Origin: Pelistega sp.
GTDB taxonomy: Bacteria; Pseudomonadota; Gammaproteobacteria; Burkholderiales; Burkholderiaceae_B
Direction of reading: 5' to 3'
Length of the DNA stretch: 49,332 nt
Assembly: GCA_030538255.1 (NCBI GenBank)
Contig: JAUNUI010000024.1
Location: 1-49,332, forward strand
Numbering within the stretch: the first letter of the stretch is position 1; each line of letters begins with the position of its first letter. Below the pieces are notes generated by a model. That model was not told the origin of the DNA and searched no databases. It saw only the letters and a program-made list of their open reading frames with translations. The position numbers and the translations under genes were made by a program. Positions 1 to 49,332 of the stretch are shown piece by piece.

Positions 1-34
1 ATGGACATCTGTGAAAGTAGGTCATCGTCAGGCT
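1..34 (+). rRNA. rrf: 5S ribosomal RNA, 3' end (partial)
   Basis: The first ~34 bases match the conserved 3' end of betaproteobacterial 5S rRNA, with the GTGAAAGTAGGTCATCGTCA stretch followed by GGCT. The gene starts upstream of the window, so only its last part is visible. It is followed within 15 bases by a strong terminator, as expected at the end of an rRNA operon. The rest of the operon would lie to the left. Confidence 0.85.
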
Positions 35-47
35 AATTATTCCTAAG

Positions 48-83
48 AACCCCTATATCCGAATGGATGTAGGGGTTTCTTTA
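48..83 (+). terminator. Rho-independent terminator of the rRNA operon (copy 1)
   Basis: AACCCCTA pairs with TAGGGGTT, extended by ATCC/GGAT around a GAAT loop, and is followed by TTTCTTT. It lies directly downstream of the 5S rRNA end. Confidence 0.85.
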
Positions 84-181
84 TGCGCGAAAGAAATGCA
101 TAGTTCAAGCGCTCGGCCTGCCGCAGCATTAGCGCAGGCACGTCAAACGCAAAACCAGAGAGAGTGAAGATTATTCCTAAG

Positions 182-217
182 AACCCCTAGACTCTTCGCG
201 AGACTAGGGGTTTCTTT
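182..217 (+). terminator. Second rRNA-operon terminator (copy 2)
   Basis: AACCCCTAG pairs with CTAGGGGTT, with an inner CTC/GAG, followed by TTTCTTT. Its left flank (170-188) is identical to the left flank of copy 1 (36-54), although the loops differ. This looks like a duplicated terminator module, possibly left after loss of a downstream 5S or tRNA gene. Confidence 0.8.
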
Positions 218-260
218 ATGCCCGCTCGCTTTTAACAGTAGTCCTTCTCCAAATCTTTAT

Positions 261-303
261 AAGCAAATATCCAACTCTTATATAAGAGCTTTATTTGCTT
301 TTA
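261..303 (+). other. Nested hairpin, possible terminator or cruciform
   Basis: AAGCAAATA (261-269) pairs with TATTTGCTT (292-300). Inside is a perfect 14-bp palindrome, CTCTTATATAAGAG (275-288). A short T-run follows. It sits between the rRNA terminators and the rhodanese gene. Function is unknown; it could be a third terminator. Confidence 0.45.
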
Positions 304-440
304 ATTCACACGCTATTTCATTCTACTCCTTTATATATCTTTTAATTACTACCTTATTGCATATTATTGGTTTGGCTTTCCTGCTTAGCTTGATAGACTT
401 TCGCTATGCTTTTCAAATATTAATTGATACAGGAGATTTT

Positions 441-1397
441 ATGAAAACAACCCTTATTCGTCTATTCAAACCTGTGCTGGGTCTAGCCTCAGCTTCTTTA
501 CTTAGTTTTGGTTTAGTAGCTAATGCACAAGCAGCAAATGCTATTCCTGAGGGCCCATTAGTCACAACAGAATGGCTTGCTGACAATTTAAATAATGAGC
601 AACTTCGTATTATTGAAGTGAGTGTGAATCCAGGCGTATATGAGCGTGGTCATATCCCAGGCGCAGTGAATTTCTCATGGCACAAGGATCTTAACGATAC
701 AGTGCGTCGTGACATCGTCTCTAAAGAGGCTTTCGAGAAGTTACTTTCTAAATCAGGTGTAGCACAAGACTCAACAGTTATTATCTACGGTGACACCAAC
801 AATTGGTTTGCTGCTTGGGGCGCCTGGGTTTTCGATATCTATAATGTTGCTAACGTCAAATTGCTTGATGGCGGTCGTGTGAAATGGGAAAAGGAAAATC
901 GTCCTTTAACAAACCGTGTGCCTGAGTTTAAAGCCACTGACTATAAAGTGTCGAAAGTAAACACTGAATTACGTGCCTACTTAGCCGATACTTTAGCGGC
1001 TGCAGAAGGTAAGACTGATGTGAAATTAGTGGATATCCGTTCTGCAGATGAGTATTCAGGTAAGATCTTCGCTCCAGCAGGTGTTCCTGAACTCTCTATC
1101 CGCGCAGGTCATGTACCAGGTGCAGCGAACGTACCATGGGGTAAAGCGGTGAATGAAGATGGTACCTTTAAATCTGCCGCTGATCTTAAGAAAATTTATG
1201 CTGACGTTGGTGTTGATGGATCTAAACCTGTTATCACCTACTGCCGTATTGGTGAGCGTTCTAGCCATACATGGTTCGCATTAAGTAAGATTCTTGGTTA
1301 CGATGTGAAAAACTATGATGGTTCTTGGACTGAATATGGTAATGCTATTGGTGTACCGATCAATAATCCAACAGGCACAATCTTCGCAGCGAAGTAA
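441..1397 (+). CDS. Periplasmic two-domain rhodanese (thiosulfate/3-mercaptopyruvate sulfurtransferase)
   Basis: The 318-residue product starts at ATG 441, behind an AGGAG Shine-Dalgarno; an in-frame ATG at 357 would add 28 residues and spoil the signal peptide. The N-terminus is Sec-like (KTT...R, a hydrophobic stretch, then NAQA-A), so export to the periplasm is expected. Two rhodanese domains follow. The second carries the catalytic loop CRIGERS with Cys268; the first has no Cys at the equivalent place. The family transfers sulfane sulfur from thiosulfate or 3-mercaptopyruvate to thiol acceptors. The next gene is a YeeE-type sulfur permease, which suggests joint handling of thiosulfate or sulfane sulfur. 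The natural donor cannot be told from sequence. Confidence 0.85.
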   Translation: MKTTLIRLFKPVLGLASASLLSFGLVANAQAANAIPEGPLVTTEWLADNLNNEQLRIIEVSVNPGVYERGHIPGAVNFSWHKDLNDTVRRDIVSKEAFEKLLSKSGVAQDSTVIIYGDTNNWFAAWGAWVFDIYNVANVKLLDGGRVKWEKENRPLTNRVPEFKATDYKVSKVNTELRAYLADTLAAAEGKTDVKLVDIRSADEYSGKIFAPAGVPELSIRAGHVPGAANVPWGKAVNEDGTFKSAADLKKIYADVGVDGSKPVITYCRIGERSSHTWFALSKILGYDVKNYDGSWTEYGNAIGVPINNPTGTIFAAK

Positions 1398-1435
1398 TCG
1401 AGCAGCATAGGGATACTGAGCTATCCCACTCGAAG

Positions 1436-1459
1436 GACCCGCCTAGGCGGGTCATTTTG
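1436..1459 (+). terminator. Terminator after the rhodanese gene
   Basis: GACCCGCC-TA-GGCGGGTC hairpin followed by ATTTTGT, 39 bases after the rhodanese stop codon. Confidence 0.7.
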
Positions 1460-1500
1460 TCACTACACTATAGCAATCCTAGATACTAAGCTCGTAAGCA

Positions 1501-1620
1501 CATTATCCATGGTGATCGTACATTGGGTGAGGTGATGCTAGATGCTTACCTCGCCTTACACATTATCAATGGTGATTGCACATTGGTTGAGGCAACCCAA
1601 GACGCTTAGCTCGACGTATT
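1501..1620. repeat. Two diverged 60-bp tandem units
   Basis: Bases 1501-1560 and 1561-1620 align end to end without gaps, with 15 differences by my count (about 75% identity). Both begin CATTATC, followed by ATGGTGAT and later ACATTGG. The pair fills the spacer between the rhodanese terminator and the YeeE gene. It belongs to the window-wide class of degenerate intergenic tandem repeats. Confidence 0.8.
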
Positions 1621-1642
1621 ACAACAACCGTATTTTATTTCT

Positions 1643-2824
1643 ATGACAACTCGCTTTTTACCTGCTCTCGCCGTATTTTTGGCTGCTATCGGTTTCTCTT
1701 TCTATATTCGAGATATGGCTTCAGGTCAGACGCTCGTTTTTGCCTTATTCTGTGGTCTTGCTTTAGGTTTTGTTTTTCAACGATCACGCTTTTGTTTCTA
1801 TTGCCATGCGCGCGATTGGTTTGAAGACCGTAACCCACGCGGCGTTCTGTCGATTATCCTAGCCATTGCTATTGGCCTGATTATTTATACCATTGTTCTC
1901 AGTAGCTGGATGCCGAATCCGCAAGGCGGCTCCTTACCGCCCGATATCCACATCGGTCCTGTAAGTTGGGTATTAGTGGTCGCAGGACTTGCATTCGGTT
2001 TTGGTATGGTGATTTCGGGTTCGTGTATTAGTGCACATTGGTACCGTTTGTCTGAGGGCTCAGCAGCTTCACCTTTTGCCCTAATTGGCACAGCGATTGG
2101 TTTTGCCCTTGGTTTTATGAGCTGGAATCGACTCTACAGTATGGCGGTTGCTGAGGCCCCCGTGGTCTGGTTGCCCGCGCATTTTGGCTATGGTGGCGCT
2201 TTGCTCGTACAGCTCGCTTTCTTAGCTATTCTGGTATTTTTCTTATGGCGTTCATTTGCGGGTAAACCAAAGCAGACAGCGACTGAAGCAGACGCTACCG
2301 TACCGTCTCTTGCGCAAGTTATGCAACGCATTTTTACGGGCCGTTGGGATTACTGGATTGGCGGTTTAATCGTGGGTATTATTGGTGCTCTTGTGATTAT
2401 TCGCATGAAACCTTTAGGGGTAACAGCGATGCTAGGAAGTCAGACACGGGCTTTTGCACAAGAGTTTTCTTTTTTTCCGATGCGTTTAGATGGTCTTGAC
2501 CTGTTCGCGGGTTGCGCCACCTTACCTGAAGAGACTTGGATGACACCGAACGCGATTTTATTAGTTGGTATTATTTTTGGTTCTTTTGTCGCCGCATTAG
2601 CCAGTGGTCAATGGAAATTACCACGCATTAATTTACATGATTCTGCACGTGGTTTAGTCGGTGGTGTCTTACTCGGTTGGGGGGCGATGATTGGTTTAGG
2701 TTGCTCTATCGGCACTTTACTATCAGGTAGTATGGCTGGTGCTTTATCAGGCTGGGTATTTGGTGCAGCGATGTTTATTGCGATTTGGCTAGGCCTTAAG
2801 ATTAAAGCATGCTTGGCTTCTTAG
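1643..2824 (+). CDS. YeeE/YedE-family sulfur-transport membrane protein (TsuA-like)
   Basis: The 393-residue protein is very hydrophobic, with about nine or more membrane segments in two similar halves. Family cysteines are visible at Cys51 and Cys54 (RSRFCFYC), Cys128 (SGSCISAHW), Cys291 (FAGCATLPEE) and Cys354 (GLGCSIGTLL). In thiosulfate transporters of this family such cysteines relay the substrate through the membrane. By analogy it imports thiosulfate or a related sulfur species. The rhodanese immediately upstream fits that role, although a hairpin and a repeat pair separate them, so a shared transcript is uncertain. No clear Shine-Dalgarno precedes the start. Confidence 0.8.
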   Translation: MTTRFLPALAVFLAAIGFSFYIRDMASGQTLVFALFCGLALGFVFQRSRFCFYCHARDWFEDRNPRGVLSIILAIAIGLIIYTIVLSSWMPNPQGGSLPPDIHIGPVSWVLVVAGLAFGFGMVISGSCISAHWYRLSEGSAASPFALIGTAIGFALGFMSWNRLYSMAVAEAPVVWLPAHFGYGGALLVQLAFLAILVFFLWRSFAGKPKQTATEADATVPSLAQVMQRIFTGRWDYWIGGLIVGIIGALVIIRMKPLGVTAMLGSQTRAFAQEFSFFPMRLDGLDLFAGCATLPEETWMTPNAILLVGIIFGSFVAALASGQWKLPRINLHDSARGLVGGVLLGWGAMIGLGCSIGTLLSGSMAGALSGWVFGAAMFIAIWLGLKIKACLAS

Positions 2825-2930
2825 GCATTACGCGTTTCAGTCCATCACAGAAATTGAATCACTAAACCTTAAGCTAATCTCAGAGTGCTAAAATAAGTGC
2901 TCGATGAGTTTAGGTTTTGGAGTATTTAGT

Positions 2931-4607
2931 ATGTTTAAACGATTTCTGTTGATGCTTGTCATGCTGATCAGTACGCAACAAGCTATGGGTGCCAGTATGC
3001 TTGATCGTCTGAAAACATTTCCAGAGCTAAACTCGCAAGCGCCATATAGCTTCAAATCCTCGCAAGCAACCTTAGTAAAATTCTGGGCGAGTTGGTGCCC
3101 TTTGTGTCTTTCAACTTTAGATGAAACGCAGCAATGGCGCTCAGACCCCGATTTTGCTCAGGTGAATATTGTGAGCGTGGCCTCACCATCGTATCTTAGC
3201 GAAAAACCTGAAAAAGACTTCATCGAATGGTATAAGGCCTTGAATTACCCTGACTTACCCGTCTTATTGGATGTGGGTGGTAAGAATACCAAAGAATTTG
3301 GTATTGCCGCCTATCCAAGTTGGGCCTTAATTGATGCGGAAGGTAATTTGCAACGTATCGTGAAGGGGCATATCACTAAACCACAGGCTTTGGCACTCTT
3401 GCGTAATAAGAACGCGGATCTTAAAGAAGTGAATCGCGCTTTTAATCAAGTTTACCCACAGTCCAGTGTTGCCGTGCAATCTGCCAAGACCGAACTCTCT
3501 CAAACGGTCACACCTACCCAAGCGCCTAATCCATCCCAAGCGGCCAATTCATCTACTCATCAAGCCATCAGTGCAGGACATCTAACTAACAATTCTTCAG
3601 ACTCCATCGTTAAACCCATGCAGACACGAAAAATTTATTTAGCAGGCGGTTGTTTCTGGGGTGTGGAGGCTTATTTCGAACGTATCCCAGGTGTGGTTGA
3701 TGCAGTATCAGGTTATGCGAATGGTAATACTGAAAATCCAACATACCAAGATGTGATTTATCGTGGCACAGGGCATGCGGAGACGGTTGAAGTCACTTAT
3801 GATCCTGCGCGTATCAGCCTCACGCAATTGCTTGAATATTATTTCCGAGTGATTGACCCGACGCTCTTGAACCGCCAAGGCAATGATCGTGGGGTTCAGT
3901 ATCGTACAGGCGTGTACTACACTGACGCGCAAGAGCAATCCATCATTCATCAGGCGATTAAGAAAGAGCAAGCTAAGTATAAAAAGCCGATAGTGGTTGA
4001 AAACAAAGCCCTGCAAGGTTTTTACTTCGCGGAAGAATACCACCAGGACTATTTAGCTAAAAATCCTAATGGTTATTGTCATATTGATTTAAATTTAGCA
4101 GACAAGCCGCTTGATCCTGCGAGTCAGTCAAATGATCAGATTTTTATCGATCCACGTAATTACCATCGTCCGAGCAATGAGGAACTGAAGCGTCAGTTAA
4201 CGCCAGAGCAATACCGAATTACGGTGGAGCAGGGTACAGAACGTGCTTATACCCATCAGTATGATGATTTTTATGAGGATGGTGTGTATGTCGATATTAT
4301 CAGTGGTGAACCCTTGTTCAGCTCACAGGATAAGTATGACTCACAATGTGGTTGGCCTTCTTTTGTCAAGCCTATTGATCCTAAGGTCGTCACAGAACAC
4401 GCTGATTATTCCTACAATATGTATAGAATTGAAGTGCGTAGTCGTGTTGCCGATGCGCATCTAGGCCATGTCTTTCCTGATGGCCCGAAAGACCGAGGCG
4501 GCTTACGTTACTGTATTAATGGCGGAGCTTTAAACTTTATCCCAGCAGCAGAGCTTGAGGCACAGGGTTATGGGTTCTTACGACCTTTATTTCCTGTGAA
4601 GTCTTAG
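2931..4607 (+). CDS. msrAB: Trifunctional thioredoxin / MsrA / MsrB methionine sulfoxide reductase (PilB type)
   Basis: The fused protein repairs oxidised methionine. The start chosen is ATG 2931, with GGAG at 2919-2922, giving 558 residues; ATG 2904 would add nine. After a signal or anchor sequence comes a TlpA-like thioredoxin domain with Cys56-PLC59 (WASWCPLC), then a Ser/Thr/Ala-rich linker (about 190-230). The MsrA domain has GGCFWG with catalytic Cys241 and a likely recycling Cys383 (NGYCHID). The MsrB domain has QCGWPSF with Cys473 and RYCING with Cys528. This order is that of neisserial PilB. The thioredoxin domain would pass electrons from a membrane reductase to the Msr domains outside the cytoplasm. 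No partner reductase is seen here. Confidence 0.92.
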
Positions 4608-4682
4608 GCTCTTTAAATCATTATTTGACGTTAATGATTCTGAGTCGCTTGATCAAGTTTCAAGTATTTATAATTTGTTGTT

Positions 4683-4727
4683 AGAGCTCGCCGTCAAACC
4701 CTGTCAATCAGGAGGAGAGTGCCTCAA
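4683..4727 (+). mobile_element. Possible relic resembling an IS200/IS605 (tnpB) right end
   Basis: Begins AGAGCTCGCCGTCAAACCCT and ends GTGCCTCAA. It aligns over its full length with 44126-44169, which has the CCCC-GTCCTTAGGGT-GGGG hairpin typical of IS200/IS605-type right ends. Most of the hairpin has decayed in this copy. No transposase or tnpB coding sequence remains, so the call depends on similarity to the other copy. Confidence 0.3.
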
Positions 4728-4745
4728 TACATAAATACGCAAATT

Positions 4746-4859
4746 ATAAGCCCTAAAAAACATTAAGCTTAAAAAATATAAGCAATAATATAAGCCTAGA
4801 GTATAGGCATAGAATATAAGCCCTAAAAATATAGGCCTAGAATATAAGCCCTAAAAAAA
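4746..4859. repeat. Array of ~12-17-bp ATAAGCCCTAAAAAT-like units
   Basis: About eight degenerate units based on ATA(A/G)GCC(C)TA(A/G)AAT follow one another, for example ATAAGCCCTAAAAAT, ATAGGCCTAGAAT and ATAAGCCTAGAGT. The array fills the spacer between the convergent msrAB and DUF1851 genes. Its last A-run doubles as the T-tract of the minus-strand terminator. Confidence 0.75.
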
Positions 4860-4885
4860 CGCACTTCCTGTTAAAAAGAAGTGCG
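4853..4885 (-). terminator. Terminator of the DUF1851 gene
   Basis: On the minus strand CGCACTTC pairs with GAAGTGCG (8 bp) and is followed by seven T. It lies 28 bases past the DUF1851 stop codon. Confidence 0.8.
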
Positions 4886-4912
4886 TGGCATATAATCATG
4901 TCGCTTGATGTA

Positions 4913-5407
4913 TTACTGCTCCTTCACATCCCCAGCGGGCACATCAATATCTAAGGCCAATTCCTCATCGTCATATTGCTTAGTAATTTCGTCCCATAGC
5001 TCACCCATATCATCGAAGTGAGTTTGCACATCGAAGAGCTCTAGATTTTCGGAGCTGACTTCGCCGCCAAGGACGGGTGGTTTCTTAAAGCTATAGACGG
5101 TATTCTCTGGCATGTCTAAGGCCAATAAGGGAGCGAGTAATTCGATGGAGAAGTAATCAATCACAAAGTCGCTATCATTGAGCAAGGTTTTAAATTGCTC
5201 AATAGAGTCAGCAATTACTTCAAGCTCACCGTCCAAGGTATCAAGGAAGAGGATTTCACCAGTTTGTGGAGCGATTAAAAAGGCATCGCCTAACTTGGTA
5301 ATCATGGCGATTTCTAATTGCTCACTATCACATAGCCAGTACCAACTACGTAATAAGTCTTCGGCTTTAAAATTCTCACTATTAATGGTTAGGTTTTGAA
5401 TTTCCAT
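4913..5407 (-). CDS. DUF1851 (Tdi1-type immunity C-terminal domain) protein
   Basis: A 164-residue acidic protein. The stretch DAFLIAPQTGEILFLDTLDG (residues ~43-62), then IADSIEQF, then LGGEVSSENLELFDVQTHF, fits the DUF1851 family. That family includes the C-terminal domain of the type VI immunity protein Tdi1, but many members stand alone with no known role. No effector gene or other secretion gene is nearby, so an immunity role is not supported by context. It lies 93 bases downstream of the TM2-domain gene on the same strand, with a terminator hairpin between them. The C-terminus is strongly acidic. Confidence 0.55.
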   Translation of the reverse strand: MEIQNLTINSENFKAEDLLRSWYWLCDSEQLEIAMITKLGDAFLIAPQTGEILFLDTLDGELEVIADSIEQFKTLLNDSDFVIDYFSIELLAPLLALDMPENTVYSFKKPPVLGGEVSSENLELFDVQTHFDDMGELWDEITKQYDDEELALDIDVPAGDVKEQ

Positions 5408-5429
5408 ACGATAAGCATCCTTAATGAGT

Positions 5430-5460
5430 AAAAATAAGCCACTGTTTATTGGCAGTGGCT
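5430..5460 (-). terminator. Terminator after the TM2-domain gene
   Basis: On the minus strand AGCCACTG pairs with CAGTGGCT (8 bp, 8-base loop), then TATTTTT. It lies between the TM2 gene and the DUF1851 gene. Confidence 0.75.
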
Positions 5461-5500
5461 TGAAGGTGAATTTTACCTTATCTTATACCAATACTCGGTA

Positions 5501-5968
5501 TTAAGTCGTGTATCGTTGTAAAAAGGTCTCGTCATCCGTATACATATAACGAATCGCATCAATAAAGCTGATGAAAACCGATAAGGGGATAAAGATGAGC
5601 GAAATCAGAATAAACACGATGCCTGCGAACATCTGATTGAGGTAAAAGCGATGTGCGCCAGTCCAACCTAAGAAGATGGCAAGCACGATGGCGATTTTAC
5701 GAGTATTGGCGGGCTTATTCAGCTCCTCACCATGGTTTTTATGCAGCCATACTGAGATGCCTGCAGTGATTAGCAAGGCCAAGACAATCTTGACAGGATG
5801 CGCTTGCACATAGGACCAGATGGAGAGGAAGAAATCATTAAGATTGTAGAGAACAATACCCGTCCATTCATAGACCAGGGTTGCGAAACCACGAAATACA
5901 CCTTCGCCAAACGTCAGTGCGATTAGAACCACACAGAAGACAATAATTGGCACTAAGATCTTTTGCAT
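5501..5968 (-). CDS. TM2-domain membrane protein
   Basis: The 155-residue protein has an N-terminal membrane segment (residues ~4-22), further hydrophobic stretches, and a C-terminal TM2 domain from ~88. That domain shows TRKIAIVLAIFLGWTGAHRF, the typical G-x-HRFYL turn between two membrane helices, and the closing FIDAIRYMY. TM2 proteins are small membrane proteins of unclear biochemical role. A Shine-Dalgarno AAGGA lies ~10 bases before the ATG, inside the palindrome AAGGAATTCCTT. The upstream 685 bases contain only repeats. Confidence 0.75.
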   Translation of the reverse strand: MQKILVPIIVFCVVLIALTFGEGVFRGFATLVYEWTGIVLYNLNDFFLSIWSYVQAHPVKIVLALLITAGISVWLHKNHGEELNKPANTRKIAIVLAIFLGWTGAHRFYLNQMFAGIVFILISLIFIPLSVFISFIDAIRYMYTDDETFLQRYTT

Positions 5969-6011
5969 TATAAGGAATTCCTTTTAAGAAATAAGAACTA
6001 CTTTGGATTGG

Positions 6012-6081
6012 TATTTAAGTGAGGCCTTGAGTCGTAGCTTACTGCCCTTATTTAAGTGAAGCCTTGAATCGCAGCGTACTG
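6012..6081. repeat. 37-bp tandem pair
   Basis: TATTTAAGTGAGGCCTTGAG begins the first unit (6012) and TATTTAAGTGAAGCCTTGAA the second (6049). Both continue through a TCG(T/C)AGC...TACTG segment. It lies upstream of the TM2 gene in a 685-base gene-free stretch (5969-6653). Confidence 0.7.
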
Positions 6082-6105
6082 AAAATCACAATCCTATAAA
6101 AACTG

Positions 6106-6225
6106 ATTATTGCTTAAGCGTAGAGATTGATCGAGTCTACTTGACTGAAAAGCCTATTCATATCAATTGCTGCTTAAGCACAGTGTTTAGTCTCTAGACC
6201 GCTTGAAGGTCGAATTTTCAACTAA
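6106..6225. repeat. 60-bp diverged tandem pair
   Basis: TGCTTAAGC occurs at 6111 and 6171, exactly 60 bases apart, with weaker similarity around it (ATT(A/G)-TGCTTAAGC and, further on, GTCT and CTTGA). The 60-bp period equals that of the pair at 1501-1620, but the sequence differs. Confidence 0.5.
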
Positions 6226-6394
6226 GCAAGGTAAAGAGATTATCACCTATATTGCAGTAAAAGTAAGTAAATCAAGCATGAAAGATGCTACAAAAAATGT
6301 CAATTTTGTGGCGCGAAATAGCCATGTTTAATTTTAGTTGGCAATGGTTTCTACGCACAGGGCTTATTATTTCCACACTTGATAGAATTCACTC

Positions 6395-6582
6395 CCCAAT
6401 GAGGCTTCTATTGAAAACCCGATGAGATGGCATTAATCGTTTCACCACGATTTAATCTCCCCGATATGGCTTCTATTGAAAACTCCGATGAGGTACTTTG
6501 TAATGACAGCACGCACTGCCTGTCCTCCAATAGGGCTTCTATTGAAAACCTCGATGAGGCTTATATTGAAAATTTAATTAGC
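6395..6582. repeat. Four GCTTCTATTGAAAAC repeats
   Basis: The core GGCTTCTATTGAAAAC, flanked by C(C)(A/G)AT(G/A)(A/T)G and CCGATGAG, starts at 6404, 6469 and 6535. A fourth, slightly diverged copy (GCTTATATTGAAAAT) starts at 6559. Spacings are 65, 66 and 24. An open frame of 82 codons (6427-6675) crosses the array and would encode ASIEN(S/L)DE repeats; I regard it as a by-product. Confidence 0.75.
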
Positions 6583-6591
6583 GCATATGGT

Positions 6592-6624
6592 TGCAGCGGT
6601 GAACAGGGAGGCCAGCACCGCCGC
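6592..6624 (-). other. GC-rich hairpin downstream of dadA
   Basis: GCAGCGGTG pairs with CACCGCCGC with one mismatch, across a 15-base loop. It lies 30 bases past the dadA stop. It could act as a transcript-end hairpin, but no T-run follows. Confidence 0.4.
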
Positions 6625-6653
6625 TTATTTAGAAAAATTCGATATATCTGTGC

Positions 6654-7913
6654 TTACGCCTTAGCAGCCTGTTGATTAAATAAGTGACTTAATTCATGCG
6701 GTCGACCGGCGATTAAATCCGCCAAAAGATGCGCCGAGCCTGTGGCCAAGGTTAGGCCTAGGGCACCATGGCCAATATTCAGGTATAAATTGCGATATTG
6801 GGTCTTATCAATAATTGGCTTACCTAGGGGAGTTGCAGGGCGTAAACCAGCCCACTGGGTGGCTTTTTCATAATCACCTGCTTGGGCAAAAAGGCCTTGT
6901 GCTTCTTGAATAAGCGCGCGAATACGTTGCGGGTCAATGCGATAATCAATCCCGACCAGATCCGCCATACCTGCTACACGTAGACGCGAACCAATGCGCG
7001 CATACACAACCTTACGTTCAAAGTCAGTAATGCTGACACTAGGAGCGTGGGCAGGATCAGCAATCTCTACGCTCAAGCTATAGCCCTTGAGTGGGGCCAC
7101 AGGAACGCTAATGCCTGCATCGGCTAAGAGCGCGGTGCTTTCTACGCCAAGACAAACAATAATATGCTCGGCACTGAGGGTCTCATTATTATGCAGACGG
7201 ACACTGACGCGATTATCCGCTTGACGCTCAATCTTACGTACGCCTTTTTTCATCAGAAACTGAACGCCGCCTGCTTCTAGGACAGCTTTAAGCCCCAGAC
7301 AAACCTTATAACTATCGGCGGCTTCTTCACTTGGGGTATAAATACCGCCGACCAGTTGCGAAGCGACTTGTGCTAAGGCGGGTTCCCGTTCCAGACACTC
7401 TTGAGTATTCAAAGCAAATTGCTCGGCAGCCCCCAAACGACGCTGAACTTCTAATTGCTTCACCGCGCCATCCATTGAGGATTGCGAGCGATGCACGACT
7501 AATTTACCTGTGCTACTGAAGTCAACGTCAAGCTTCTCTTGAATAAAAAGTTGATGGTAAAGATCGCGACTCAGGTAGGCTAATTTAAGGAGTTCGGAGG
7601 TTGTCTGATCGCTACGCTTGGTATTGCAAGCTTTCATAAACTGCAGATTCCAGCAGGCATCGGCCGGTTTTAAGCTTGGACGAAAGCGTAGAGGGGAGTT
7701 CGGATCAAGTAACCACTTGGGGACTTTACCCAGTACGCCAGGGCCCGCTAATGGAGCGACGTAGCTATAGGATAACTGGGCACCATTCGCAAAGCTAGCA
7801 CCTTGGCCAACTTCGTTTTTTACATCAAGAACTGTCACTTGATAGCCTTGTTGCATCAAGGTATAGGCTGTATTTAATCCAATTATGCCGGCACCAAGAA
7901 TAAGTACTTGCAT
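6654..7913 (-). CDS. dadA: D-amino-acid dehydrogenase, FAD-dependent (DadA family)
   Basis: The 419-residue protein opens with the FAD-binding Rossmann motif GAGIIGLNTA (residues 7-16). It continues with the DadA-type GASFANGAQLSYSYVAPLAG segment (~39-58) and ends with GHGALGLTLATGSAHLLADL, as in the DadA small subunit. The family oxidises D-amino acids to 2-oxo acids at the inner membrane and passes electrons to the respiratory chain. GGAG lies 8 bases before the ATG. It follows the DUF455 gene by 19 bases, so the two probably share a transcript. No alanine racemase gene is in view. Other D-amino acid or glycine-type substrates cannot be excluded. Confidence 0.82.
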   Translation of the reverse strand: MQVLILGAGIIGLNTAYTLMQQGYQVTVLDVKNEVGQGASFANGAQLSYSYVAPLAGPGVLGKVPKWLLDPNSPLRFRPSLKPADACWNLQFMKACNTKRSDQTTSELLKLAYLSRDLYHQLFIQEKLDVDFSSTGKLVVHRSQSSMDGAVKQLEVQRRLGAAEQFALNTQECLEREPALAQVASQLVGGIYTPSEEAADSYKVCLGLKAVLEAGGVQFLMKKGVRKIERQADNRVSVRLHNNETLSAEHIIVCLGVESTALLADAGISVPVAPLKGYSLSVEIADPAHAPSVSITDFERKVVYARIGSRLRVAGMADLVGIDYRIDPQRIRALIQEAQGLFAQAGDYEKATQWAGLRPATPLGKPIIDKTQYRNLYLNIGHGALGLTLATGSAHLLADLIAGRPHELSHLFNQQAAKA

Positions 7914-7932
7914 AGCAATAACTCCAAAAAGA

Positions 7933-8718
7933 TTATAAAGACTTTAGCCAGTCAATTTCGGCTTGGCTAAAACCTGCTTGGCTGCGTGCCTCTAGGTTAA
8001 AAGGGCCTTTGGGGGCGCTTACACCATATTTAATTAATAAGTCAGCATAACACTGAACGGGCTCAAGTTGCTGCTTATCGCACATGTATTTATACCAGCG
8101 ATTACCAATTTCAACGTGGCCGATTTCGTCACGTAGGATGATATCTAAGATGGCGACTGCCTCCATATCCCCCGCTTGGCGTAGGCGATCTTGAATGCCT
8201 GGTGTGACATCAAGGCCACGCGCTTCGAGTGTACGAGGGACTAGGCCTAGGCGAGCCAGAATATCGTCACGGGTTTTCTCGGCCATATCCCATAAACCAT
8301 TATGCGCACTGAGGTCACCATAGTCGGCACCTAAGGATTGTAGATGAGCACGAATTAAGCTGAAGTGATAGGTTTCTTCTTGCGCGACACGTAACCAGTC
8401 GCGATAAAACTGTTCGGGCATGCCTGCAAAGCGCCACATAATATCTAAAGCAAGATTAATCGCATTGAATTCAATATGCGCAATGGAGTGTAAGAGAGCA
8501 ATGCGACCTTCGGCGGTATGGGCGGAGCGGAACTTAACCTGTTGCGGTGGCACCAGTAATGGACGTGCTGGACGACCTGGTAAGCTTTGCTGTGCATGGA
8601 TAATTGCTTGAGTGTCAAGCGCGCAGTCGAGGCTCTTGGCTAATTGCTCAACCGCTTGAATTTTATCGTCGATTTGATTGAGGGCTAAAGCATATAAAGC
8701 TTGCTCGCGCATATCCAT
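7933..8718 (-). CDS. DUF455 ferritin-like protein
   Basis: The 261-residue, mostly helical protein has metal-ligand-like Glu/His pairs: HIEFNAINLALD (~82-93), QEETYHFSLI (~112-121) and RDEIGHVEIGNRWYKYM (~192-208). This pattern marks the DUF455 group of ferritin-like, probably di-iron proteins, distantly related to MiaE. Its reaction is unknown. The start at 8718 is supported by AAGGAG 11 bases upstream. It probably forms a two-gene operon with dadA. Confidence 0.75.
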   Translation of the reverse strand: MDMREQALYALALNQIDDKIQAVEQLAKSLDCALDTQAIIHAQQSLPGRPARPLLVPPQQVKFRSAHTAEGRIALLHSIAHIEFNAINLALDIMWRFAGMPEQFYRDWLRVAQEETYHFSLIRAHLQSLGADYGDLSAHNGLWDMAEKTRDDILARLGLVPRTLEARGLDVTPGIQDRLRQAGDMEAVAILDIILRDEIGHVEIGNRWYKYMCDKQQLEPVQCYADLLIKYGVSAPKGPFNLEARSQAGFSQAEIDWLKSL

Positions 8719-8794
8719 ACTATCTAAGACTCCTTGAAAGCATTATTTTACCGAATTTGTTGGATTCTCTCTTGAATATACTCAATCCCTGTAT

Positions 8795-8864
8795 GAATAG
8801 TCTAAAAATCATTAATACTAGTGATGCACAATAAGTCTTGACTATTCTACTATGTTGAATAGTT
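8795..8864. promoter_or_regulatory. Inverted ACTATTC/GAATAGT motifs upstream of the DUF455 gene
   Basis: ACTATTC (8841-8847) and GAATAGT (8857-8863) form a perfect inverted repeat. A third copy of the half-site, GAATAGTC, lies at 8795-8802. They fall in the 554-base divergent gap (8719-9272) between the DUF455 gene and the ABC exporter gene. The rest of that gap is AT-rich, with repeated GCGTGTAGAATA words and no convincing gene. The arrangement would suit an operator, but no regulator is identified. Confidence 0.35.
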
Positions 8865-9272
8865 ACGCATTACTCGTGTATTTGTGTGCCTTTAGTGGCT
8901 TGCTGTCATGTAATGCGTGCATATTGGCTGCACCATGGTCGCGTATTTGCACGCGTGTAGAATATGGTGAGTAGCGAAGTAATTTTATATGTTTGAACGC
9001 ATGTTGAATTTGGCTGAGGGCTTTCTAGAAAGCGTGATTGTTTAATCAGAATTTTAAGTGGCAAGCATTTTGTGTTTTTGTTATTTTCTTTGCGTGTAGA
9101 ATAACGCATGTCTTGATTGCGCAATGAGTTTTGTCATAATTGAGGGAACTTCATGATGGTTTCTTGGTCAAATAGGGTGTTACCTTGTTGGTGTTAAATT
9201 AAATGGTTGCGGTTTTCTTGTAAACTCACCTAATCTGCCTAATTTTTAAATAGCAAGTTTTTGGATTTACGT

Positions 9273-11075
9273 ATGAATTGGTCCCAAGAGTTATTAGCCA
9301 GCCTACAGTGGGTAGGCATTGCTTTCGTTATTTCGGTAAGCTTACTTATCCTTATTGGTTTTATACTCATTAAAACAACGCGTTGGGCCGCTATGTTCTG
9401 GCAGTTAGCAGGGCATTATTTTGACCCTCGTAAAAATCCTCTAACGATTGTGACATTTGCCATTGTGCTGCTACTCAGTCTATTTGGTGTGCGACTGAAC
9501 GTCTTGTTCTCCAATTGGTATAACGCCATGTACACGGCTTTGCAGAAACTAGACGAGTCTATGTTCTGGATCCAAATGCTGGTTTTTACCGTGTTAGCGG
9601 CCATTCATATTACGCGTGCATTGGTGGCTTATTACCTGCAACAACGCTTTGTTATCAAATGGCGTGAGAATCTGAATAACGATATGTTGCACCGTTGGAT
9701 GAGCAATAAGAGTTACTATCGTACCTATTATCTTGACTCACCGATTGATAACCCGGACCAACGTATTCAACAAGATGTGGTGAGCTTTGCGACGCTTTCC
9801 TTAGAGCTCACGCTAGGCTTAATTTCCTCTATGGTATCGGTGGTGGCCTTCACCTTAATTCTCTGGAACCTATCAGGTCCATTAGAGTTGGGTGGTTTTG
9901 TGATTGATCGAGGTATGGTCTTCGCCTTATATATCTATATCTTAATTGCCACTGTGATCGCGTTTAAAATTGGTCGCCCCTTAATTCGTTTAAATTTCTT
10001 AGATGAGCGCTTAAATGCGAACTATCGTTACTCCTTAATCCGTGTGCGTGAATATGCTGAGAGCATTGCTTTCTATGCGGGTGAAGTGATTGAGGGCAAT
10101 AAGCTCTTACAACGCTTTAAGGCGGTAATTGAGAATGTATGGGCAATTGTGCACCGTAGCCTTAAATTCCAAGGTTTTAACTTATTGGTTTCTCAGACTG
10201 CGGTTATTTTCCCCTTTATTATTCAAGCACCGCGCTTTTTTAGTCAACAGATTAGTCTTGGGGATATGATTCAGACCTCGCAGGCATTTGGCAACTTAAC
10301 GGATAATTTGTCGTTCTTTCGTACCGCTTATGATAATTTCGCCCAATACCGTGCGGTCTTAGAGCGTCTGACGGGTTTTGATGTGAATATTGAGCGTGCA
10401 GATAACTTGCCTGTGCCAAGGATTGAAACTGAAGGTGAACGTGTTGCTTTGGAAGATGTTGGCGTCACGACACCACTTGGCCGTGAATTAGTGAATCATT
10501 TGAATCTGAGTGTTAATAAAGGTGAGTCGCTACTTATTCAAGGTCCCTCAGGCTCAGGTAAAACCACCATTTTACGAACCGTGGCTGGGCTCTGGCCGTA
10601 TTCGTCAGGGCGCGTTGTGCGACCGACTGAGGGTGTACTGTTCTTATCGCAGAAGCCGTATCTACCCGAAGGCCCCTTGGTGGATACTTTATTCTATCCA
10701 AATCCTGTGCCCGAGAATGGTCAGCAATTAGCACTTGAAGTCTTGGAAAAAGTCGCCTTACCGCATTTGGTGAATCGCTTAGATCATGACTCTAGCTGGA
10801 CCCATAGCTTATCTTTAGGTGAGCAGCAGCGCGTGGCGTTTGCGCGCATACTCTTGATGAAGCCGACAGCGGCCTTCTTGGATGAAGCTACGTCAGCCAT
10901 GGACGAGGGGCTTGAGTTCTCAATGTATCAGTTATTGCATCGTGAATTACCAGATTTACGCTTAATTAGTATTGGCCACCGTAGTACCTTGCATATCCAT
11001 CATACGCATATCTTGACCTTGAAAGAAGGCGCGCAATGGGACTTGGCGGTGCAGACGCTGAAGGCTGGTGAGTAA
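9273..11075 (+). CDS. ABC exporter, SbmA/BacA-like membrane domain fused to ATPase (YddA type)
   Basis: This 600-residue half-transporter has an N-terminal SbmA/BacA-like membrane domain (residues ~1-330, several helices, with FSNWYNAMYTALQ and the NPDQRIQQD segment). A C-terminal ATPase follows: Walker A GPSGSGKTT (424-432), signature LSLGEQQR (from 513) and Walker B AFLDEA (Asp537/Glu538). Relatives carry peptides or vitamin B12; the substrate here is unknown. ATG 9273 is preferred; TTG 9261 would add four residues. It probably works as a homodimer in the inner membrane. Confidence 0.85.
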   Translation: MNWSQELLASLQWVGIAFVISVSLLILIGFILIKTTRWAAMFWQLAGHYFDPRKNPLTIVTFAIVLLLSLFGVRLNVLFSNWYNAMYTALQKLDESMFWIQMLVFTVLAAIHITRALVAYYLQQRFVIKWRENLNNDMLHRWMSNKSYYRTYYLDSPIDNPDQRIQQDVVSFATLSLELTLGLISSMVSVVAFTLILWNLSGPLELGGFVIDRGMVFALYIYILIATVIAFKIGRPLIRLNFLDERLNANYRYSLIRVREYAESIAFYAGEVIEGNKLLQRFKAVIENVWAIVHRSLKFQGFNLLVSQTAVIFPFIIQAPRFFSQQISLGDMIQTSQAFGNLTDNLSFFRTAYDNFAQYRAVLERLTGFDVNIERADNLPVPRIETEGERVALEDVGVTTPLGRELVNHLNLSVNKGESLLIQGPSGSGKTTILRTVAGLWPYSSGRVVRPTEGVLFLSQKPYLPEGPLVDTLFYPNPVPENGQQLALEVLEKVALPHLVNRLDHDSSWTHSLSLGEQQRVAFARILLMKPTAAFLDEATSAMDEGLEFSMYQLLHRELPDLRLISIGHRSTLHIHHTHILTLKEGAQWDLAVQTLKAGE

Positions 11076-11079
11076 GGTA

Positions 11080-11241
11080 GGTGAATTAGTCAGTCTGCCA
11101 TAGAGTAGTCTGCCTAGGCGGATAAGTGAGAAAGGTGAATTAGACAATCTGCAATAGCTAGCCTGTACTAGGTGGATGAGTGAGAGAGATGAATTAGTCA
11201 ATCTGCAATAGCTAGCCTGTACTAGGTGGATGAGTGAGACA
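11080..11241. repeat. Three 54-bp tandem units abutting the ABC exporter gene
   Basis: Units start at 11080, 11134 and 11188, each beginning G(G/A)TGAATTAG and ending GAGTGAGA-like. Units 2 and 3 differ at about three positions, while unit 1 is more diverged. The first unit starts 4 bases past the TAA of the ABC gene, and its GTGAG-AAGGT edge resembles the gene's last bases. The close match of units 2 and 3 suggests recent copying. Confidence 0.9.
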
Positions 11242-11260
11242 CTTGATTAAGATAATCAAG
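11242..11260. promoter_or_regulatory. Inverted repeat before the GNAT gene
   Basis: CTTGATTA-AGA-TAATCAAG is a perfect 8-bp inverted repeat. It ends just before the AAGAAGG Shine-Dalgarno of the GNAT gene at 11277. It could be an operator or an RNA hairpin affecting translation. Confidence 0.4.
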
Positions 11261-11276
11261 TAAGAAGAAGGTAGTA

Positions 11277-11759
11277 ATGAGTATTATGAGTGTTGAACAA
11301 GCAGTGACTGCTTCATCGAGCAGTATAGAACTACCTGGTGGCTTAACGCTGCAGCTAGGCAGCTGGGAGCAATTAGCCGCGCCAGCCAAACGGGTGCGAT
11401 TTGCCGTGTTTGTCGAAGAGCAAGCGGTACCGATTGAGATGGAGCTTGATGATTTCGATGCCGTATCGACACATGCGGTGGTGTTTAATCAAGAATCTGA
11501 GCCATTGGCCACTGGGCGGCTTTTACCAGATGGTCATATCGGCCGTATGGCGGTAATGGCTAGCGCGCGCGGACTGGGCTTAGGTGCTCAGGTTTTGCAA
11601 GCGCTCATTGCGCAGGCGAAAGCGAAGCAGTTTCCTGAAGTGGTTTTGTCGGCACAGTTGCATGCCATGGGCTTTTACCAACGCTTTGGTTTTATCGCTG
11701 AAGGTGAGGTTTATCTCGATTGTGATATTGAACACAAGGATATGCGCTTAATTTTCTAA
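11277..11759 (+). CDS. GNAT-family N-acetyltransferase
   Basis: This 160-residue protein has the GNAT core: RFAVFVEEQAVP (~41-52, as in YjcF/ElaA-like members), then TGRLLPDGHIGRMAVMASAR, then the acyl-CoA pyrophosphate loop ARGLGLGAQVLQALI (~97-111), and MGFYQRFGF near the C-terminus. It should transfer an acetyl group from acetyl-CoA to an amine; the substrate is unknown. An AAGAAGG Shine-Dalgarno precedes the ATG. The gene lies 201 bases after the ABC exporter, separated by the 54-bp repeat array. Confidence 0.8.
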   Translation: MSIMSVEQAVTASSSSIELPGGLTLQLGSWEQLAAPAKRVRFAVFVEEQAVPIEMELDDFDAVSTHAVVFNQESEPLATGRLLPDGHIGRMAVMASARGLGLGAQVLQALIAQAKAKQFPEVVLSAQLHAMGFYQRFGFIAEGEVYLDCDIEHKDMRLIF

Positions 11760-11814
11760 GTGGCTTCCTAGGCCTTAGTCACAGTTACTTAGAAAGAGTT
11801 GGTAAATAGCTTGG

Positions 11815-11844
11815 AAAAAAGCGCCATTACATGAATATTGGCGC
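11815..11844 (-). terminator. Terminator of the SirB2-like gene
   Basis: On the minus strand GCGCCA pairs with TGGCGC and six T follow. It lies about 100 bases past the stop codon. Confidence 0.65.
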
Positions 11845-11864
11845 CGAATTTCACTATTGTCGTA

Positions 11865-11920
11865 AAGCTAAGTGTGCTTAAGTTCCAATACCTTCTAAAA
11901 GGAGGTGTATTGCTTAGCTT
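11865..11920. other. Long hairpin between convergent genes
   Basis: AAGCTAAG (11865-11872) pairs with CTTAGCTT (11913-11920). Inside, CAATACC and GGTGTATTG pair again around CTTCTAAAAGGA. It lies between the convergent GNAT and SirB2-like genes and probably ends transcripts from one or both sides. Confidence 0.5.
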
Positions 11921-11940
11921 ACTCCTGCGCTTTCCTTAGT

Positions 11941-12318
11941 CTACACTGCCCACCATGAGGCTGGACTCTTATAGCGGCCAACACCGACGATATAGTAGAA
12001 TACAGCGGCGGCAGCGAAGGTGAACACCAAGCGCCAGGTGAGCGTCTTGGCGTGCTTAAGAGCTAGACTGCCCAGTAAGATATACACCAGTAGCAGGACA
12101 ATCTTGACCAAAATAAATGGATGGTGTGGGCCAATAATCGTCACCATATAGATGGCGGCCAATAATAAAAAGGAGTCAATCACATGGGGCACCCAACGCA
12201 CCCAAGTTTGTTGCATAATGCTGGAATTGGTGATGTTCCAGAATGAGCGTAATAGAAATAGACTGATGCTTGTATAAGCACAGGTCATATGAATTGTTTT
12301 AATCGTTAAATAGTCCAC
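11941..12318 (-). CDS. SirB2-like integral membrane protein
   Basis: The 125-residue protein has four predicted membrane segments and begins at a GTG codon (12318). The order KTIHMTCAYTSISLFLLR, RWVPHVIDSFLLLAAIYM, LVKIVLLLVYILLGSLALK and a final GVGRYKSP fits the SirB family of invasion-gene-expression-up-regulator-like proteins. No catalytic function is known for the family. It is transcribed divergently from the TauE-like gene, with an 88-base gap. Confidence 0.65.
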   Translation of the reverse strand: MDYLTIKTIHMTCAYTSISLFLLRSFWNITNSSIMQQTWVRWVPHVIDSFLLLAAIYMVTIIGPHHPFILVKIVLLLVYILLGSLALKHAKTLTWRLVFTFAAAAVFYYIVGVGRYKSPASWWAV

Positions 12319-12406
12319 GTTGCGTTCTTTATTATTGCTTACGATAAAACGATTTTAGCGTATCATTAAGAAAAATCAAGAATATAGGTATATAGGTTAA
12401 GGTTTT

Positions 12407-13168
12407 ATGGAAAGTGAAATTGCGTGGCAGCTTCTTCTGCTGTTTTTTGCGGTGGCTGCTCTGGCAGGGTTTGTCGATTCGATCGCAGGGGGAGGGGGCT
12501 TAATTACGATTCCCGTCCTCTTATTAGCGCAAATTCCACCGATTAGCGCATTAGCAACGAATAAAGTGCAAGGCGTAGCAGGTTCTTTTACCGCTTCCTT
12601 AACCATGCTGAGACGTCGCATCATTACGGTGAAAGAGATTTGGCGAGCGGCGATTATGTCGTTTATCGGTGCGGCTATCGGCACTTTATGTGTACAGCTA
12701 CTGGATGTGGCCGTTCTTGATATCGTGATTCCGATTGTGCTCCTATTAATTGGTTTTTATTTCTTACTGACCCCCAGTATTGGTCAATTAGAGCAAAAAC
12801 CACGCATGAGTGCTAAGGCTTATAATTTAACTGTGGTTCCAGGGATCGGTTTTTATGATGGTTTATTTGGGCCAGGCACGGGCTCCTTTTTCTCCTTAGC
12901 GAACATTGCGTTGCGAGGCAAGCAAATTATTAAGGCGACAGCGGGCGCCAAGGTGATGAATTTTGCTAGCAATATTGCCTCAGTCACGGTGTTTGTTTTT
13001 AGTGGCAAAATTATCTGGATAATTGGTCTAGTAATGATTGCTGGACAGGTTTTGGGTGCGTATCTAGGTTCCTTAATGGTGATTAGTCACGGTGCTAAGC
13101 TAGTACGTCCTTTAGTGGTGGTGGTCTGCTTTTTGATGGTGGCACGCTATTTATATGTTAAGTTCTAA
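12407..13168 (+). CDS. TauE/SafE (TSUP) family membrane permease
   Basis: This 253-residue membrane protein has about eight helices. The family pattern is visible twice: GFVDSIAGGGGLITIPVLL (~22-40) with ATNKVQG (~49-55), and PGIGFYDGLFGPGTGSFF (~144-161). Members move sulfonates, sulfite, sulfoacetate or similar organic anions across the inner membrane. The exact substrate cannot be read from sequence. AAGG lies just ahead of the ATG. It is the third sulfur-linked candidate transporter or enzyme in the left half of the window, but it is not in an operon with the others. Confidence 0.85.
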   Translation: MESEIAWQLLLLFFAVAALAGFVDSIAGGGGLITIPVLLLAQIPPISALATNKVQGVAGSFTASLTMLRRRIITVKEIWRAAIMSFIGAAIGTLCVQLLDVAVLDIVIPIVLLLIGFYFLLTPSIGQLEQKPRMSAKAYNLTVVPGIGFYDGLFGPGTGSFFSLANIALRGKQIIKATAGAKVMNFASNIASVTVFVFSGKIIWIIGLVMIAGQVLGAYLGSLMVISHGAKLVRPLVVVVCFLMVARYLYVKF

Positions 13169-13292
13169 GTTGAGTATAAATTTGAGCATAAGCATGATGT
13201 GCGAGTTGGCTTTTAGTGCAGAAGTATAGTGGCAAGAATAAGGCCTCACTGAGCGTAATAGTGCAACAGCGTAACAATCCAGAGTGTGTATG

Positions 13293-13323
13293 ATCGATAT
13301 GGGCACTTGCGGCCGATATCGAT
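13293..13323. other. Hairpin in the TauE-rnr gap
   Basis: ATCGATAT (13293-13300) pairs with ATATCGAT (13316-13323), with a G/C-rich interior and no direct T-run. It is the only structure I see in the 328-base gap 13169-13496, apart from AT-rich DNA that should hold the rnr promoter. Confidence 0.45.
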
Positions 13324-13496
13324 TAGGCTAAAAATTTTTGGTATAGACCCAACAAGAAGCTCTGATTGTCACAAACGAGTAAAATTATTTGCATACGATA
13401 ATACACAATGAGCGTGTATTTATTGCGTCCAAAGCGCTAATGATTAACGTACCTCGTGTATAACCAGATAACAAGATAACAAAAAGGAATCGATAA

Positions 13497-15962
13497 GTGA
13501 TTAAAGATAATAAAGAAGAGTTGAACTTAGAGACAGAAACAACACAAGAGTTAGGCATGCAGTTTGACCCTGCGGTACCAAGTCGAGAACAAATTTTACA
13601 ATTTTTGCGCGAGCATTCTCGTCAAATTGGCCTTGATGCCTTAAGCCGACATTTCAATCTGCAGCGCGAGACGGCGGTAGCAGGCTTGGAGAAGCGTCTT
13701 GCTGCCATGTTACGTGATGGGCAGATCAGCTCATTACGCCAAGGATTTAAATTGAATACAGCCAATCAAGCTGTGACAGGACGGGTACAAGGTCATCGTG
13801 ATGGTTTTGGTTTCTTGATTCCGCATGATGGCAGTACCGATATCTATCTCTCAAATCGCGAGATGCTTAAAGTTTTGCACGGCGATATCGTACAAGTTAA
13901 AGTCACAGGCGATAATCGGGGTCGCCTGGAAGGCACGATTATTGAAGTATTGGAGCGCGGCACGACTCGCTTAGTCGGACGCATCCTATATGAACACGGC
14001 AATTGGGTCGTGGTCCCCGAAGATCAACGTATCAAGCATGATATTGTGGTGCCTGTTGCCGAACTGAATGGTGCCGAACACGGTAAAGTTGTAGTCGTCG
14101 AGATTATTACTCAACCGACCCGTTATAGCCAACCGATTGGCCGTATTGTTGAGGTACTAGGCGAGATTGATGATCCTGGTATGGAAATTGAAATTGCCGT
14201 GCGCAAGTTTAATGTGCCGGTAGACTTTTCAGCGAAGACCTTAGAGCAAGCGGAGGCATTGCCTGAGGAAGTTCAAACCGCCGATTTAGACGATCGCATT
14301 GATTTACGTGATGTGCCTTTTATAACAATTGATGGTGAAGATGCACGCGACTTCGACGATGCGATTTATGCGGAAGAAGTGAATATAGGCACTGAAAAGC
14401 GTAAGAAAATGGCTTGGCGTCTCTTAGTGGCGATTGCCGATGTATCCTATTATGTGAAACCGCAAGAACCCTTGGATAAAGACGCGATGGAGCGCGGTAC
14501 TTCAGTATACTTTCCACGTCGTGTGATTCCCATGCTGCCCGAAGCCTTATCGAATGGCTTATGTTCATTAAACCCTGAGGTTGATCGCTTAGTGATGGTG
14601 TGCGATATGGTGATCCCTAGCACAGGCGCTGATGCCGGTAAGGTACAAGCCTATCAGTTCTATAAGGCGGTAATTCATTCGCATGCACGAACTACATATA
14701 CGCAAGTATGGGATACTTTGCAGCAGCCAACAGGACCCAGTGCCAAGCAATTAGCCCATGTTCAGCCGCAGATTCAAGACCTCTATAAGCTTTATGAATT
14801 ATTCGCCGCACAACGTAAAGACCGTGGCGCAATGGATTTCGAGACGGTAGAGACGCGCATTATCAGCAATAATATGGGTAAGATTGAGCAGATTGTGCCG
14901 TTTATCCGTAACAATGCGCATCGTCTGATTGAAGAATGTATGCTGGCCGCCAATACTTGCGCTGCGGACTTTATTAAACACCATAAGCGTATGGGCCTAT
15001 ATCGTGTACACGAAGGGCCAACCATGGATAAGTTGACCACCTTACGTGAGTTCTTGCGCAGTATTGGTTTACATCTGGGTGGTGGCGCTGAGCCAAGCGG
15101 TAAAGACTATGCGGCCTTGCTTGACAGTGCACGTGCGCGTCCGGACTTTCAAATCTTACAAACCATGGCTTTGCGCTCAATGCAGCAAGCGATTTATAGC
15201 CCTGATAATTCAGGTCACTTTGGTCTGGCTTATGAAGCCTATACGCATTTTACTTCACCCATTCGCCGTTATCCAGACCTCTTAGTGCATCGCGTGATTA
15301 AGTCAATTTTGGATAAAAAGAACTATTTGCCTGTAGTGCCAGGAGTGGATAAGGTAAAAGGCGATACCGCTAAAGAACATGAACATGCGGTATGGGATAG
15401 ATTAGGCTTAATGCTCTCCGCTGATGAACGTCGAGCCGATGAGGCATCACGAGATGTAGAGGCTTGGCTGAAATGCTGGTATGTGCGTGAACATGTTGGC
15501 GAAATATTTAGCGGTAAAGTCAGTGGTGTGACGACGTTTGGTTTATTCGTCACGCTTGATACGCTCTACGTTGAAGGCTTAGTCCATATCTCTGAACTCG
15601 GCTCAGATTATTTCCAATATAATGAAGGACTACACGAGTTGCGCGGAGAGCGAACTGGTAAGCGTTATCGCTTGACTGATCCCGTACAAGTACAGGTGAC
15701 CCGCGTTGATTTGGAAGCGCGTCGCATTGAATTTGCTTTAGTTAAAGGTGTCACCTACGCCTCAGTGCAACGTGAATTACGTCAAGCGGGTGAAGAACCG
15801 GCACGTCATTTTAAACGAGTCGCCAAGCCCAAGCCTGAAGCTTTACGCGGTAAAACGGCACAGCAACGACGTGCTGAAGCCATGAAAGAAGCTAAGCAGG
15901 CGCGTAATAAGGCGGCGAAAAGCAGTGGTACCACTAAAGCTAAGCGCAGCAAGCGTCGTTAA
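13497..15962 (+). CDS. rnr: Ribonuclease R
   Basis: The 821-residue 3'-5' exoribonuclease degrades structured RNA and helps in rRNA and tmRNA quality control. The start is GTG 13497 with AAGGA 8 bases upstream. Visible in order are an N-terminal winged-helix region (SREQILQFLREHSRQIG), cold-shock domains (~75-240), and the RNB catalytic domain with DGEDARDFDDA (Asp279, Asp285, Asp287, Asp288 region). The S1 domain follows (~655-735, GKVSGVTTFGLFVTLD). A Lys/Arg-rich tail (~770-821) ends the protein. The rlmB gene follows 277 bases later, the usual rnr-rlmB order. Confidence 0.96.
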   Translation: MIKDNKEELNLETETTQELGMQFDPAVPSREQILQFLREHSRQIGLDALSRHFNLQRETAVAGLEKRLAAMLRDGQISSLRQGFKLNTANQAVTGRVQGHRDGFGFLIPHDGSTDIYLSNREMLKVLHGDIVQVKVTGDNRGRLEGTIIEVLERGTTRLVGRILYEHGNWVVVPEDQRIKHDIVVPVAELNGAEHGKVVVVEIITQPTRYSQPIGRIVEVLGEIDDPGMEIEIAVRKFNVPVDFSAKTLEQAEALPEEVQTADLDDRIDLRDVPFITIDGEDARDFDDAIYAEEVNIGTEKRKKMAWRLLVAIADVSYYVKPQEPLDKDAMERGTSVYFPRRVIPMLPEALSNGLCSLNPEVDRLVMVCDMVIPSTGADAGKVQAYQFYKAVIHSHARTTYTQVWDTLQQPTGPSAKQLAHVQPQIQDLYKLYELFAAQRKDRGAMDFETVETRIISNNMGKIEQIVPFIRNNAHRLIEECMLAANTCAADFIKHHKRMGLYRVHEGPTMDKLTTLREFLRSIGLHLGGGAEPSGKDYAALLDSARARPDFQILQTMALRSMQQAIYSPDNSGHFGLAYEAYTHFTSPIRRYPDLLVHRVIKSILDKKNYLPVVPGVDKVKGDTAKEHEHAVWDRLGLMLSADERRADEASRDVEAWLKCWYVREHVGEIFSGKVSGVTTFGLFVTLDTLYVEGLVHISELGSDYFQYNEGLHELRGERTGKRYRLTDPVQVQVTRVDLEARRIEFALVKGVTYASVQRELRQAGEEPARHFKRVAKPKPEALRGKTAQQRRAEAMKEAKQARNKAAKSSGTTKAKRSKRR

Positions 15963-16239
15963 TTGACATTGTTCAGCAGCGTGTCAAGTCGATTAGACAA
16001 GTTTTGCTTGCATGACACTGTTGAGGCTTGGATAACGCTGTTTGAAATAGTCAAAGCGTGGCAGGCGAGTTTTATTGAGTGCGCTTAAGCCGGTATCGTT
16101 AAACCGATTAAGTAGGGTGAGGTTTGTGTGTGAATTGAAAGCGCACTCAAAGTGACTCATAGGATTAGAGCTCATCCTAAAATATATTTTAAAGATAAAC
16201 AATAAGGCATCGTAGTGATGCATTGATAGGTAAAATAAA

Positions 16240-16983
16240 GTGGCAAGTCATCAAATTTTGGCCGGCTTTCATGCCGTGACCGCGCGTTTACGTCATGATC
16301 CCGATTCGATTAAAGAAATCTACATCGAAACATCACGCAAAGATAGACGCATGCAAACCTTGGTTGAGCAAGCAGAGCGTCAACAAGTGAAACTATACGC
16401 TGTAAGCATGGACCGACTTGATGGTCTGGCTAAGGGTGTACGTCATCAGGGCGTTGTTGCCTTAGCCGCACAACGCCAATTAGCGGTCAATATTCATGAC
16501 GTTCTTGATGTCACTGAAGGTCCCGCCTTATTATTGATTTTGGACTCGGTGACCGATCCGCATAATCTAGGCGCTTGCTTACGGACTGCGGATGCCGCAG
16601 GCGTGCATGCAGTGATTGCCCCTAAAGATAAGGCGGTAGGTCTTAACGCCACGGTCCAGCGTGTTGCCTGCGGAGCCGCTGACACCGTGCCATACTTGAT
16701 GGTGACCAATCTAGCACGAACTATGCGTGAATTGAAAGAGCGTGATGTCTGGCTAGTAGGCACTACCGATCAAGCCGATCACGATATGTATGCGGTTGAT
16801 GCTACGCGCTCTATGGCCTGGGTTATGGGCGCTGAGGGTGATGGTATGCGTCGCTTAACCACAGAAACTTGCGATGAGCTGGTACGTATCCCGATGGTGG
16901 GCTCTGTTGAGAGCCTGAACGTCAGTGTTGCCAGTGCAGTATGCTTGTATGAAAGTCGTCGTCAGCGCATGATGAAAAGCTAG
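16240..16983 (+). CDS. rlmB: 23S rRNA (guanosine-2'-O-)-methyltransferase RlmB
   Basis: The 247-residue SpoU/TrmH-type methyltransferase modifies G2251 of 23S rRNA. It begins at GTG 16240 with the substrate-binding domain ([15 protein letters not shown]). The three knot motifs are present: [13 protein letters not shown] (~108-120), [13 protein letters not shown] (~195-207) and [18 protein letters not shown] (~217-234). The gene pairs with rnr upstream. The 321-base gap that follows holds a 15-bp repeat array and a hairpin. Confidence 0.95.
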
Positions 16984-17052
16984 GTGCATTAAGAAACAGG
17001 CGTAGAAAGAGGATGATTAGGTTCATTAAGAAGGCGTTTAGATAATCGCCTT

Positions 17053-17127
17053 AAGAACAAGAACCTTACGCACAAGAGTCTTAAGATCGAGAACCTTAAG
17101 ATCAAGCGGCTTAAGAATAAACATCTT
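17053..17127. repeat. Five 15-bp tandem units (AAGAACAAGAACCTT type)
   Basis: Units begin at 17053, 17068, 17083, 17098 and 17113, and all end CTT (e.g. AAGATCGAGAACCTT, AAGATCAAGCGGCTT). They are degenerate but strictly in register. The array sits in the rlmB to PLP-enzyme gap (16984-17305). Confidence 0.85.
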
Positions 17128-17184
17128 AAGTCTCATTAAGAATAGGCGCCAGAAGCATAAACTTATTAGACCCAGTAATAACAG

Positions 17185-17204
17185 CGGGACTTTTTTACGT
17201 CCCG
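17185..17204 (+). terminator. Possible terminator hairpin
   Basis: CGGGAC pairs with GTCCCG across TTTTTTAC, followed by TGTTT. It could end the rlmB transcript or sit in the leader of the next gene. Confidence 0.4.
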
Positions 17205-17305
17205 TGTTTCGTCTGCTTTCGTAAGTTCCTTTCTAAGCGTTACAATAGAGCAGTCTATTTAAATCATTAAAATAGAAATTAATTTAAACGCAAATAAATA
17301 TCATC

Positions 17306-18562
17306 ATGAATAAAGAACTCGGTATCACCACGAAAATTTTACATGCAGACCGTTATGCGGGCACTGAGGCGAATGCAGTACATAAGCCCATCCATATTTC
17401 TAATCAATACGCATTTGATAGTGTTGAAGGTTTGATTGGCGTGTTCCAGAATCAGCCTGGTTTTTCTTATTCTCGTCAAGGCACACCTACCTCAGCAGCT
17501 CTGGAAAATAAGATTACCTTATTAGAAGAGGGGGTGAGTACGGTAGGTTTTGCCAGTGGTATGGCGGCTTTGAGCGCTGCTTTTACAACCTTGCTCAAAG
17601 CGGGAGATCATCTGATTTCAAGTCGCTTTATTTTTGGTAATACGAAAAGCCTATTCATGACCTTGGAAGGTTTGGGTATTGAGGTAACGCTTGTTGATAC
17701 TACGGATATTCGTAATGTTGAAGCCGCCTTACAGCCAAATACACGTATGCTTTTTACCGAAACCATCGCCAATCCGGTGACACAAGTGAGTGACCTTAAG
17801 GGCATGGGCGATTTCTGTGAAAAGCACAATATCGTGTATTTTGTTGATAATACTATGGTGACGCCGTATCTATTGAAAGGTAAAGATATTAAAGCCTCTC
17901 TAGTGATGCATTCGCTCTCTAAGGGGATTTGTGGTCATGCGAGCGCTTTAGGTGGTTCATTGACCAACACGGGTTTGTATGACTGGACCCATTATCCGAA
18001 TATTATTGAGGCCTATAAAACAGGTCCAAGCCATAGCTGGGGACTGTTACAAGCCAAGAAAAAAGGCCTACGTGATATGGGCGCAACACTTAGCGCAGAT
18101 GCGGCAAGTCGCATCGCCTTAGGCGCTGAAACCCTTAGCTTACGTATGGAGAAAGCATTCGGTAATGCTTTAAAACTTGCTCAGTATATGCAAGAAAGCC
18201 CTATGTTCTCAGCAGTGAAATATCCAGGTCTTGAAGCACATCCTCAGCATCAACGCGCCAAGGAGTTATTTTCTGCTAAGGGCTATGGCGCGCTCTTAGC
18301 CGTAGAATTGAACCCTGAAGTGGATCTCTACAGCTTCTTGAATCACTTGAAAGTGGTGATTTTAGCAACGCACTTGGGTGATAACCGTACCTTATGTGTA
18401 CCTGTTGCACCAACCATTTATTATGAAATGAGTGCTGAGCTACGTGCCGAGATGGGTATCTCTGATAGCTTATTGCGTATCTCGGTAGGGATTGAGGAAG
18501 TTGAGGATATTATCGCTGACTTTGAGCAAGCCTACGAACAAGCGCTTAAGCGTAAGGCTTAA
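17306..18562 (+). CDS. Cys/Met-metabolism PLP-dependent enzyme (homocysteine synthase / cystathionine gamma-synthase type)
   Basis: The 418-residue fold-type I PLP enzyme has PIHISNQYAF, FSYSRQGTPT, FASGMAALSAA and the pyridoxal lysine at Lys206 in HSLSKGICGH. Such enzymes form homocysteine or cystathionine from O-acyl-homoserine and sulfide or cysteine, or act as gamma-lyases. The long C-terminal segment and the ETIANPVTQV motif recall the O-acetyl/O-succinylhomoserine sulfhydrylase group. The exact substrate is not decidable here. It stands alone, upstream of the HU gene. Confidence 0.78.
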   Translation: MNKELGITTKILHADRYAGTEANAVHKPIHISNQYAFDSVEGLIGVFQNQPGFSYSRQGTPTSAALENKITLLEEGVSTVGFASGMAALSAAFTTLLKAGDHLISSRFIFGNTKSLFMTLEGLGIEVTLVDTTDIRNVEAALQPNTRMLFTETIANPVTQVSDLKGMGDFCEKHNIVYFVDNTMVTPYLLKGKDIKASLVMHSLSKGICGHASALGGSLTNTGLYDWTHYPNIIEAYKTGPSHSWGLLQAKKKGLRDMGATLSADAASRIALGAETLSLRMEKAFGNALKLAQYMQESPMFSAVKYPGLEAHPQHQRAKELFSAKGYGALLAVELNPEVDLYSFLNHLKVVILATHLGDNRTLCVPVAPTIYYEMSAELRAEMGISDSLLRISVGIEEVEDIIADFEQAYEQALKRKA

Positions 18563-18710
18563 GGAATAATCGGCAAAATACCTTAGAATGATGGCGCAAA
18601 TAGGTGCTTTGCAAGAGATAACTGCCTGAGTTGCAAGGCCTAGAGTGGTTTATATTGTCTTGTAAAACCTACAATAGCCCTGAGAATACTCGGGAAAACC
18701 TTTAATACAC

Positions 18711-18771
18711 GTCAAGAAAGGCTAATTTTCAGGCTTTTTTTCTTGACAGTGAGCTGTAATAAAGCGAATAT
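18711..18771 (+). promoter_or_regulatory. Probable HU-gene promoter overlapped by an inverted repeat
   Basis: TTGACA (18743-18748) with GAATAT 17 bases further on fits a sigma-70 promoter, though the -10 box is weak. GTCAAGAAA (18711-18719) and TTTCTTGAC (18739-18747) form a perfect 9-bp inverted repeat whose right arm covers most of the -35 box. It could be an operator, or part of the preceding gene's terminator. Confidence 0.5.
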
Positions 18772-18819
18772 ATTCATAGTGTGGTTTCTTAGATGACTAT
18801 GTAAATAGGGGTAAATTAA

Positions 18820-19101
18820 ATGAATAAAACAGAATTAATTGAACAAATTGCTGCTCAAGCTGATATCTCTAAAGCTGCTGCTGGTCGCGCACTTGATGGC
18901 GCTATCGAAGCAGTTAAAGCTTCCTTGAAAAAAGGCCAACCTGTTACTTTAGTGGGTTTTGGTACTTTCTACGTGTCTGAGCGCGCTGCTCGCACGGGTC
19001 GTAATCCTCGTACAGGCGAAGAAATCAAAATCAAGAAAGCTAAAGTACCTAAGTTCCGTCCAGGTAAAGCACTGAAAGACACAGTTGCTAAAGCAAAATA
19101 A
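18820..19101 (+). CDS. hup: HU-family DNA-binding protein
   Basis: The 93-residue basic nucleoid protein has the HU/IHF fold: N-terminal helices ([20 protein letters not shown]), then [20 protein letters not shown] with the flexible DNA-embracing arm, and [11 protein letters not shown] at the end. HU dimers bend and compact DNA with little sequence preference. The arm sequence GRNPRTG is typical of HU rather than IHF. It is flanked by its own promoter and a strong terminator, so it is a single-gene unit. Confidence 0.95.
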
Positions 19102-19191
19102 GTAATCAAGCAGCGAATTATAAACATTTAAATATAAATCAATTTAAGTGGATTAACGTTACATTGTTCCACACTTCAATGTAAGCCCTCT

Positions 19192-19223
19192 AAAAAACCA
19201 GTGATTTTTTCACTGGTTTTTTT
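19192..19223 (+). terminator. Terminator of the HU gene
   Basis: ACCAGTG pairs with CACTGGT around TTTTTT, flanked by A6 on the left and T7 on the right. It could work in both directions. Confidence 0.85.
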
Positions 19224-19340
19224 ATCCAGTAAAATTCAAACAAATGTTTAAGTGGTACACTTTGTGCTTGTGGTTTTTGCCTAGACTAAATATATTATGA
19301 GCAAGAGCTACTTGTTTTTTATTCATTCAAAGGTAAACTC

Positions 19341-20546
19341 GTGAAGTTTATTAAATGGTTATTTTTTATTGCGCTTGTAGGCAGTCTTGGCTTTCTGGCC
19401 TACTGGTTTAACCGAGTCGAACCCTTACCTGCGGGATTTGTGAGTGCTAACGGTCGCTTAGAATTGAATCGCATTGATGTTGCATCCCTCTATCCAGGTC
19501 GTGTTCAAGAGATTAAAGTCCGTGAAGGTGAAGCCGTGAAGAAAGACCAAGTACTTGTGGTGCTTTCTTCCGAGCAAAGTCAAAGTCAATTGAGTGCGGC
19601 TAAGGCGGCTAAGTTACGTGTTGAAGAAACCGTAGCACGTACTGAAGCAGAAATACAAGCGCGTGAACAGCAATTGAAATTAGCGCAGATGGAGCTGAAT
19701 AATGCAGTTGCCTTGCGCCGTGATAATTTAGTTTCACAAGCCGAGGTGAATCGTCGACAAGCTGCTCGGGATGCTGAGCGGGCGGGAGTAGCTGCTGCGC
19801 AAGCGGCTCAAGCTGAGGCACAAGCAGGTGTGGCGCAGGCACAAGCGCAAGTCGATGCAGCAAGCTCCGCGCATACAGATCTACTGATTACAGCCCCCTT
19901 AGAGGCACGCGTTGAATATCGTATTGCCGAGTTAGGCAATGTGATTGCCAGTGGTAGTCGCGTAGTGACACTGGTGGATCCCTTGGATATTACCATGAAT
20001 GTCTTTTTGCCTACGCATAGCATGGCGGCGATTGAGTTGGGTGCTGAGGCGCGTATTATTCTCGATGGGATTGATGCGGTATGGCCTGCGCAAGTTGAGT
20101 TTGTTTCTGCTCAAGCCCAATTTACACCTAAACACGTTGAAACAGCGAATGAACGTGAAAAACTGATGTATAAGGTAAAATTACGTTTACCTCTTGAGGT
20201 CGCACAAGCACATTCCAAACTCTTAAAGGGTGGCTTAACAGGCATCGCTTATGTACGCTTGGACCCGAGTGCTAGTTGGCCAGACATATGGCAAGTGCGC
20301 TTGCCTAATTCGATTCGAAGTGGCGCCAGTACTATAAGCGCAATGGATACAGAACTTAGCTTGGCTATGCGAGGTACTCATACTAGCAACGCTGATACTC
20401 TCGACACTGATACTATTCACGCTGATGCTATTAATGCTAATGCTGTCAACACTAAGTCTCTCGACGCTAATACTGTTAAGCTTGATGTTATCAAGGCCAA
20501 GACAGTAGGGCATGTTGACCCAACGCTTAGTGTTTCAAGACAATAA
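19341..20546 (+). CDS. HlyD-family membrane-fusion (periplasmic adaptor) protein
   Basis: This 401-residue adaptor is first in a four-gene efflux operon. It starts at GTG 19341 with AAGG upstream. A membrane anchor (~4-24) is followed by the first half of the biotinyl-lipoyl domain (GRVQEIKVREGEAVKKDQVL), a long Ala/Gln-rich coiled-coil hairpin (~80-170) and the second lipoyl half (LEARVEYRIAELGNVIASG). The C-terminus is odd: from ~350 to 393 a hydrophobic residue recurs every fifth position (L354, I359, I364, V369, L374, V379, I384, V389) with Asp/Asn/Ala/Thr between. This reflects a 15-bp tandem repeat in the DNA. The adaptor would join the ABC pump to the outer-membrane channel. Confidence 0.88.
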   Translation: MKFIKWLFFIALVGSLGFLAYWFNRVEPLPAGFVSANGRLELNRIDVASLYPGRVQEIKVREGEAVKKDQVLVVLSSEQSQSQLSAAKAAKLRVEETVARTEAEIQAREQQLKLAQMELNNAVALRRDNLVSQAEVNRRQAARDAERAGVAAAQAAQAEAQAGVAQAQAQVDAASSAHTDLLITAPLEARVEYRIAELGNVIASGSRVVTLVDPLDITMNVFLPTHSMAAIELGAEARIILDGIDAVWPAQVEFVSAQAQFTPKHVETANEREKLMYKVKLRLPLEVAQAHSKLLKGGLTGIAYVRLDPSASWPDIWQVRLPNSIRSGASTISAMDTELSLAMRGTHTSNADTLDTDTIHADAINANAVNTKSLDANTVKLDVIKAKTVGHVDPTLSVSRQ

Positions 20547-20551
20547 CGCTT

Positions 20552-23512
20552 ATGTTGAATCCCGCAGGACACCATTCTGACAAAATTGCTGTTCGGGTAT
20601 CGGGTTTAAGTCATGCCTATGGAAAAAATCAGGCACTGAAAAATGTGAGTCTTGAGCTGCCGAGTCATACAACAATTGGCTTAATTGGCCCTGACGGTGT
20701 CGGTAAGTCCACCTTATTATCGTTAATCGCGGGTATTAAAATCATACAAGAAGGTAGCGTTGACGTATTTGGCCAAGACATGGCTGATGCTCGCGTACGT
20801 GACCGCCTTGCCTCACGAATTGCCTTTATGCCACAGGGCTTGGGGCATAATCTGTATCCGACCTTATCAATTTATGAAAATATTGATTTTCATGCGCGTC
20901 TCTTTGGCTTGAAAAAGGCCGAACGAAAGCAGAGGATTCAGCGACTCTTAGATGCCACTAGCCTGACCCCATTTGCCGATAGGGCTGCTTCTAAATTGTC
21001 TGGAGGTATGAAGCAAAAGCTCAGCTTATGCTGTGCTTTGGTACATAGTCCAGATTTATTAATCCTGGATGAACCGACCACAGGTGTCGATCCCTTATCA
21101 AGGCGCCAATTCTGGGCCTTGGTTGAGGACTTACGCGCTGAAAACCCAGCCATGACCGTGGTTGTTGCCACGGCTTATATTGACGAAGCCGAACGCTTTG
21201 AGTTTTTACTCGCTATGGATGATGGCCATCTATTAGCCGCTAAACCCACTCAGCAGGTCATTCAAGAGACGCAAAGCGCGACCCTTGAAGAAGCCTATGT
21301 CAAATTACTACCTGAAGATAAACAAAGTAGTGAAGTTGGGTTAGAAAAAAGACCGTTCATGCCAGACCCTAATGAGCCTTATGCAATGGAAGCGAAGGGC
21401 TTAAGTAAACGGTTCGGTGATTTTACAGCGGTTGATAATGTCAGTTTTAAAATTCCGCGTGGCGAGATCTTCGGCTTCTTAGGTTCGAACGGTTGCGGTA
21501 AGTCAACGACCATGAAGATGCTGACCGGTTTATTGGAGCCGACAGAAGGAAGCGCCAAGTTGCTGGGGCAAGAGATTGATGCCAACGATATGGCTACACG
21601 TATGCGTGTGGGTTATATGTCGCAAGCATTCTCACTTTATGAAGAACTCAGTGTTAGAGAGAATCTCTTACTCCATGCGCGCTTGTATAAGTTACAAGGT
21701 GCAGCGATTAGCGAAGCGGTTGAGCGGTCTTTAAGTGATTATGATTTAGTCGATGTGGCAGAGAGCAAGCCTGCAGACTTATCACTCGGTATTCGTCAAC
21801 GCTTACAATTGGCGGCAGCTTGTTTACATCATCCCGAAGTCTTGATTCTTGATGAGCCCACTTCAGGTGTTGACCCTGTGGCGCGAGATATGTTTTGGCG
21901 CCGACTCTTGTCCTTATCACGTGACGACAAGATCACGATTTTTGTTTCTACCCACTTTATGAATGAGGCGCAGCGCTGTGATCGCATTTCATTTATGCAT
22001 CAGGGGCGGGTTTTAGGGGTTGGCACACCTGAAGAATTGCAAGCGCGTATGCAAAGCCCTAGCTTGGAAGAGGCCTTTATCGCTTATCTGGAAGAAGCCG
22101 AAGCCGATGAACTTACGCAGGCGGCTCGTGCGGGCACAGAGAAGGGGGCTGGCGCAAAGCACTTATCGCATGATCAAAACGCTGGCATAAGCGATTCGTC
22201 GTATACGAATGATTCATCAGACGCGAATCATGTGCCTCATGAGAAAGATTTATCTAACGCAAAGCATTCATCGCATAAGCATGATTCATCAGACACAGCA
22301 AGCAGATCGGCGATGCAAGGCTCAGTGGGTTCTCATAACGTGCTGATATCAGAGCCTCACAAGTCAACACCTTCTTTAGGCATATTGTATGGTTTGTCGA
22401 TGATTTGGACCTTTGCCATACGCGAAGGTAAAGAGTTGCTACGTGACCATATTCGCTTGTTCTTCGCGATTTTCGGTCCCATTTTTTTAATGACTTCAGC
22501 TTCAATCGGGGTCTCTTTTGATGTAAAAGACATTCGCTTTGCTGTCTTAGACCGCGATAAAACCATAGAAAGCCGTAGTTTGCAGGAGTATTATTCAGGC
22601 TCACGTTACTTTAAGTTTGTAGGAGATTTGCAAAGTGGCGCGCAGATTGATGAAGTGCTGCGTAGCTCCAAGGCGCGGGTGGTGATTGATATTCCACCAG
22701 ACTTTGGTGTGCAGGTGGCACGCGGTGAGCGACCTAAAGTCAACTTTATCATAGACGGCACGGTGCCCTTTTTAGCCAGTAATATTGATGGTTATCTAAG
22801 CGGTGTATTACTCCAATATGCACAAGATAAATTACGCTCAACGGGGTTGCCAATTGATATGAGCACGCCCGTGGATACGGTATCACGCTACGTGTATAAC
22901 CAAGATTTTCAAAGTATTTATGCCATCACACCAGGCATGATCATGTTGGCGATGATGATGATCCCCGCCATGATGACCGCCTTAGGCGTGGTACGTGAGC
23001 GAGAAATTGGCTCAATCACCAATCTCTACACTTCGCCTGCATCGGTGACGCAATTCTTGATTGGCAAACAATTACCGTATATTGCTTTAGCCATGTGTAG
23101 TTATCTGGTGATGGTGTGGATTGCAATTGTCTTACTCGATGTGCCGCTTAAGGGATCGTTCTTAGCGATGACATTTGGAGCGCTAGGTATGGTCGCATGT
23201 TCAACGGCTTTTGGCTTATTGGTGTCTTGCTTTGTCCGTTCGCAAGTGGCGGCGATTTTTGCGGCGGCTATTTTAGCCATGATTCCAGCCTTAAATTATT
23301 CGGGTTTATTATTTCCTATTTCAACCTTAACCGGTGCTAGTGCCATTATGGCTTGGGCTTTTCCAACTTCATGGTATCAGCTGATTAGTATTGGTGCTTT
23401 CACCAAGGGTTTAGGCTGGACGGAATTCTTTAATTATTTCGCCGTGCTGTTTATGATTTGCTTCATGCTGGTATTTGTTGCAGGCTTCTTTTTGAAGAAG
23501 CAGGAGGTCTAG
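20552..23512 (+). CDS. Fused double-ATPase ABC-2 transporter (RbbA/YhiH-like)
   Basis: The 986-residue protein contains two complete ABC ATPases and a membrane domain. ATPase 1 has Walker A GPDGVGKST (46-54), LSGGMKQKL and LLILDEPTTGVDP. ATPase 2 has GSNGCGKST, LSLGIRQRL and VLILDEPTSGVDP. A polar Ser/His/Asp-rich linker (~525-605) with SSDANH/SSDT-like repeats joins them to an ABC-2 membrane domain with a large extracytoplasmic loop and five or six helices. This architecture is that of YhiH/RbbA, beside YhiI-like and YhhJ-like genes. The order here (adaptor, pump, permease, outer-membrane channel) supports drug or toxic-compound export. The start is 5 bases past the adaptor stop. Confidence 0.88.
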   Translation: MLNPAGHHSDKIAVRVSGLSHAYGKNQALKNVSLELPSHTTIGLIGPDGVGKSTLLSLIAGIKIIQEGSVDVFGQDMADARVRDRLASRIAFMPQGLGHNLYPTLSIYENIDFHARLFGLKKAERKQRIQRLLDATSLTPFADRAASKLSGGMKQKLSLCCALVHSPDLLILDEPTTGVDPLSRRQFWALVEDLRAENPAMTVVVATAYIDEAERFEFLLAMDDGHLLAAKPTQQVIQETQSATLEEAYVKLLPEDKQSSEVGLEKRPFMPDPNEPYAMEAKGLSKRFGDFTAVDNVSFKIPRGEIFGFLGSNGCGKSTTMKMLTGLLEPTEGSAKLLGQEIDANDMATRMRVGYMSQAFSLYEELSVRENLLLHARLYKLQGAAISEAVERSLSDYDLVDVAESKPADLSLGIRQRLQLAAACLHHPEVLILDEPTSGVDPVARDMFWRRLLSLSRDDKITIFVSTHFMNEAQRCDRISFMHQGRVLGVGTPEELQARMQSPSLEEAFIAYLEEAEADELTQAARAGTEKGAGAKHLSHDQNAGISDSSYTNDSSDANHVPHEKDLSNAKHSSHKHDSSDTASRSAMQGSVGSHNVLISEPHKSTPSLGILYGLSMIWTFAIREGKELLRDHIRLFFAIFGPIFLMTSASIGVSFDVKDIRFAVLDRDKTIESRSLQEYYSGSRYFKFVGDLQSGAQIDEVLRSSKARVVIDIPPDFGVQVARGERPKVNFIIDGTVPFLASNIDGYLSGVLLQYAQDKLRSTGLPIDMSTPVDTVSRYVYNQDFQSIYAITPGMIMLAMMMIPAMMTALGVVREREIGSITNLYTSPASVTQFLIGKQLPYIALAMCSYLVMVWIAIVLLDVPLKGSFLAMTFGALGMVACSTAFGLLVSCFVRSQVAAIFAAAILAMIPALNYSGLLFPISTLTGASAIMAWAFPTSWYQLISIGAFTKGLGWTEFFNYFAVLFMICFMLVFVAGFFLKKQEV

Positions 23513-23513
23513 C

Positions 23514-24641
23514 ATGTACGAGTGGATAAAGAATGTCTGGTTCTTAAGTATTAAGGAATTTAAAAGTGTCACCAGTGATATTACCTTGATGGGCTTGGTG
23601 GTGGCGGTATTCACTGTAGCTGTGTATTCTGTCTCAACAGGTTTAACCACCGAGGTGAAGAATGCCTCGGTTGCGATTATTGATCAGGACCAATCGGCCT
23701 TATCGTATCAAATTCGTGATGCTATTTTGCCGCCTTATTTTAAACCTGCAGTACTTATACAAGCACATGAACGAGATGCGAAGCTTGATAAGGGCGAGTT
23801 TGTTTTTATTATTGATATCCCACCGAATTTTGCTCAGGACGTTTTGGCTGAGAAGAAGCCGCAAGTCTATATCTGGGCCGATGCCACCGCAGCGACTTTA
23901 GCAGGTGTCGGCTCGGCCTATATTGAACAAATTGTTCAGCGTGAGGTTCAGACCTATCTTCGCGAGAGCTCGAATCTAGATTGGATGCCTGTGGAGCCTA
24001 TCGTTAGCATTATGTACAACCCGAATGGTACCAATGTCTGGTTTATTGGGGTGATGCAAGTCGTGTCGAATGTGACCTTATTGACCATGATCTTAGTGGG
24101 TGCGGCGATTATTCGTGAACGAGAACATGGCACGATGGAGCATCTCTTAGTCATGCCAGTACGAGCCAGTGAAATTGCGATTGCGAAAATTCTTACCAAT
24201 AGTGCCTTGATTATGGTGGCGGCCTTATTGTCTTTAGGCGGGGTGGTGCACTTACTCTTAGGTGTGCCAATTATTGGCTCAGTGAGTTTGTTTACCTTAG
24301 GTTTAGCAATCTATTTGTTTACTGTGTCTTCTTTGGGCGTATGGTTAGCAACCTTGGCGCCGACGATGCCGCAATTTGGTTTATTGTGTATTCCCATCTA
24401 TATTGTGACGCGCTTGCTATCTGGCGGAGAAACACCGATGGAAAGCATGTCACAAATCGTGCAAGACATTACCTTCTTCTCACCCGTTACTCAGTTTGTG
24501 ATGTATGCACAGAGTGTATTATTTCGTAATGCTGACTTGGCGATTGTCTGGCCACAGTTGGCTATCTTAAGTGTGGCAGGTGTGCTGTTTTTAGCCATGG
24601 CGCTAAGTCGTTTTCACCAGATGCTAGCCAAGCAGGGCTAG
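23514..24641 (+). CDS. ABC-2 family permease (YhhJ-like)
   Basis: The 375-residue membrane protein has one N-terminal helix (~25-45), a ~140-residue extracytoplasmic domain, and five or six C-terminal helices, including the IREREHGTMEHLLVMP segment typical of ABC-2 permeases. It starts one base after the previous stop and has a strong GGAGGT Shine-Dalgarno, so the two genes are tightly coupled. It probably forms a heterodimer with the membrane half of the RbbA-like protein. Confidence 0.9.
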   Translation: MYEWIKNVWFLSIKEFKSVTSDITLMGLVVAVFTVAVYSVSTGLTTEVKNASVAIIDQDQSALSYQIRDAILPPYFKPAVLIQAHERDAKLDKGEFVFIIDIPPNFAQDVLAEKKPQVYIWADATAATLAGVGSAYIEQIVQREVQTYLRESSNLDWMPVEPIVSIMYNPNGTNVWFIGVMQVVSNVTLLTMILVGAAIIREREHGTMEHLLVMPVRASEIAIAKILTNSALIMVAALLSLGGVVHLLLGVPIIGSVSLFTLGLAIYLFTVSSLGVWLATLAPTMPQFGLLCIPIYIVTRLLSGGETPMESMSQIVQDITFFSPVTQFVMYAQSVLFRNADLAIVWPQLAILSVAGVLFLAMALSRFHQMLAKQG

Positions 24642-24662
24642 TTATCGTAGACTGAATTTTAT

Positions 24663-26138
24663 ATGAATACTCTATTGATGAAATCTAAAAAAAGCGCATA
24701 CGCTAATACGACAAGACGCATTGCGGTCGTCAGTAGTGCACTGATCTTAAGTGCGTGTGCAGTGACTCAAGTCGATGCTCCCTCAAGCGTAACGGTTCCT
24801 GGAGAGTTTGAGCAGGTCTCAAGCCAAGAGGGTATGAGTGCCGAGCAGCAAGCGGCAGCTGAGGCATCGCTACGTCAATGGTGGCGCAGCTGGCATGATC
24901 CGGTACTGACGCAGCTTATTGAGAATGCTTTTATGGGTAATTTTGATTTACAAATTGCCCAGTCACGCTTGGCGGAGTCTCAAGCGATGAGTGGCTTAGC
25001 GCGTGCAGATATGGGACCTCAAGTCGGTATGAAGGCGGGGGCCGCTTGGATGGGTGTCCAATTTGATGAGGATACTGAAAAAATCTATGGCAATATGGCT
25101 TACATGGGATTCTCTGCTTCATGGGAACCCGATATTTTTGGTGCTAAGCGCAGTGATGCCGACGCCGCACAAGCCGCCGCCTTGGCAGAGCAAGAGCGCG
25201 TGTATGGGGCGCAGCTTATACTGAGTAGCCAACTTGCTGATCATTACGTGCAACTGCGTAGCTTAGAAAATCGGATACGTATCTATGATGCAAATAGTCG
25301 CAGTTTGAAGGAGTTGCTGCGTTATACACAAGGACGATTTAATGCGGGTCATGTTGGTGCGGATGTGGTAGCGCAGGTGAGGGCGGGTGTGAGTGGTTTA
25401 GATGCGCAACGTGCCACCTTACAAGCACAACGTGATCTTCATGAGCGCTCAATTGCCGTCTTATCAGGTCAAGTACCGCAAGGCTTTCGTGTGCCCAAGA
25501 GCGCAGTACCTATCTTGCATCGTTTACCAACGGCACCTCAAGGTCAGACTCCAGGTGCTGTCTTAGAGCGTCGTCCTGATGTACGGGCGAAAGCCAGAGC
25601 TGTGGAGGCAAGAGCGGCGCAAGTGGCGAGTGCCAAAGCTGATCTACTGCCTCGCTTTTCAATCAACTTTCTGGATAATTTAGGGCGCTTGGAGTTGAAT
25701 GGTGATGCCATTCCGGCGATTTGGAGCTCAGCACGTATATTAAGTGTGGGCATGACCTTACCAATTTTTACGGCGGGACGTATACAGCGTAATATTGAAG
25801 CCAGTGATGCGCGTTTAAGAACTGCCGCTTTAGAATACGATCAGAATATTTTGCAGGCCCTGTCGGAGGTCGATAGTCTCTACCAACTCCAACATAGTCT
25901 GCAGCAACAGAACAAGGCCTTGGCACAAAGTTTAAGCCAAAAACGAACCCAGGCAGATGGCGTATATAAGCTCTTCCAGTATGGTCAGAAGACCTTGGAT
26001 GAGGCGATTCGCGTGCGCTTAGAAACCTATGATATTGAAGATAAGCAGAGTCAGGGGCAATTAGCACAAGCGCAAAACTTATTGAATCTGTATAAGGCTT
26101 TAGGGGGAGGGTGGAGCGTAGCAACCCCTTCGCAATAG
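24663..26138 (+). CDS. NodT-family outer-membrane efflux lipoprotein
   Basis: The 491-residue protein has a lipoprotein signal with lipobox LSAC (Cys32). It has two outer-membrane-efflux repeats: the first includes WRSWHDPVLTQLIENA (~73-88) and SWEPDIFGAKRSDADAAQA; the second includes LERRPDVRAKARAVEARAAQVASAKADLLPR (~301-331, shown in part) and LPIFTAGRIQRNIEASDA. This is the TolC/NodT trimeric channel family. As last gene of the operon it supplies the exit duct. The preceding permease stops 21 bases upstream. Confidence 0.9.
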   Translation: MNTLLMKSKKSAYANTTRRIAVVSSALILSACAVTQVDAPSSVTVPGEFEQVSSQEGMSAEQQAAAEASLRQWWRSWHDPVLTQLIENAFMGNFDLQIAQSRLAESQAMSGLARADMGPQVGMKAGAAWMGVQFDEDTEKIYGNMAYMGFSASWEPDIFGAKRSDADAAQAAALAEQERVYGAQLILSSQLADHYVQLRSLENRIRIYDANSRSLKELLRYTQGRFNAGHVGADVVAQVRAGVSGLDAQRATLQAQRDLHERSIAVLSGQVPQGFRVPKSAVPILHRLPTAPQGQTPGAVLERRPDVRAKARAVEARAAQVASAKADLLPRFSINFLDNLGRLELNGDAIPAIWSSARILSVGMTLPIFTAGRIQRNIEASDARLRTAALEYDQNILQALSEVDSLYQLQHSLQQQNKALAQSLSQKRTQADGVYKLFQYGQKTLDEAIRVRLETYDIEDKQSQGQLAQAQNLLNLYKALGGGWSVATPSQ

Positions 26139-26357
26139 ACTACAAGGCCCATGCCAATAATGGCTCCCAAAAAGAGCTCCCCAAAAGACTTGAGCGAGTG
26201 GATATATCGGGTATCGGTTTGGCGTATCTTAAGATATCCGTCTTTAATAAGGGAACAAGACTTCTTGAAGGATGATTAAGTGTGCGCTGTTTTCGCGATG
26301 ACTTGTTGTATAAATATTACAGAATGGCTTAAAAAGTGATTTTTATCGTCTAAAAGC

Positions 26358-26386
26358 TTGCTGGCTACTATAAATCCACCTATAAT
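26358..26386 (+). promoter_or_regulatory. Promoter of the first tRNA-Val gene
   Basis: TTGCTG (26358-26363), a 17-base spacer and TATAAT (26381-26386) lie 22 bases ahead of the tRNA start. The rest of the 270-base gap after the efflux operon shows only weak hairpins. Confidence 0.7.
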
Positions 26387-26408
26387 TTAATTCTTCAAGC
26401 AAGGCGAT

Positions 26409-26484
26409 GGGTGCTTAGCTCAGTTGGTAGAGCGGCGCCCTTACAAGGCGTAGGTCACAGGTTCGACCCCTGTAGCACCCACCA
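26409..26484 (+). tRNA. tRNA-Val (anticodon UAC), copy 1
   Basis: The 76-base gene folds into a full cloverleaf. The acceptor GGGTGCT pairs with AGCACCC, the D arm is GCTC/GAGC, and the anticodon stem GCGCC/GGCGT encloses CTTACAA (anticodon TAC). The T arm is ACAGG/CCTGT. CCA is encoded at the 3' end. Confidence 0.97.
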
Positions 26485-26502
26485 TCAAACTGCTAAATCA
26501 GT

Positions 26503-26535
26503 TAAGCGCTTACTTTATATGTTGAGCGCTTTTTT
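26503..26535 (+). terminator. Terminator after tRNA-Val copy 1
   Basis: AAGCGCT and AGCGCTT pair across TACTTTATATGTTG, followed by a T-run. Confidence 0.7.
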
Positions 26536-26639
26536 GTTAAAGCTTATTAAAACTTATGTTGTGCAGCGGCGCATATAAGGCTGAGATTAAGTAGCAGAAT
26601 GATAGGAGATTATCAGCCTTGATGAATCTGCATCTAGAT

Positions 26640-26715
26640 GGGTGCTTAGCTCAGTTGGTAGAGCGGCGCCCTTACAAGGCGTAGGTCACAGGTTCGACCC
26701 CTGTAGCACCCACCA
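26640..26715 (+). tRNA. tRNA-Val (anticodon UAC), copy 2
   Basis: Identical over all 76 bases to copy 1, including the encoded CCA, while the flanks differ. The two genes are separated by 155 bases that include the terminator of copy 1. No strong promoter of its own is obvious; candidates are weak. Confidence 0.97.
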
Positions 26716-26826
26716 TCATTTGCAATTCTATAGATCAGCGTAGAATTTTTATCAGAGATATCTGTTATGTGTTTAACTGCTGAATATATCTTCTGAATAT
26801 CTGTTCTCATTAAGAACACAGAGCGT

Positions 26827-26865
26827 AGCGCTTACATCGACGATGATGTTAGGCGCTTTTTTGTT
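26827..26865 (+). terminator. Terminator after tRNA-Val copy 2
   Basis: AGCGC/GCGCT and an inner ACATC/GATGT form a two-part stem followed by TTTTTT. Confidence 0.7.
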
Positions 26866-26918
26866 TTTGGGCGAATTGTGTATCTGCGCAACCGATAAGT
26901 CTCAATCTACAAGTTCCC

Positions 26919-26989
26919 AAAAAAACTACCCCCTAAATACTACTATCTATTTTCTTGCGATAAGAAAAACTAGCAGCTACTTAGGGGGG
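26919..26989 (-). terminator. Long terminator of the speD-speE operon
   Basis: On the minus strand CCCCCTAA pairs with TTAGGGGG. Inside, a TTTTCTT/AAGAAAA hairpin pairs around GCGAT, and TAG plus seven T follow. It lies 17 bases past the speE stop. Confidence 0.8.
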
Positions 26990-27005
26990 CTTAGAAAATC
27001 TTGTC

Positions 27006-27977
27006 TTAAGCAGATTGAATGCTTAAAGGGCTAAAGTTCTCCGCTTGTAAACTTGGGTCTTGCAAAGCATTCTCAGCGCGAATGGGTTCGGCTGGTTTGC
27101 TCAGTAACTGGCGTAAGTAATTTGGCTGAGCGAGTAAAGCCTGATGCATAGCGCCGTTATACAGCTGTAAATCACGTAGTCCGAATTGCTGGATACGTTG
27201 ATCCACTTCATCGCTACTTAGGCTTAAGGGATCGGTGCTATCGGAAGCCATGGCCATCGCCCATTGTGTACCATACAGCGGTACATACTGCATATACGGG
27301 CGCACGATAGGGAAGGCACAACGTAAAGAGGCAACGATACGTGCTAAGGTCTCAGGACGATGAATCGGTGATTGAATATGCAGAGAGATAACGCCACCAG
27401 GATTGAGTGCTTTGCGACACGTCTCGTAGAACTCAGCTGTGTACAGTTGCACAGCTGGGCCGAAAGGATCGGTTAAGTCTAAAACAATCTGATCAAAGCG
27501 TTCAGTGCATTCTTCAAGATAGAGTTTGCCATCGCCTAGTTTAATTTCTAGGCGTGGGTCATCGAAGGCACCATTGCTGATACTCGGCAGCCATTCGCGG
27601 GCCATATCAATGACTTCGCTATCTAGCTCAGCAAGCACCACACGCTGCATACTCGGATACTTGAGCAACTCTTCAATTGAGCCACCATCACCACCGCCAA
27701 TTACTAAAGCGCTACGTGGATTACCGTGAGCAATTGCGGGCACATGGATCATGGGCTCGTGGTAGAAGAATTCATCACGTTCAGAGGTCATAAAGCAACC
27801 ATCAATGCGCATAGCACGTCCAAATAATGGCGTGTCTAAGATCTCGATATGTTGCATCTCAGAGCGCTGTTCAGCAAGCAAGTGAGAAGCTTTAAGATAA
27901 AAACCAAAGTCTTGACTCAATTGCTCTACTGAATAGATGCTTTCTTTTTGCGGCTCTTTGAGTTCATACTGACTCAT
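27006..27977 (-). CDS. speE: Spermidine synthase (polyamine aminopropyltransferase)
   Basis: The 323-residue enzyme transfers an aminopropyl group from decarboxylated S-adenosylmethionine to putrescine. Visible are the substrate segment DEFFYHEPMIHVPA (~68-81), the nucleotide loop ALVIGGGDGGSIEELLKY (~90-107), VVLAELDSEVIDMAREWLP and LDLTDPFGPAVQLY with the catalytic Asp. It overlaps the 3' end of speD by ATGA, so the two are translationally coupled. Product specificity (spermidine rather than another polyamine) is assumed from the family. Confidence 0.93.
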   Translation of the reverse strand: MSQYELKEPQKESIYSVEQLSQDFGFYLKASHLLAEQRSEMQHIEILDTPLFGRAMRIDGCFMTSERDEFFYHEPMIHVPAIAHGNPRSALVIGGGDGGSIEELLKYPSMQRVVLAELDSEVIDMAREWLPSISNGAFDDPRLEIKLGDGKLYLEECTERFDQIVLDLTDPFGPAVQLYTAEFYETCRKALNPGGVISLHIQSPIHRPETLARIVASLRCAFPIVRPYMQYVPLYGTQWAMAMASDSTDPLSLSSDEVDQRIQQFGLRDLQLYNGAMHQALLAQPNYLRQLLSKPAEPIRAENALQDPSLQAENFSPLSIQSA

Positions 27978-28447
27978 GCGCGTACCACACGGTGAAGATG
28001 AGGATCTTCAGAGTCAAAGGCAATCATCATGGTTTTGAAGAGGTTCTCTGCTTTAGACGTATTGTCACAGGCGTAGCTGCAGACATACACGTCAAGCGTC
28101 ACATAACCGTCTTCAGGCCAAGTGTGTAGGGACAAATGCGATTCAGCAAGCACGACCACGCCAGTTACACCTTCACCTTCACCGAAGCTATGAAAAAGGC
28201 TGCCAACAGTGGTTAGTCCGGCGTCGGCTACGGCTTTCTTACAGAATTCTTCAAGATAGGCGGCATCCGTCATTAATTGAGGATTATTGGCGCAACCGTA
28301 TAGGTCACCAATTAAATGTAAACCTGCAGCTTTACGAGGCACGTCTTCTGCACGACGGCGTTGCTGAGGAAGAATAGAATGAGTTGAGGCTGATTTAAGC
28401 AATATAGCATCTCCACAAGGTTGGGTGGCAACAAATGTCACGAGCAA
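27974..28447 (-). CDS. speD: S-adenosylmethionine decarboxylase proenzyme
   Basis: The enzyme makes decarboxylated SAM for SpeE. Processing should occur at the Glu-Ser bond of AESHLSLHTWPE (Ser103 becomes the pyruvoyl group); His108 and Cys123 match the family's catalytic residues (ESH.S.HTWP...VYVC). The start is uncertain. The longest frame begins at TTG 28447 (157 residues), with GTG 28441 also possible, and neither has a clear Shine-Dalgarno. The core domain begins near GLHLIGDLYGC (residue 42), so ~40 residues are an N-terminal extension. A structured leader and a near-consensus promoter lie upstream. Confidence 0.9.
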   Translation of the reverse strand: MLVTFVATQPCGDAILLKSASTHSILPQQRRRAEDVPRKAAGLHLIGDLYGCANNPQLMTDAAYLEEFCKKAVADAGLTTVGSLFHSFGEGEGVTGVVVLAESHLSLHTWPEDGYVTLDVYVCSYACDNTSKAENLFKTMMIAFDSEDPHLHRVVRA

Positions 28448-28583
28448 TGGGCTGCGTGACGTCTAGCAGCGGGCATCTTGCCAAGTAGAAGATGCTAGTG
28501 CTGACTGAAGTCCGCTGATGGCATACGGTACCGGCAAAGCCGGCGCTGCGGCAGCGAAAGATGTCTGGTGTAATACCAGGGAA
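28448..28583 (-). promoter_or_regulatory. Highly structured speD 5' leader, candidate cis-regulatory RNA
   Basis: In the ~135 bases between the predicted transcription start and the speD start codon, the minus strand shows consecutive hairpins. These are CTGGT/ACCAG (28565-28579), GCTG-CCG-CAGC (within 28544-28556) and CCGGC-TTT-GCCGG (28531-28543). A larger element follows, with CAGCGG/CCGCTG (28512-28517 with 28467-28472) stacked on GCATCTT/AAGATGC (28489-28495 with 28473-28479). A nine-codon ORF (ATG at 28524, stop at 28495) lies inside, without a clear ribosome site. The match to any named riboswitch class is not recognised; control by SAM or polyamines is a guess. Confidence 0.5.
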
Positions 28584-28589
28584 TCAAGG

Positions 28590-28618
28590 ATTATATATCG
28601 AAGTGTTTGATTTTACAA
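28590..28618 (-). promoter_or_regulatory. speD promoter
   Basis: On the minus strand TTGTAA (28618-28613), a 17-base spacer and a perfect TATAAT (28595-28590) lie about 143 bases before the speD start. Confidence 0.75.
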
Positions 28619-28808
28619 GCTTTTTTGGGGTTTTATGATTTATTTGTAATATGACAGATATAATACTGTGGATATTTTCAAAAGAATAAGCGAAATGATT
28701 TCGATTGACTAATCCGTTATTAAAACTGACTTAAGAGTGTCATAAAGAGAGGGCTTAGCTGCTCGCTTGTTGGCTACTGCTCCGAGCATGCTAGGATATG
28801 ATGCATTG

Positions 28809-28850
28809 AAACAACATCTACAGTTGTTATTCAGTGAATATGTTGTTTTT
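28809..28850 (+). other. Hairpin with T-run, possible terminator or attenuator
   Basis: AAACAACAT (28809-28817) pairs perfectly with ATGTTGTTT (28840-28848), ending in TTTTT. An inner ACAAC/GTTGT gives an alternative pairing. It lies directly before two tiny coupled ORFs. Confidence 0.45.
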
Positions 28851-28933
28851 ATGAGAAAAATGCTCGCTTTCCTGCTTTGTCACGGCCATGACGCAAACTT
28901 TCGACATACTGTGAGCATCTTAAGGAGAGTATT

Positions 28934-29059
28934 ATGACTGCGATTATAGTTGATATGACTTGTAGTTTTTGCCTTCGTCTAAGTGATCTTATCAAGACCT
29001 GCATCAGCACAGTTGGCGATGTGGCTATTGATATTGTTAACTCAGATATGGCAGAGTAA
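28934..29059 (+). CDS. Candidate small protein (41 residues)
   Basis: ATG 28934 follows the strong Shine-Dalgarno AAGGAGAG at 28922-28929. The peptide begins MTAIIVDMTCSFCLRLSDLI and has Cys10-x-x-Cys13 plus Cys23, followed by an Ile/Val/Asp-rich half ending SDMAE. I recognise no family. Its start overlaps the stop of a 28-codon ORF (28851-28937, MRKMLAFLLCHGHDAN...) by ATGA, an arrangement typical of translational coupling. That upstream ORF lacks a clear ribosome site. Both lie in a 1,058-base region (28448-29505) otherwise filled by the speD leader and repeats. A chance ORF is possible. Confidence 0.35.
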   Translation: MTAIIVDMTCSFCLRLSDLIKTCISTVGDVAIDIVNSDMAE

Positions 29060-29124
29060 ACAAGAAAATAAACCAGTAACTCAGATTAATAGACAATAAT
29101 AAAAATCAATAGGCGGATATTCAC

Positions 29125-29275
29125 TGCAAATATGGGCTATTAATATTCACTATGAATATTGATCATTACTATTCACACCGACTATTCAGCTAGGAATTTC
29201 ATTTCTAATCTTGCTAGGAATTTAACTTCAATTTGCAAGGAATTTCATTTCCGAGTTAGCAAGAAATTTAAGCCA
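29125..29275. repeat. Two AT-rich micro-tandem blocks (TATTCAC and GCTAGGAATTTCATTT types)
   Basis: From 29125, TATTCAC(T/A) recurs every ~20-26 bases. From 29189 there are four ~23-bp units with GC(T/A)AGGAATTT starts at 29189, 29213 and 29235, and GCAAGAAATTT at 29259. They lie in the gene-free part of 29060-29505. Confidence 0.75.
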
Positions 29276-29282
29276 AATATGT

Positions 29283-29311
29283 TGACCGCTCTTAATTATG
29301 TTAAGGGCGGT
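29283..29311. other. Hairpin GACCGC-CTTAA / TTAAG-GCGGTC
   Basis: GACCGC(T)CTTAA pairs with TTAAG(G)GCGGTC around TTATG; the bases in brackets face each other unpaired. No T-run follows on either strand. It may mark a transcript end for the small ORF on the plus strand. Confidence 0.45.
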
Positions 29312-29376
29312 CAATCTCATTAGAAGACCAAGCTCACTTAGTTTAGGGAAAACGCCCACAGTGTTCTAACTTCTTA

Positions 29377-29476
29377 CCGCATTAGCGAAACTTAAGCCTT
29401 GTAGCATTAGTTTGACAAAAACCTTGCCACACTAACGTGACATAGGCCTCGTAACACTGGTGAGATAAGGCGCTCT
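29377..29476. repeat. Four 25-bp tandem units
   Basis: Units start at 29377, 29402, 29427 and 29452, with (T/C)(A/C)(G/A)CA(T/C)TA(G/A)-like starts and CC(T/t)(T/C)G ends in the first three. They are strictly periodic but diverged. They end just before the stop of the Ser-rich gene at 29506. Confidence 0.75.
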
Positions 29477-29505
29477 CTTGTGCTAAGCGAACACTTTTCT
29501 CTGAA

Positions 29506-30036
29506 TTAGTGAATTAAATTCTGCAAGCGATGATAGAGCAACTGTGCTGCGCGGCTGGAGTCATGGGTGACAATGCGAAGATGTCGTTGGCTCTTGCTCA
29601 GGCGTTGTGCTGCACGCAATATTTCAATATTGAAGATAGGTGCTTGATCGCTAGTAACGATTGCATCTGCAGTGCTAATAAATAGTTTATGTTGTTGCTT
29701 GTAATAACGCGTATGCTCAGAACCAATGACAATTACGGCGGTATCGCTTGCTGTATTTAGCGTATCGTAGGGCGTGCTTAAAGCATTCGTTGCCGAACCA
29801 GGATGAGCAGGGAAGCGCAATGCTGATGTCCGCTTATCCACGCTCGGTGCAGGGTTTGAAGGCTGTGCTAAGGTGCTTGACGCAGGCAATGATGCTCGAG
29901 GTGATGTCTGACGATCTGAAGTTCTTAGCTGAGATGACGTAGAATGAGATGAGGCAGAAGAAGATTTACCAGCACTTAAGTTCGTGGTGGTTTTGTCGCT
30001 TGGCAAGCTTGCCAAGGCAGAAGTGTAGCTATTCAT
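29506..30036 (-). CDS. Hypothetical protein with Ser/Thr-rich N-terminal half
   Basis: A 176-residue protein of unknown function. Residues ~1-95 are low-complexity (Ser, Thr, Ala, Pro). Residues ~97-176 look like a folded alpha/beta domain (TAVIVIGSEHTRYYKQQHKL, DAIVTSDQAPIFNIEILRAA, LRIVTHDSSRAAQLLYHRLQ) that I cannot assign. An AGGA Shine-Dalgarno lies 9 bases before the ATG. No neighbour suggests a role. The disordered half may have grown by the same local repeat process seen in the surrounding spacers, but that is speculation. Confidence 0.55.
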   Translation of the reverse strand: MNSYTSALASLPSDKTTTNLSAGKSSSASSHSTSSQLRTSDRQTSPRASLPASSTLAQPSNPAPSVDKRTSALRFPAHPGSATNALSTPYDTLNTASDTAVIVIGSEHTRYYKQQHKLFISTADAIVTSDQAPIFNIEILRAAQRLSKSQRHLRIVTHDSSRAAQLLYHRLQNLIH

Positions 30037-30208
30037 GATGTATAGTCCTATTTAGCTGATTCAACACAATGTTAGGGCAGCAAGTTGGAGTAAATTCCCT
30101 AAACAGTAGATTAAAATCTTAATCCTATAACTTTAAAAAGTCAAGCCAGACTTTATTTTTACATAGCTAAGGGCTTGTGCATGCGATAAGAATATGTGGG
30201 TGACATTG

Positions 30209-30302
30209 TTTACTAAGCAATAAATTTACTCAGCAATAAAGATTGATATGCGATAAGGTTTTGTGTGTGATCAAGATGGTGAATGTGATCTAGATGATGA
30301 AT
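30209..30302. repeat. Short tandem pairs of 16 and 18 bp upstream of sbcD
   Basis: TTTACTAAGCAATAAA and TTTACTCAGCAATAAA are adjacent (30209-30240). GTGATCAAGATGGTGAAT and GTGATCTAGATGATGAAT are adjacent (30267-30302). The word ATGCGATAAG also recurs nearby. They fill most of the 357-base gap 30037-30393. Confidence 0.85.
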
Positions 30303-30393
30303 GTTTCACCTTTTTTAAGCTATTTTAAGATTTAAACATGAGTTTCAGTGAGCAATAAGCACTGACTTTTACCAGGACATAAGCGAAAACAAA

Positions 30394-31533
30394 ATGCGAT
30401 TTATACATACATCCGATTGGCACTTAGGTAGACTTTTTAATCAAGAGTCTTTGCAGGAGGACCAGGCCTATGTTTTACAACAAATCTTGGCCTATGCGAT
30501 TGAGCATAAAGTGGAAGCCATCTTATTAAGTGGTGATATTTATGACCGCAGTTCACCACCGGTACAGGCAATTCAATTATTTGATCAGTTCTTAGAGCAA
30601 TTGAACGCCGTGGGCATTCGTATGATAATGATTTCAGGTAATCATGACAGTTCGGTACGTGTTGGTTTTGCGGCGCATGCTTTAGAGCGCGGTGGCATTT
30701 TTATTAAGTCCGATCTCGATGACGCCACGAAACCTGTCGTGATTAAGCCCGAACAGGGCAAGGCAATTCATATTTATGGATTGCCGTATATTGATCCTGA
30801 GTATGTGAGTAGTTTCTATCAACTTGAACCATGCATCCATTCTTATCAACAAGCGCATCAGTTGGTTTTGGATCAGATGTGCTTAAATAGCGATGCGGTG
30901 AATATCCTGTTGGCGCATTGCTTTATTGATGGGGCAGCGATTAGTGAGTCAGAGCGACAACTTTCTGTGGGCGGGGCGACGGCTGTGGCGGCGGATACCT
31001 TCAGTGCTTTCGATTATGTAGCGTTAGGCCATATGCACGGTGAGCAATATCGCACGCATGAACATATTCGTTATTCTGGTTCAATTTTAAAATATAGTTT
31101 TTCTGAAGAGGAACATATTAAAGCGGTAACGCTAGTCGATGTCAGTGAAGAGGGGGTAGTAAGCTGGCAAAGCTTAACCTTAAAACCCATACGCGAAGTG
31201 CGCACAATTGAGGGCATGTTTGCGGATATTCTTGAAGCGGCAAAAACAGACCCACAAGCGGATGACTATATTCGTGTGATCTTGCATGATACAGCGGCGC
31301 TTTTAGAACCTATGTCACAGTTACGGGAATATTATCCGAATATTTTAAAATTAGAAAAATCCATCTTTAAAGAAAAAATCTCAGGACTGCAAGCGAATAG
31401 TGTGGACTTAGCTAAGCGTACTGAGATTGATATCTTTAATGACTTTTACCAGGCCTTCATTGGCCAGCCTTTAAGTGAGGAACAAGAGCAGATTATGCAT
31501 GACATTGTTAAACAGATTCGCGCTGAGGATTGA
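30394..31533 (+). CDS. sbcD: Nuclease SbcCD subunit D
   Basis: The 379-residue Mre11-like nuclease has the metallophosphoesterase motifs SDWHLGR (~7-13), LSGDIYDRSSPP (~45-56), ISGNHDS (~80-86), LLAHCFIDG (~169-177) and LGHMHGEQY (~211-219). With SbcC it cleaves hairpins and palindromes and trims DNA ends. It is followed by a 36-codon ORF and then sbcC. Its task of attacking repeat-derived hairpins is notable beside the many repeats of this genome, but that link is only a thought. Confidence 0.95.
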   Translation: MRFIHTSDWHLGRLFNQESLQEDQAYVLQQILAYAIEHKVEAILLSGDIYDRSSPPVQAIQLFDQFLEQLNAVGIRMIMISGNHDSSVRVGFAAHALERGGIFIKSDLDDATKPVVIKPEQGKAIHIYGLPYIDPEYVSSFYQLEPCIHSYQQAHQLVLDQMCLNSDAVNILLAHCFIDGAAISESERQLSVGGATAVAADTFSAFDYVALGHMHGEQYRTHEHIRYSGSILKYSFSEEEHIKAVTLVDVSEEGVVSWQSLTLKPIREVRTIEGMFADILEAAKTDPQADDYIRVILHDTAALLEPMSQLREYYPNILKLEKSIFKEKISGLQANSVDLAKRTEIDIFNDFYQAFIGQPLSEEQEQIMHDIVKQIRAED

Positions 31534-31538
31534 TTAGC

Positions 31539-31649
31539 ATGGCATTAATACGTTTAATCTCACAGGCTATTGGCTTCTTTGCTCAAGTGGAAAATACGGA
31601 TATCCCGCTTGCTTCTCTTATTAATTCTCTTGCTGCCAAGGAGCACTAA
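31539..31649 (+). CDS. Small ORF between sbcD and sbcC (36 residues)
   Basis: ATG 31539 lies 6 bases after the sbcD stop, with GAGG 10 bases upstream. The stop (31647-31649) is 2 bases before the sbcC ATG, so the ORF fills the gap between the two genes almost exactly. The peptide starts MALIRLISQAIGFFAQVENT and ends SLAAKEH; it is largely hydrophobic and may form an amphipathic or membrane helix. The Shine-Dalgarno of sbcC (AAGGAG) lies within its last codons, which suggests that it couples translation. I recognise no family. It may be a real small protein or only a coupling ORF. Confidence 0.5.
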   Translation: MALIRLISQAIGFFAQVENTDIPLASLINSLAAKEH

Positions 31650-31651
31650 AT

Positions 31652-34600
31652 ATGAAACCCATTCGGTTAACGATGCAAGCGTTCGGTCCCTTCAGCCAAA
31701 GTGAAACGATCGATTTCACTGCCTTAGGTGAGAGCCCTTTGTTTCTTATTCATGGTCAAACAGGAGCAGGTAAGAGCACGATTTTGGATGCGATGTGTTT
31801 TGCCTTATATGGTCAAGCGGCAGACTCCGTGCGCGAGACGGGCAACTTACGCTGTGACCGCGCCGCGCCCGAGTTGCACTGCCAGGTAGAATTTGAATTT
31901 GCTATCGGAGATAAGCGCTATCGGATTACGCGTAAACCTGCTCAGCTCTTACCAGGCCGCACCAGTGATATTGCTGCTAGAGCGACCTTAGTTCAGTTAT
32001 TGGATGATGGTTCCGAGCAGCTCCTGGTTGAGCGCAAAGTGACTGAAGCTAATGAAGCAATTACACGCATTACCGGCTTGCAAGTCGAGCAATTTCGTCA
32101 GGTGATGGTTTTACCGCAAGGTAAATTCCGTGAACTCTTATTGGCCAAGAATGAGGATCGTGAAAAAATTCTGGCTAATCTGTTCCAAACCGATATTTAT
32201 AAACAGATTGAGGAAGCGCTTAAGTTGCGTGCCGCTGATATTACGCGGGCTAAGCAAAATCAAAATGAGCAAATCAAGGGCATCTTAATTGCGGCAGAGC
32301 AAGCCAGTGAAGCGGATTTACTGAGCCAGATTGAGCAAGGTAGGCCTGAACTTGAGTTATTAGAGCAGAATGTTAAGCAGCACGAGCAAGTCGTGAAACA
32401 GCACGATTTAGCGGTGCACCAAGCACAAGAGTTGCTTAAGCAGTTTCAGCAGCTATCGACTCTGGCAGATAGGGAGTTAGTGCTGCTGCAGGAGAAAGCT
32501 TCACGACTCATGCAGGAAGAACAATTAGGTCTGCATCAGCAAGCTCAGAAAGTGAGCCCCTATATTCAGGAGCTACTAGGTCTTGAGCATGATTTGAAGC
32601 AGTCAGAACAGTCGATTCAGCAAACACAAATTTGGTGTGAGCAATTGCAGCAAGCCAGTTCACATGTTGAGGAGCAGCATGTGAAAGCGCAAACAGCCAT
32701 GTTGGCTAAACCGCAATGGGATGTGCGCTTAAGCCAATTGAATGCTTTAAAAGATCAGTTCAGTAAAATTGATAAGCAGCAAGCAGAACTCAAGCAGCTT
32801 GAGCAGAGTAAGCAGAAACAAACGGAATCACTCGCTTCGTTAACGAGACAATTAACACAGCAGCAACAAGCACATACGACGGGACAACAAGCGAAACAAG
32901 ATAGCTTGCAGCTGGATAAAGAGATACTTGAACTTGAAGTTGAACTCAAGCAAATTAAGGAGGATGGTAAAAAGGCGCGTGACTTTACGAATCTTCAGAA
33001 TGATGCTTCAAATTTAAAAAAACAAGCTGATATTAAGGAGCAAGCACAAGCGAAATCACAGGCGCAATTTGAGTCATTTAAGCAGAATGCGCTACGTCTG
33101 GAACTCAGTTGGCATCAAGGACAAGCAGCACTGCTCGCAAAGCAATTACAAGCTGGCGAGGCTTGCCCTGTCTGTGGCAGCGTGGAGCATCCGCATATTG
33201 CCTATTCAGATAGTCTTGTCTTGGTTGAGCAAGAGCAAGTTGAGCAGGCGCGCCAGGCACAGGATCGTGCGCATATGATTTGGCAGCAGGACAAAGAGCA
33301 GTGGCAACAACTTTTAACCCAATATCATGCTAAGCAAGCTGAGATTGATAAATGGCAAGCCGAGCATGTGCTGATGCTGAGTTTAGATGACTTATTGCTC
33401 AAACATAAGCAACAAGACACTGTGCTGAAGGCCAAGATGCAACTGAAGCAAAACTTGCAAAAACAGATCAATGGGCTGAGTGCGATTACGCAAGCTATTC
33501 AGACGCTCTCAGAACAGCAAGAACAGCTACGTAATAGCTTAAGCTTACAAGAGCGTGATGAAGGTGTGGCAAGAGAGAGGCTAGCACAATTGCAACTTGC
33601 ACTACCACTCGAGATTCAATCACAAGCACAATTGATGCAGGCTATTGCAGATTGCCAGGCACAGATTCAGCATATCGAGCAGGGCTTAACAGTAGCACAA
33701 GCAGCGAAGCAGAAACATGAGCAAGATGTGAGTAGCGCCAAGACACAGTTAAGCGAACGTCAACAGAAGCTAACAGCGCTCCTAGCGGCCATACAGAACA
33801 AGTCACTGGCCTTGACGAGCTTGCTAGAGCAAACAGGTTTTGAGTCGCGTGATCGATGCCAACAAGCCTTGCTAAGTGAGCTTGAAGCCAAGCAACTGCA
33901 AAGTGCGATTACTGCCTATAAGCAGGAATTAAGCCAAGTCGAATCGCAGAGGAAACTCTTGCAAGAGCAAGTCAGTGGTAAAAGCAAACCCGATCTTATT
34001 GCTTTGCAAGAGTCTGCGAGAACCACGCAAGAGACTTATCAGCGCATCAATCAAGAGCTAGAGAATAAGCGTCTAAGCGTGCGTAGTCTGCAATCGGCGG
34101 TTAAATCATTGGAGCAAATTAAGCAGCGCCAAGCTGAGCTGGAGCAACAATATCAAATATTAGGCACCATGAGCGAGGTGGCCAATGGTAAAAATAGTGC
34201 CTATATCAGTTTGCAACGATTTGTGCTCAGTGTCATCTTAGAGGAAGTCTTGGAGAATGCCAGTCAGCGCCTGCAGTACTTAAGTGATGGTCGTTATGAC
34301 TTGGTGCGCAGGCAAGATGTTAAGCGTCGTGGCAGTAAAGCTGGCTTGGATATCGATGTTTTTGATGTGTATTCGGGGCAGACACGAGAGGCCTCAACCT
34401 TATCTGGGGGAGAGAGCTTCTTAGCATCCTTATCCTTGGCTCTAGGATTATCTGATGTTGTGCAACAGCGTAGCGGTGGCATCAAATTAGATACCTTATT
34501 TATTGATGAAGGTTTTGGCAGCTTAGACCAAGGCGCACTTGAGTTAGCCATCAACTCCTTATTAGAGTTACGCAATAGTGGTCGTATGATTGGGATTATT

Positions 34601-34696
34601 TCGCATGTGAGTGAGTTGAAAGAGCAAATTCACTTAGGTGTTGAAGTGAAATCCAATCCTGCTGGCAGCCATGTTGTAATGCATGGGGTTCAATAA
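31652..34696 (+). CDS. sbcC: Nuclease SbcCD subunit C
   Basis: The 1014-residue Rad50-like SMC ATPase has Walker A GQTGAGKST (~35-43) and long Gln-rich coiled coils (~190-490 and ~520-820). Between them is the zinc-hook Cys505-PVC508 (EACPVCGS). At the C-terminus are the signature STLSGGESFLASLSLAL and the Walker B LFIDEGFGSLD. It dimerises through the zinc hook and drives the SbcD nuclease. The coiled coil is unusually rich in Gln and its DNA in CAGCAA/AAGCAG-like words, another place where short-period repeats seem tolerated. Confidence 0.96.
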   Translation: MKPIRLTMQAFGPFSQSETIDFTALGESPLFLIHGQTGAGKSTILDAMCFALYGQAADSVRETGNLRCDRAAPELHCQVEFEFAIGDKRYRITRKPAQLLPGRTSDIAARATLVQLLDDGSEQLLVERKVTEANEAITRITGLQVEQFRQVMVLPQGKFRELLLAKNEDREKILANLFQTDIYKQIEEALKLRAADITRAKQNQNEQIKGILIAAEQASEADLLSQIEQGRPELELLEQNVKQHEQVVKQHDLAVHQAQELLKQFQQLSTLADRELVLLQEKASRLMQEEQLGLHQQAQKVSPYIQELLGLEHDLKQSEQSIQQTQIWCEQLQQASSHVEEQHVKAQTAMLAKPQWDVRLSQLNALKDQFSKIDKQQAELKQLEQSKQKQTESLASLTRQLTQQQQAHTTGQQAKQDSLQLDKEILELEVELKQIKEDGKKARDFTNLQNDASNLKKQADIKEQAQAKSQAQFESFKQNALRLELSWHQGQAALLAKQLQAGEACPVCGSVEHPHIAYSDSLVLVEQEQVEQARQAQDRAHMIWQQDKEQWQQLLTQYHAKQAEIDKWQAEHVLMLSLDDLLLKHKQQDTVLKAKMQLKQNLQKQINGLSAITQAIQTLSEQQEQLRNSLSLQERDEGVARERLAQLQLALPLEIQSQAQLMQAIADCQAQIQHIEQGLTVAQAAKQKHEQDVSSAKTQLSERQQKLTALLAAIQNKSLALTSLLEQTGFESRDRCQQALLSELEAKQLQSAITAYKQELSQVESQRKLLQEQVSGKSKPDLIALQESARTTQETYQRINQELENKRLSVRSLQSAVKSLEQIKQRQAELEQQYQILGTMSEVANGKNSAYISLQRFVLSVILEEVLENASQRLQYLSDGRYDLVRRQDVKRRGSKAGLDIDVFDVYSGQTREASTLSGGESFLASLSLALGLSDVVQQRSGGIKLDTLFIDEGFGSLDQGALELAINSLLELRNSGRMIGIISHVSELKEQIHLGVEVKSNPAGSHVVMHGVQ

Positions 34697-34708
34697 TTGA
34701 TGTAAGTT

Positions 34709-34760
34709 TAAAATAATAAAGGGGCGAGGCAAGATCTGTGATAGATGATGGCTCACCCCT
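34709..34760 (-). terminator. Probable terminator of the TPP-enzyme gene
   Basis: On the minus strand AGGGGTGAG pairs with CTCGCCCCT (one mismatch) and TTTATTATTTT follows. It lies between the convergent sbcC and TPP-enzyme genes. Confidence 0.5.
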
Positions 34761-34882
34761 ACGTGAGATGTTGCAATGCGTTAACAAGCTAGCTTAAGCG
34801 ACTAAAACTATTTATTTGAAACTGATCGCAATAGCCCGTGAGCTATAGGCTTTAGTTAATACTCCTTAGCCGCCATACCTGC

Positions 34883-36565
34883 TTATTGCTTTAAGGAAGC
34901 CTCACGGATTTGTGTCAAAGTGCTGCTTGGGGTGATGGCTTCAGGATCTATTAGGCAGTGAATAATTGCAGGTATACCACTTGCTAAAGCTCGTTCGAAG
35001 GCAGGGCCGAACTCTGCATTCGATTCGACGCGCTCACCATGTCCGCCAAAAGCGCGTGCATACTCTGCAAAGTTGGGGTTCTTCAATTGAGTTGCACTGA
35101 CGCGCCCAGGATACTCGCGTTCTTGGTGCATACGAATTGTGCCGTACATACCGTTATCGTAAATCAACACAATGATGGGTAAATTATATTGCACCGCTGT
35201 GGCGAATTCTTGACCATGCATGAGGAAGCAGCCGTCACCCGCAAAACACAATACGGGCTTTTCGGGATATAGGCGCTTAGCAGCAACGGCAGCAGGTAAG
35301 CCATAACCCATGGAACCCGATGTAGGCGCCAATTGCGTGCCAAACTGTTCAAAGCGGTGAAAGCGGTGTAACCAGGTGGCGTAATTACCAGCACCATTAC
35401 ACATAATGCTATCTGGGCTGAGTTGCTGTTCCAAATAACTGATGACATGAGGCATATCTAATTGACCTGGGACCTTAATCTTGCTTGGGTCACTCCACGA
35501 GAGATAGTCTTGATGCGCAGTTTGGCTAAGTTCGCGCCAGTGTTCAGAGACAGGCACAGCGGCTTTTGCTAAAGCACTTAACCAGGTCGTCGGTGTCGCA
35601 TTGATGGCTAATTGAGCTTGGTAGACACGATTCAGCTCATTGATATCTGGATGAATGTGAATTAAGTTCTGTTTAGGGATGGGAATGTCGAGAGCCGTGT
35701 AACTTTGTGATGGTACTTCGGACATATAACCACCAATTAACATAATGCAATCGGCTTGCTTAAATCGTTCAAGTAGCTTTGGATTAATGCCCAAACCAAT
35801 ATCGCCAGCGTAGCAGGGGTGGTTATGTGGGAATAGCATCTGGCGTCGAAATTCGACCGCAACAGGAATCTGTGTGCGCTCAGCAAATTGAATGAGTCCT
35901 TGTACTGACTCCTTGTTCCAACGGCTGCCACCGACGATAATCAATGGTTTTTTGGCTTGGGCTAGCATGTTGATAGCTTGGGCGACTTGCTCATCAGTGG
36001 GTGCCATCGCTATCTCTTGAACTTTGGCAACATCCTGTACTGTCGCTTGTGTGGTCAGCATATTTTCAGGCAAGGCCACAACCACGGGACCAGGACGGCC
36101 AGAGAGGGCGCTATGAAATGCTCGTGACACTAACTCAGGGATACGGGCCGCTTCATCAATTTCCGTGGCCCACTTGGTCTGCGAGCCGAATACCGCTCGA
36201 TAATCCATCTCTTGGAAGGCTTCACGTTCGCGCATTGCGGTATCCACCTGACCGACGAACATAATCAAGGGCGTTGAATCTTGCTTGGCGATGTGGATAC
36301 CTGCATAGGCATTGGTCGCACCGGGCCCACGAGTAACCATACAAATACCGGGTTTGCCAGTCAGTTTGCCATAGGCCTCAGCCATCATCGCTGCGCCACC
36401 TTCTTGGCGACATACGGTCACTTGAATACCAGACTCATATAGAGCGTCGAGTACAGCGAGATAACTTTCACCTGGCACACAAAATACATGATCAACGCCT
36501 TGCAGTTTGAGTTGATCAACCAGTAGTTGCCCGCCAGTGCGAGCCTGGGTAGAGATAGCTGACAT
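34883..36565 (-). CDS. Thiamine-diphosphate-dependent enzyme, acetolactate-synthase-like
   Basis: The 560-residue protein has the three-domain TPP-enzyme layout. The N-terminal pyrimidine-binding domain has the catalytic-type Glu in CRQEGGAAMMAEAYGK and GPGATNAYAGI. The central domain has IIVGGSRW. The C-terminal domain has the TPP motif from GDGCFLMHGQEFATA through IVLIYDNGMYGTI. The family covers acetolactate synthase, benzoylformate decarboxylase-like and oxalyl-CoA-type enzymes. No small regulatory subunit gene is adjacent, so biosynthetic AHAS is unlikely. ATG 36565 is preferred; TTG 36580 would add five residues. The substrate is unresolved. Confidence 0.8.
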   Translation of the reverse strand: MSAISTQARTGGQLLVDQLKLQGVDHVFCVPGESYLAVLDALYESGIQVTVCRQEGGAAMMAEAYGKLTGKPGICMVTRGPGATNAYAGIHIAKQDSTPLIMFVGQVDTAMREREAFQEMDYRAVFGSQTKWATEIDEAARIPELVSRAFHSALSGRPGPVVVALPENMLTTQATVQDVAKVQEIAMAPTDEQVAQAINMLAQAKKPLIIVGGSRWNKESVQGLIQFAERTQIPVAVEFRRQMLFPHNHPCYAGDIGLGINPKLLERFKQADCIMLIGGYMSEVPSQSYTALDIPIPKQNLIHIHPDINELNRVYQAQLAINATPTTWLSALAKAAVPVSEHWRELSQTAHQDYLSWSDPSKIKVPGQLDMPHVISYLEQQLSPDSIMCNGAGNYATWLHRFHRFEQFGTQLAPTSGSMGYGLPAAVAAKRLYPEKPVLCFAGDGCFLMHGQEFATAVQYNLPIIVLIYDNGMYGTIRMHQEREYPGRVSATQLKNPNFAEYARAFGGHGERVESNAEFGPAFERALASGIPAIIHCLIDPEAITPSSTLTQIREASLKQ

Positions 36566-36687
36566 AAGAGAATTTTCCAAGAGTGAGTTACGAATTATAT
36601 ACAGTGAAAACTAATGAGGATACAGAGAAAATCTCTATACACACAAAATCAATTGTAATAAGATAGTGTGAATCACAGGTAAACGCA

Positions 36688-36844
36688 ATGCGAAATATCC
36701 CTTTGTTCGATGTGGATTATCCTTTCGTATCGGGTGAGTTAGCTCTTTGCTCGATGCGAAATATTTCATGGTTCGACGCGAAATGTCTCTTTATACCATG
36801 TGAAAAATCCCTTCCTATCGTATTAATTATCCCTTCTTGTTTGG
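36688..36844. repeat. Seven ~22-bp tandem units (ATGCGAAATATCCCTTTGTT type)
   Basis: Units of 21-24 bp start at 36688, 36710, 36733, 36754, 36776, 36798 and 36821. Most begin ATG(C/T)GAAA(T/A)AT and end with (T)TCG/ATCG. They lie in the divergent gap (36566-36964) ahead of the Bug gene. An open frame of 60 codons runs through them and is judged a by-product. The spacing is about two helical turns. Confidence 0.85.
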
Positions 36845-36964
36845 TGTCGGACTCATGGCTTTCCCTTTGATTTTGACTATTTTCAGTGAAGACTTATTTC
36901 AAAATTATGTTTCTTAAATGAAAATTTGCTACTATCAATACATCTTTAAAAAAAGGAAATACCA

Positions 36965-37957
36965 ATGCGTAAAACTTCATTTTTCCAACGTGCAGCGCTA
37001 AGTGCTGTCTTAGGTTTTGGTTTAGTAGCGGGTTCCGTTGCACAAGCACAAGCCGAAACCAAGTGGCCAGAGCAACAAGTCCGAATCTTGGTTGGCTTTA
37101 GCCCTGGTGGTACAACCGATGTATTAGCACGTATTGTGGCTAAGGAGTTATCAGATAGCTTAGGTCAGACCGTGATGGTGGAGAATAAGCCAGGTGCCGG
37201 TAGTAATATCGCGACTGAGCAAACTGCTCGTGCTAAACCTGATGGTTACACCTTAATGATGATGGCAATCACCACCACCATTAATCAGACACTCTATAAG
37301 AATGTTAAATTTGATGTTGAGAAAGATTTCGTACCTGTGGCTTTAGTGGCCAAAGTACCGAATATCTTGGTAGCGAATAAGAACCAGCCCTATAACAGTG
37401 TGAAAGAATTAGTTGAATATGCTAAAGCCAATCCCGAAGGCGTCGTTTATAGCTCATCAGGTTCAGGTACATCAATGCACTTATCAGGTGAGCTGTTTAA
37501 ACAACAAGCTGATGTACAGATGCTGCATATCCCTTATAAGGGTAGTGGCCCTGCAATGACAGGTTTATTAGGCGGTGAAGTGCATGTGATGTTCGATAAT
37601 ATGCCATCATCTGCACCACATGTTAAATCTGGCAATTTAAAGCCATTAGCGGTAACCACTGCTGAACGTTCACCAACATTCCCTGATGTGCCAACATTGA
37701 AAGAGTCAGGCTACCCTGATTACAGCGTAACCTCATGGTTCGGTATCGTGGCACCAACAGGTACACCACCTGAAGTTGTCGCTAAACTACACGATGAAAT
37801 TGAGAAAATCCTTGAAAAACCTGCAGTCGTTGAGCAGTTGGATGGGCTTGGTGCGGTTTCTGAGAAAATGACATCTGAGCAATTCGGTGACTTCATTAAA
37901 GCAGAAACTGCTAGCTGGGGTGCGGTAATTAATAAGGGCGGTATTTCAGTAGACTAA
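36965..37957 (+). CDS. Bug-family (TctC) tripartite tricarboxylate transporter substrate-binding protein
   Basis: The 330-residue periplasmic binding protein has a Sec signal ending near AQAQA-ETKWP. The Bug fold is clear from ILVGFSPGGTTDVLARIVA (~41-59), VVENKPGAGSN-like VENKPGAGSNIATEQ, YTLMMMAITTTINQTLY, YSSSGSGTSMHL, IPYKGSGPAMTGLLGGEV and WFGIVAPTGTP. Such proteins bind carboxylates or related small acids. No TctA/TctB membrane genes are adjacent, which is common for the expanded Bug set of Burkholderiales. Ligand unknown. A truncated LysR gene follows. Confidence 0.92.
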   Translation: MRKTSFFQRAALSAVLGFGLVAGSVAQAQAETKWPEQQVRILVGFSPGGTTDVLARIVAKELSDSLGQTVMVENKPGAGSNIATEQTARAKPDGYTLMMMAITTTINQTLYKNVKFDVEKDFVPVALVAKVPNILVANKNQPYNSVKELVEYAKANPEGVVYSSSGSGTSMHLSGELFKQQADVQMLHIPYKGSGPAMTGLLGGEVHVMFDNMPSSAPHVKSGNLKPLAVTTAERSPTFPDVPTLKESGYPDYSVTSWFGIVAPTGTPPEVVAKLHDEIEKILEKPAVVEQLDGLGAVSEKMTSEQFGDFIKAETASWGAVINKGGISVD

Positions 37958-38020
37958 GTCACTTGAGACTCTGTTCTTATATTTAAAATTTGGTTTTGAA
38001 TTAAACTAAATTTTTTTGCT

Positions 38021-38052
38021 AAAGCCAGTGGATCTTGATTCACTGGCTTTTT
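38021..38052 (+). terminator. Terminator of the Bug gene
   Basis: AAAGCCAGTG pairs with CACTGGCTTT (10 bp), ending in T5. Confidence 0.85.
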
Positions 38053-38108
38053 AACTTATTAATGCTGTGTTTGATGCTTATTGCGAATTTAAATGCTTGA
38101 GAATGGTT

Positions 38109-38240
38109 ATGAATTTTGATTTTACTGATTTTCGCTTATTTCTAAATATTGCCGAGACTAAGAATTTAACTCGGGCAGCTGAAAGAACATTTTTATCCGT
38201 GCCTGCCGCCAGTACTCGCATTAAAAAGACTGCACGCTAG
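38109..38240 (+). pseudogene. LysR-family regulator, truncated after the helix-turn-helix
   Basis: The frame starting at ATG 38109 encodes 43 residues. MNFDFTDFRLFLNIAETKNL followed by TRAAERTFLSVPAASTRIKK is the start of a LysR-type DNA-binding domain. After RIKK it runs into TAR and a stop, where a normal protein would go on for ~250 residues (…LE..LG..LF.R). Only 16 bases separate the stop from the next gene on the minus strand. A deletion has removed nearly all of the gene. LysR genes often sit beside Bug genes. Confidence 0.75.
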
Positions 38241-38256
38241 AAGACATACGGTCGCA

Positions 38257-38586
38257 TCAATATCGCTTCATCTCAGGCTCAATTTCTTGTGCCCAGGCTT
38301 CGATACCGCCTTGCAGATTATAGACATCTTCAAAGCCTGCCTGAATCAAGAAATGAGCCACATTATAGCTGCGCACACCATGATGACAATAAATAACCAA
38401 GGGCTTGTCATCGTCAATTTCATTATGACGGATGGGGATGAGATTCATCGGTATATGTTGGCTATTGTCTAGCTTTACATAGTCGACTTCGTCTTGATTG
38501 CGAACGTCCAACAAAATAAAATCTCTTTTTTGATCTTGCCATTGCTTAAGCTCTTGCACGCTTAAGGTATGAATTTCCTGCATCAT
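38257..38586 (-). CDS. Single-domain rhodanese-like protein
   Basis: The 109-residue cytoplasmic protein has one rhodanese domain. DFILLDVRNQDEVDYVKLD lies near the start and the active-site loop is IYCHHGVRSYNVAHFL with Cys67. It then reads VYNLQGGIEAWAQEI. The CHHGVRS loop is the GlpE/YgaP-like small-rhodanese type. It should accept or carry sulfane sulfur; a specific partner is not evident. AAGAAGG precedes the ATG. Its 3' end abuts the LysR relic. Confidence 0.85.
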   Translation of the reverse strand: MMQEIHTLSVQELKQWQDQKRDFILLDVRNQDEVDYVKLDNSQHIPMNLIPIRHNEIDDDKPLVIYCHHGVRSYNVAHFLIQAGFEDVYNLQGGIEAWAQEIEPEMKRY

Positions 38587-38797
38587 ATTGCCTTCTTAGT
38601 AGTTATTTCATTGACGTCTCCCCGCGCATTGAAGAACGAGGTTTTACGGCGGTTCTGATAAATATTGAGGGCTGCAAAATTTCGCAAATGCGAATGCCCA
38701 AAGGTGAACTATAATGACAGGGTTTTAGCGAAATGTCTAATGCAGATAGGCTGATATGCCTTGCGTTCAGGTCCATGCTGCTTGAAAAGGATTTTAT

Positions 38798-39472
38798 ATG
38801 AGACTTTTGGTTGTTGAAGATGACTTAACCTTAGGCCCTGCTTTGCAAGAGTATTTGCAGGCGCAAATGTATGAGGTCGACTTGGTCGATATGGGCCAGG
38901 CCGCGCTTAATGCTTTAGCGCATGAACATTATCATCTTGTCTTACTGGATCTTAATTTGCCCGATATGAGCGGTTTAGATGTACTGCGCTTAATCCGCGC
39001 AGAAGGGCAATTAGTGCCAGTCTTGGTTCTAACCGCACGTGATAGCTTAGATAGTCGAGTCGCGGGTTTAGATGCGGGTGCCGATGATTACGTGGTGAAA
39101 CCTTTTGCCCTAGATGAATTGGCGGCTCGGGTGCGTGCTTTTAAGCGTCGTCAGGAGGGTTTTAACCAGCATATTCTCGAGTTTGAGGCGCTGGTGATGG
39201 ACACTCAAAATCGCGAGGTGAGGGTGCACCAAGAGCGCCTAAATTTATCTGTACGTGAGTTTGCTATTCTTGAGATGCTGATGCAACGCTCTGCTAAAGT
39301 GGTGACCAAGCGCCAGATTGTCGACCACTTAGCTGATAATCTGGAAAGTGAATTAAGTGACAATGCGATTGAGGTGTATATCTATCGCTTGCGTAAACAA
39401 CTTGAAGGCACGGGTGTACATATCCAAACTGTACGTGGCTTTGGTTATATGCTGGAAAAAGACCATGCTTAG
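38798..39472 (+). CDS. OmpR-family response regulator
   Basis: The 224-residue regulator has a receiver domain with acidic pocket VVEDDLTLG, phospho-acceptor Asp51 (LLDLNLPDMSG), TARDSLDSRVAGLDAGADDY and VVKPFALDEL. A winged-helix output domain follows (LSVREFAILEMLMQ, IEVYIYRLRKQL, VRGFGYMLEKDHA). It pairs with the kinase downstream and resembles the QseB/TctD group. Its last codons (GYMLEKDHA) are the source of a 42/43-bp repeat array that continues to the kinase start. Confidence 0.92.
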   Translation: MRLLVVEDDLTLGPALQEYLQAQMYEVDLVDMGQAALNALAHEHYHLVLLDLNLPDMSGLDVLRLIRAEGQLVPVLVLTARDSLDSRVAGLDAGADDYVVKPFALDELAARVRAFKRRQEGFNQHILEFEALVMDTQNREVRVHQERLNLSVREFAILEMLMQRSAKVVTKRQIVDHLADNLESELSDNAIEVYIYRLRKQLEGTGVHIQTVRGFGYMLEKDHA

Positions 39473-39619
39473 TAAACTCATCATCAGCTATCTGTTGAAA
39501 AAAGACCATGGCTAAAAACTTACCATCAGCTATTTGTTGGAAAAAGACCATGCCTATGAAACTTAAGATCGGCTCTATGCTGGAAAAAGACCATGCCTAA
39601 GAAAATTAAAATCGGTTTT
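39449..39619 (+). repeat. 42/43-bp repeat array joining response-regulator end to kinase start
   Basis: ATGCTGGAAAAAGACCATGC or a close variant occurs at 39449 (within the regulator gene), 39492, 39534 and 39577; the spacing is 43, 42 and 43. The last copy supplies the kinase start codon (ATG 39593). A weaker fifth copy (TTGCCAAAAGG) falls inside the kinase gene at ~39620. Each unit also carries an A/T-rich part related to AAAATTAAAATCGG. Confidence 0.9.
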
Positions 39620-40732
39620 TTGCCAAAAGGCTCGATCCTGCGTTATCTCGTAGGACGCTTGGCATTTGCACTGATTTTATTTTTATGCATCGACTTTTTG
39701 CTCACTTGGTTTATTAGTCGTCAGAGTCACCTGTCCGATTGGTCAGTTGGTGATTTATTTGTTTTGATGATTATTAGCCAGATTTTCATTGTGGGTGGCT
39801 TTGCCGCACTGGTGTATTTTGGCGTGCGTTCTGGCTTGCGTACGGTTCGTCAACTCTCACAAGAGATTGCTGAGCGTAATGCGGACGATTTGCAGCCTAT
39901 TGATACGGCTAATGTGCCCACTGAACTACAACCGGTGATTGCGCGCTTGAATGATTTATTAGGGCGTTTAGACGAATCACTTCTCGCACAAAAGCGCTTT
40001 ATTGGGAATGCAGCGCATCAGTTGCGTACACCCTTGACAGGCTTAAGGATGGAATCTGAATTGATGCTCGCTAAGGATGATTTACCTGAGGATATTCAAG
40101 CGCGTGTTCAGCGTATTCATCAAGTTTCTAACCGTTTAATTCACTTAGGTGAACAGCTATTAGCGCTTGCACGGGCGGACTATCGCTTGCACCCACGCGA
40201 CTCATTTAAGCAATTAGACTTAGTGGCCTTGGCCGAAAACCTAGGTTCCGAATGGTTTCTAAAGCTACGCGAACAGAAGATTGATTTAGTCTTTGAGGCG
40301 CCTGAACAAGCAGTGATGATTGATGGGTCGGAAATTCTCCTGGAAGAGCTCTTAAGTAATTTATTGGATAATGCACTTAAATATGCCAAGGGTGCCAATA
40401 AGATTATTTTACAAGTAAAGCAAAATCCGCCGAGCCTGCTCATTGAAGATAATGGCTGCGGTGTAGCACATGAAGAACGAGAGATGATATTTGACACCTT
40501 TGTACGCTCAGCAAGTAGCCCAAGTGGCTTAGGTACTGGCCTAGGCTTATCGATTGTGCGTGAGATTGCACGAGCGCATGGGGCAGGGTGGAGTTTAGTC
40601 AGTCGTCCTGATATTCAAGGCACGCGCGTTATGGTGGTTTTTCCTGGGCCACGTATTGGAACAGGCCTGCGACGCCTACCGAAACCTGTTAAATCCATGC
40701 CAAGTTTAAGTGATGTGACAGCCGATCATTAA
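39593..40732 (+). CDS. Sensor histidine kinase with almost no periplasmic domain
   Basis: The 379-residue kinase has two membrane helices (~21-41 and ~53-77) with only ~11 residues between them. Next come a HAMP-like stretch (~78-130), the H-box FIGNAAHQLRTPLTG with His142, the N-box LLSNLLDNALKYA, and G-boxes EDNGCGV and GTGLGLSIV. Related TctE/QseC kinases have a sensor domain of 100 or more residues outside the membrane; here it is missing, so sensing must be intramembrane or cytoplasmic. The start codon lies inside the repeat array described at 39449-39619. Confidence 0.92.
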   Translation: MPKKIKIGFLPKGSILRYLVGRLAFALILFLCIDFLLTWFISRQSHLSDWSVGDLFVLMIISQIFIVGGFAALVYFGVRSGLRTVRQLSQEIAERNADDLQPIDTANVPTELQPVIARLNDLLGRLDESLLAQKRFIGNAAHQLRTPLTGLRMESELMLAKDDLPEDIQARVQRIHQVSNRLIHLGEQLLALARADYRLHPRDSFKQLDLVALAENLGSEWFLKLREQKIDLVFEAPEQAVMIDGSEILLEELLSNLLDNALKYAKGANKIILQVKQNPPSLLIEDNGCGVAHEEREMIFDTFVRSASSPSGLGTGLGLSIVREIARAHGAGWSLVSRPDIQGTRVMVVFPGPRIGTGLRRLPKPVKSMPSLSDVTADH

Positions 40733-40798
40733 GTATACATGCCGCCGATCATTAAGTATTCAAGAATCATGTGCTTCTTTAGTCTGCATAATGCTAGC

Positions 40799-40854
40799 GC
40801 ACTCAGTCCAAAGCACTCAGCCCCAAGCACTCAGCCTAAACTACTTAGCCCTGA
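40799..40854. repeat. 14-bp tandem array (GCACTCAGYCCAAA type)
   Basis: GCACTCAGTCCAAA, GCACTCAGCCCCAA, GCACTCAGCCTAAA and a diverged fourth unit lie head to tail. The same 258-base gap (40733-40990) begins with a copy of the kinase gene's end: GCCGATCATTAAGTAT occurs at its stop and again ~22 bases later. Confidence 0.85.
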
Positions 40855-40904
40855 TAGTTGTCAGCTAAAGCGCTTAGTACCACATAAACGTGATAAAAAT
40901 ACTA

Positions 40905-40942
40905 AAACAAAAAAGGACTACTTCAATTAAAAAGTAGTCCTT
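40905..40942 (-). terminator. Terminator of argG
   Basis: On the minus strand AAGGACTACTT pairs with AAGTAGTCCTT (11 bp), followed by TTTTGTTTT. Confidence 0.85.
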
Positions 40943-40945
40943 ATT

Positions 40946-40979
40946 GATTAGTGTACAGCCTTGATTAGCGTACAGCCTT
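40946..40979. repeat. 17-bp tandem pair at the argG 3' end
   Basis: GATTAGTGTACAGCCTT and GATTAGCGTACAGCCTT are adjacent and differ at one base. They lie between the argG stop and its terminator. Confidence 0.9.
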
Positions 40980-40990
40980 AAAAGTAATGT

Positions 40991-42211
40991 TTACTTACGG
41001 CCAGCCTTGCTTTCAATGCGCATACGTAAGGCATTAAGCTTAATAAAGCCCGCAGCATCAGCTTGGTTGTATGCACCACCATCATCGTCAAAAGTCGCAA
41101 TGGTTTGGTCAAATAAGCTGTCTTTAGAATCACGTGATACAGTGTACACATTACCCTTATAGAGTTTAAGGCGTACAAAGCCGTTAACGTGCTCTTGCGT
41201 ATGGTCAATTAAAACTTGTAGCGCTTGACGCTCTGGAGACCACCAGTAGCCGTTATATACCAATGAGGCATAACGTGGCATCAGGTCGTCTTTCAAGTGA
41301 GCAACTTCGCGGTCTAGCGTAATTGATTCAATCGCACGGTGGCCTTTTAACATAATCGTGCCGCCAGGGGTTTCATAGCAACCGCGTGATTTCATACCCA
41401 CGTAACGGTTCTCCACAAGGTCTAGACGACCAATACCGTGCTTACCACCAAGTTCGTTCAAGCGCGTTAAGACTTGAGCTGGGCTCAGGCGTTCACCATT
41501 AATGGCAACGATATCACCACGTTCGTACTCAAGGTCAATGTATTCAGGTGTATCAGGAGCTTGCTCAGGAGAGACAGTCCAACGCCACATTGACTCTTCC
41601 GCTTCCGCTTTAGGATCTTCGAGGTGACGGCCTTCATAGCTGATATGTAATAAGTTAGCATCCATAGAGTAAGGAGCACCGCCTTGCTTATGCTTCATAT
41701 CAATTTCGATACCCGCATCCTCTGCATATTTAAGCAGTTTTTCACGAGACAATAAATCCCACTCACGCCATGGAGCAATCACACGAATATCAGGATTTAA
41801 AGCGTAGTAGCCAAGCTCGAAGCGGACTTGGTCGTTACCTTTACCTGTGGCGCCATGCGATACGGCGTCGGCATTTAGTTTCTGGGCGATTTCAATTTGA
41901 CGCTTAGCAATCAATGGACGCGCGATAGAGGTGCCTAATAGGTATTCACCTTCGTAGATGGCATTCGCACGGAACATCGGGAAGACAAAATCACGGACAA
42001 ATTCTTCACGTAGATCATCAATGAAAATATTCTCGGGTTTGATGCCGAATTTCAAGGCTTTAGCACGTGCTGGCTCCAGCTCTTCGCCTTGACCAATATC
42101 CGCTGTAAAGGTAATCACCTCACAGTTATAGGTATCTTGCAACCATTTCAAAATAACTGAGGTATCTAAGCCGCCAGAATAGGCGAGTACGACTTTTTTA
42201 ACTTCGCTCAT
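40991..42211 (-). CDS. argG: Argininosuccinate synthase
   Basis: The 406-residue enzyme joins citrulline and aspartate using ATP. Visible are the PP-loop [15 protein letters not shown] (~9-23), [31 protein letters not shown] and [13 protein letters not shown]. It shares direction with argF, 153 bases downstream of it, but the gap holds a 45-bp repeat array. It catalyses the penultimate step of arginine synthesis. Confidence 0.97.
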
Positions 42212-42270
42212 GAAGGACTCTATAAATTAAATATAAGTAGGTAAAAGATCTATTTTAACGCTAAATGCAC

Positions 42271-42405
42271 TGGCTTAGCTGCTTAGCTTGCCAAGCCCTG
42301 AGAAATCATTAGTGCCCGATTAGCCGCTTAGCTTGCCAAGCGCTGAGAAAACATCATTATTGGCTTAGCTACTTAGCTTGCCAAGAACCAAGAATTCCAT
42401 TAGTG
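42271..42405. repeat. Three 45-bp units continuing the 3' end of argF
   Basis: GCTTAGCTTGCCAAG occurs at 42281, 42326 and (ACTTAGCTTGCCAAG) 42371, exactly 45 bases apart. The unit at 42361-42405 includes the true argF end (codons for EFLVLGKLSS and stop). The two other units are decayed copies lying beyond the stop. The period is a multiple of three, so the original copying could have extended the reading frame. Confidence 0.9.
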
Positions 42406-43306
42406 CTTTCTGTACATGCAGGCGATTTTCCGCTTCGTCCCAGACTACGCTTTGAGGGCCATCAATCACTTCGGCAGAGACTTCCTCACCGCGGTGGGCA
42501 GGCAAGCAATGCATGAAAATGGCATCAGGCTTGGCTAAAGACATCATCTCTTGGTCAACCATCCAGTTGGCAAAAGCAAGACGACGCTTCTCGTTCTCTT
42601 GTTCGTAACCCATGCTCGTCCACACGTCGGTGGTAATCATATCGGCACCCTTAGCGGCTTCCATTGGGTCATCAAACTCGGCCAAGTGTTGCTCACTGAC
42701 TGAACCAATACGGGTGTGTTCAAGCTGGTAACCTTTAGGGGCTGAGATATGGAGTTTGAAATCAAGCAACTGGGCGGCTTGTAACCAGGTATATGACATA
42801 TTATTAGCGTCACCAATCCAACAAATTGTCTTGCCCTTAATTGGACCACGGTGCTCAATAAAGGTCAAAATATCCGCTAAGATTTGACAAGGATGGTATT
42901 CATTGGTTAAGCCATTAATCACTGGGACGCGTGAGTGAGCGGCAAAGCGCTCTAAGCGCGTCTGCTCAAAGGTACGAATCATCACAATATCAACCATGCG
43001 CGTAATTACGCGTGCGGTATCTTCAATTGGCTCAGAGCGGCCGAGTTGTGAGTCATTGGAGGTTAGATTAATGACTGAACCACCCATCTGGTACATACCT
43101 GCCTCAAAAGAGACACGGGTACGCGTACTGGCTTTCTCGAAAACCATCGCTAAGGTGCGGTCATGCAAAGGCATATGCGGCTCATAGCGCTTAAATTTAT
43201 TTTTGATAAATCGTGCTCGCTCTAACACGTAAAGGATTTCATGCGCGGAAAAATCCGTTAATTGTAAAAAGTGACGCATAGGACCTGTTGATGTCTGAGT
43301 AGTCAT
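42365..43306 (-). CDS. argF: Ornithine carbamoyltransferase
   Basis: The 313-residue enzyme makes citrulline from ornithine and carbamoyl phosphate. The carbamoyl-phosphate loop KASTRTRVSFE (~53-63), the HPCQILADI segment (~137-145) and the ornithine loop HCLPAHRGEE (~270-279) are intact. A second ATG at 43279 gives a start closer to typical relatives (MRHFLQL) and has AGG upstream, so the first nine residues are uncertain. It is divergent from the DUF3579 gene. Its 3' end is the source of a 45-bp repeat array. Confidence 0.97.
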   Translation of the reverse strand: MTTQTSTGPMRHFLQLTDFSAHEILYVLERARFIKNKFKRYEPHMPLHDRTLAMVFEKASTRTRVSFEAGMYQMGGSVINLTSNDSQLGRSEPIEDTARVITRMVDIVMIRTFEQTRLERFAAHSRVPVINGLTNEYHPCQILADILTFIEHRGPIKGKTICWIGDANNMSYTWLQAAQLLDFKLHISAPKGYQLEHTRIGSVSEQHLAEFDDPMEAAKGADMITTDVWTSMGYEQENEKRRLAFANWMVDQEMMSLAKPDAIFMHCLPAHRGEEVSAEVIDGPQSVVWDEAENRLHVQKALMEFLVLGKLSS

Positions 43307-43420
43307 AATAGCTAAAATAAATAAAGTGATTGTGGAGGAAACCAGCCAAACTGGTGACTAAAGGTTTATAATATACAATTCTATCGCAAATTGGCGTTAT
43401 TTCCTTGCAGATAGAATAAA

Positions 43421-43747
43421 ATGTCTCCCTTCTATCTTGAACTACGAACTTCTTCTGTGCAACAATTAATTATCTTCGGTGTGACCGAGTCTGGTCAGCG
43501 TTTTCGTCCCAGTGACTGGGCTGAGCGTCTCGCAGGGGTGATGGCGCAATTTCGACCTCCTGGTTCTGTGAGCAGTCATCTGACATACTCTCCTTACGTG
43601 ACCCCGACGAATGTGGATGGTCATAAGAGTGTTATCGTGGATACAAGATTACGTGACTTAGAACCACGTGCATGGAAATTCATTCTCGACTTCGCTAAAG
43701 ATAATCATATGAAGACCGAGTTGCGTGACGTGCATGTGCGCGAGTAG
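43421..43747 (+). CDS. DUF3579 protein
   Basis: The 108-residue protein contains IIFGVTESGQRFRPSDWAER and LEPRAWKFILDFAKDNHMKT, characteristic of the betaproteobacterial DUF3579 family. Its function is unknown. The gene is regularly found beside argF in Burkholderiales, as here, where the two diverge. No clear Shine-Dalgarno is visible before the ATG. The last ~25 bases of the gene recur, diverged, 67 bases downstream. Confidence 0.85.
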   Translation: MSPFYLELRTSSVQQLIIFGVTESGQRFRPSDWAERLAGVMAQFRPPGSVSSHLTYSPYVTPTNVDGHKSVIVDTRLRDLEPRAWKFILDFAKDNHMKTELRDVHVRE

Positions 43748-43814
43748 TTGGTTCAGCAAGTGGCACGATGACATCTTTAGCGAGTGGCTGCGTGAGGTGG
43801 ATGTGCGCAAATAG
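43723..43814. repeat. Diverged copy of the DUF3579 gene end
   Basis: GCGTGACGTGCATGTGCGCG, at the end of the gene (43723-43747), recurs as GCGTGAGGTGGATGTGCGCA at 43790-43814. Both are followed by a TAG. The spacing is 67 bases. Confidence 0.8.
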
Positions 43815-43914
43815 CCGAGTCGCTAGGTCGCTCTGGGTAATTAAGTCACTCTATGGCTCACGAGTAGTTTTATCTGAAAGCTGAGTCATCATCAATCTTC
43901 GTCAATTTCAAACT

Positions 43915-43996
43915 GCGTCAATTGACGCTAAATACCTTACTGAATACCTTAAAAGCAGAATTAATATGGGCGGAAAGGTTCTGCGTCAATTGACGC
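43915..43996. repeat. Two copies of the palindrome GCGTCAATTGACGC in a 68-bp direct repeat
   Basis: The perfect 14-bp palindrome lies at 43915-43928 and 43983-43996. Both copies are followed by TRAATRCCTYACTGAATA-like sequence. It could be a protein-binding site or a decayed repeat unit. It lies between the DUF3579 gene and its terminator. Confidence 0.7.
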
Positions 43997-44018
43997 TGAA
44001 TGCCTCACTGAATATTTT

Positions 44019-44067
44019 AAAACCGAGCAAACACTTTCATGAACTGAAGTGCTTAACTCGGTTTTTT
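44019..44067 (+). terminator. Terminator after the DUF3579 gene
   Basis: AAAACCGAG pairs with CTCGGTTTT, with an inner CACTT/AAGTG, and ends in T6. Confidence 0.75.
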
Positions 44068-44125
44068 AATGCCTAGCTATTCGCTTCGAGCATTCAATAA
44101 TTTTCCAAGTGCTGCAAGCTTTATC

Positions 44126-44169
44126 AGAGCTTGTCGTGAACCCCGTCCTTAGGGTGGGGAGGGCATCAA
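44126..44169 (+). mobile_element. Relic resembling an IS200/IS605 (tnpB) right end
   Basis: The segment reads CGTGAACCCCGTCCTTAGGG and then TGGGGAGGGCATCAA. The CCCC-loop-GGGGAGG hairpin followed by a TCAA end is typical of right ends of IS200/IS605 elements carrying tnpB, where it also forms the 3' end of the guide RNA. No coding sequence of such an element remains. A more decayed relative lies at 4683-4727. Confidence 0.45.
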
Positions 44170-44216
44170 AGAAGCAATCAAAAAAGCAATCGAAGACGTA
44201 ATCAAAAAAGCAATAG
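44169..44216. repeat. 24-bp tandem pair (AAGAAGCAATCAAAAAAGCA type)
   Basis: Units at 44169-44192 and 44193-44216 differ at a few positions; both contain AATCAAAAAAGCAAT. The array begins at the edge of the IS-end relic. Confidence 0.85.
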
Positions 44217-44223
44217 ACGATAA

Positions 44224-44256
44224 AAAAGGACGCCATTTTGACAATAGCGTCCTTTT
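44224..44256 (-). terminator. Terminator, probably of rpsT (bidirectional)
   Basis: AAAAGGACGC pairs with GCGTCCTTTT (10 bp) with A- and T-runs on both sides. It lies 162 bases past the rpsT stop on the minus strand. Confidence 0.7.
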
Positions 44257-44417
44257 GTATTGCTGAAAGCTGGCGAGAGCGAGATTTAACTACTTCATAC
44301 TCTTGAATTATTGATCTGAAAAAGTCTAGCTAAGGTAAGTCCCGCTTAATCAATATTCACTGAGTAAATTTTCGCTTGGTTTTCGCTTAAGTGCCTAACT
44401 TAATGTCTTAATTAAGA

Positions 44418-44684
44418 TTAAGCAGCAATTGCCTTGATGGCAGCAGCTAGGCGGCTCTTATGACGAGCAGCTTTGTTCTTGTGGATGATTTTCTTATCAG
44501 CAACGCGATCGATCACGCTAGTTGTACGTGCGAAAACTTCGTTAGCTTGAGCTTGGTCACCCGCTTCAATTGCTTGACGTACACGCTTGATAGAGGTGCG
44601 TAGCAATGAACGAAGACTAGAGTTGTGTTTGTTGCGTGCAACAGCTTGGCGTGCGCGCTTACGTGCTTGAGCAGTATTAGCCAT
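44418..44684 (-). CDS. rpsT: 30S ribosomal protein S20
   Basis: The 88-residue, Lys/Arg/Ala-rich protein ([20 protein letters not shown] at the start, [19 protein letters not shown] near the end) is S20, a primary 16S rRNA binder of the small subunit. It is a single-gene unit, upstream of murJ in opposite order of reading but on the same strand, as in other Burkholderiales. Confidence 0.97.
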
Positions 44685-44914
44685 GTGTAATTTCTTCTAT
44701 TAAGATTAAGTTAATTCAGCAAAGTCTAGTATTTTAGCAATAAGTATATAATAATGCAAGGATAATTCCCTAATTGTTGTCTTAAGGCACTAATAAAGGA
44801 ATTTTCCAACATCATCTTCTCTGCTTGTCAACGCTTATTCAAGCCTTCCATCGTGTCAATGTGAGACTAGTTTTTAGACTATTGAGGACGGCAGAATAAG
44901 GATTTCTAGACAGC

Positions 44915-46522
44915 TTAGCGCTGACGAGCAAAGTCTTTCGGCCGGAATCCGCAAGCGAATAGCACGGCAAAATAAACCAGTAAGCTACCTAATAGCACCC
45001 CAAATAAACAGATCAGGCGAGCGATGGCAGGCATGCCGCCCCAGCTGATAATGCCTTGCATCTGTGTGCTTAACCAGTAGTTTAAACTATCTGTAGCTTG
45101 CATGCTCCAGTCTATATACTGTTGACTGAAATAGAGCCAAGCTGCTAGCGCAAGTAGCGCGGGTAGCACACGCAATAAGAACGTACCAATCCCTTGTTGC
45201 GGAATATAGAGTTGCTTACGGCGTAAACCAATATAGAGGAATAATGCATTAATTGTTGCCCCTAAGCTCACGGATAGTGTTAAGCCAGCATGCTGAAAGA
45301 GTGGGACAAATACAATATTCATTAACTGGGTGCAGACTAAGACGAAGATAGCAATCTTGACGGGAGTGCGAATATCTTGTTTGGCGTAAAAAGCGGGTGC
45401 GAGAATCTTCACCGCCAACATACCGATGAGACCAATGGCATAGGTAGTTACCGCGGCTTGCGTCTGTAGGGTATCTTGGTGGGAGAAGGCGCCGTAATTA
45501 AATAAGCTAGCCACTAAGCCGCCACCCAATAGACCTAAGCCAATAACGCAGGGTAGGCCCAAGAGGAAGACTAAGCGCAGTCCCCAGTCCATTAGACGAC
45601 TGTAGTTTTGTGTGTCGTTCTTGGCATGGGCGGCCGCTAAGCTAGGTAGCAAAACAGTGCCCAGCGCAACCCCGAGTAGTGCTGTTGGGAACTCCATCAG
45701 ACGATCGGCAAAGCTTAACCATGTCACGCTGCCCGAGGGTAACCAAGTGGCGATATTGGTATTAATCAATAAGGAAATCTGGGCGACCGATACGCCAAGT
45801 GTAGCTGGACCCATGAGTTTAATAATACGGCGTACTTCAGGATTCTTCCAGGCCGTCCCTATACGGTGTCGGAAGCTAGGTAATACGCCAATTTTCGCTA
45901 ATGCTGCCCATTGAACTGTCAGTTGCAAAATTCCACCAATGACCACTCCGACAGCTAAGGCATAAATGGGCTGGGCAAAGTAGGGGGCTAAGAAGATACT
46001 TGCCCCAATCATACTCAAATTCAGTAAGACAGGAGTGAAGGCTGGAATGGCAAATTTACGCCAGGTGTTTAAGACGCCTGATGCGAAAGCTACTAAGGAC
46101 ATACACAAGATGTAGGGGAACATAATGCGTGTCATCTGCACGGCATCGGTAAAGGCTTCGCCTTTTTCATGCATACCCGAGGCCATTATCCAGACCACAA
46201 TTGGCGCTGCCACGATGCCGATGACGGTGATGGCGAATAAGGTGACAAATAAGACTAAGGCCACATGATCCAGTAAGGTCTTCACCTCTTGTTGGCTACG
46301 GGTCTCTTTTTGTTCGCCTAAGATGGGTACGAAAGCTTGGGAAAAAGCACCTTCCGCAAAGAGGCGACGTAATAAATTTGGTATGCGAAAAGCGACCCAG
46401 AACGCATCGGTTAAAGGACTTGCGCCAAAGGTGCGCGCGATGAGGATATCGCGAATAAGACCGGTAATGCGCGATAAGAGCGTTAAGCCGCTAACGGTAG
46501 CTGCAGAGCGTAATAGACTCAT
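44915..46522 (-). CDS. murJ: Lipid II flippase MurJ
   Basis: The 535-residue membrane protein of the MOP superfamily has about 14 helices. It begins MSLLRSAATVSGLTLLSRIT with the conserved GLIRD and FWVAFRIPNLLRRLFAEGAFSQAFVP-type loop (residues ~42-67). It moves lipid II across the inner membrane for peptidoglycan synthesis. The neighbouring rpsT gene is the usual partner in this order. Confidence 0.95.
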   Translation of the reverse strand: MSLLRSAATVSGLTLLSRITGLIRDILIARTFGASPLTDAFWVAFRIPNLLRRLFAEGAFSQAFVPILGEQKETRSQQEVKTLLDHVALVLFVTLFAITVIGIVAAPIVVWIMASGMHEKGEAFTDAVQMTRIMFPYILCMSLVAFASGVLNTWRKFAIPAFTPVLLNLSMIGASIFLAPYFAQPIYALAVGVVIGGILQLTVQWAALAKIGVLPSFRHRIGTAWKNPEVRRIIKLMGPATLGVSVAQISLLINTNIATWLPSGSVTWLSFADRLMEFPTALLGVALGTVLLPSLAAAHAKNDTQNYSRLMDWGLRLVFLLGLPCVIGLGLLGGGLVASLFNYGAFSHQDTLQTQAAVTTYAIGLIGMLAVKILAPAFYAKQDIRTPVKIAIFVLVCTQLMNIVFVPLFQHAGLTLSVSLGATINALFLYIGLRRKQLYIPQQGIGTFLLRVLPALLALAAWLYFSQQYIDWSMQATDSLNYWLSTQMQGIISWGGMPAIARLICLFGVLLGSLLVYFAVLFACGFRPKDFARQR

Positions 46523-46606
46523 ATAGATAGGGTGGTTAGATTATGCCATCAGTCAATAAGTCACTGCTGTGTTCAGTTGGCTTATATAAGCAAGTATAAA
46601 TTGAAT

Positions 46607-46640
46607 GAAAAACGCCCGACACGCAATCTGCAGTCGGGCG
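46607..46640 (-). terminator. Terminator of the SDR gene
   Basis: On the minus strand CGCCCGAC pairs with GTCGGGCG (8 bp), followed by T5. It lies 22 bases past the SDR stop. Confidence 0.85.
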
Positions 46641-46661
46641 CCATGCTGATCAGTTAACTAA

Positions 46662-47423
46662 TTAGCGTGGTTGCAAACGAATGGCGCCATCTAAGCGGAT
46701 GGTTTCACCATTGATCATCTCGTTAATGATAATGCTGTTTACAAGCTTGGCATAATCCTCAGGACGACCAAGACGCGATGGGAATGGAATGCTCGCGCCT
46801 AGTGAATCTTGAACTTCTTGTGGCATACCGAAGATCATGGGCGTACCGAAAATACCTGGAGCAATCGTATTGCAACGAATGCCTGAGCGAGCTAAGTCAC
46901 GGGCGATCGGCAGGGTCATACCCACCACACCAGCTTTAGAGGCAGAGTAGGCGGCTTGACCAATTTGACCTTCATATGCAGCAACTGAGGCGGTATTAAT
47001 CATCACACCGCGCTCGCCAGTTGTTGCATCAGGCGTATTCTGTTCCATGGCTGCTGCAGCAAGACGCATCATATTAAAGCTACCAACCAGGTTAATATTG
47101 ATGACTTTCTGGAAGAGGTCAAGCGCATGCGGGCCATTCTTACCGGTAATCTTAGAGGCTGGCGCAATGCCTGCACAGTTAACGAGGCCAAATAAGGCAC
47201 CCGCTTTAACCGCCGCATCTACTACGGCTTGCGCATCGGCTTCATTGGTCACATCGCAGTGTACAAATGTCTGCCCCAATTCTTGAGCTAAGGCTTGACC
47301 CGCTTCGTCTTGCACGTCGGCAATAATGACTTTAGCGCCATTAGCAACAAGCATCTTCACGGTGCCAGCACCTAAACCTGAGGCGCCGCCTGTAACGATA
47401 AATACTTTATCTTTGATTTCCAT
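46662..47423 (-). CDS. Short-chain dehydrogenase, 3-hydroxyacyl-CoA dehydrogenase type-2-like
   Basis: The 253-residue Rossmann enzyme has TGGASGLGAGTV (~11-22), DVQDEAGQA, NCAGIAPA (~82-89), the catalytic Ser/Tyr/Lys region NTASVAAYEGQIGQAAYSAS-K (~144-164) and the ISN-like GIFGTPMI segment. Closest resemblance is to HSD17B10-type NAD-dependent 3-hydroxyacyl-CoA dehydrogenases. It lies 19 bases downstream of adk on the same strand and is probably co-transcribed. Confidence 0.85.
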   Translation of the reverse strand: MEIKDKVFIVTGGASGLGAGTVKMLVANGAKVIIADVQDEAGQALAQELGQTFVHCDVTNEADAQAVVDAAVKAGALFGLVNCAGIAPASKITGKNGPHALDLFQKVININLVGSFNMMRLAAAAMEQNTPDATTGERGVMINTASVAAYEGQIGQAAYSASKAGVVGMTLPIARDLARSGIRCNTIAPGIFGTPMIFGMPQEVQDSLGASIPFPSRLGRPEDYAKLVNSIIINEMINGETIRLDGAIRLQPR

Positions 47424-47442
47424 AGAAATTCCTTGTTAGCAA

Positions 47443-48141
<699 letters not shown>

Positions 48142-48200
48142 CTATTATAAGACGTCAGTAAAGCCATTAATTATATGACTTAAGTTCAGTAAATCTCAGC

Positions 48201-48971
48201 TTATGGCTTGTTCTGCAAAAAAATTCGAACCCTCTTTAAGTCTTGTTCCGTATCAATACCTGCTAATGGTGCCGCATCGGTGATCAGTACTTGAATCTGA
48301 TAACCATGTTCCATGGCGCGCAGTTGTTCCAAGGCTTCAAGTTGCTCGTAGCGACCCGCACATAGATGAGGGTATTGCTTTAAAAATTTCACTCGATAAG
48401 CATACAAGCCTATATGATGCAGCGCAATATAATCTTTTGGTAATAGGGATTTATCCTTAGAAAAAGCATCCCGTGCCCAAGGTATTGGTGCTCTTGAAAA
48501 ATACATGGCGCGATTATTATAGTCACAAACCACTTTAACAATATTCGGATTAAACAGTGCTTCGCTGCTTTGAATGGGGTATGCACACGTGGCAATGCTG
48601 GCTTGCGGATTATCAGCCAGCTCTTGAGCGACTTGATTAATCAGCTGAGGATCAATAAGCGGCTCATCACCTTGGACATTAACGATGATTTGCTCATCAT
48701 CTAATTTCAGCGTGTTGACCACTTCCGCAAGGCGATCTGTGCCTGAAGGGTGGTCCTCACGGGTGAGAATGACTTCGTAGTTATGCGATTGCACAATATC
48801 GGCAATTTCTTGCGTATCAGTAGCGACGATCAAGCGACTGGCTTGAGATAACGCTGCTTGTTGCGCGGTGCGCACCACTAAGGGCAGGCCTGCTACGTCT
48901 AAGAGCATCTTGCCAGGTAAGCGTGTTGAGGCCGCTCGTGCGGGAATAATAGCGATAAATGAAGTATTCAT
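48201..48971 (-). CDS. kdsB: 3-deoxy-manno-octulosonate cytidylyltransferase
   Basis: The 256-residue enzyme makes CMP-Kdo for lipopolysaccharide. It has the nucleotide motif IIPARAASTRLPGKML (~8-23), VATDTQEIADIV, REDHPSGTDRLAEV (~73-86), VNVQGDEPLIDP (~98-109) and YFSRAPIPWARD. The Trm112-family gene precedes it by 29 bases (49001 to 48971), a common neighbour in this position. Confidence 0.97.
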   Translation of the reverse strand: MNTSFIAIIPARAASTRLPGKMLLDVAGLPLVVRTAQQAALSQASRLIVATDTQEIADIVQSHNYEVILTREDHPSGTDRLAEVVNTLKLDDEQIIVNVQGDEPLIDPQLINQVAQELADNPQASIATCAYPIQSSEALFNPNIVKVVCDYNNRAMYFSRAPIPWARDAFSKDKSLLPKDYIALHHIGLYAYRVKFLKQYPHLCAGRYEQLEALEQLRAMEHGYQIQVLITDAAPLAGIDTEQDLKRVRIFLQNKP

Positions 48972-49000
48972 GCCGTATGATGCCGAGTGTTTAGTGAGTG

Positions 49001-49246
49001 CTATGGCTGTGCTGTCGTGTCATTCGCGCTTGCTTGCGCAACGGCGTCTTTTTGCTCAGTATCAACAGTAGCCGCTGAATGAGCAGATAATGCACGAGCC
49101 TCATCTTTAAGCATCACTGGGATACCGTCTTTGATAGGAAAGGCGAGCTGATCATGGTCACAAATTAACTCTTGAGCAGCCGCATCATAGCGAAGTGCTT
49201 GTTTGCAAAGTGGGCAAAGTAGTGATGAGAGAAGCGCAGAATTCAT
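49001..49246 (-). CDS. Trm112 family zinc-ribbon-like protein
   Basis: The 81-residue protein starts at ATG 49246 (MNSALLSSLLCPLCKQALRY). It has CPLC (~11-14), one further Cys in ELICDHDQLAFPI and GIPVMLKDEA, the Trm112/YcaR pattern. A C-terminal Ala/Thr-rich tail follows. Members bind and stabilise methyltransferases or have unknown roles; in Burkholderiales the gene sits between lpxK and kdsB. The frame could be extended upstream to 49306, but the family starts at the chosen ATG. Confidence 0.85.
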   Translation of the reverse strand: MNSALLSSLLCPLCKQALRYDAAAQELICDHDQLAFPIKDGIPVMLKDEARALSAHSAATVDTEQKDAVAQASANDTTAQP

Positions 49247-49332
49247 AATAGTAAGATGGTGATAAGAGAGATAAAGATATTCAAGAAAATCGTCAAGCTG
49301 AGGCATTAATGATTTACTTAATGATTCACATT

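Follow-up and report, generated by a model that had tools for sequence, protein, structure and literature searches.

Unrelated and mostly decayed short tandem arrays in the intergenic DNA of a Pelistega genome

Introduction

Bacterial spacers turn over quickly, and the gain of non-coding DNA is therefore seldom visible in bacteria. Variable number tandem repeats (VNTR) or minisatellites consist of short tandem chromosomal units and are defined by their polymorphism, and in rad27 (FEN1) mutants of yeast tandem duplications of tens of bases occur between short direct repeats. In Ehrlichia ruminantium, non-coding tandem repeats with expansion and contraction and long intergenic regions are described in the account of PMC10710844 (citing Collins 2005 and Frutos 2006), where the copy number is given as actively variable and the coding ratio as about 64%. 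Borg repeats are characterised in the relevant part of PMC9879509 as recently formed, fast evolving, and located in extrachromosomal elements. According to PMC3110155, the repeat BRE, about 90 bp long, occurs in Bordetella as well as in further Betaproteobacteria, its copy number varying from species to species; this was the nearest paper in literature searches that found none on unrelated arrays of the kind presented here in the family. A preliminary description of a stretch of Pelistega DNA had claimed many such arrays in its spacers, and these are examined in the following.

Materials and Methods

The window, i.e., the whole stretch of DNA that was analysed, comprises positions 1-49,332 of the forward strand of contig JAUNUI010000024.1 from Pelistega sp. 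(GCA_030538255.1). A sample of 360 kb with 162 spacers and 49.5 kb of spacer DNA was taken from the same genome (G000, in 47 contigs), together with a total of 1.4 Mb of sequence from relatives. Comparison genomes were G001-G006 and others including G010 and G020, the genus being represented by seven species with one genome per species. Two panels were used for comparison, one of 16 loci mostly from the own family and one of 64 other loci, which together form an 80-locus panel with 106 kb of spacer DNA. To assign the claimed arrays to window spacers, ORFs of 100 codons or more served as borders, and genes of the samples were called as greedy longest ORFs of at least 80 codons. Arrays were detected by TRF, which allows gaps and was counted from a score of at least 50, and by an ungapped lag test against 60 dinucleotide shuffles of each spacer. 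One locus consisting of N only (L141) was left out of the counts.

Tandem Arrays in the Window

Of the 18 arrays of the preliminary description, 15 stood clearly above shuffled DNA in TRF and lag test taken together, one was borderline, and two were not distinguished from it. For 14 of them (those first placed at 1501, 6012, 6404, 11080, 17053, 29189, 30209, 30267, 39449, 40799, 40946, 42271, 43915, and 44169) no shuffle out of 60 scored as high, whatever the lag. A 60-bp unit in 1.9 copies (1499..1613; TRF score 153) lies upstream of the Sulf_transp ORF 1643-2824, a 37-bp direct duplication is located at 6012..6081, and copies of a GGCTTCTATTGAAAAC-like unit spaced by 65/66 bp occupy 6404..6585, where lag 66 was significant for the segment 6461-6559 and the wider extent was assigned by eye. 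Further along the window a 22-bp array (29189..29271; TRF score 87 for 29189-29251) is followed by duplications of 16 bp (30209..30240) and 18 bp (30266..30304), a 14-bp array with 3.8 copies (40799..40851), a 17-bp duplication (40944..40979) beside a terminator-like hairpin at 40913-40942, a 68-bp spaced direct repeat with about 42 aligned bases per copy (43913..44022; score 59), and a 12/24-bp array (44165..44220). The fifteenth array, a degenerate one of 13/28 bp (4741..4858) which ends beside a terminator-like hairpin at 4859-4886, failed the ungapped test with 17 of 60 shuffles reaching its score and yielded a TRF score of 109 at a period of 28 bp; in 20 shuffles of the window spacers TRF never reached 70. 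The borderline case is a degenerate array of about 22 bp (36688..36820), overlapped by a long imperfect hairpin at 36723-36761, for which a single shuffle out of 60 equalled the lag-22 score and lag 88 beat all 60. The arrays at 6106 and 29377 were at chance with free lag (17 and 31 of 60 shuffles), with p values of 0.008 and 0.022 at their own lags. Taking ORFs of at least 100 codons as borders, the 18 arrays sit in 12 spacers, so that the original figure of at least 15 spacers was too high.

Across all 30 window spacers TRF found 12 arrays, where 20 shuffles gave 0.05 on average. Arrays make up 13% of the spacer DNA of the window (1165 of 8883 bp) and about 7% of that of the 360-kb sample, both counts including array parts inside genes, and most spacer DNA is therefore not explained by arrays. 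In the sample, 58 of 162 spacers contained a direct repeat which beat all 60 of their own shuffles, 2.7 being expected. That the arrays are chance low-complexity matches or assembly artefacts, to which two of the 18 at chance level and a genome in 47 contigs might point, is scarcely credible against this excess, and misassembly is an unlikely source because the copies differ by 10-25%; for the class as a whole this reading is refuted.

Array Density and Lineage Specificity

The preliminary description had proposed comparisons with dinucleotide-shuffled controls and with other Alcaligenaceae. The repeat density of the present genome proved to be higher than that of shuffles and of other bacteria, that in shuffles being far exceeded in the window as well as in the sample. 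Non-coding arrays per kb of spacer amounted to 0.99 in G000, as compared to 0.45 in the 16 mostly own-family loci and 0.16 in the remaining 64. The G000 figure includes at least one probably coding array, located at the end of a contig (L128 11740-11830), and a few more that reach contig ends. The density of G000 is 2-5 times that of the former panel and 6-13 times that of the latter, varying with the detector, and in 50 kb of E. coli K-12 with 4.8 kb of spacer no array with a TRF score of at least 50 was found. Within the genus, array density is high in two of the seven species, G000 and one relative, and low in four. In G001, G006, and G002 the non-coding count contains one tRNA-Val pair each in at least one detector, and in G006 and G004 one poly-A run each. 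A tree of seven proteins, calculated without G004, placed G000 outside G001, G006, and G002 with bootstrap values of 83 and 93, so that in this tree the two species rich in arrays do not group as sisters; the branching order was not resolved in a tree of two proteins. Convergent spacers had a somewhat higher array density than the others (15 arrays in 8.7 kb versus 35 in 40.8 kb, p 0.08). Inverted repeats beating all 60 shuffles occurred in 24 of 162 spacers of G000, in 4 of 29 of G003, and in 4 of 30 of G005, and with this similar share are not special to G000.

As had been claimed, the sequence is not common to the different sites within the DNA compared. When the 55 arrays of the sample were compared by blastn (E<=0.01), three weak matches elsewhere in the G000 sample were obtained, one of them only about 60 bp away at the same locus, and two window arrays compared to the whole own genome each matched only themselves. 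A descent from a repeat family or mobile element (REP, Correia-like, MITE, BRE, or CRISPR) is very improbable in view of these results, which refute it for the two arrays compared genome-wide, and of Rfam, which at gathering scores yielded only two tRNAs in the window; in its favour are two places with a common sequence among the arrays of relative G006 and the tandemly repeated BRE of about 90 bp which PMC3110155 describes for Bordetella. CRISPR was rejected in particular, as most arrays are adjacent diverged copies without unique spacers, and the Pfam matches obtained for 30 ORFs of the window included no cas family.

The five genus relatives compared over seven proteins share 66-76% mean identity, their spacers being mostly unalignable, and only four weak matches for the 55 arrays were found in relatives. 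By this comparison the arrays are lineage-specific rather than conserved. Functional arrays under selection, such as binding-site clusters, mRNA 3' structures, or terminator-linked elements, are improbable, since no unit is common to the arrays and counterparts in relatives are almost absent. Terminator-like hairpins do adjoin or shortly follow the arrays at 4741, 17049, and 40944, convergent spacers show the somewhat higher density mentioned above, and terminator-like hits exceeded shuffles in 1-20000 (25 versus 17.8, sd 4.0), but in 28400-45000 they did not (14 versus 16.1). Hairpin-prone units were also considered and rejected, folding being near that of shuffles with a mean z of -0.38 and 5 of 46 units below -2.

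Units, Reading Frame, and Copying Rate

The units in spacers are 11-85 bp long and present mostly in two to three copies, with copy identities ranging from 100% to about 75%; 29 of the 39 ungapped non-coding arrays of G000 fall below 90%. Tandem repeats inside ORFs of Borgs have a unit length which is a multiple of three, and likewise the period was divisible by three in 16 of 16 coding arrays of the G000 sample, as compared to 14 of 36 purely intergenic ones. This rule is not specific to G000 because coding arrays of the panels mostly follow it (7 of 11 and 41 of 51).

A hypermutable genome-wide copying process, due to defective slippage control or a special polymerase, might be active now and enlarge the spacers. 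The high array density relative to both panels and a few perfect or 97-98% identical arrays fit such a process, as did a first, smaller sample of G001 with four perfect duplicates in 14.5 kb (0.28/kb), but with more sequence this became four in 38 kb (0.10/kb). In G000 itself perfect tandem duplications in spacers are near the panel level (4 in 49.5 kb, 0.08/kb, versus 6 in 106 kb, 0.06/kb, in the 80-locus panel; both small numbers), and no excess is seen for coding repeats, with 0.052 per kb against 0.050 and 0.062 per kb in the panels. Nor was a defect found when a cause was sought in repair genes via Ku, MutS, SbcD, the PolA 5' nuclease, and DHH: the MutS ATPase domain was present in 25 of 25 genomes searched, and all 11 genomes searched for them had the PolA 5' nuclease and DHH (RecJ-type) domains. 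SbcD was rejected as a cause because its C-terminal domain, found in 4 of 14 genomes, did not track array density, and so was Ku-dependent end joining, PF02735 being present in none of the seven genus genomes (8 of 25 genomes searched have it). Active copying is therefore unlikely. As perfect duplicates and coding repeats are about as common as in other bacteria, slow removal or a past burst fits equally.

In perfect duplicates the match exceeds one unit by 1-11 bp. In a set of 44 decayed two-copy arrays, drawn from four genomes and including two pairs of tRNA genes, the additional match was scattered (median 0, mean 4.3), with a broad spread which a simple no-homology simulation fitted at neither end, and gave no clean microhomology signature.

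Arrays at Gene Edges

Fifteen arrays overlap gene edges, with 11 overlaps of 3' ends and 6 of predicted 5' ends, two arrays doing both; 6 of these 17 overlaps depend on start codons taken from the longest ORF, which are possibly wrong. A 54-bp unit in about 3.6 copies (11062..11257, plus strand) starts 14 bp within the 3' end of the ABC transporter ORF 9261-11075 and fills most of the gap to the following GNAT ORF. A search with it yielded a single match in the own genome, and six genus relatives had none; at this junction the ABC match of G002 breaks off at a stop after 335 of 604 residues, and for G004 there were no matches. A 43-bp unit in 3.9 copies (39446..39613, plus strand), found by TRF and gene-edge analysis, spans the end of a response-regulator ORF (38798-39472) and the start of a histidine-kinase ORF (39593-40732). 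Each copy holds the coding region of the regulator end and the start region of the kinase, and the first part of the regulator end matches the ends GFGYMLE and GFGYVLE of orthologues. The gap between the two genes is 120 bp in G000, 1 bp in G020, and -4 bp in G010.

A 45-bp unit in 2.6 copies (42269..42385, minus strand) starts 21 bp within the 3' end of an ornithine carbamoyltransferase-like (OTC) ORF (42365-43306, minus strand). All three copies contain TTGGCAAG, which in the gene copy is part of the codons for LGK, a motif found near the OTC end in four of six relatives. Since the gap between OTC and argG varies from 3 to 280 bp in other genus members, this junction alone cannot show that the array made the gap. 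Between the genes of a SpoU methylase and a Cys/Met PLP enzyme, a 15/30-bp array (17049..17130; TRF and shuffles) is followed by a terminator-like hairpin at 17184-17205. The gap there is 322 bp in G000, of which the array is just 82 bp, as compared to 15, 8, 0, and 1 bp in G006, G002, G005, and G003, and in G001 it is 391 bp with different units. Some junctions which are abutting in relatives thus carry arrays in G000, so that building of intergenic DNA is supported at single sites. Gap growth is not confined to array-bearing spacers: the array-free spacers 8719-9260 (542 bp) and 13169-13496 (328 bp) measure 127-287 bp in five and 63-167 bp in four relatives, respectively, and some spacers of G000 are shorter than their counterparts in G001.

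Proposed Explanation

The arrays are probably not an element in themselves and would have arisen by ordinary short tandem duplication, filtered by selection and followed by decay. A background of such duplications, made by slippage or misalignment between short repeats, may strike coding and non-coding DNA alike, and selection would spare the harmless ones, i.e., whole-codon duplications in genes, duplications in spacers, and those spanning a stop codon, start region, or whole gene junction. At junctions the outer copies would still serve the flanking genes while the remainder becomes spacer, and copies would then diverge by point mutation, remaining recognisable up to about 25% divergence. 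That G000 and one relative carry so many arrays may be due to weak removal or to a burst in the past and not to faster copying. What had been proposed as a genome-wide local duplication process building intergenic DNA thus holds for unrelated, mostly decayed, lineage-specific arrays across the sample and for some filled junctions; unusually active copying is unsupported, with perfect duplicates and coding repeats at ordinary frequency.

Rather more tentatively, and with somewhat less than even confidence, it is suggested that spacers of this lineage may be born at gene edges, where the inner copies of a duplicated stop codon, start region, or junction become new non-coding DNA. If so, genes which overlap or abut in relatives would be separated and operons loosened stepwise, in steps that can be read. 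Copies in G000 are still readable, some being traceable to the coding end from which they originated, and several related species have tight array-free junctions; spacer birth, separation of overlapping genes, and loss of translational coupling are therefore directly testable. The arrays illustrate a possible route to new non-coding DNA, and degenerate repeats beside genes of G000 should not be taken as regulatory motifs untested.

Comparison with Known Systems

Similar cases are known from a few other genomes, and the arrays do not amount to a new kind of element. Like Ehrlichia ruminantium as described in PMC10710844, G000 has many non-coding tandem arrays above background, whereas its coding share is about 85% (84.8% of the 360 kb by simple ORF calls) instead of about 64%, and most of its arrays are decayed and have two to four copies. 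With Borg repeats, as far as PMC9879509 describes them, they share partial copies at array edges, but the arrays of G000 are chromosomal and mostly degraded, without the near-identical copies of Borgs. The multiple-of-three unit of all 16 coding arrays is a further likeness, which with similar panels is not a specific one. Like BRE in the description of PMC3110155, the arrays are tandem repeats in spacers in the same family of bacteria; BRE, set apart on the basis of that description, is one sequence family at many loci, while units in G000 differ by locus. The same unit at many dispersed sites, as in REP, Correia, MITE, or BRE, was not found for 55 arrays against 360 kb or for two against the genome. 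The duplications of rad27 mutants are alike in unit size and differ in that the equivalent PolA 5' nuclease domain is present in G000. In structure the arrays are comparable to bacterial VNTRs and minisatellites, being short chromosomal units above about 10 bp arranged head to tail by TRF and lag test, a likeness drawn from one genome per species, and in G000 they occur at 2-13 times the density of the two panels.

Tandem arrays in the window and across the genome

Tandem arrays exist in the window, which covers bases 1-49332 of contig C17 of the Pelistega genome G000 (2.95 Mb in 47 contigs). In its 30 spacers (8,883 bp) TRF found 12 arrays with a score of at least 50, compared with 0.05 on average in 20 dinucleotide shuffles; at a minimum score of 30 it gave 38 rows for the whole window. 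The preliminary description had listed 18 arrays in at least 15 spacers. They fall in 12 spacers, and 14 of the 18 outscore each of 60 shuffles whatever the lag. The arrays starting at 6106 and 29377 score no better than chance, that at 36688 is borderline against 60 shuffles, and that at 4746, supported by TRF only, is not among the 14. A degenerate array in the spacer between the divergent TPP enzyme and TctC receptor genes encloses a long imperfect hairpin (36723-36761, 16 pairs) followed by T-rich sequence. Pfam matches were obtained for 29 of the 30 window ORFs scanned, the families being mostly those of ordinary metabolism, transport and regulation; an ORF at 4913-5407 carries the T6SS immunity protein Tdi1 C-terminal domain (PF08906).

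The sample was extended to 360 kb of the genome, consisting of the window and 19 of 20 further stretches, the twentieth (L141, all N) being left out. It yielded 36 purely intergenic and 13 gene-boundary arrays with a score of at least 50, while shuffled sets gave 0.2 to 0.6 each. The suggested spread of the habit over the genome is thus borne out for the part sampled; if the sample is fair, the whole genome holds about 400 non-coding arrays. Spacer units measure 11 to 77 bp (up to 85 bp with an additional ungapped detector), and copy number is 1.9 to 3.9 in 48 of 49 arrays and 7.4 in the remaining one. A spacer test independent of TRF required that a direct repeat in a spacer of 80-900 bp beat all 60 shuffles of that spacer. 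This was the case for 58 of 162 spacers, with 2.7 expected, and still for 18 of 117 spacers without a detected array, which suggests older traces.

Relation of the arrays to each other and to relatives

As judged from sequence matches, the arrays are private, their units not being common to other sites or relatives. With blastn (E<=0.01) 55 arrays gave three matches elsewhere in the G000 sample, in line with the earlier statement that sequence is not shared between sites. The same search against 1.4 Mb of eight relatives gave four weak matches, one of them from a probably coding array of locus L128. When the window was compared by blastn with 40 kb of each of the six genus relatives (G001-G006; E<=1e-5), no match reached further than about 10 bp into any listed array; matches were confined to genes, tRNAs and the short flanks of genes, and gene order was largely kept in the stretches compared. 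At the junction of the SpoU methylase and Cys/Met PLP enzyme genes both G000 and G001 carry arrays, but the units differ. Two arrays of G006 (L114 15552-16463 and L198 11498-11616; units 380 and 59 bp) have TATATCGTCCTCACTACAGAA in common, so this genome, unlike G000, may hold a dispersed repeat family.

Density in other genomes

Array richness is not general among the bacteria compared. Non-coding TRF arrays per kb of spacer in enlarged samples amounted to 0.99 in G000, 0.63 in G001, 0.23 in G006, 0.20 in G004, 0.17 in G003, 0.16 in G002 and 0.10 in G005. Values for further genomes were 0.51 (G020), 0.48 (G013; three arrays, shuffles giving 0.6), 0.46 (G023; three arrays), 0.10 (G010) and 0 (G012, G007 and G018). 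An 80-locus panel gave 0.45 for 16 family-like loci (L032-L047) and 0.16 for 64 others (L048-L111); the ungapped detector found 0.79 in G000, 0.17 and 0.06, respectively. With the two detectors G000 exceeds the family panel 2- to 5-fold and the wider panel 6- to 13-fold in array density. In the spacer test G001 scored 13/53, G006 6/48, G004 2/49, G002 3/49, G005 3/30, G003 0/29, G010 1/32, G020 11/36 and the panel 41/444, including 15/109 for the 16 loci mostly of the family.

A tree from seven proteins, with G004 left out, groups G002, G001 and G006 to the exclusion of G000 (supports 83 and 93); in it the array-rich G000 and G001 are therefore not sisters. The units of G020, which belongs to another genus, are longer (41-217 bp, matches 82-95%), and its case may therefore differ from that of G000; its arrays (L180-L183), counted with their parts inside genes, make up about 17% of sampled spacer DNA.

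Arrays overlapping gene ends

Overlap with genes is seen in fifteen arrays of the G000 sample, 11 times at a 3' end and six times at a predicted 5' end, the latter count being less sure since start codons were the longest-ORF choice. In the array at the end of the ornithine carbamoyltransferase-like gene (42269-42385) TTGGCAAG is present in all three copies. In the gene copy it falls within codons for LGK, a motif also found near the C-terminus in four of six relatives, and the unit is thus most likely derived from the gene. The best named relatives of this protein carry Alcaligenaceae names.

Each copy of the regulator-kinase array (39446-39613; 43-bp unit, 3.9 copies) contains the region encoding the regulator's end plus the kinase start; the regulator gene ends in the first copy and the kinase gene begins in the last. 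The two genes are 120 bp apart in G000 and 1 bp apart in G020, and overlap by 4 bp in G010; a search of the other six genus genomes gave no orthologue at E<=1e-60. The array between the ABC transporter and GNAT genes (11062-11257) starts 14 bp inside the ABC gene. Among the relatives compared there (G001, G006, G005 and G003; G002 and G004 were left out), the gap of 201 bp in G000 corresponds to 137 bp in G001, to -34 bp by predicted start in G005 and G003, and in G006 to 10-19 bp or, with another choice of start codon, to an overlap. An array in L135 (18959-19144; 77-bp unit, 95% identity) contains a stop codon and a predicted start.

That copying builds intergenic DNA, as had been proposed, is supported in part by such arrays at gene junctions that are tighter in some relatives. 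However, arrays cover only about 7% of sampled spacer DNA in G000, and array-free spacers (8719-9260 and 13169-13496) are also longer there. The array occupies only 82 of the 322 bp of the SpoU-PLP gap, and the spacers 12319-12406, 18563-18819, 42212-42364 and 43307-43420 are shorter in G000 than in G001. Two tRNA-Val (TAC) genes (26409-26715) lie 155 bp apart, the pair being 23-29 bp apart in L113, L115 and L119, so this gap would have grown in G000 or shrunk elsewhere.

Age and origin of the arrays

Copy identity ranges from 100% to about 75%, with 29 of 39 arrays below 90%, a spread that would result from steady formation and persistence of duplicates or from an older burst. Perfect duplicates in spacers number 4 in 49.5 kb in G000 and 6 in 106 kb in the 80-locus panel, which is about the same frequency; G001 has 4 in 14.5 kb of a first and 4 in 38 kb of a larger sample, and G006 has 1 in 30 kb. 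The array excess is therefore read as retention or age rather than taken to prove fast copying; the numbers are small. All 16 coding arrays of the G000 sample have a period divisible by three, which neutral duplication filtered by selection predicts and which is mostly seen in the panels too (7/11 and 41/51).

Slippage between short repeats would make such arrays and, by inference, is the most likely route; the anti-slippage genes looked for (MutS, PolA 5' nuclease and DHH RecJ-type domains) are present. Ku-dependent joining is an unlikely source, as Ku is absent in the genus. SbcD- and SbcC-like genes lie at 30394-34696 of the window; the SbcD C-terminal domain occurs in 4 of 14 genomes searched and is patchy in the group.

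Comparison with known repeats

The repeat BRE of Bordetella, about 90 bp long and variable in its number of tandem copies, is shared (PMC3110155), in contrast to the G000 arrays, which lack a common unit. Non-coding tandem repeats actively expand and contract in Ehrlichia ruminantium, whose coding ratio is said to be the lowest among bacteria (PMC10710844), and in Borg elements tandem repeats arise independently, may begin within the end of an ORF and are flanked by partial repeats (PMC9879509). The G000 arrays work like the repeats of both but are not grouped with them, as the comparison covers one genome per species, the coding ratio of G000 is ordinary and its arrays are mostly old.
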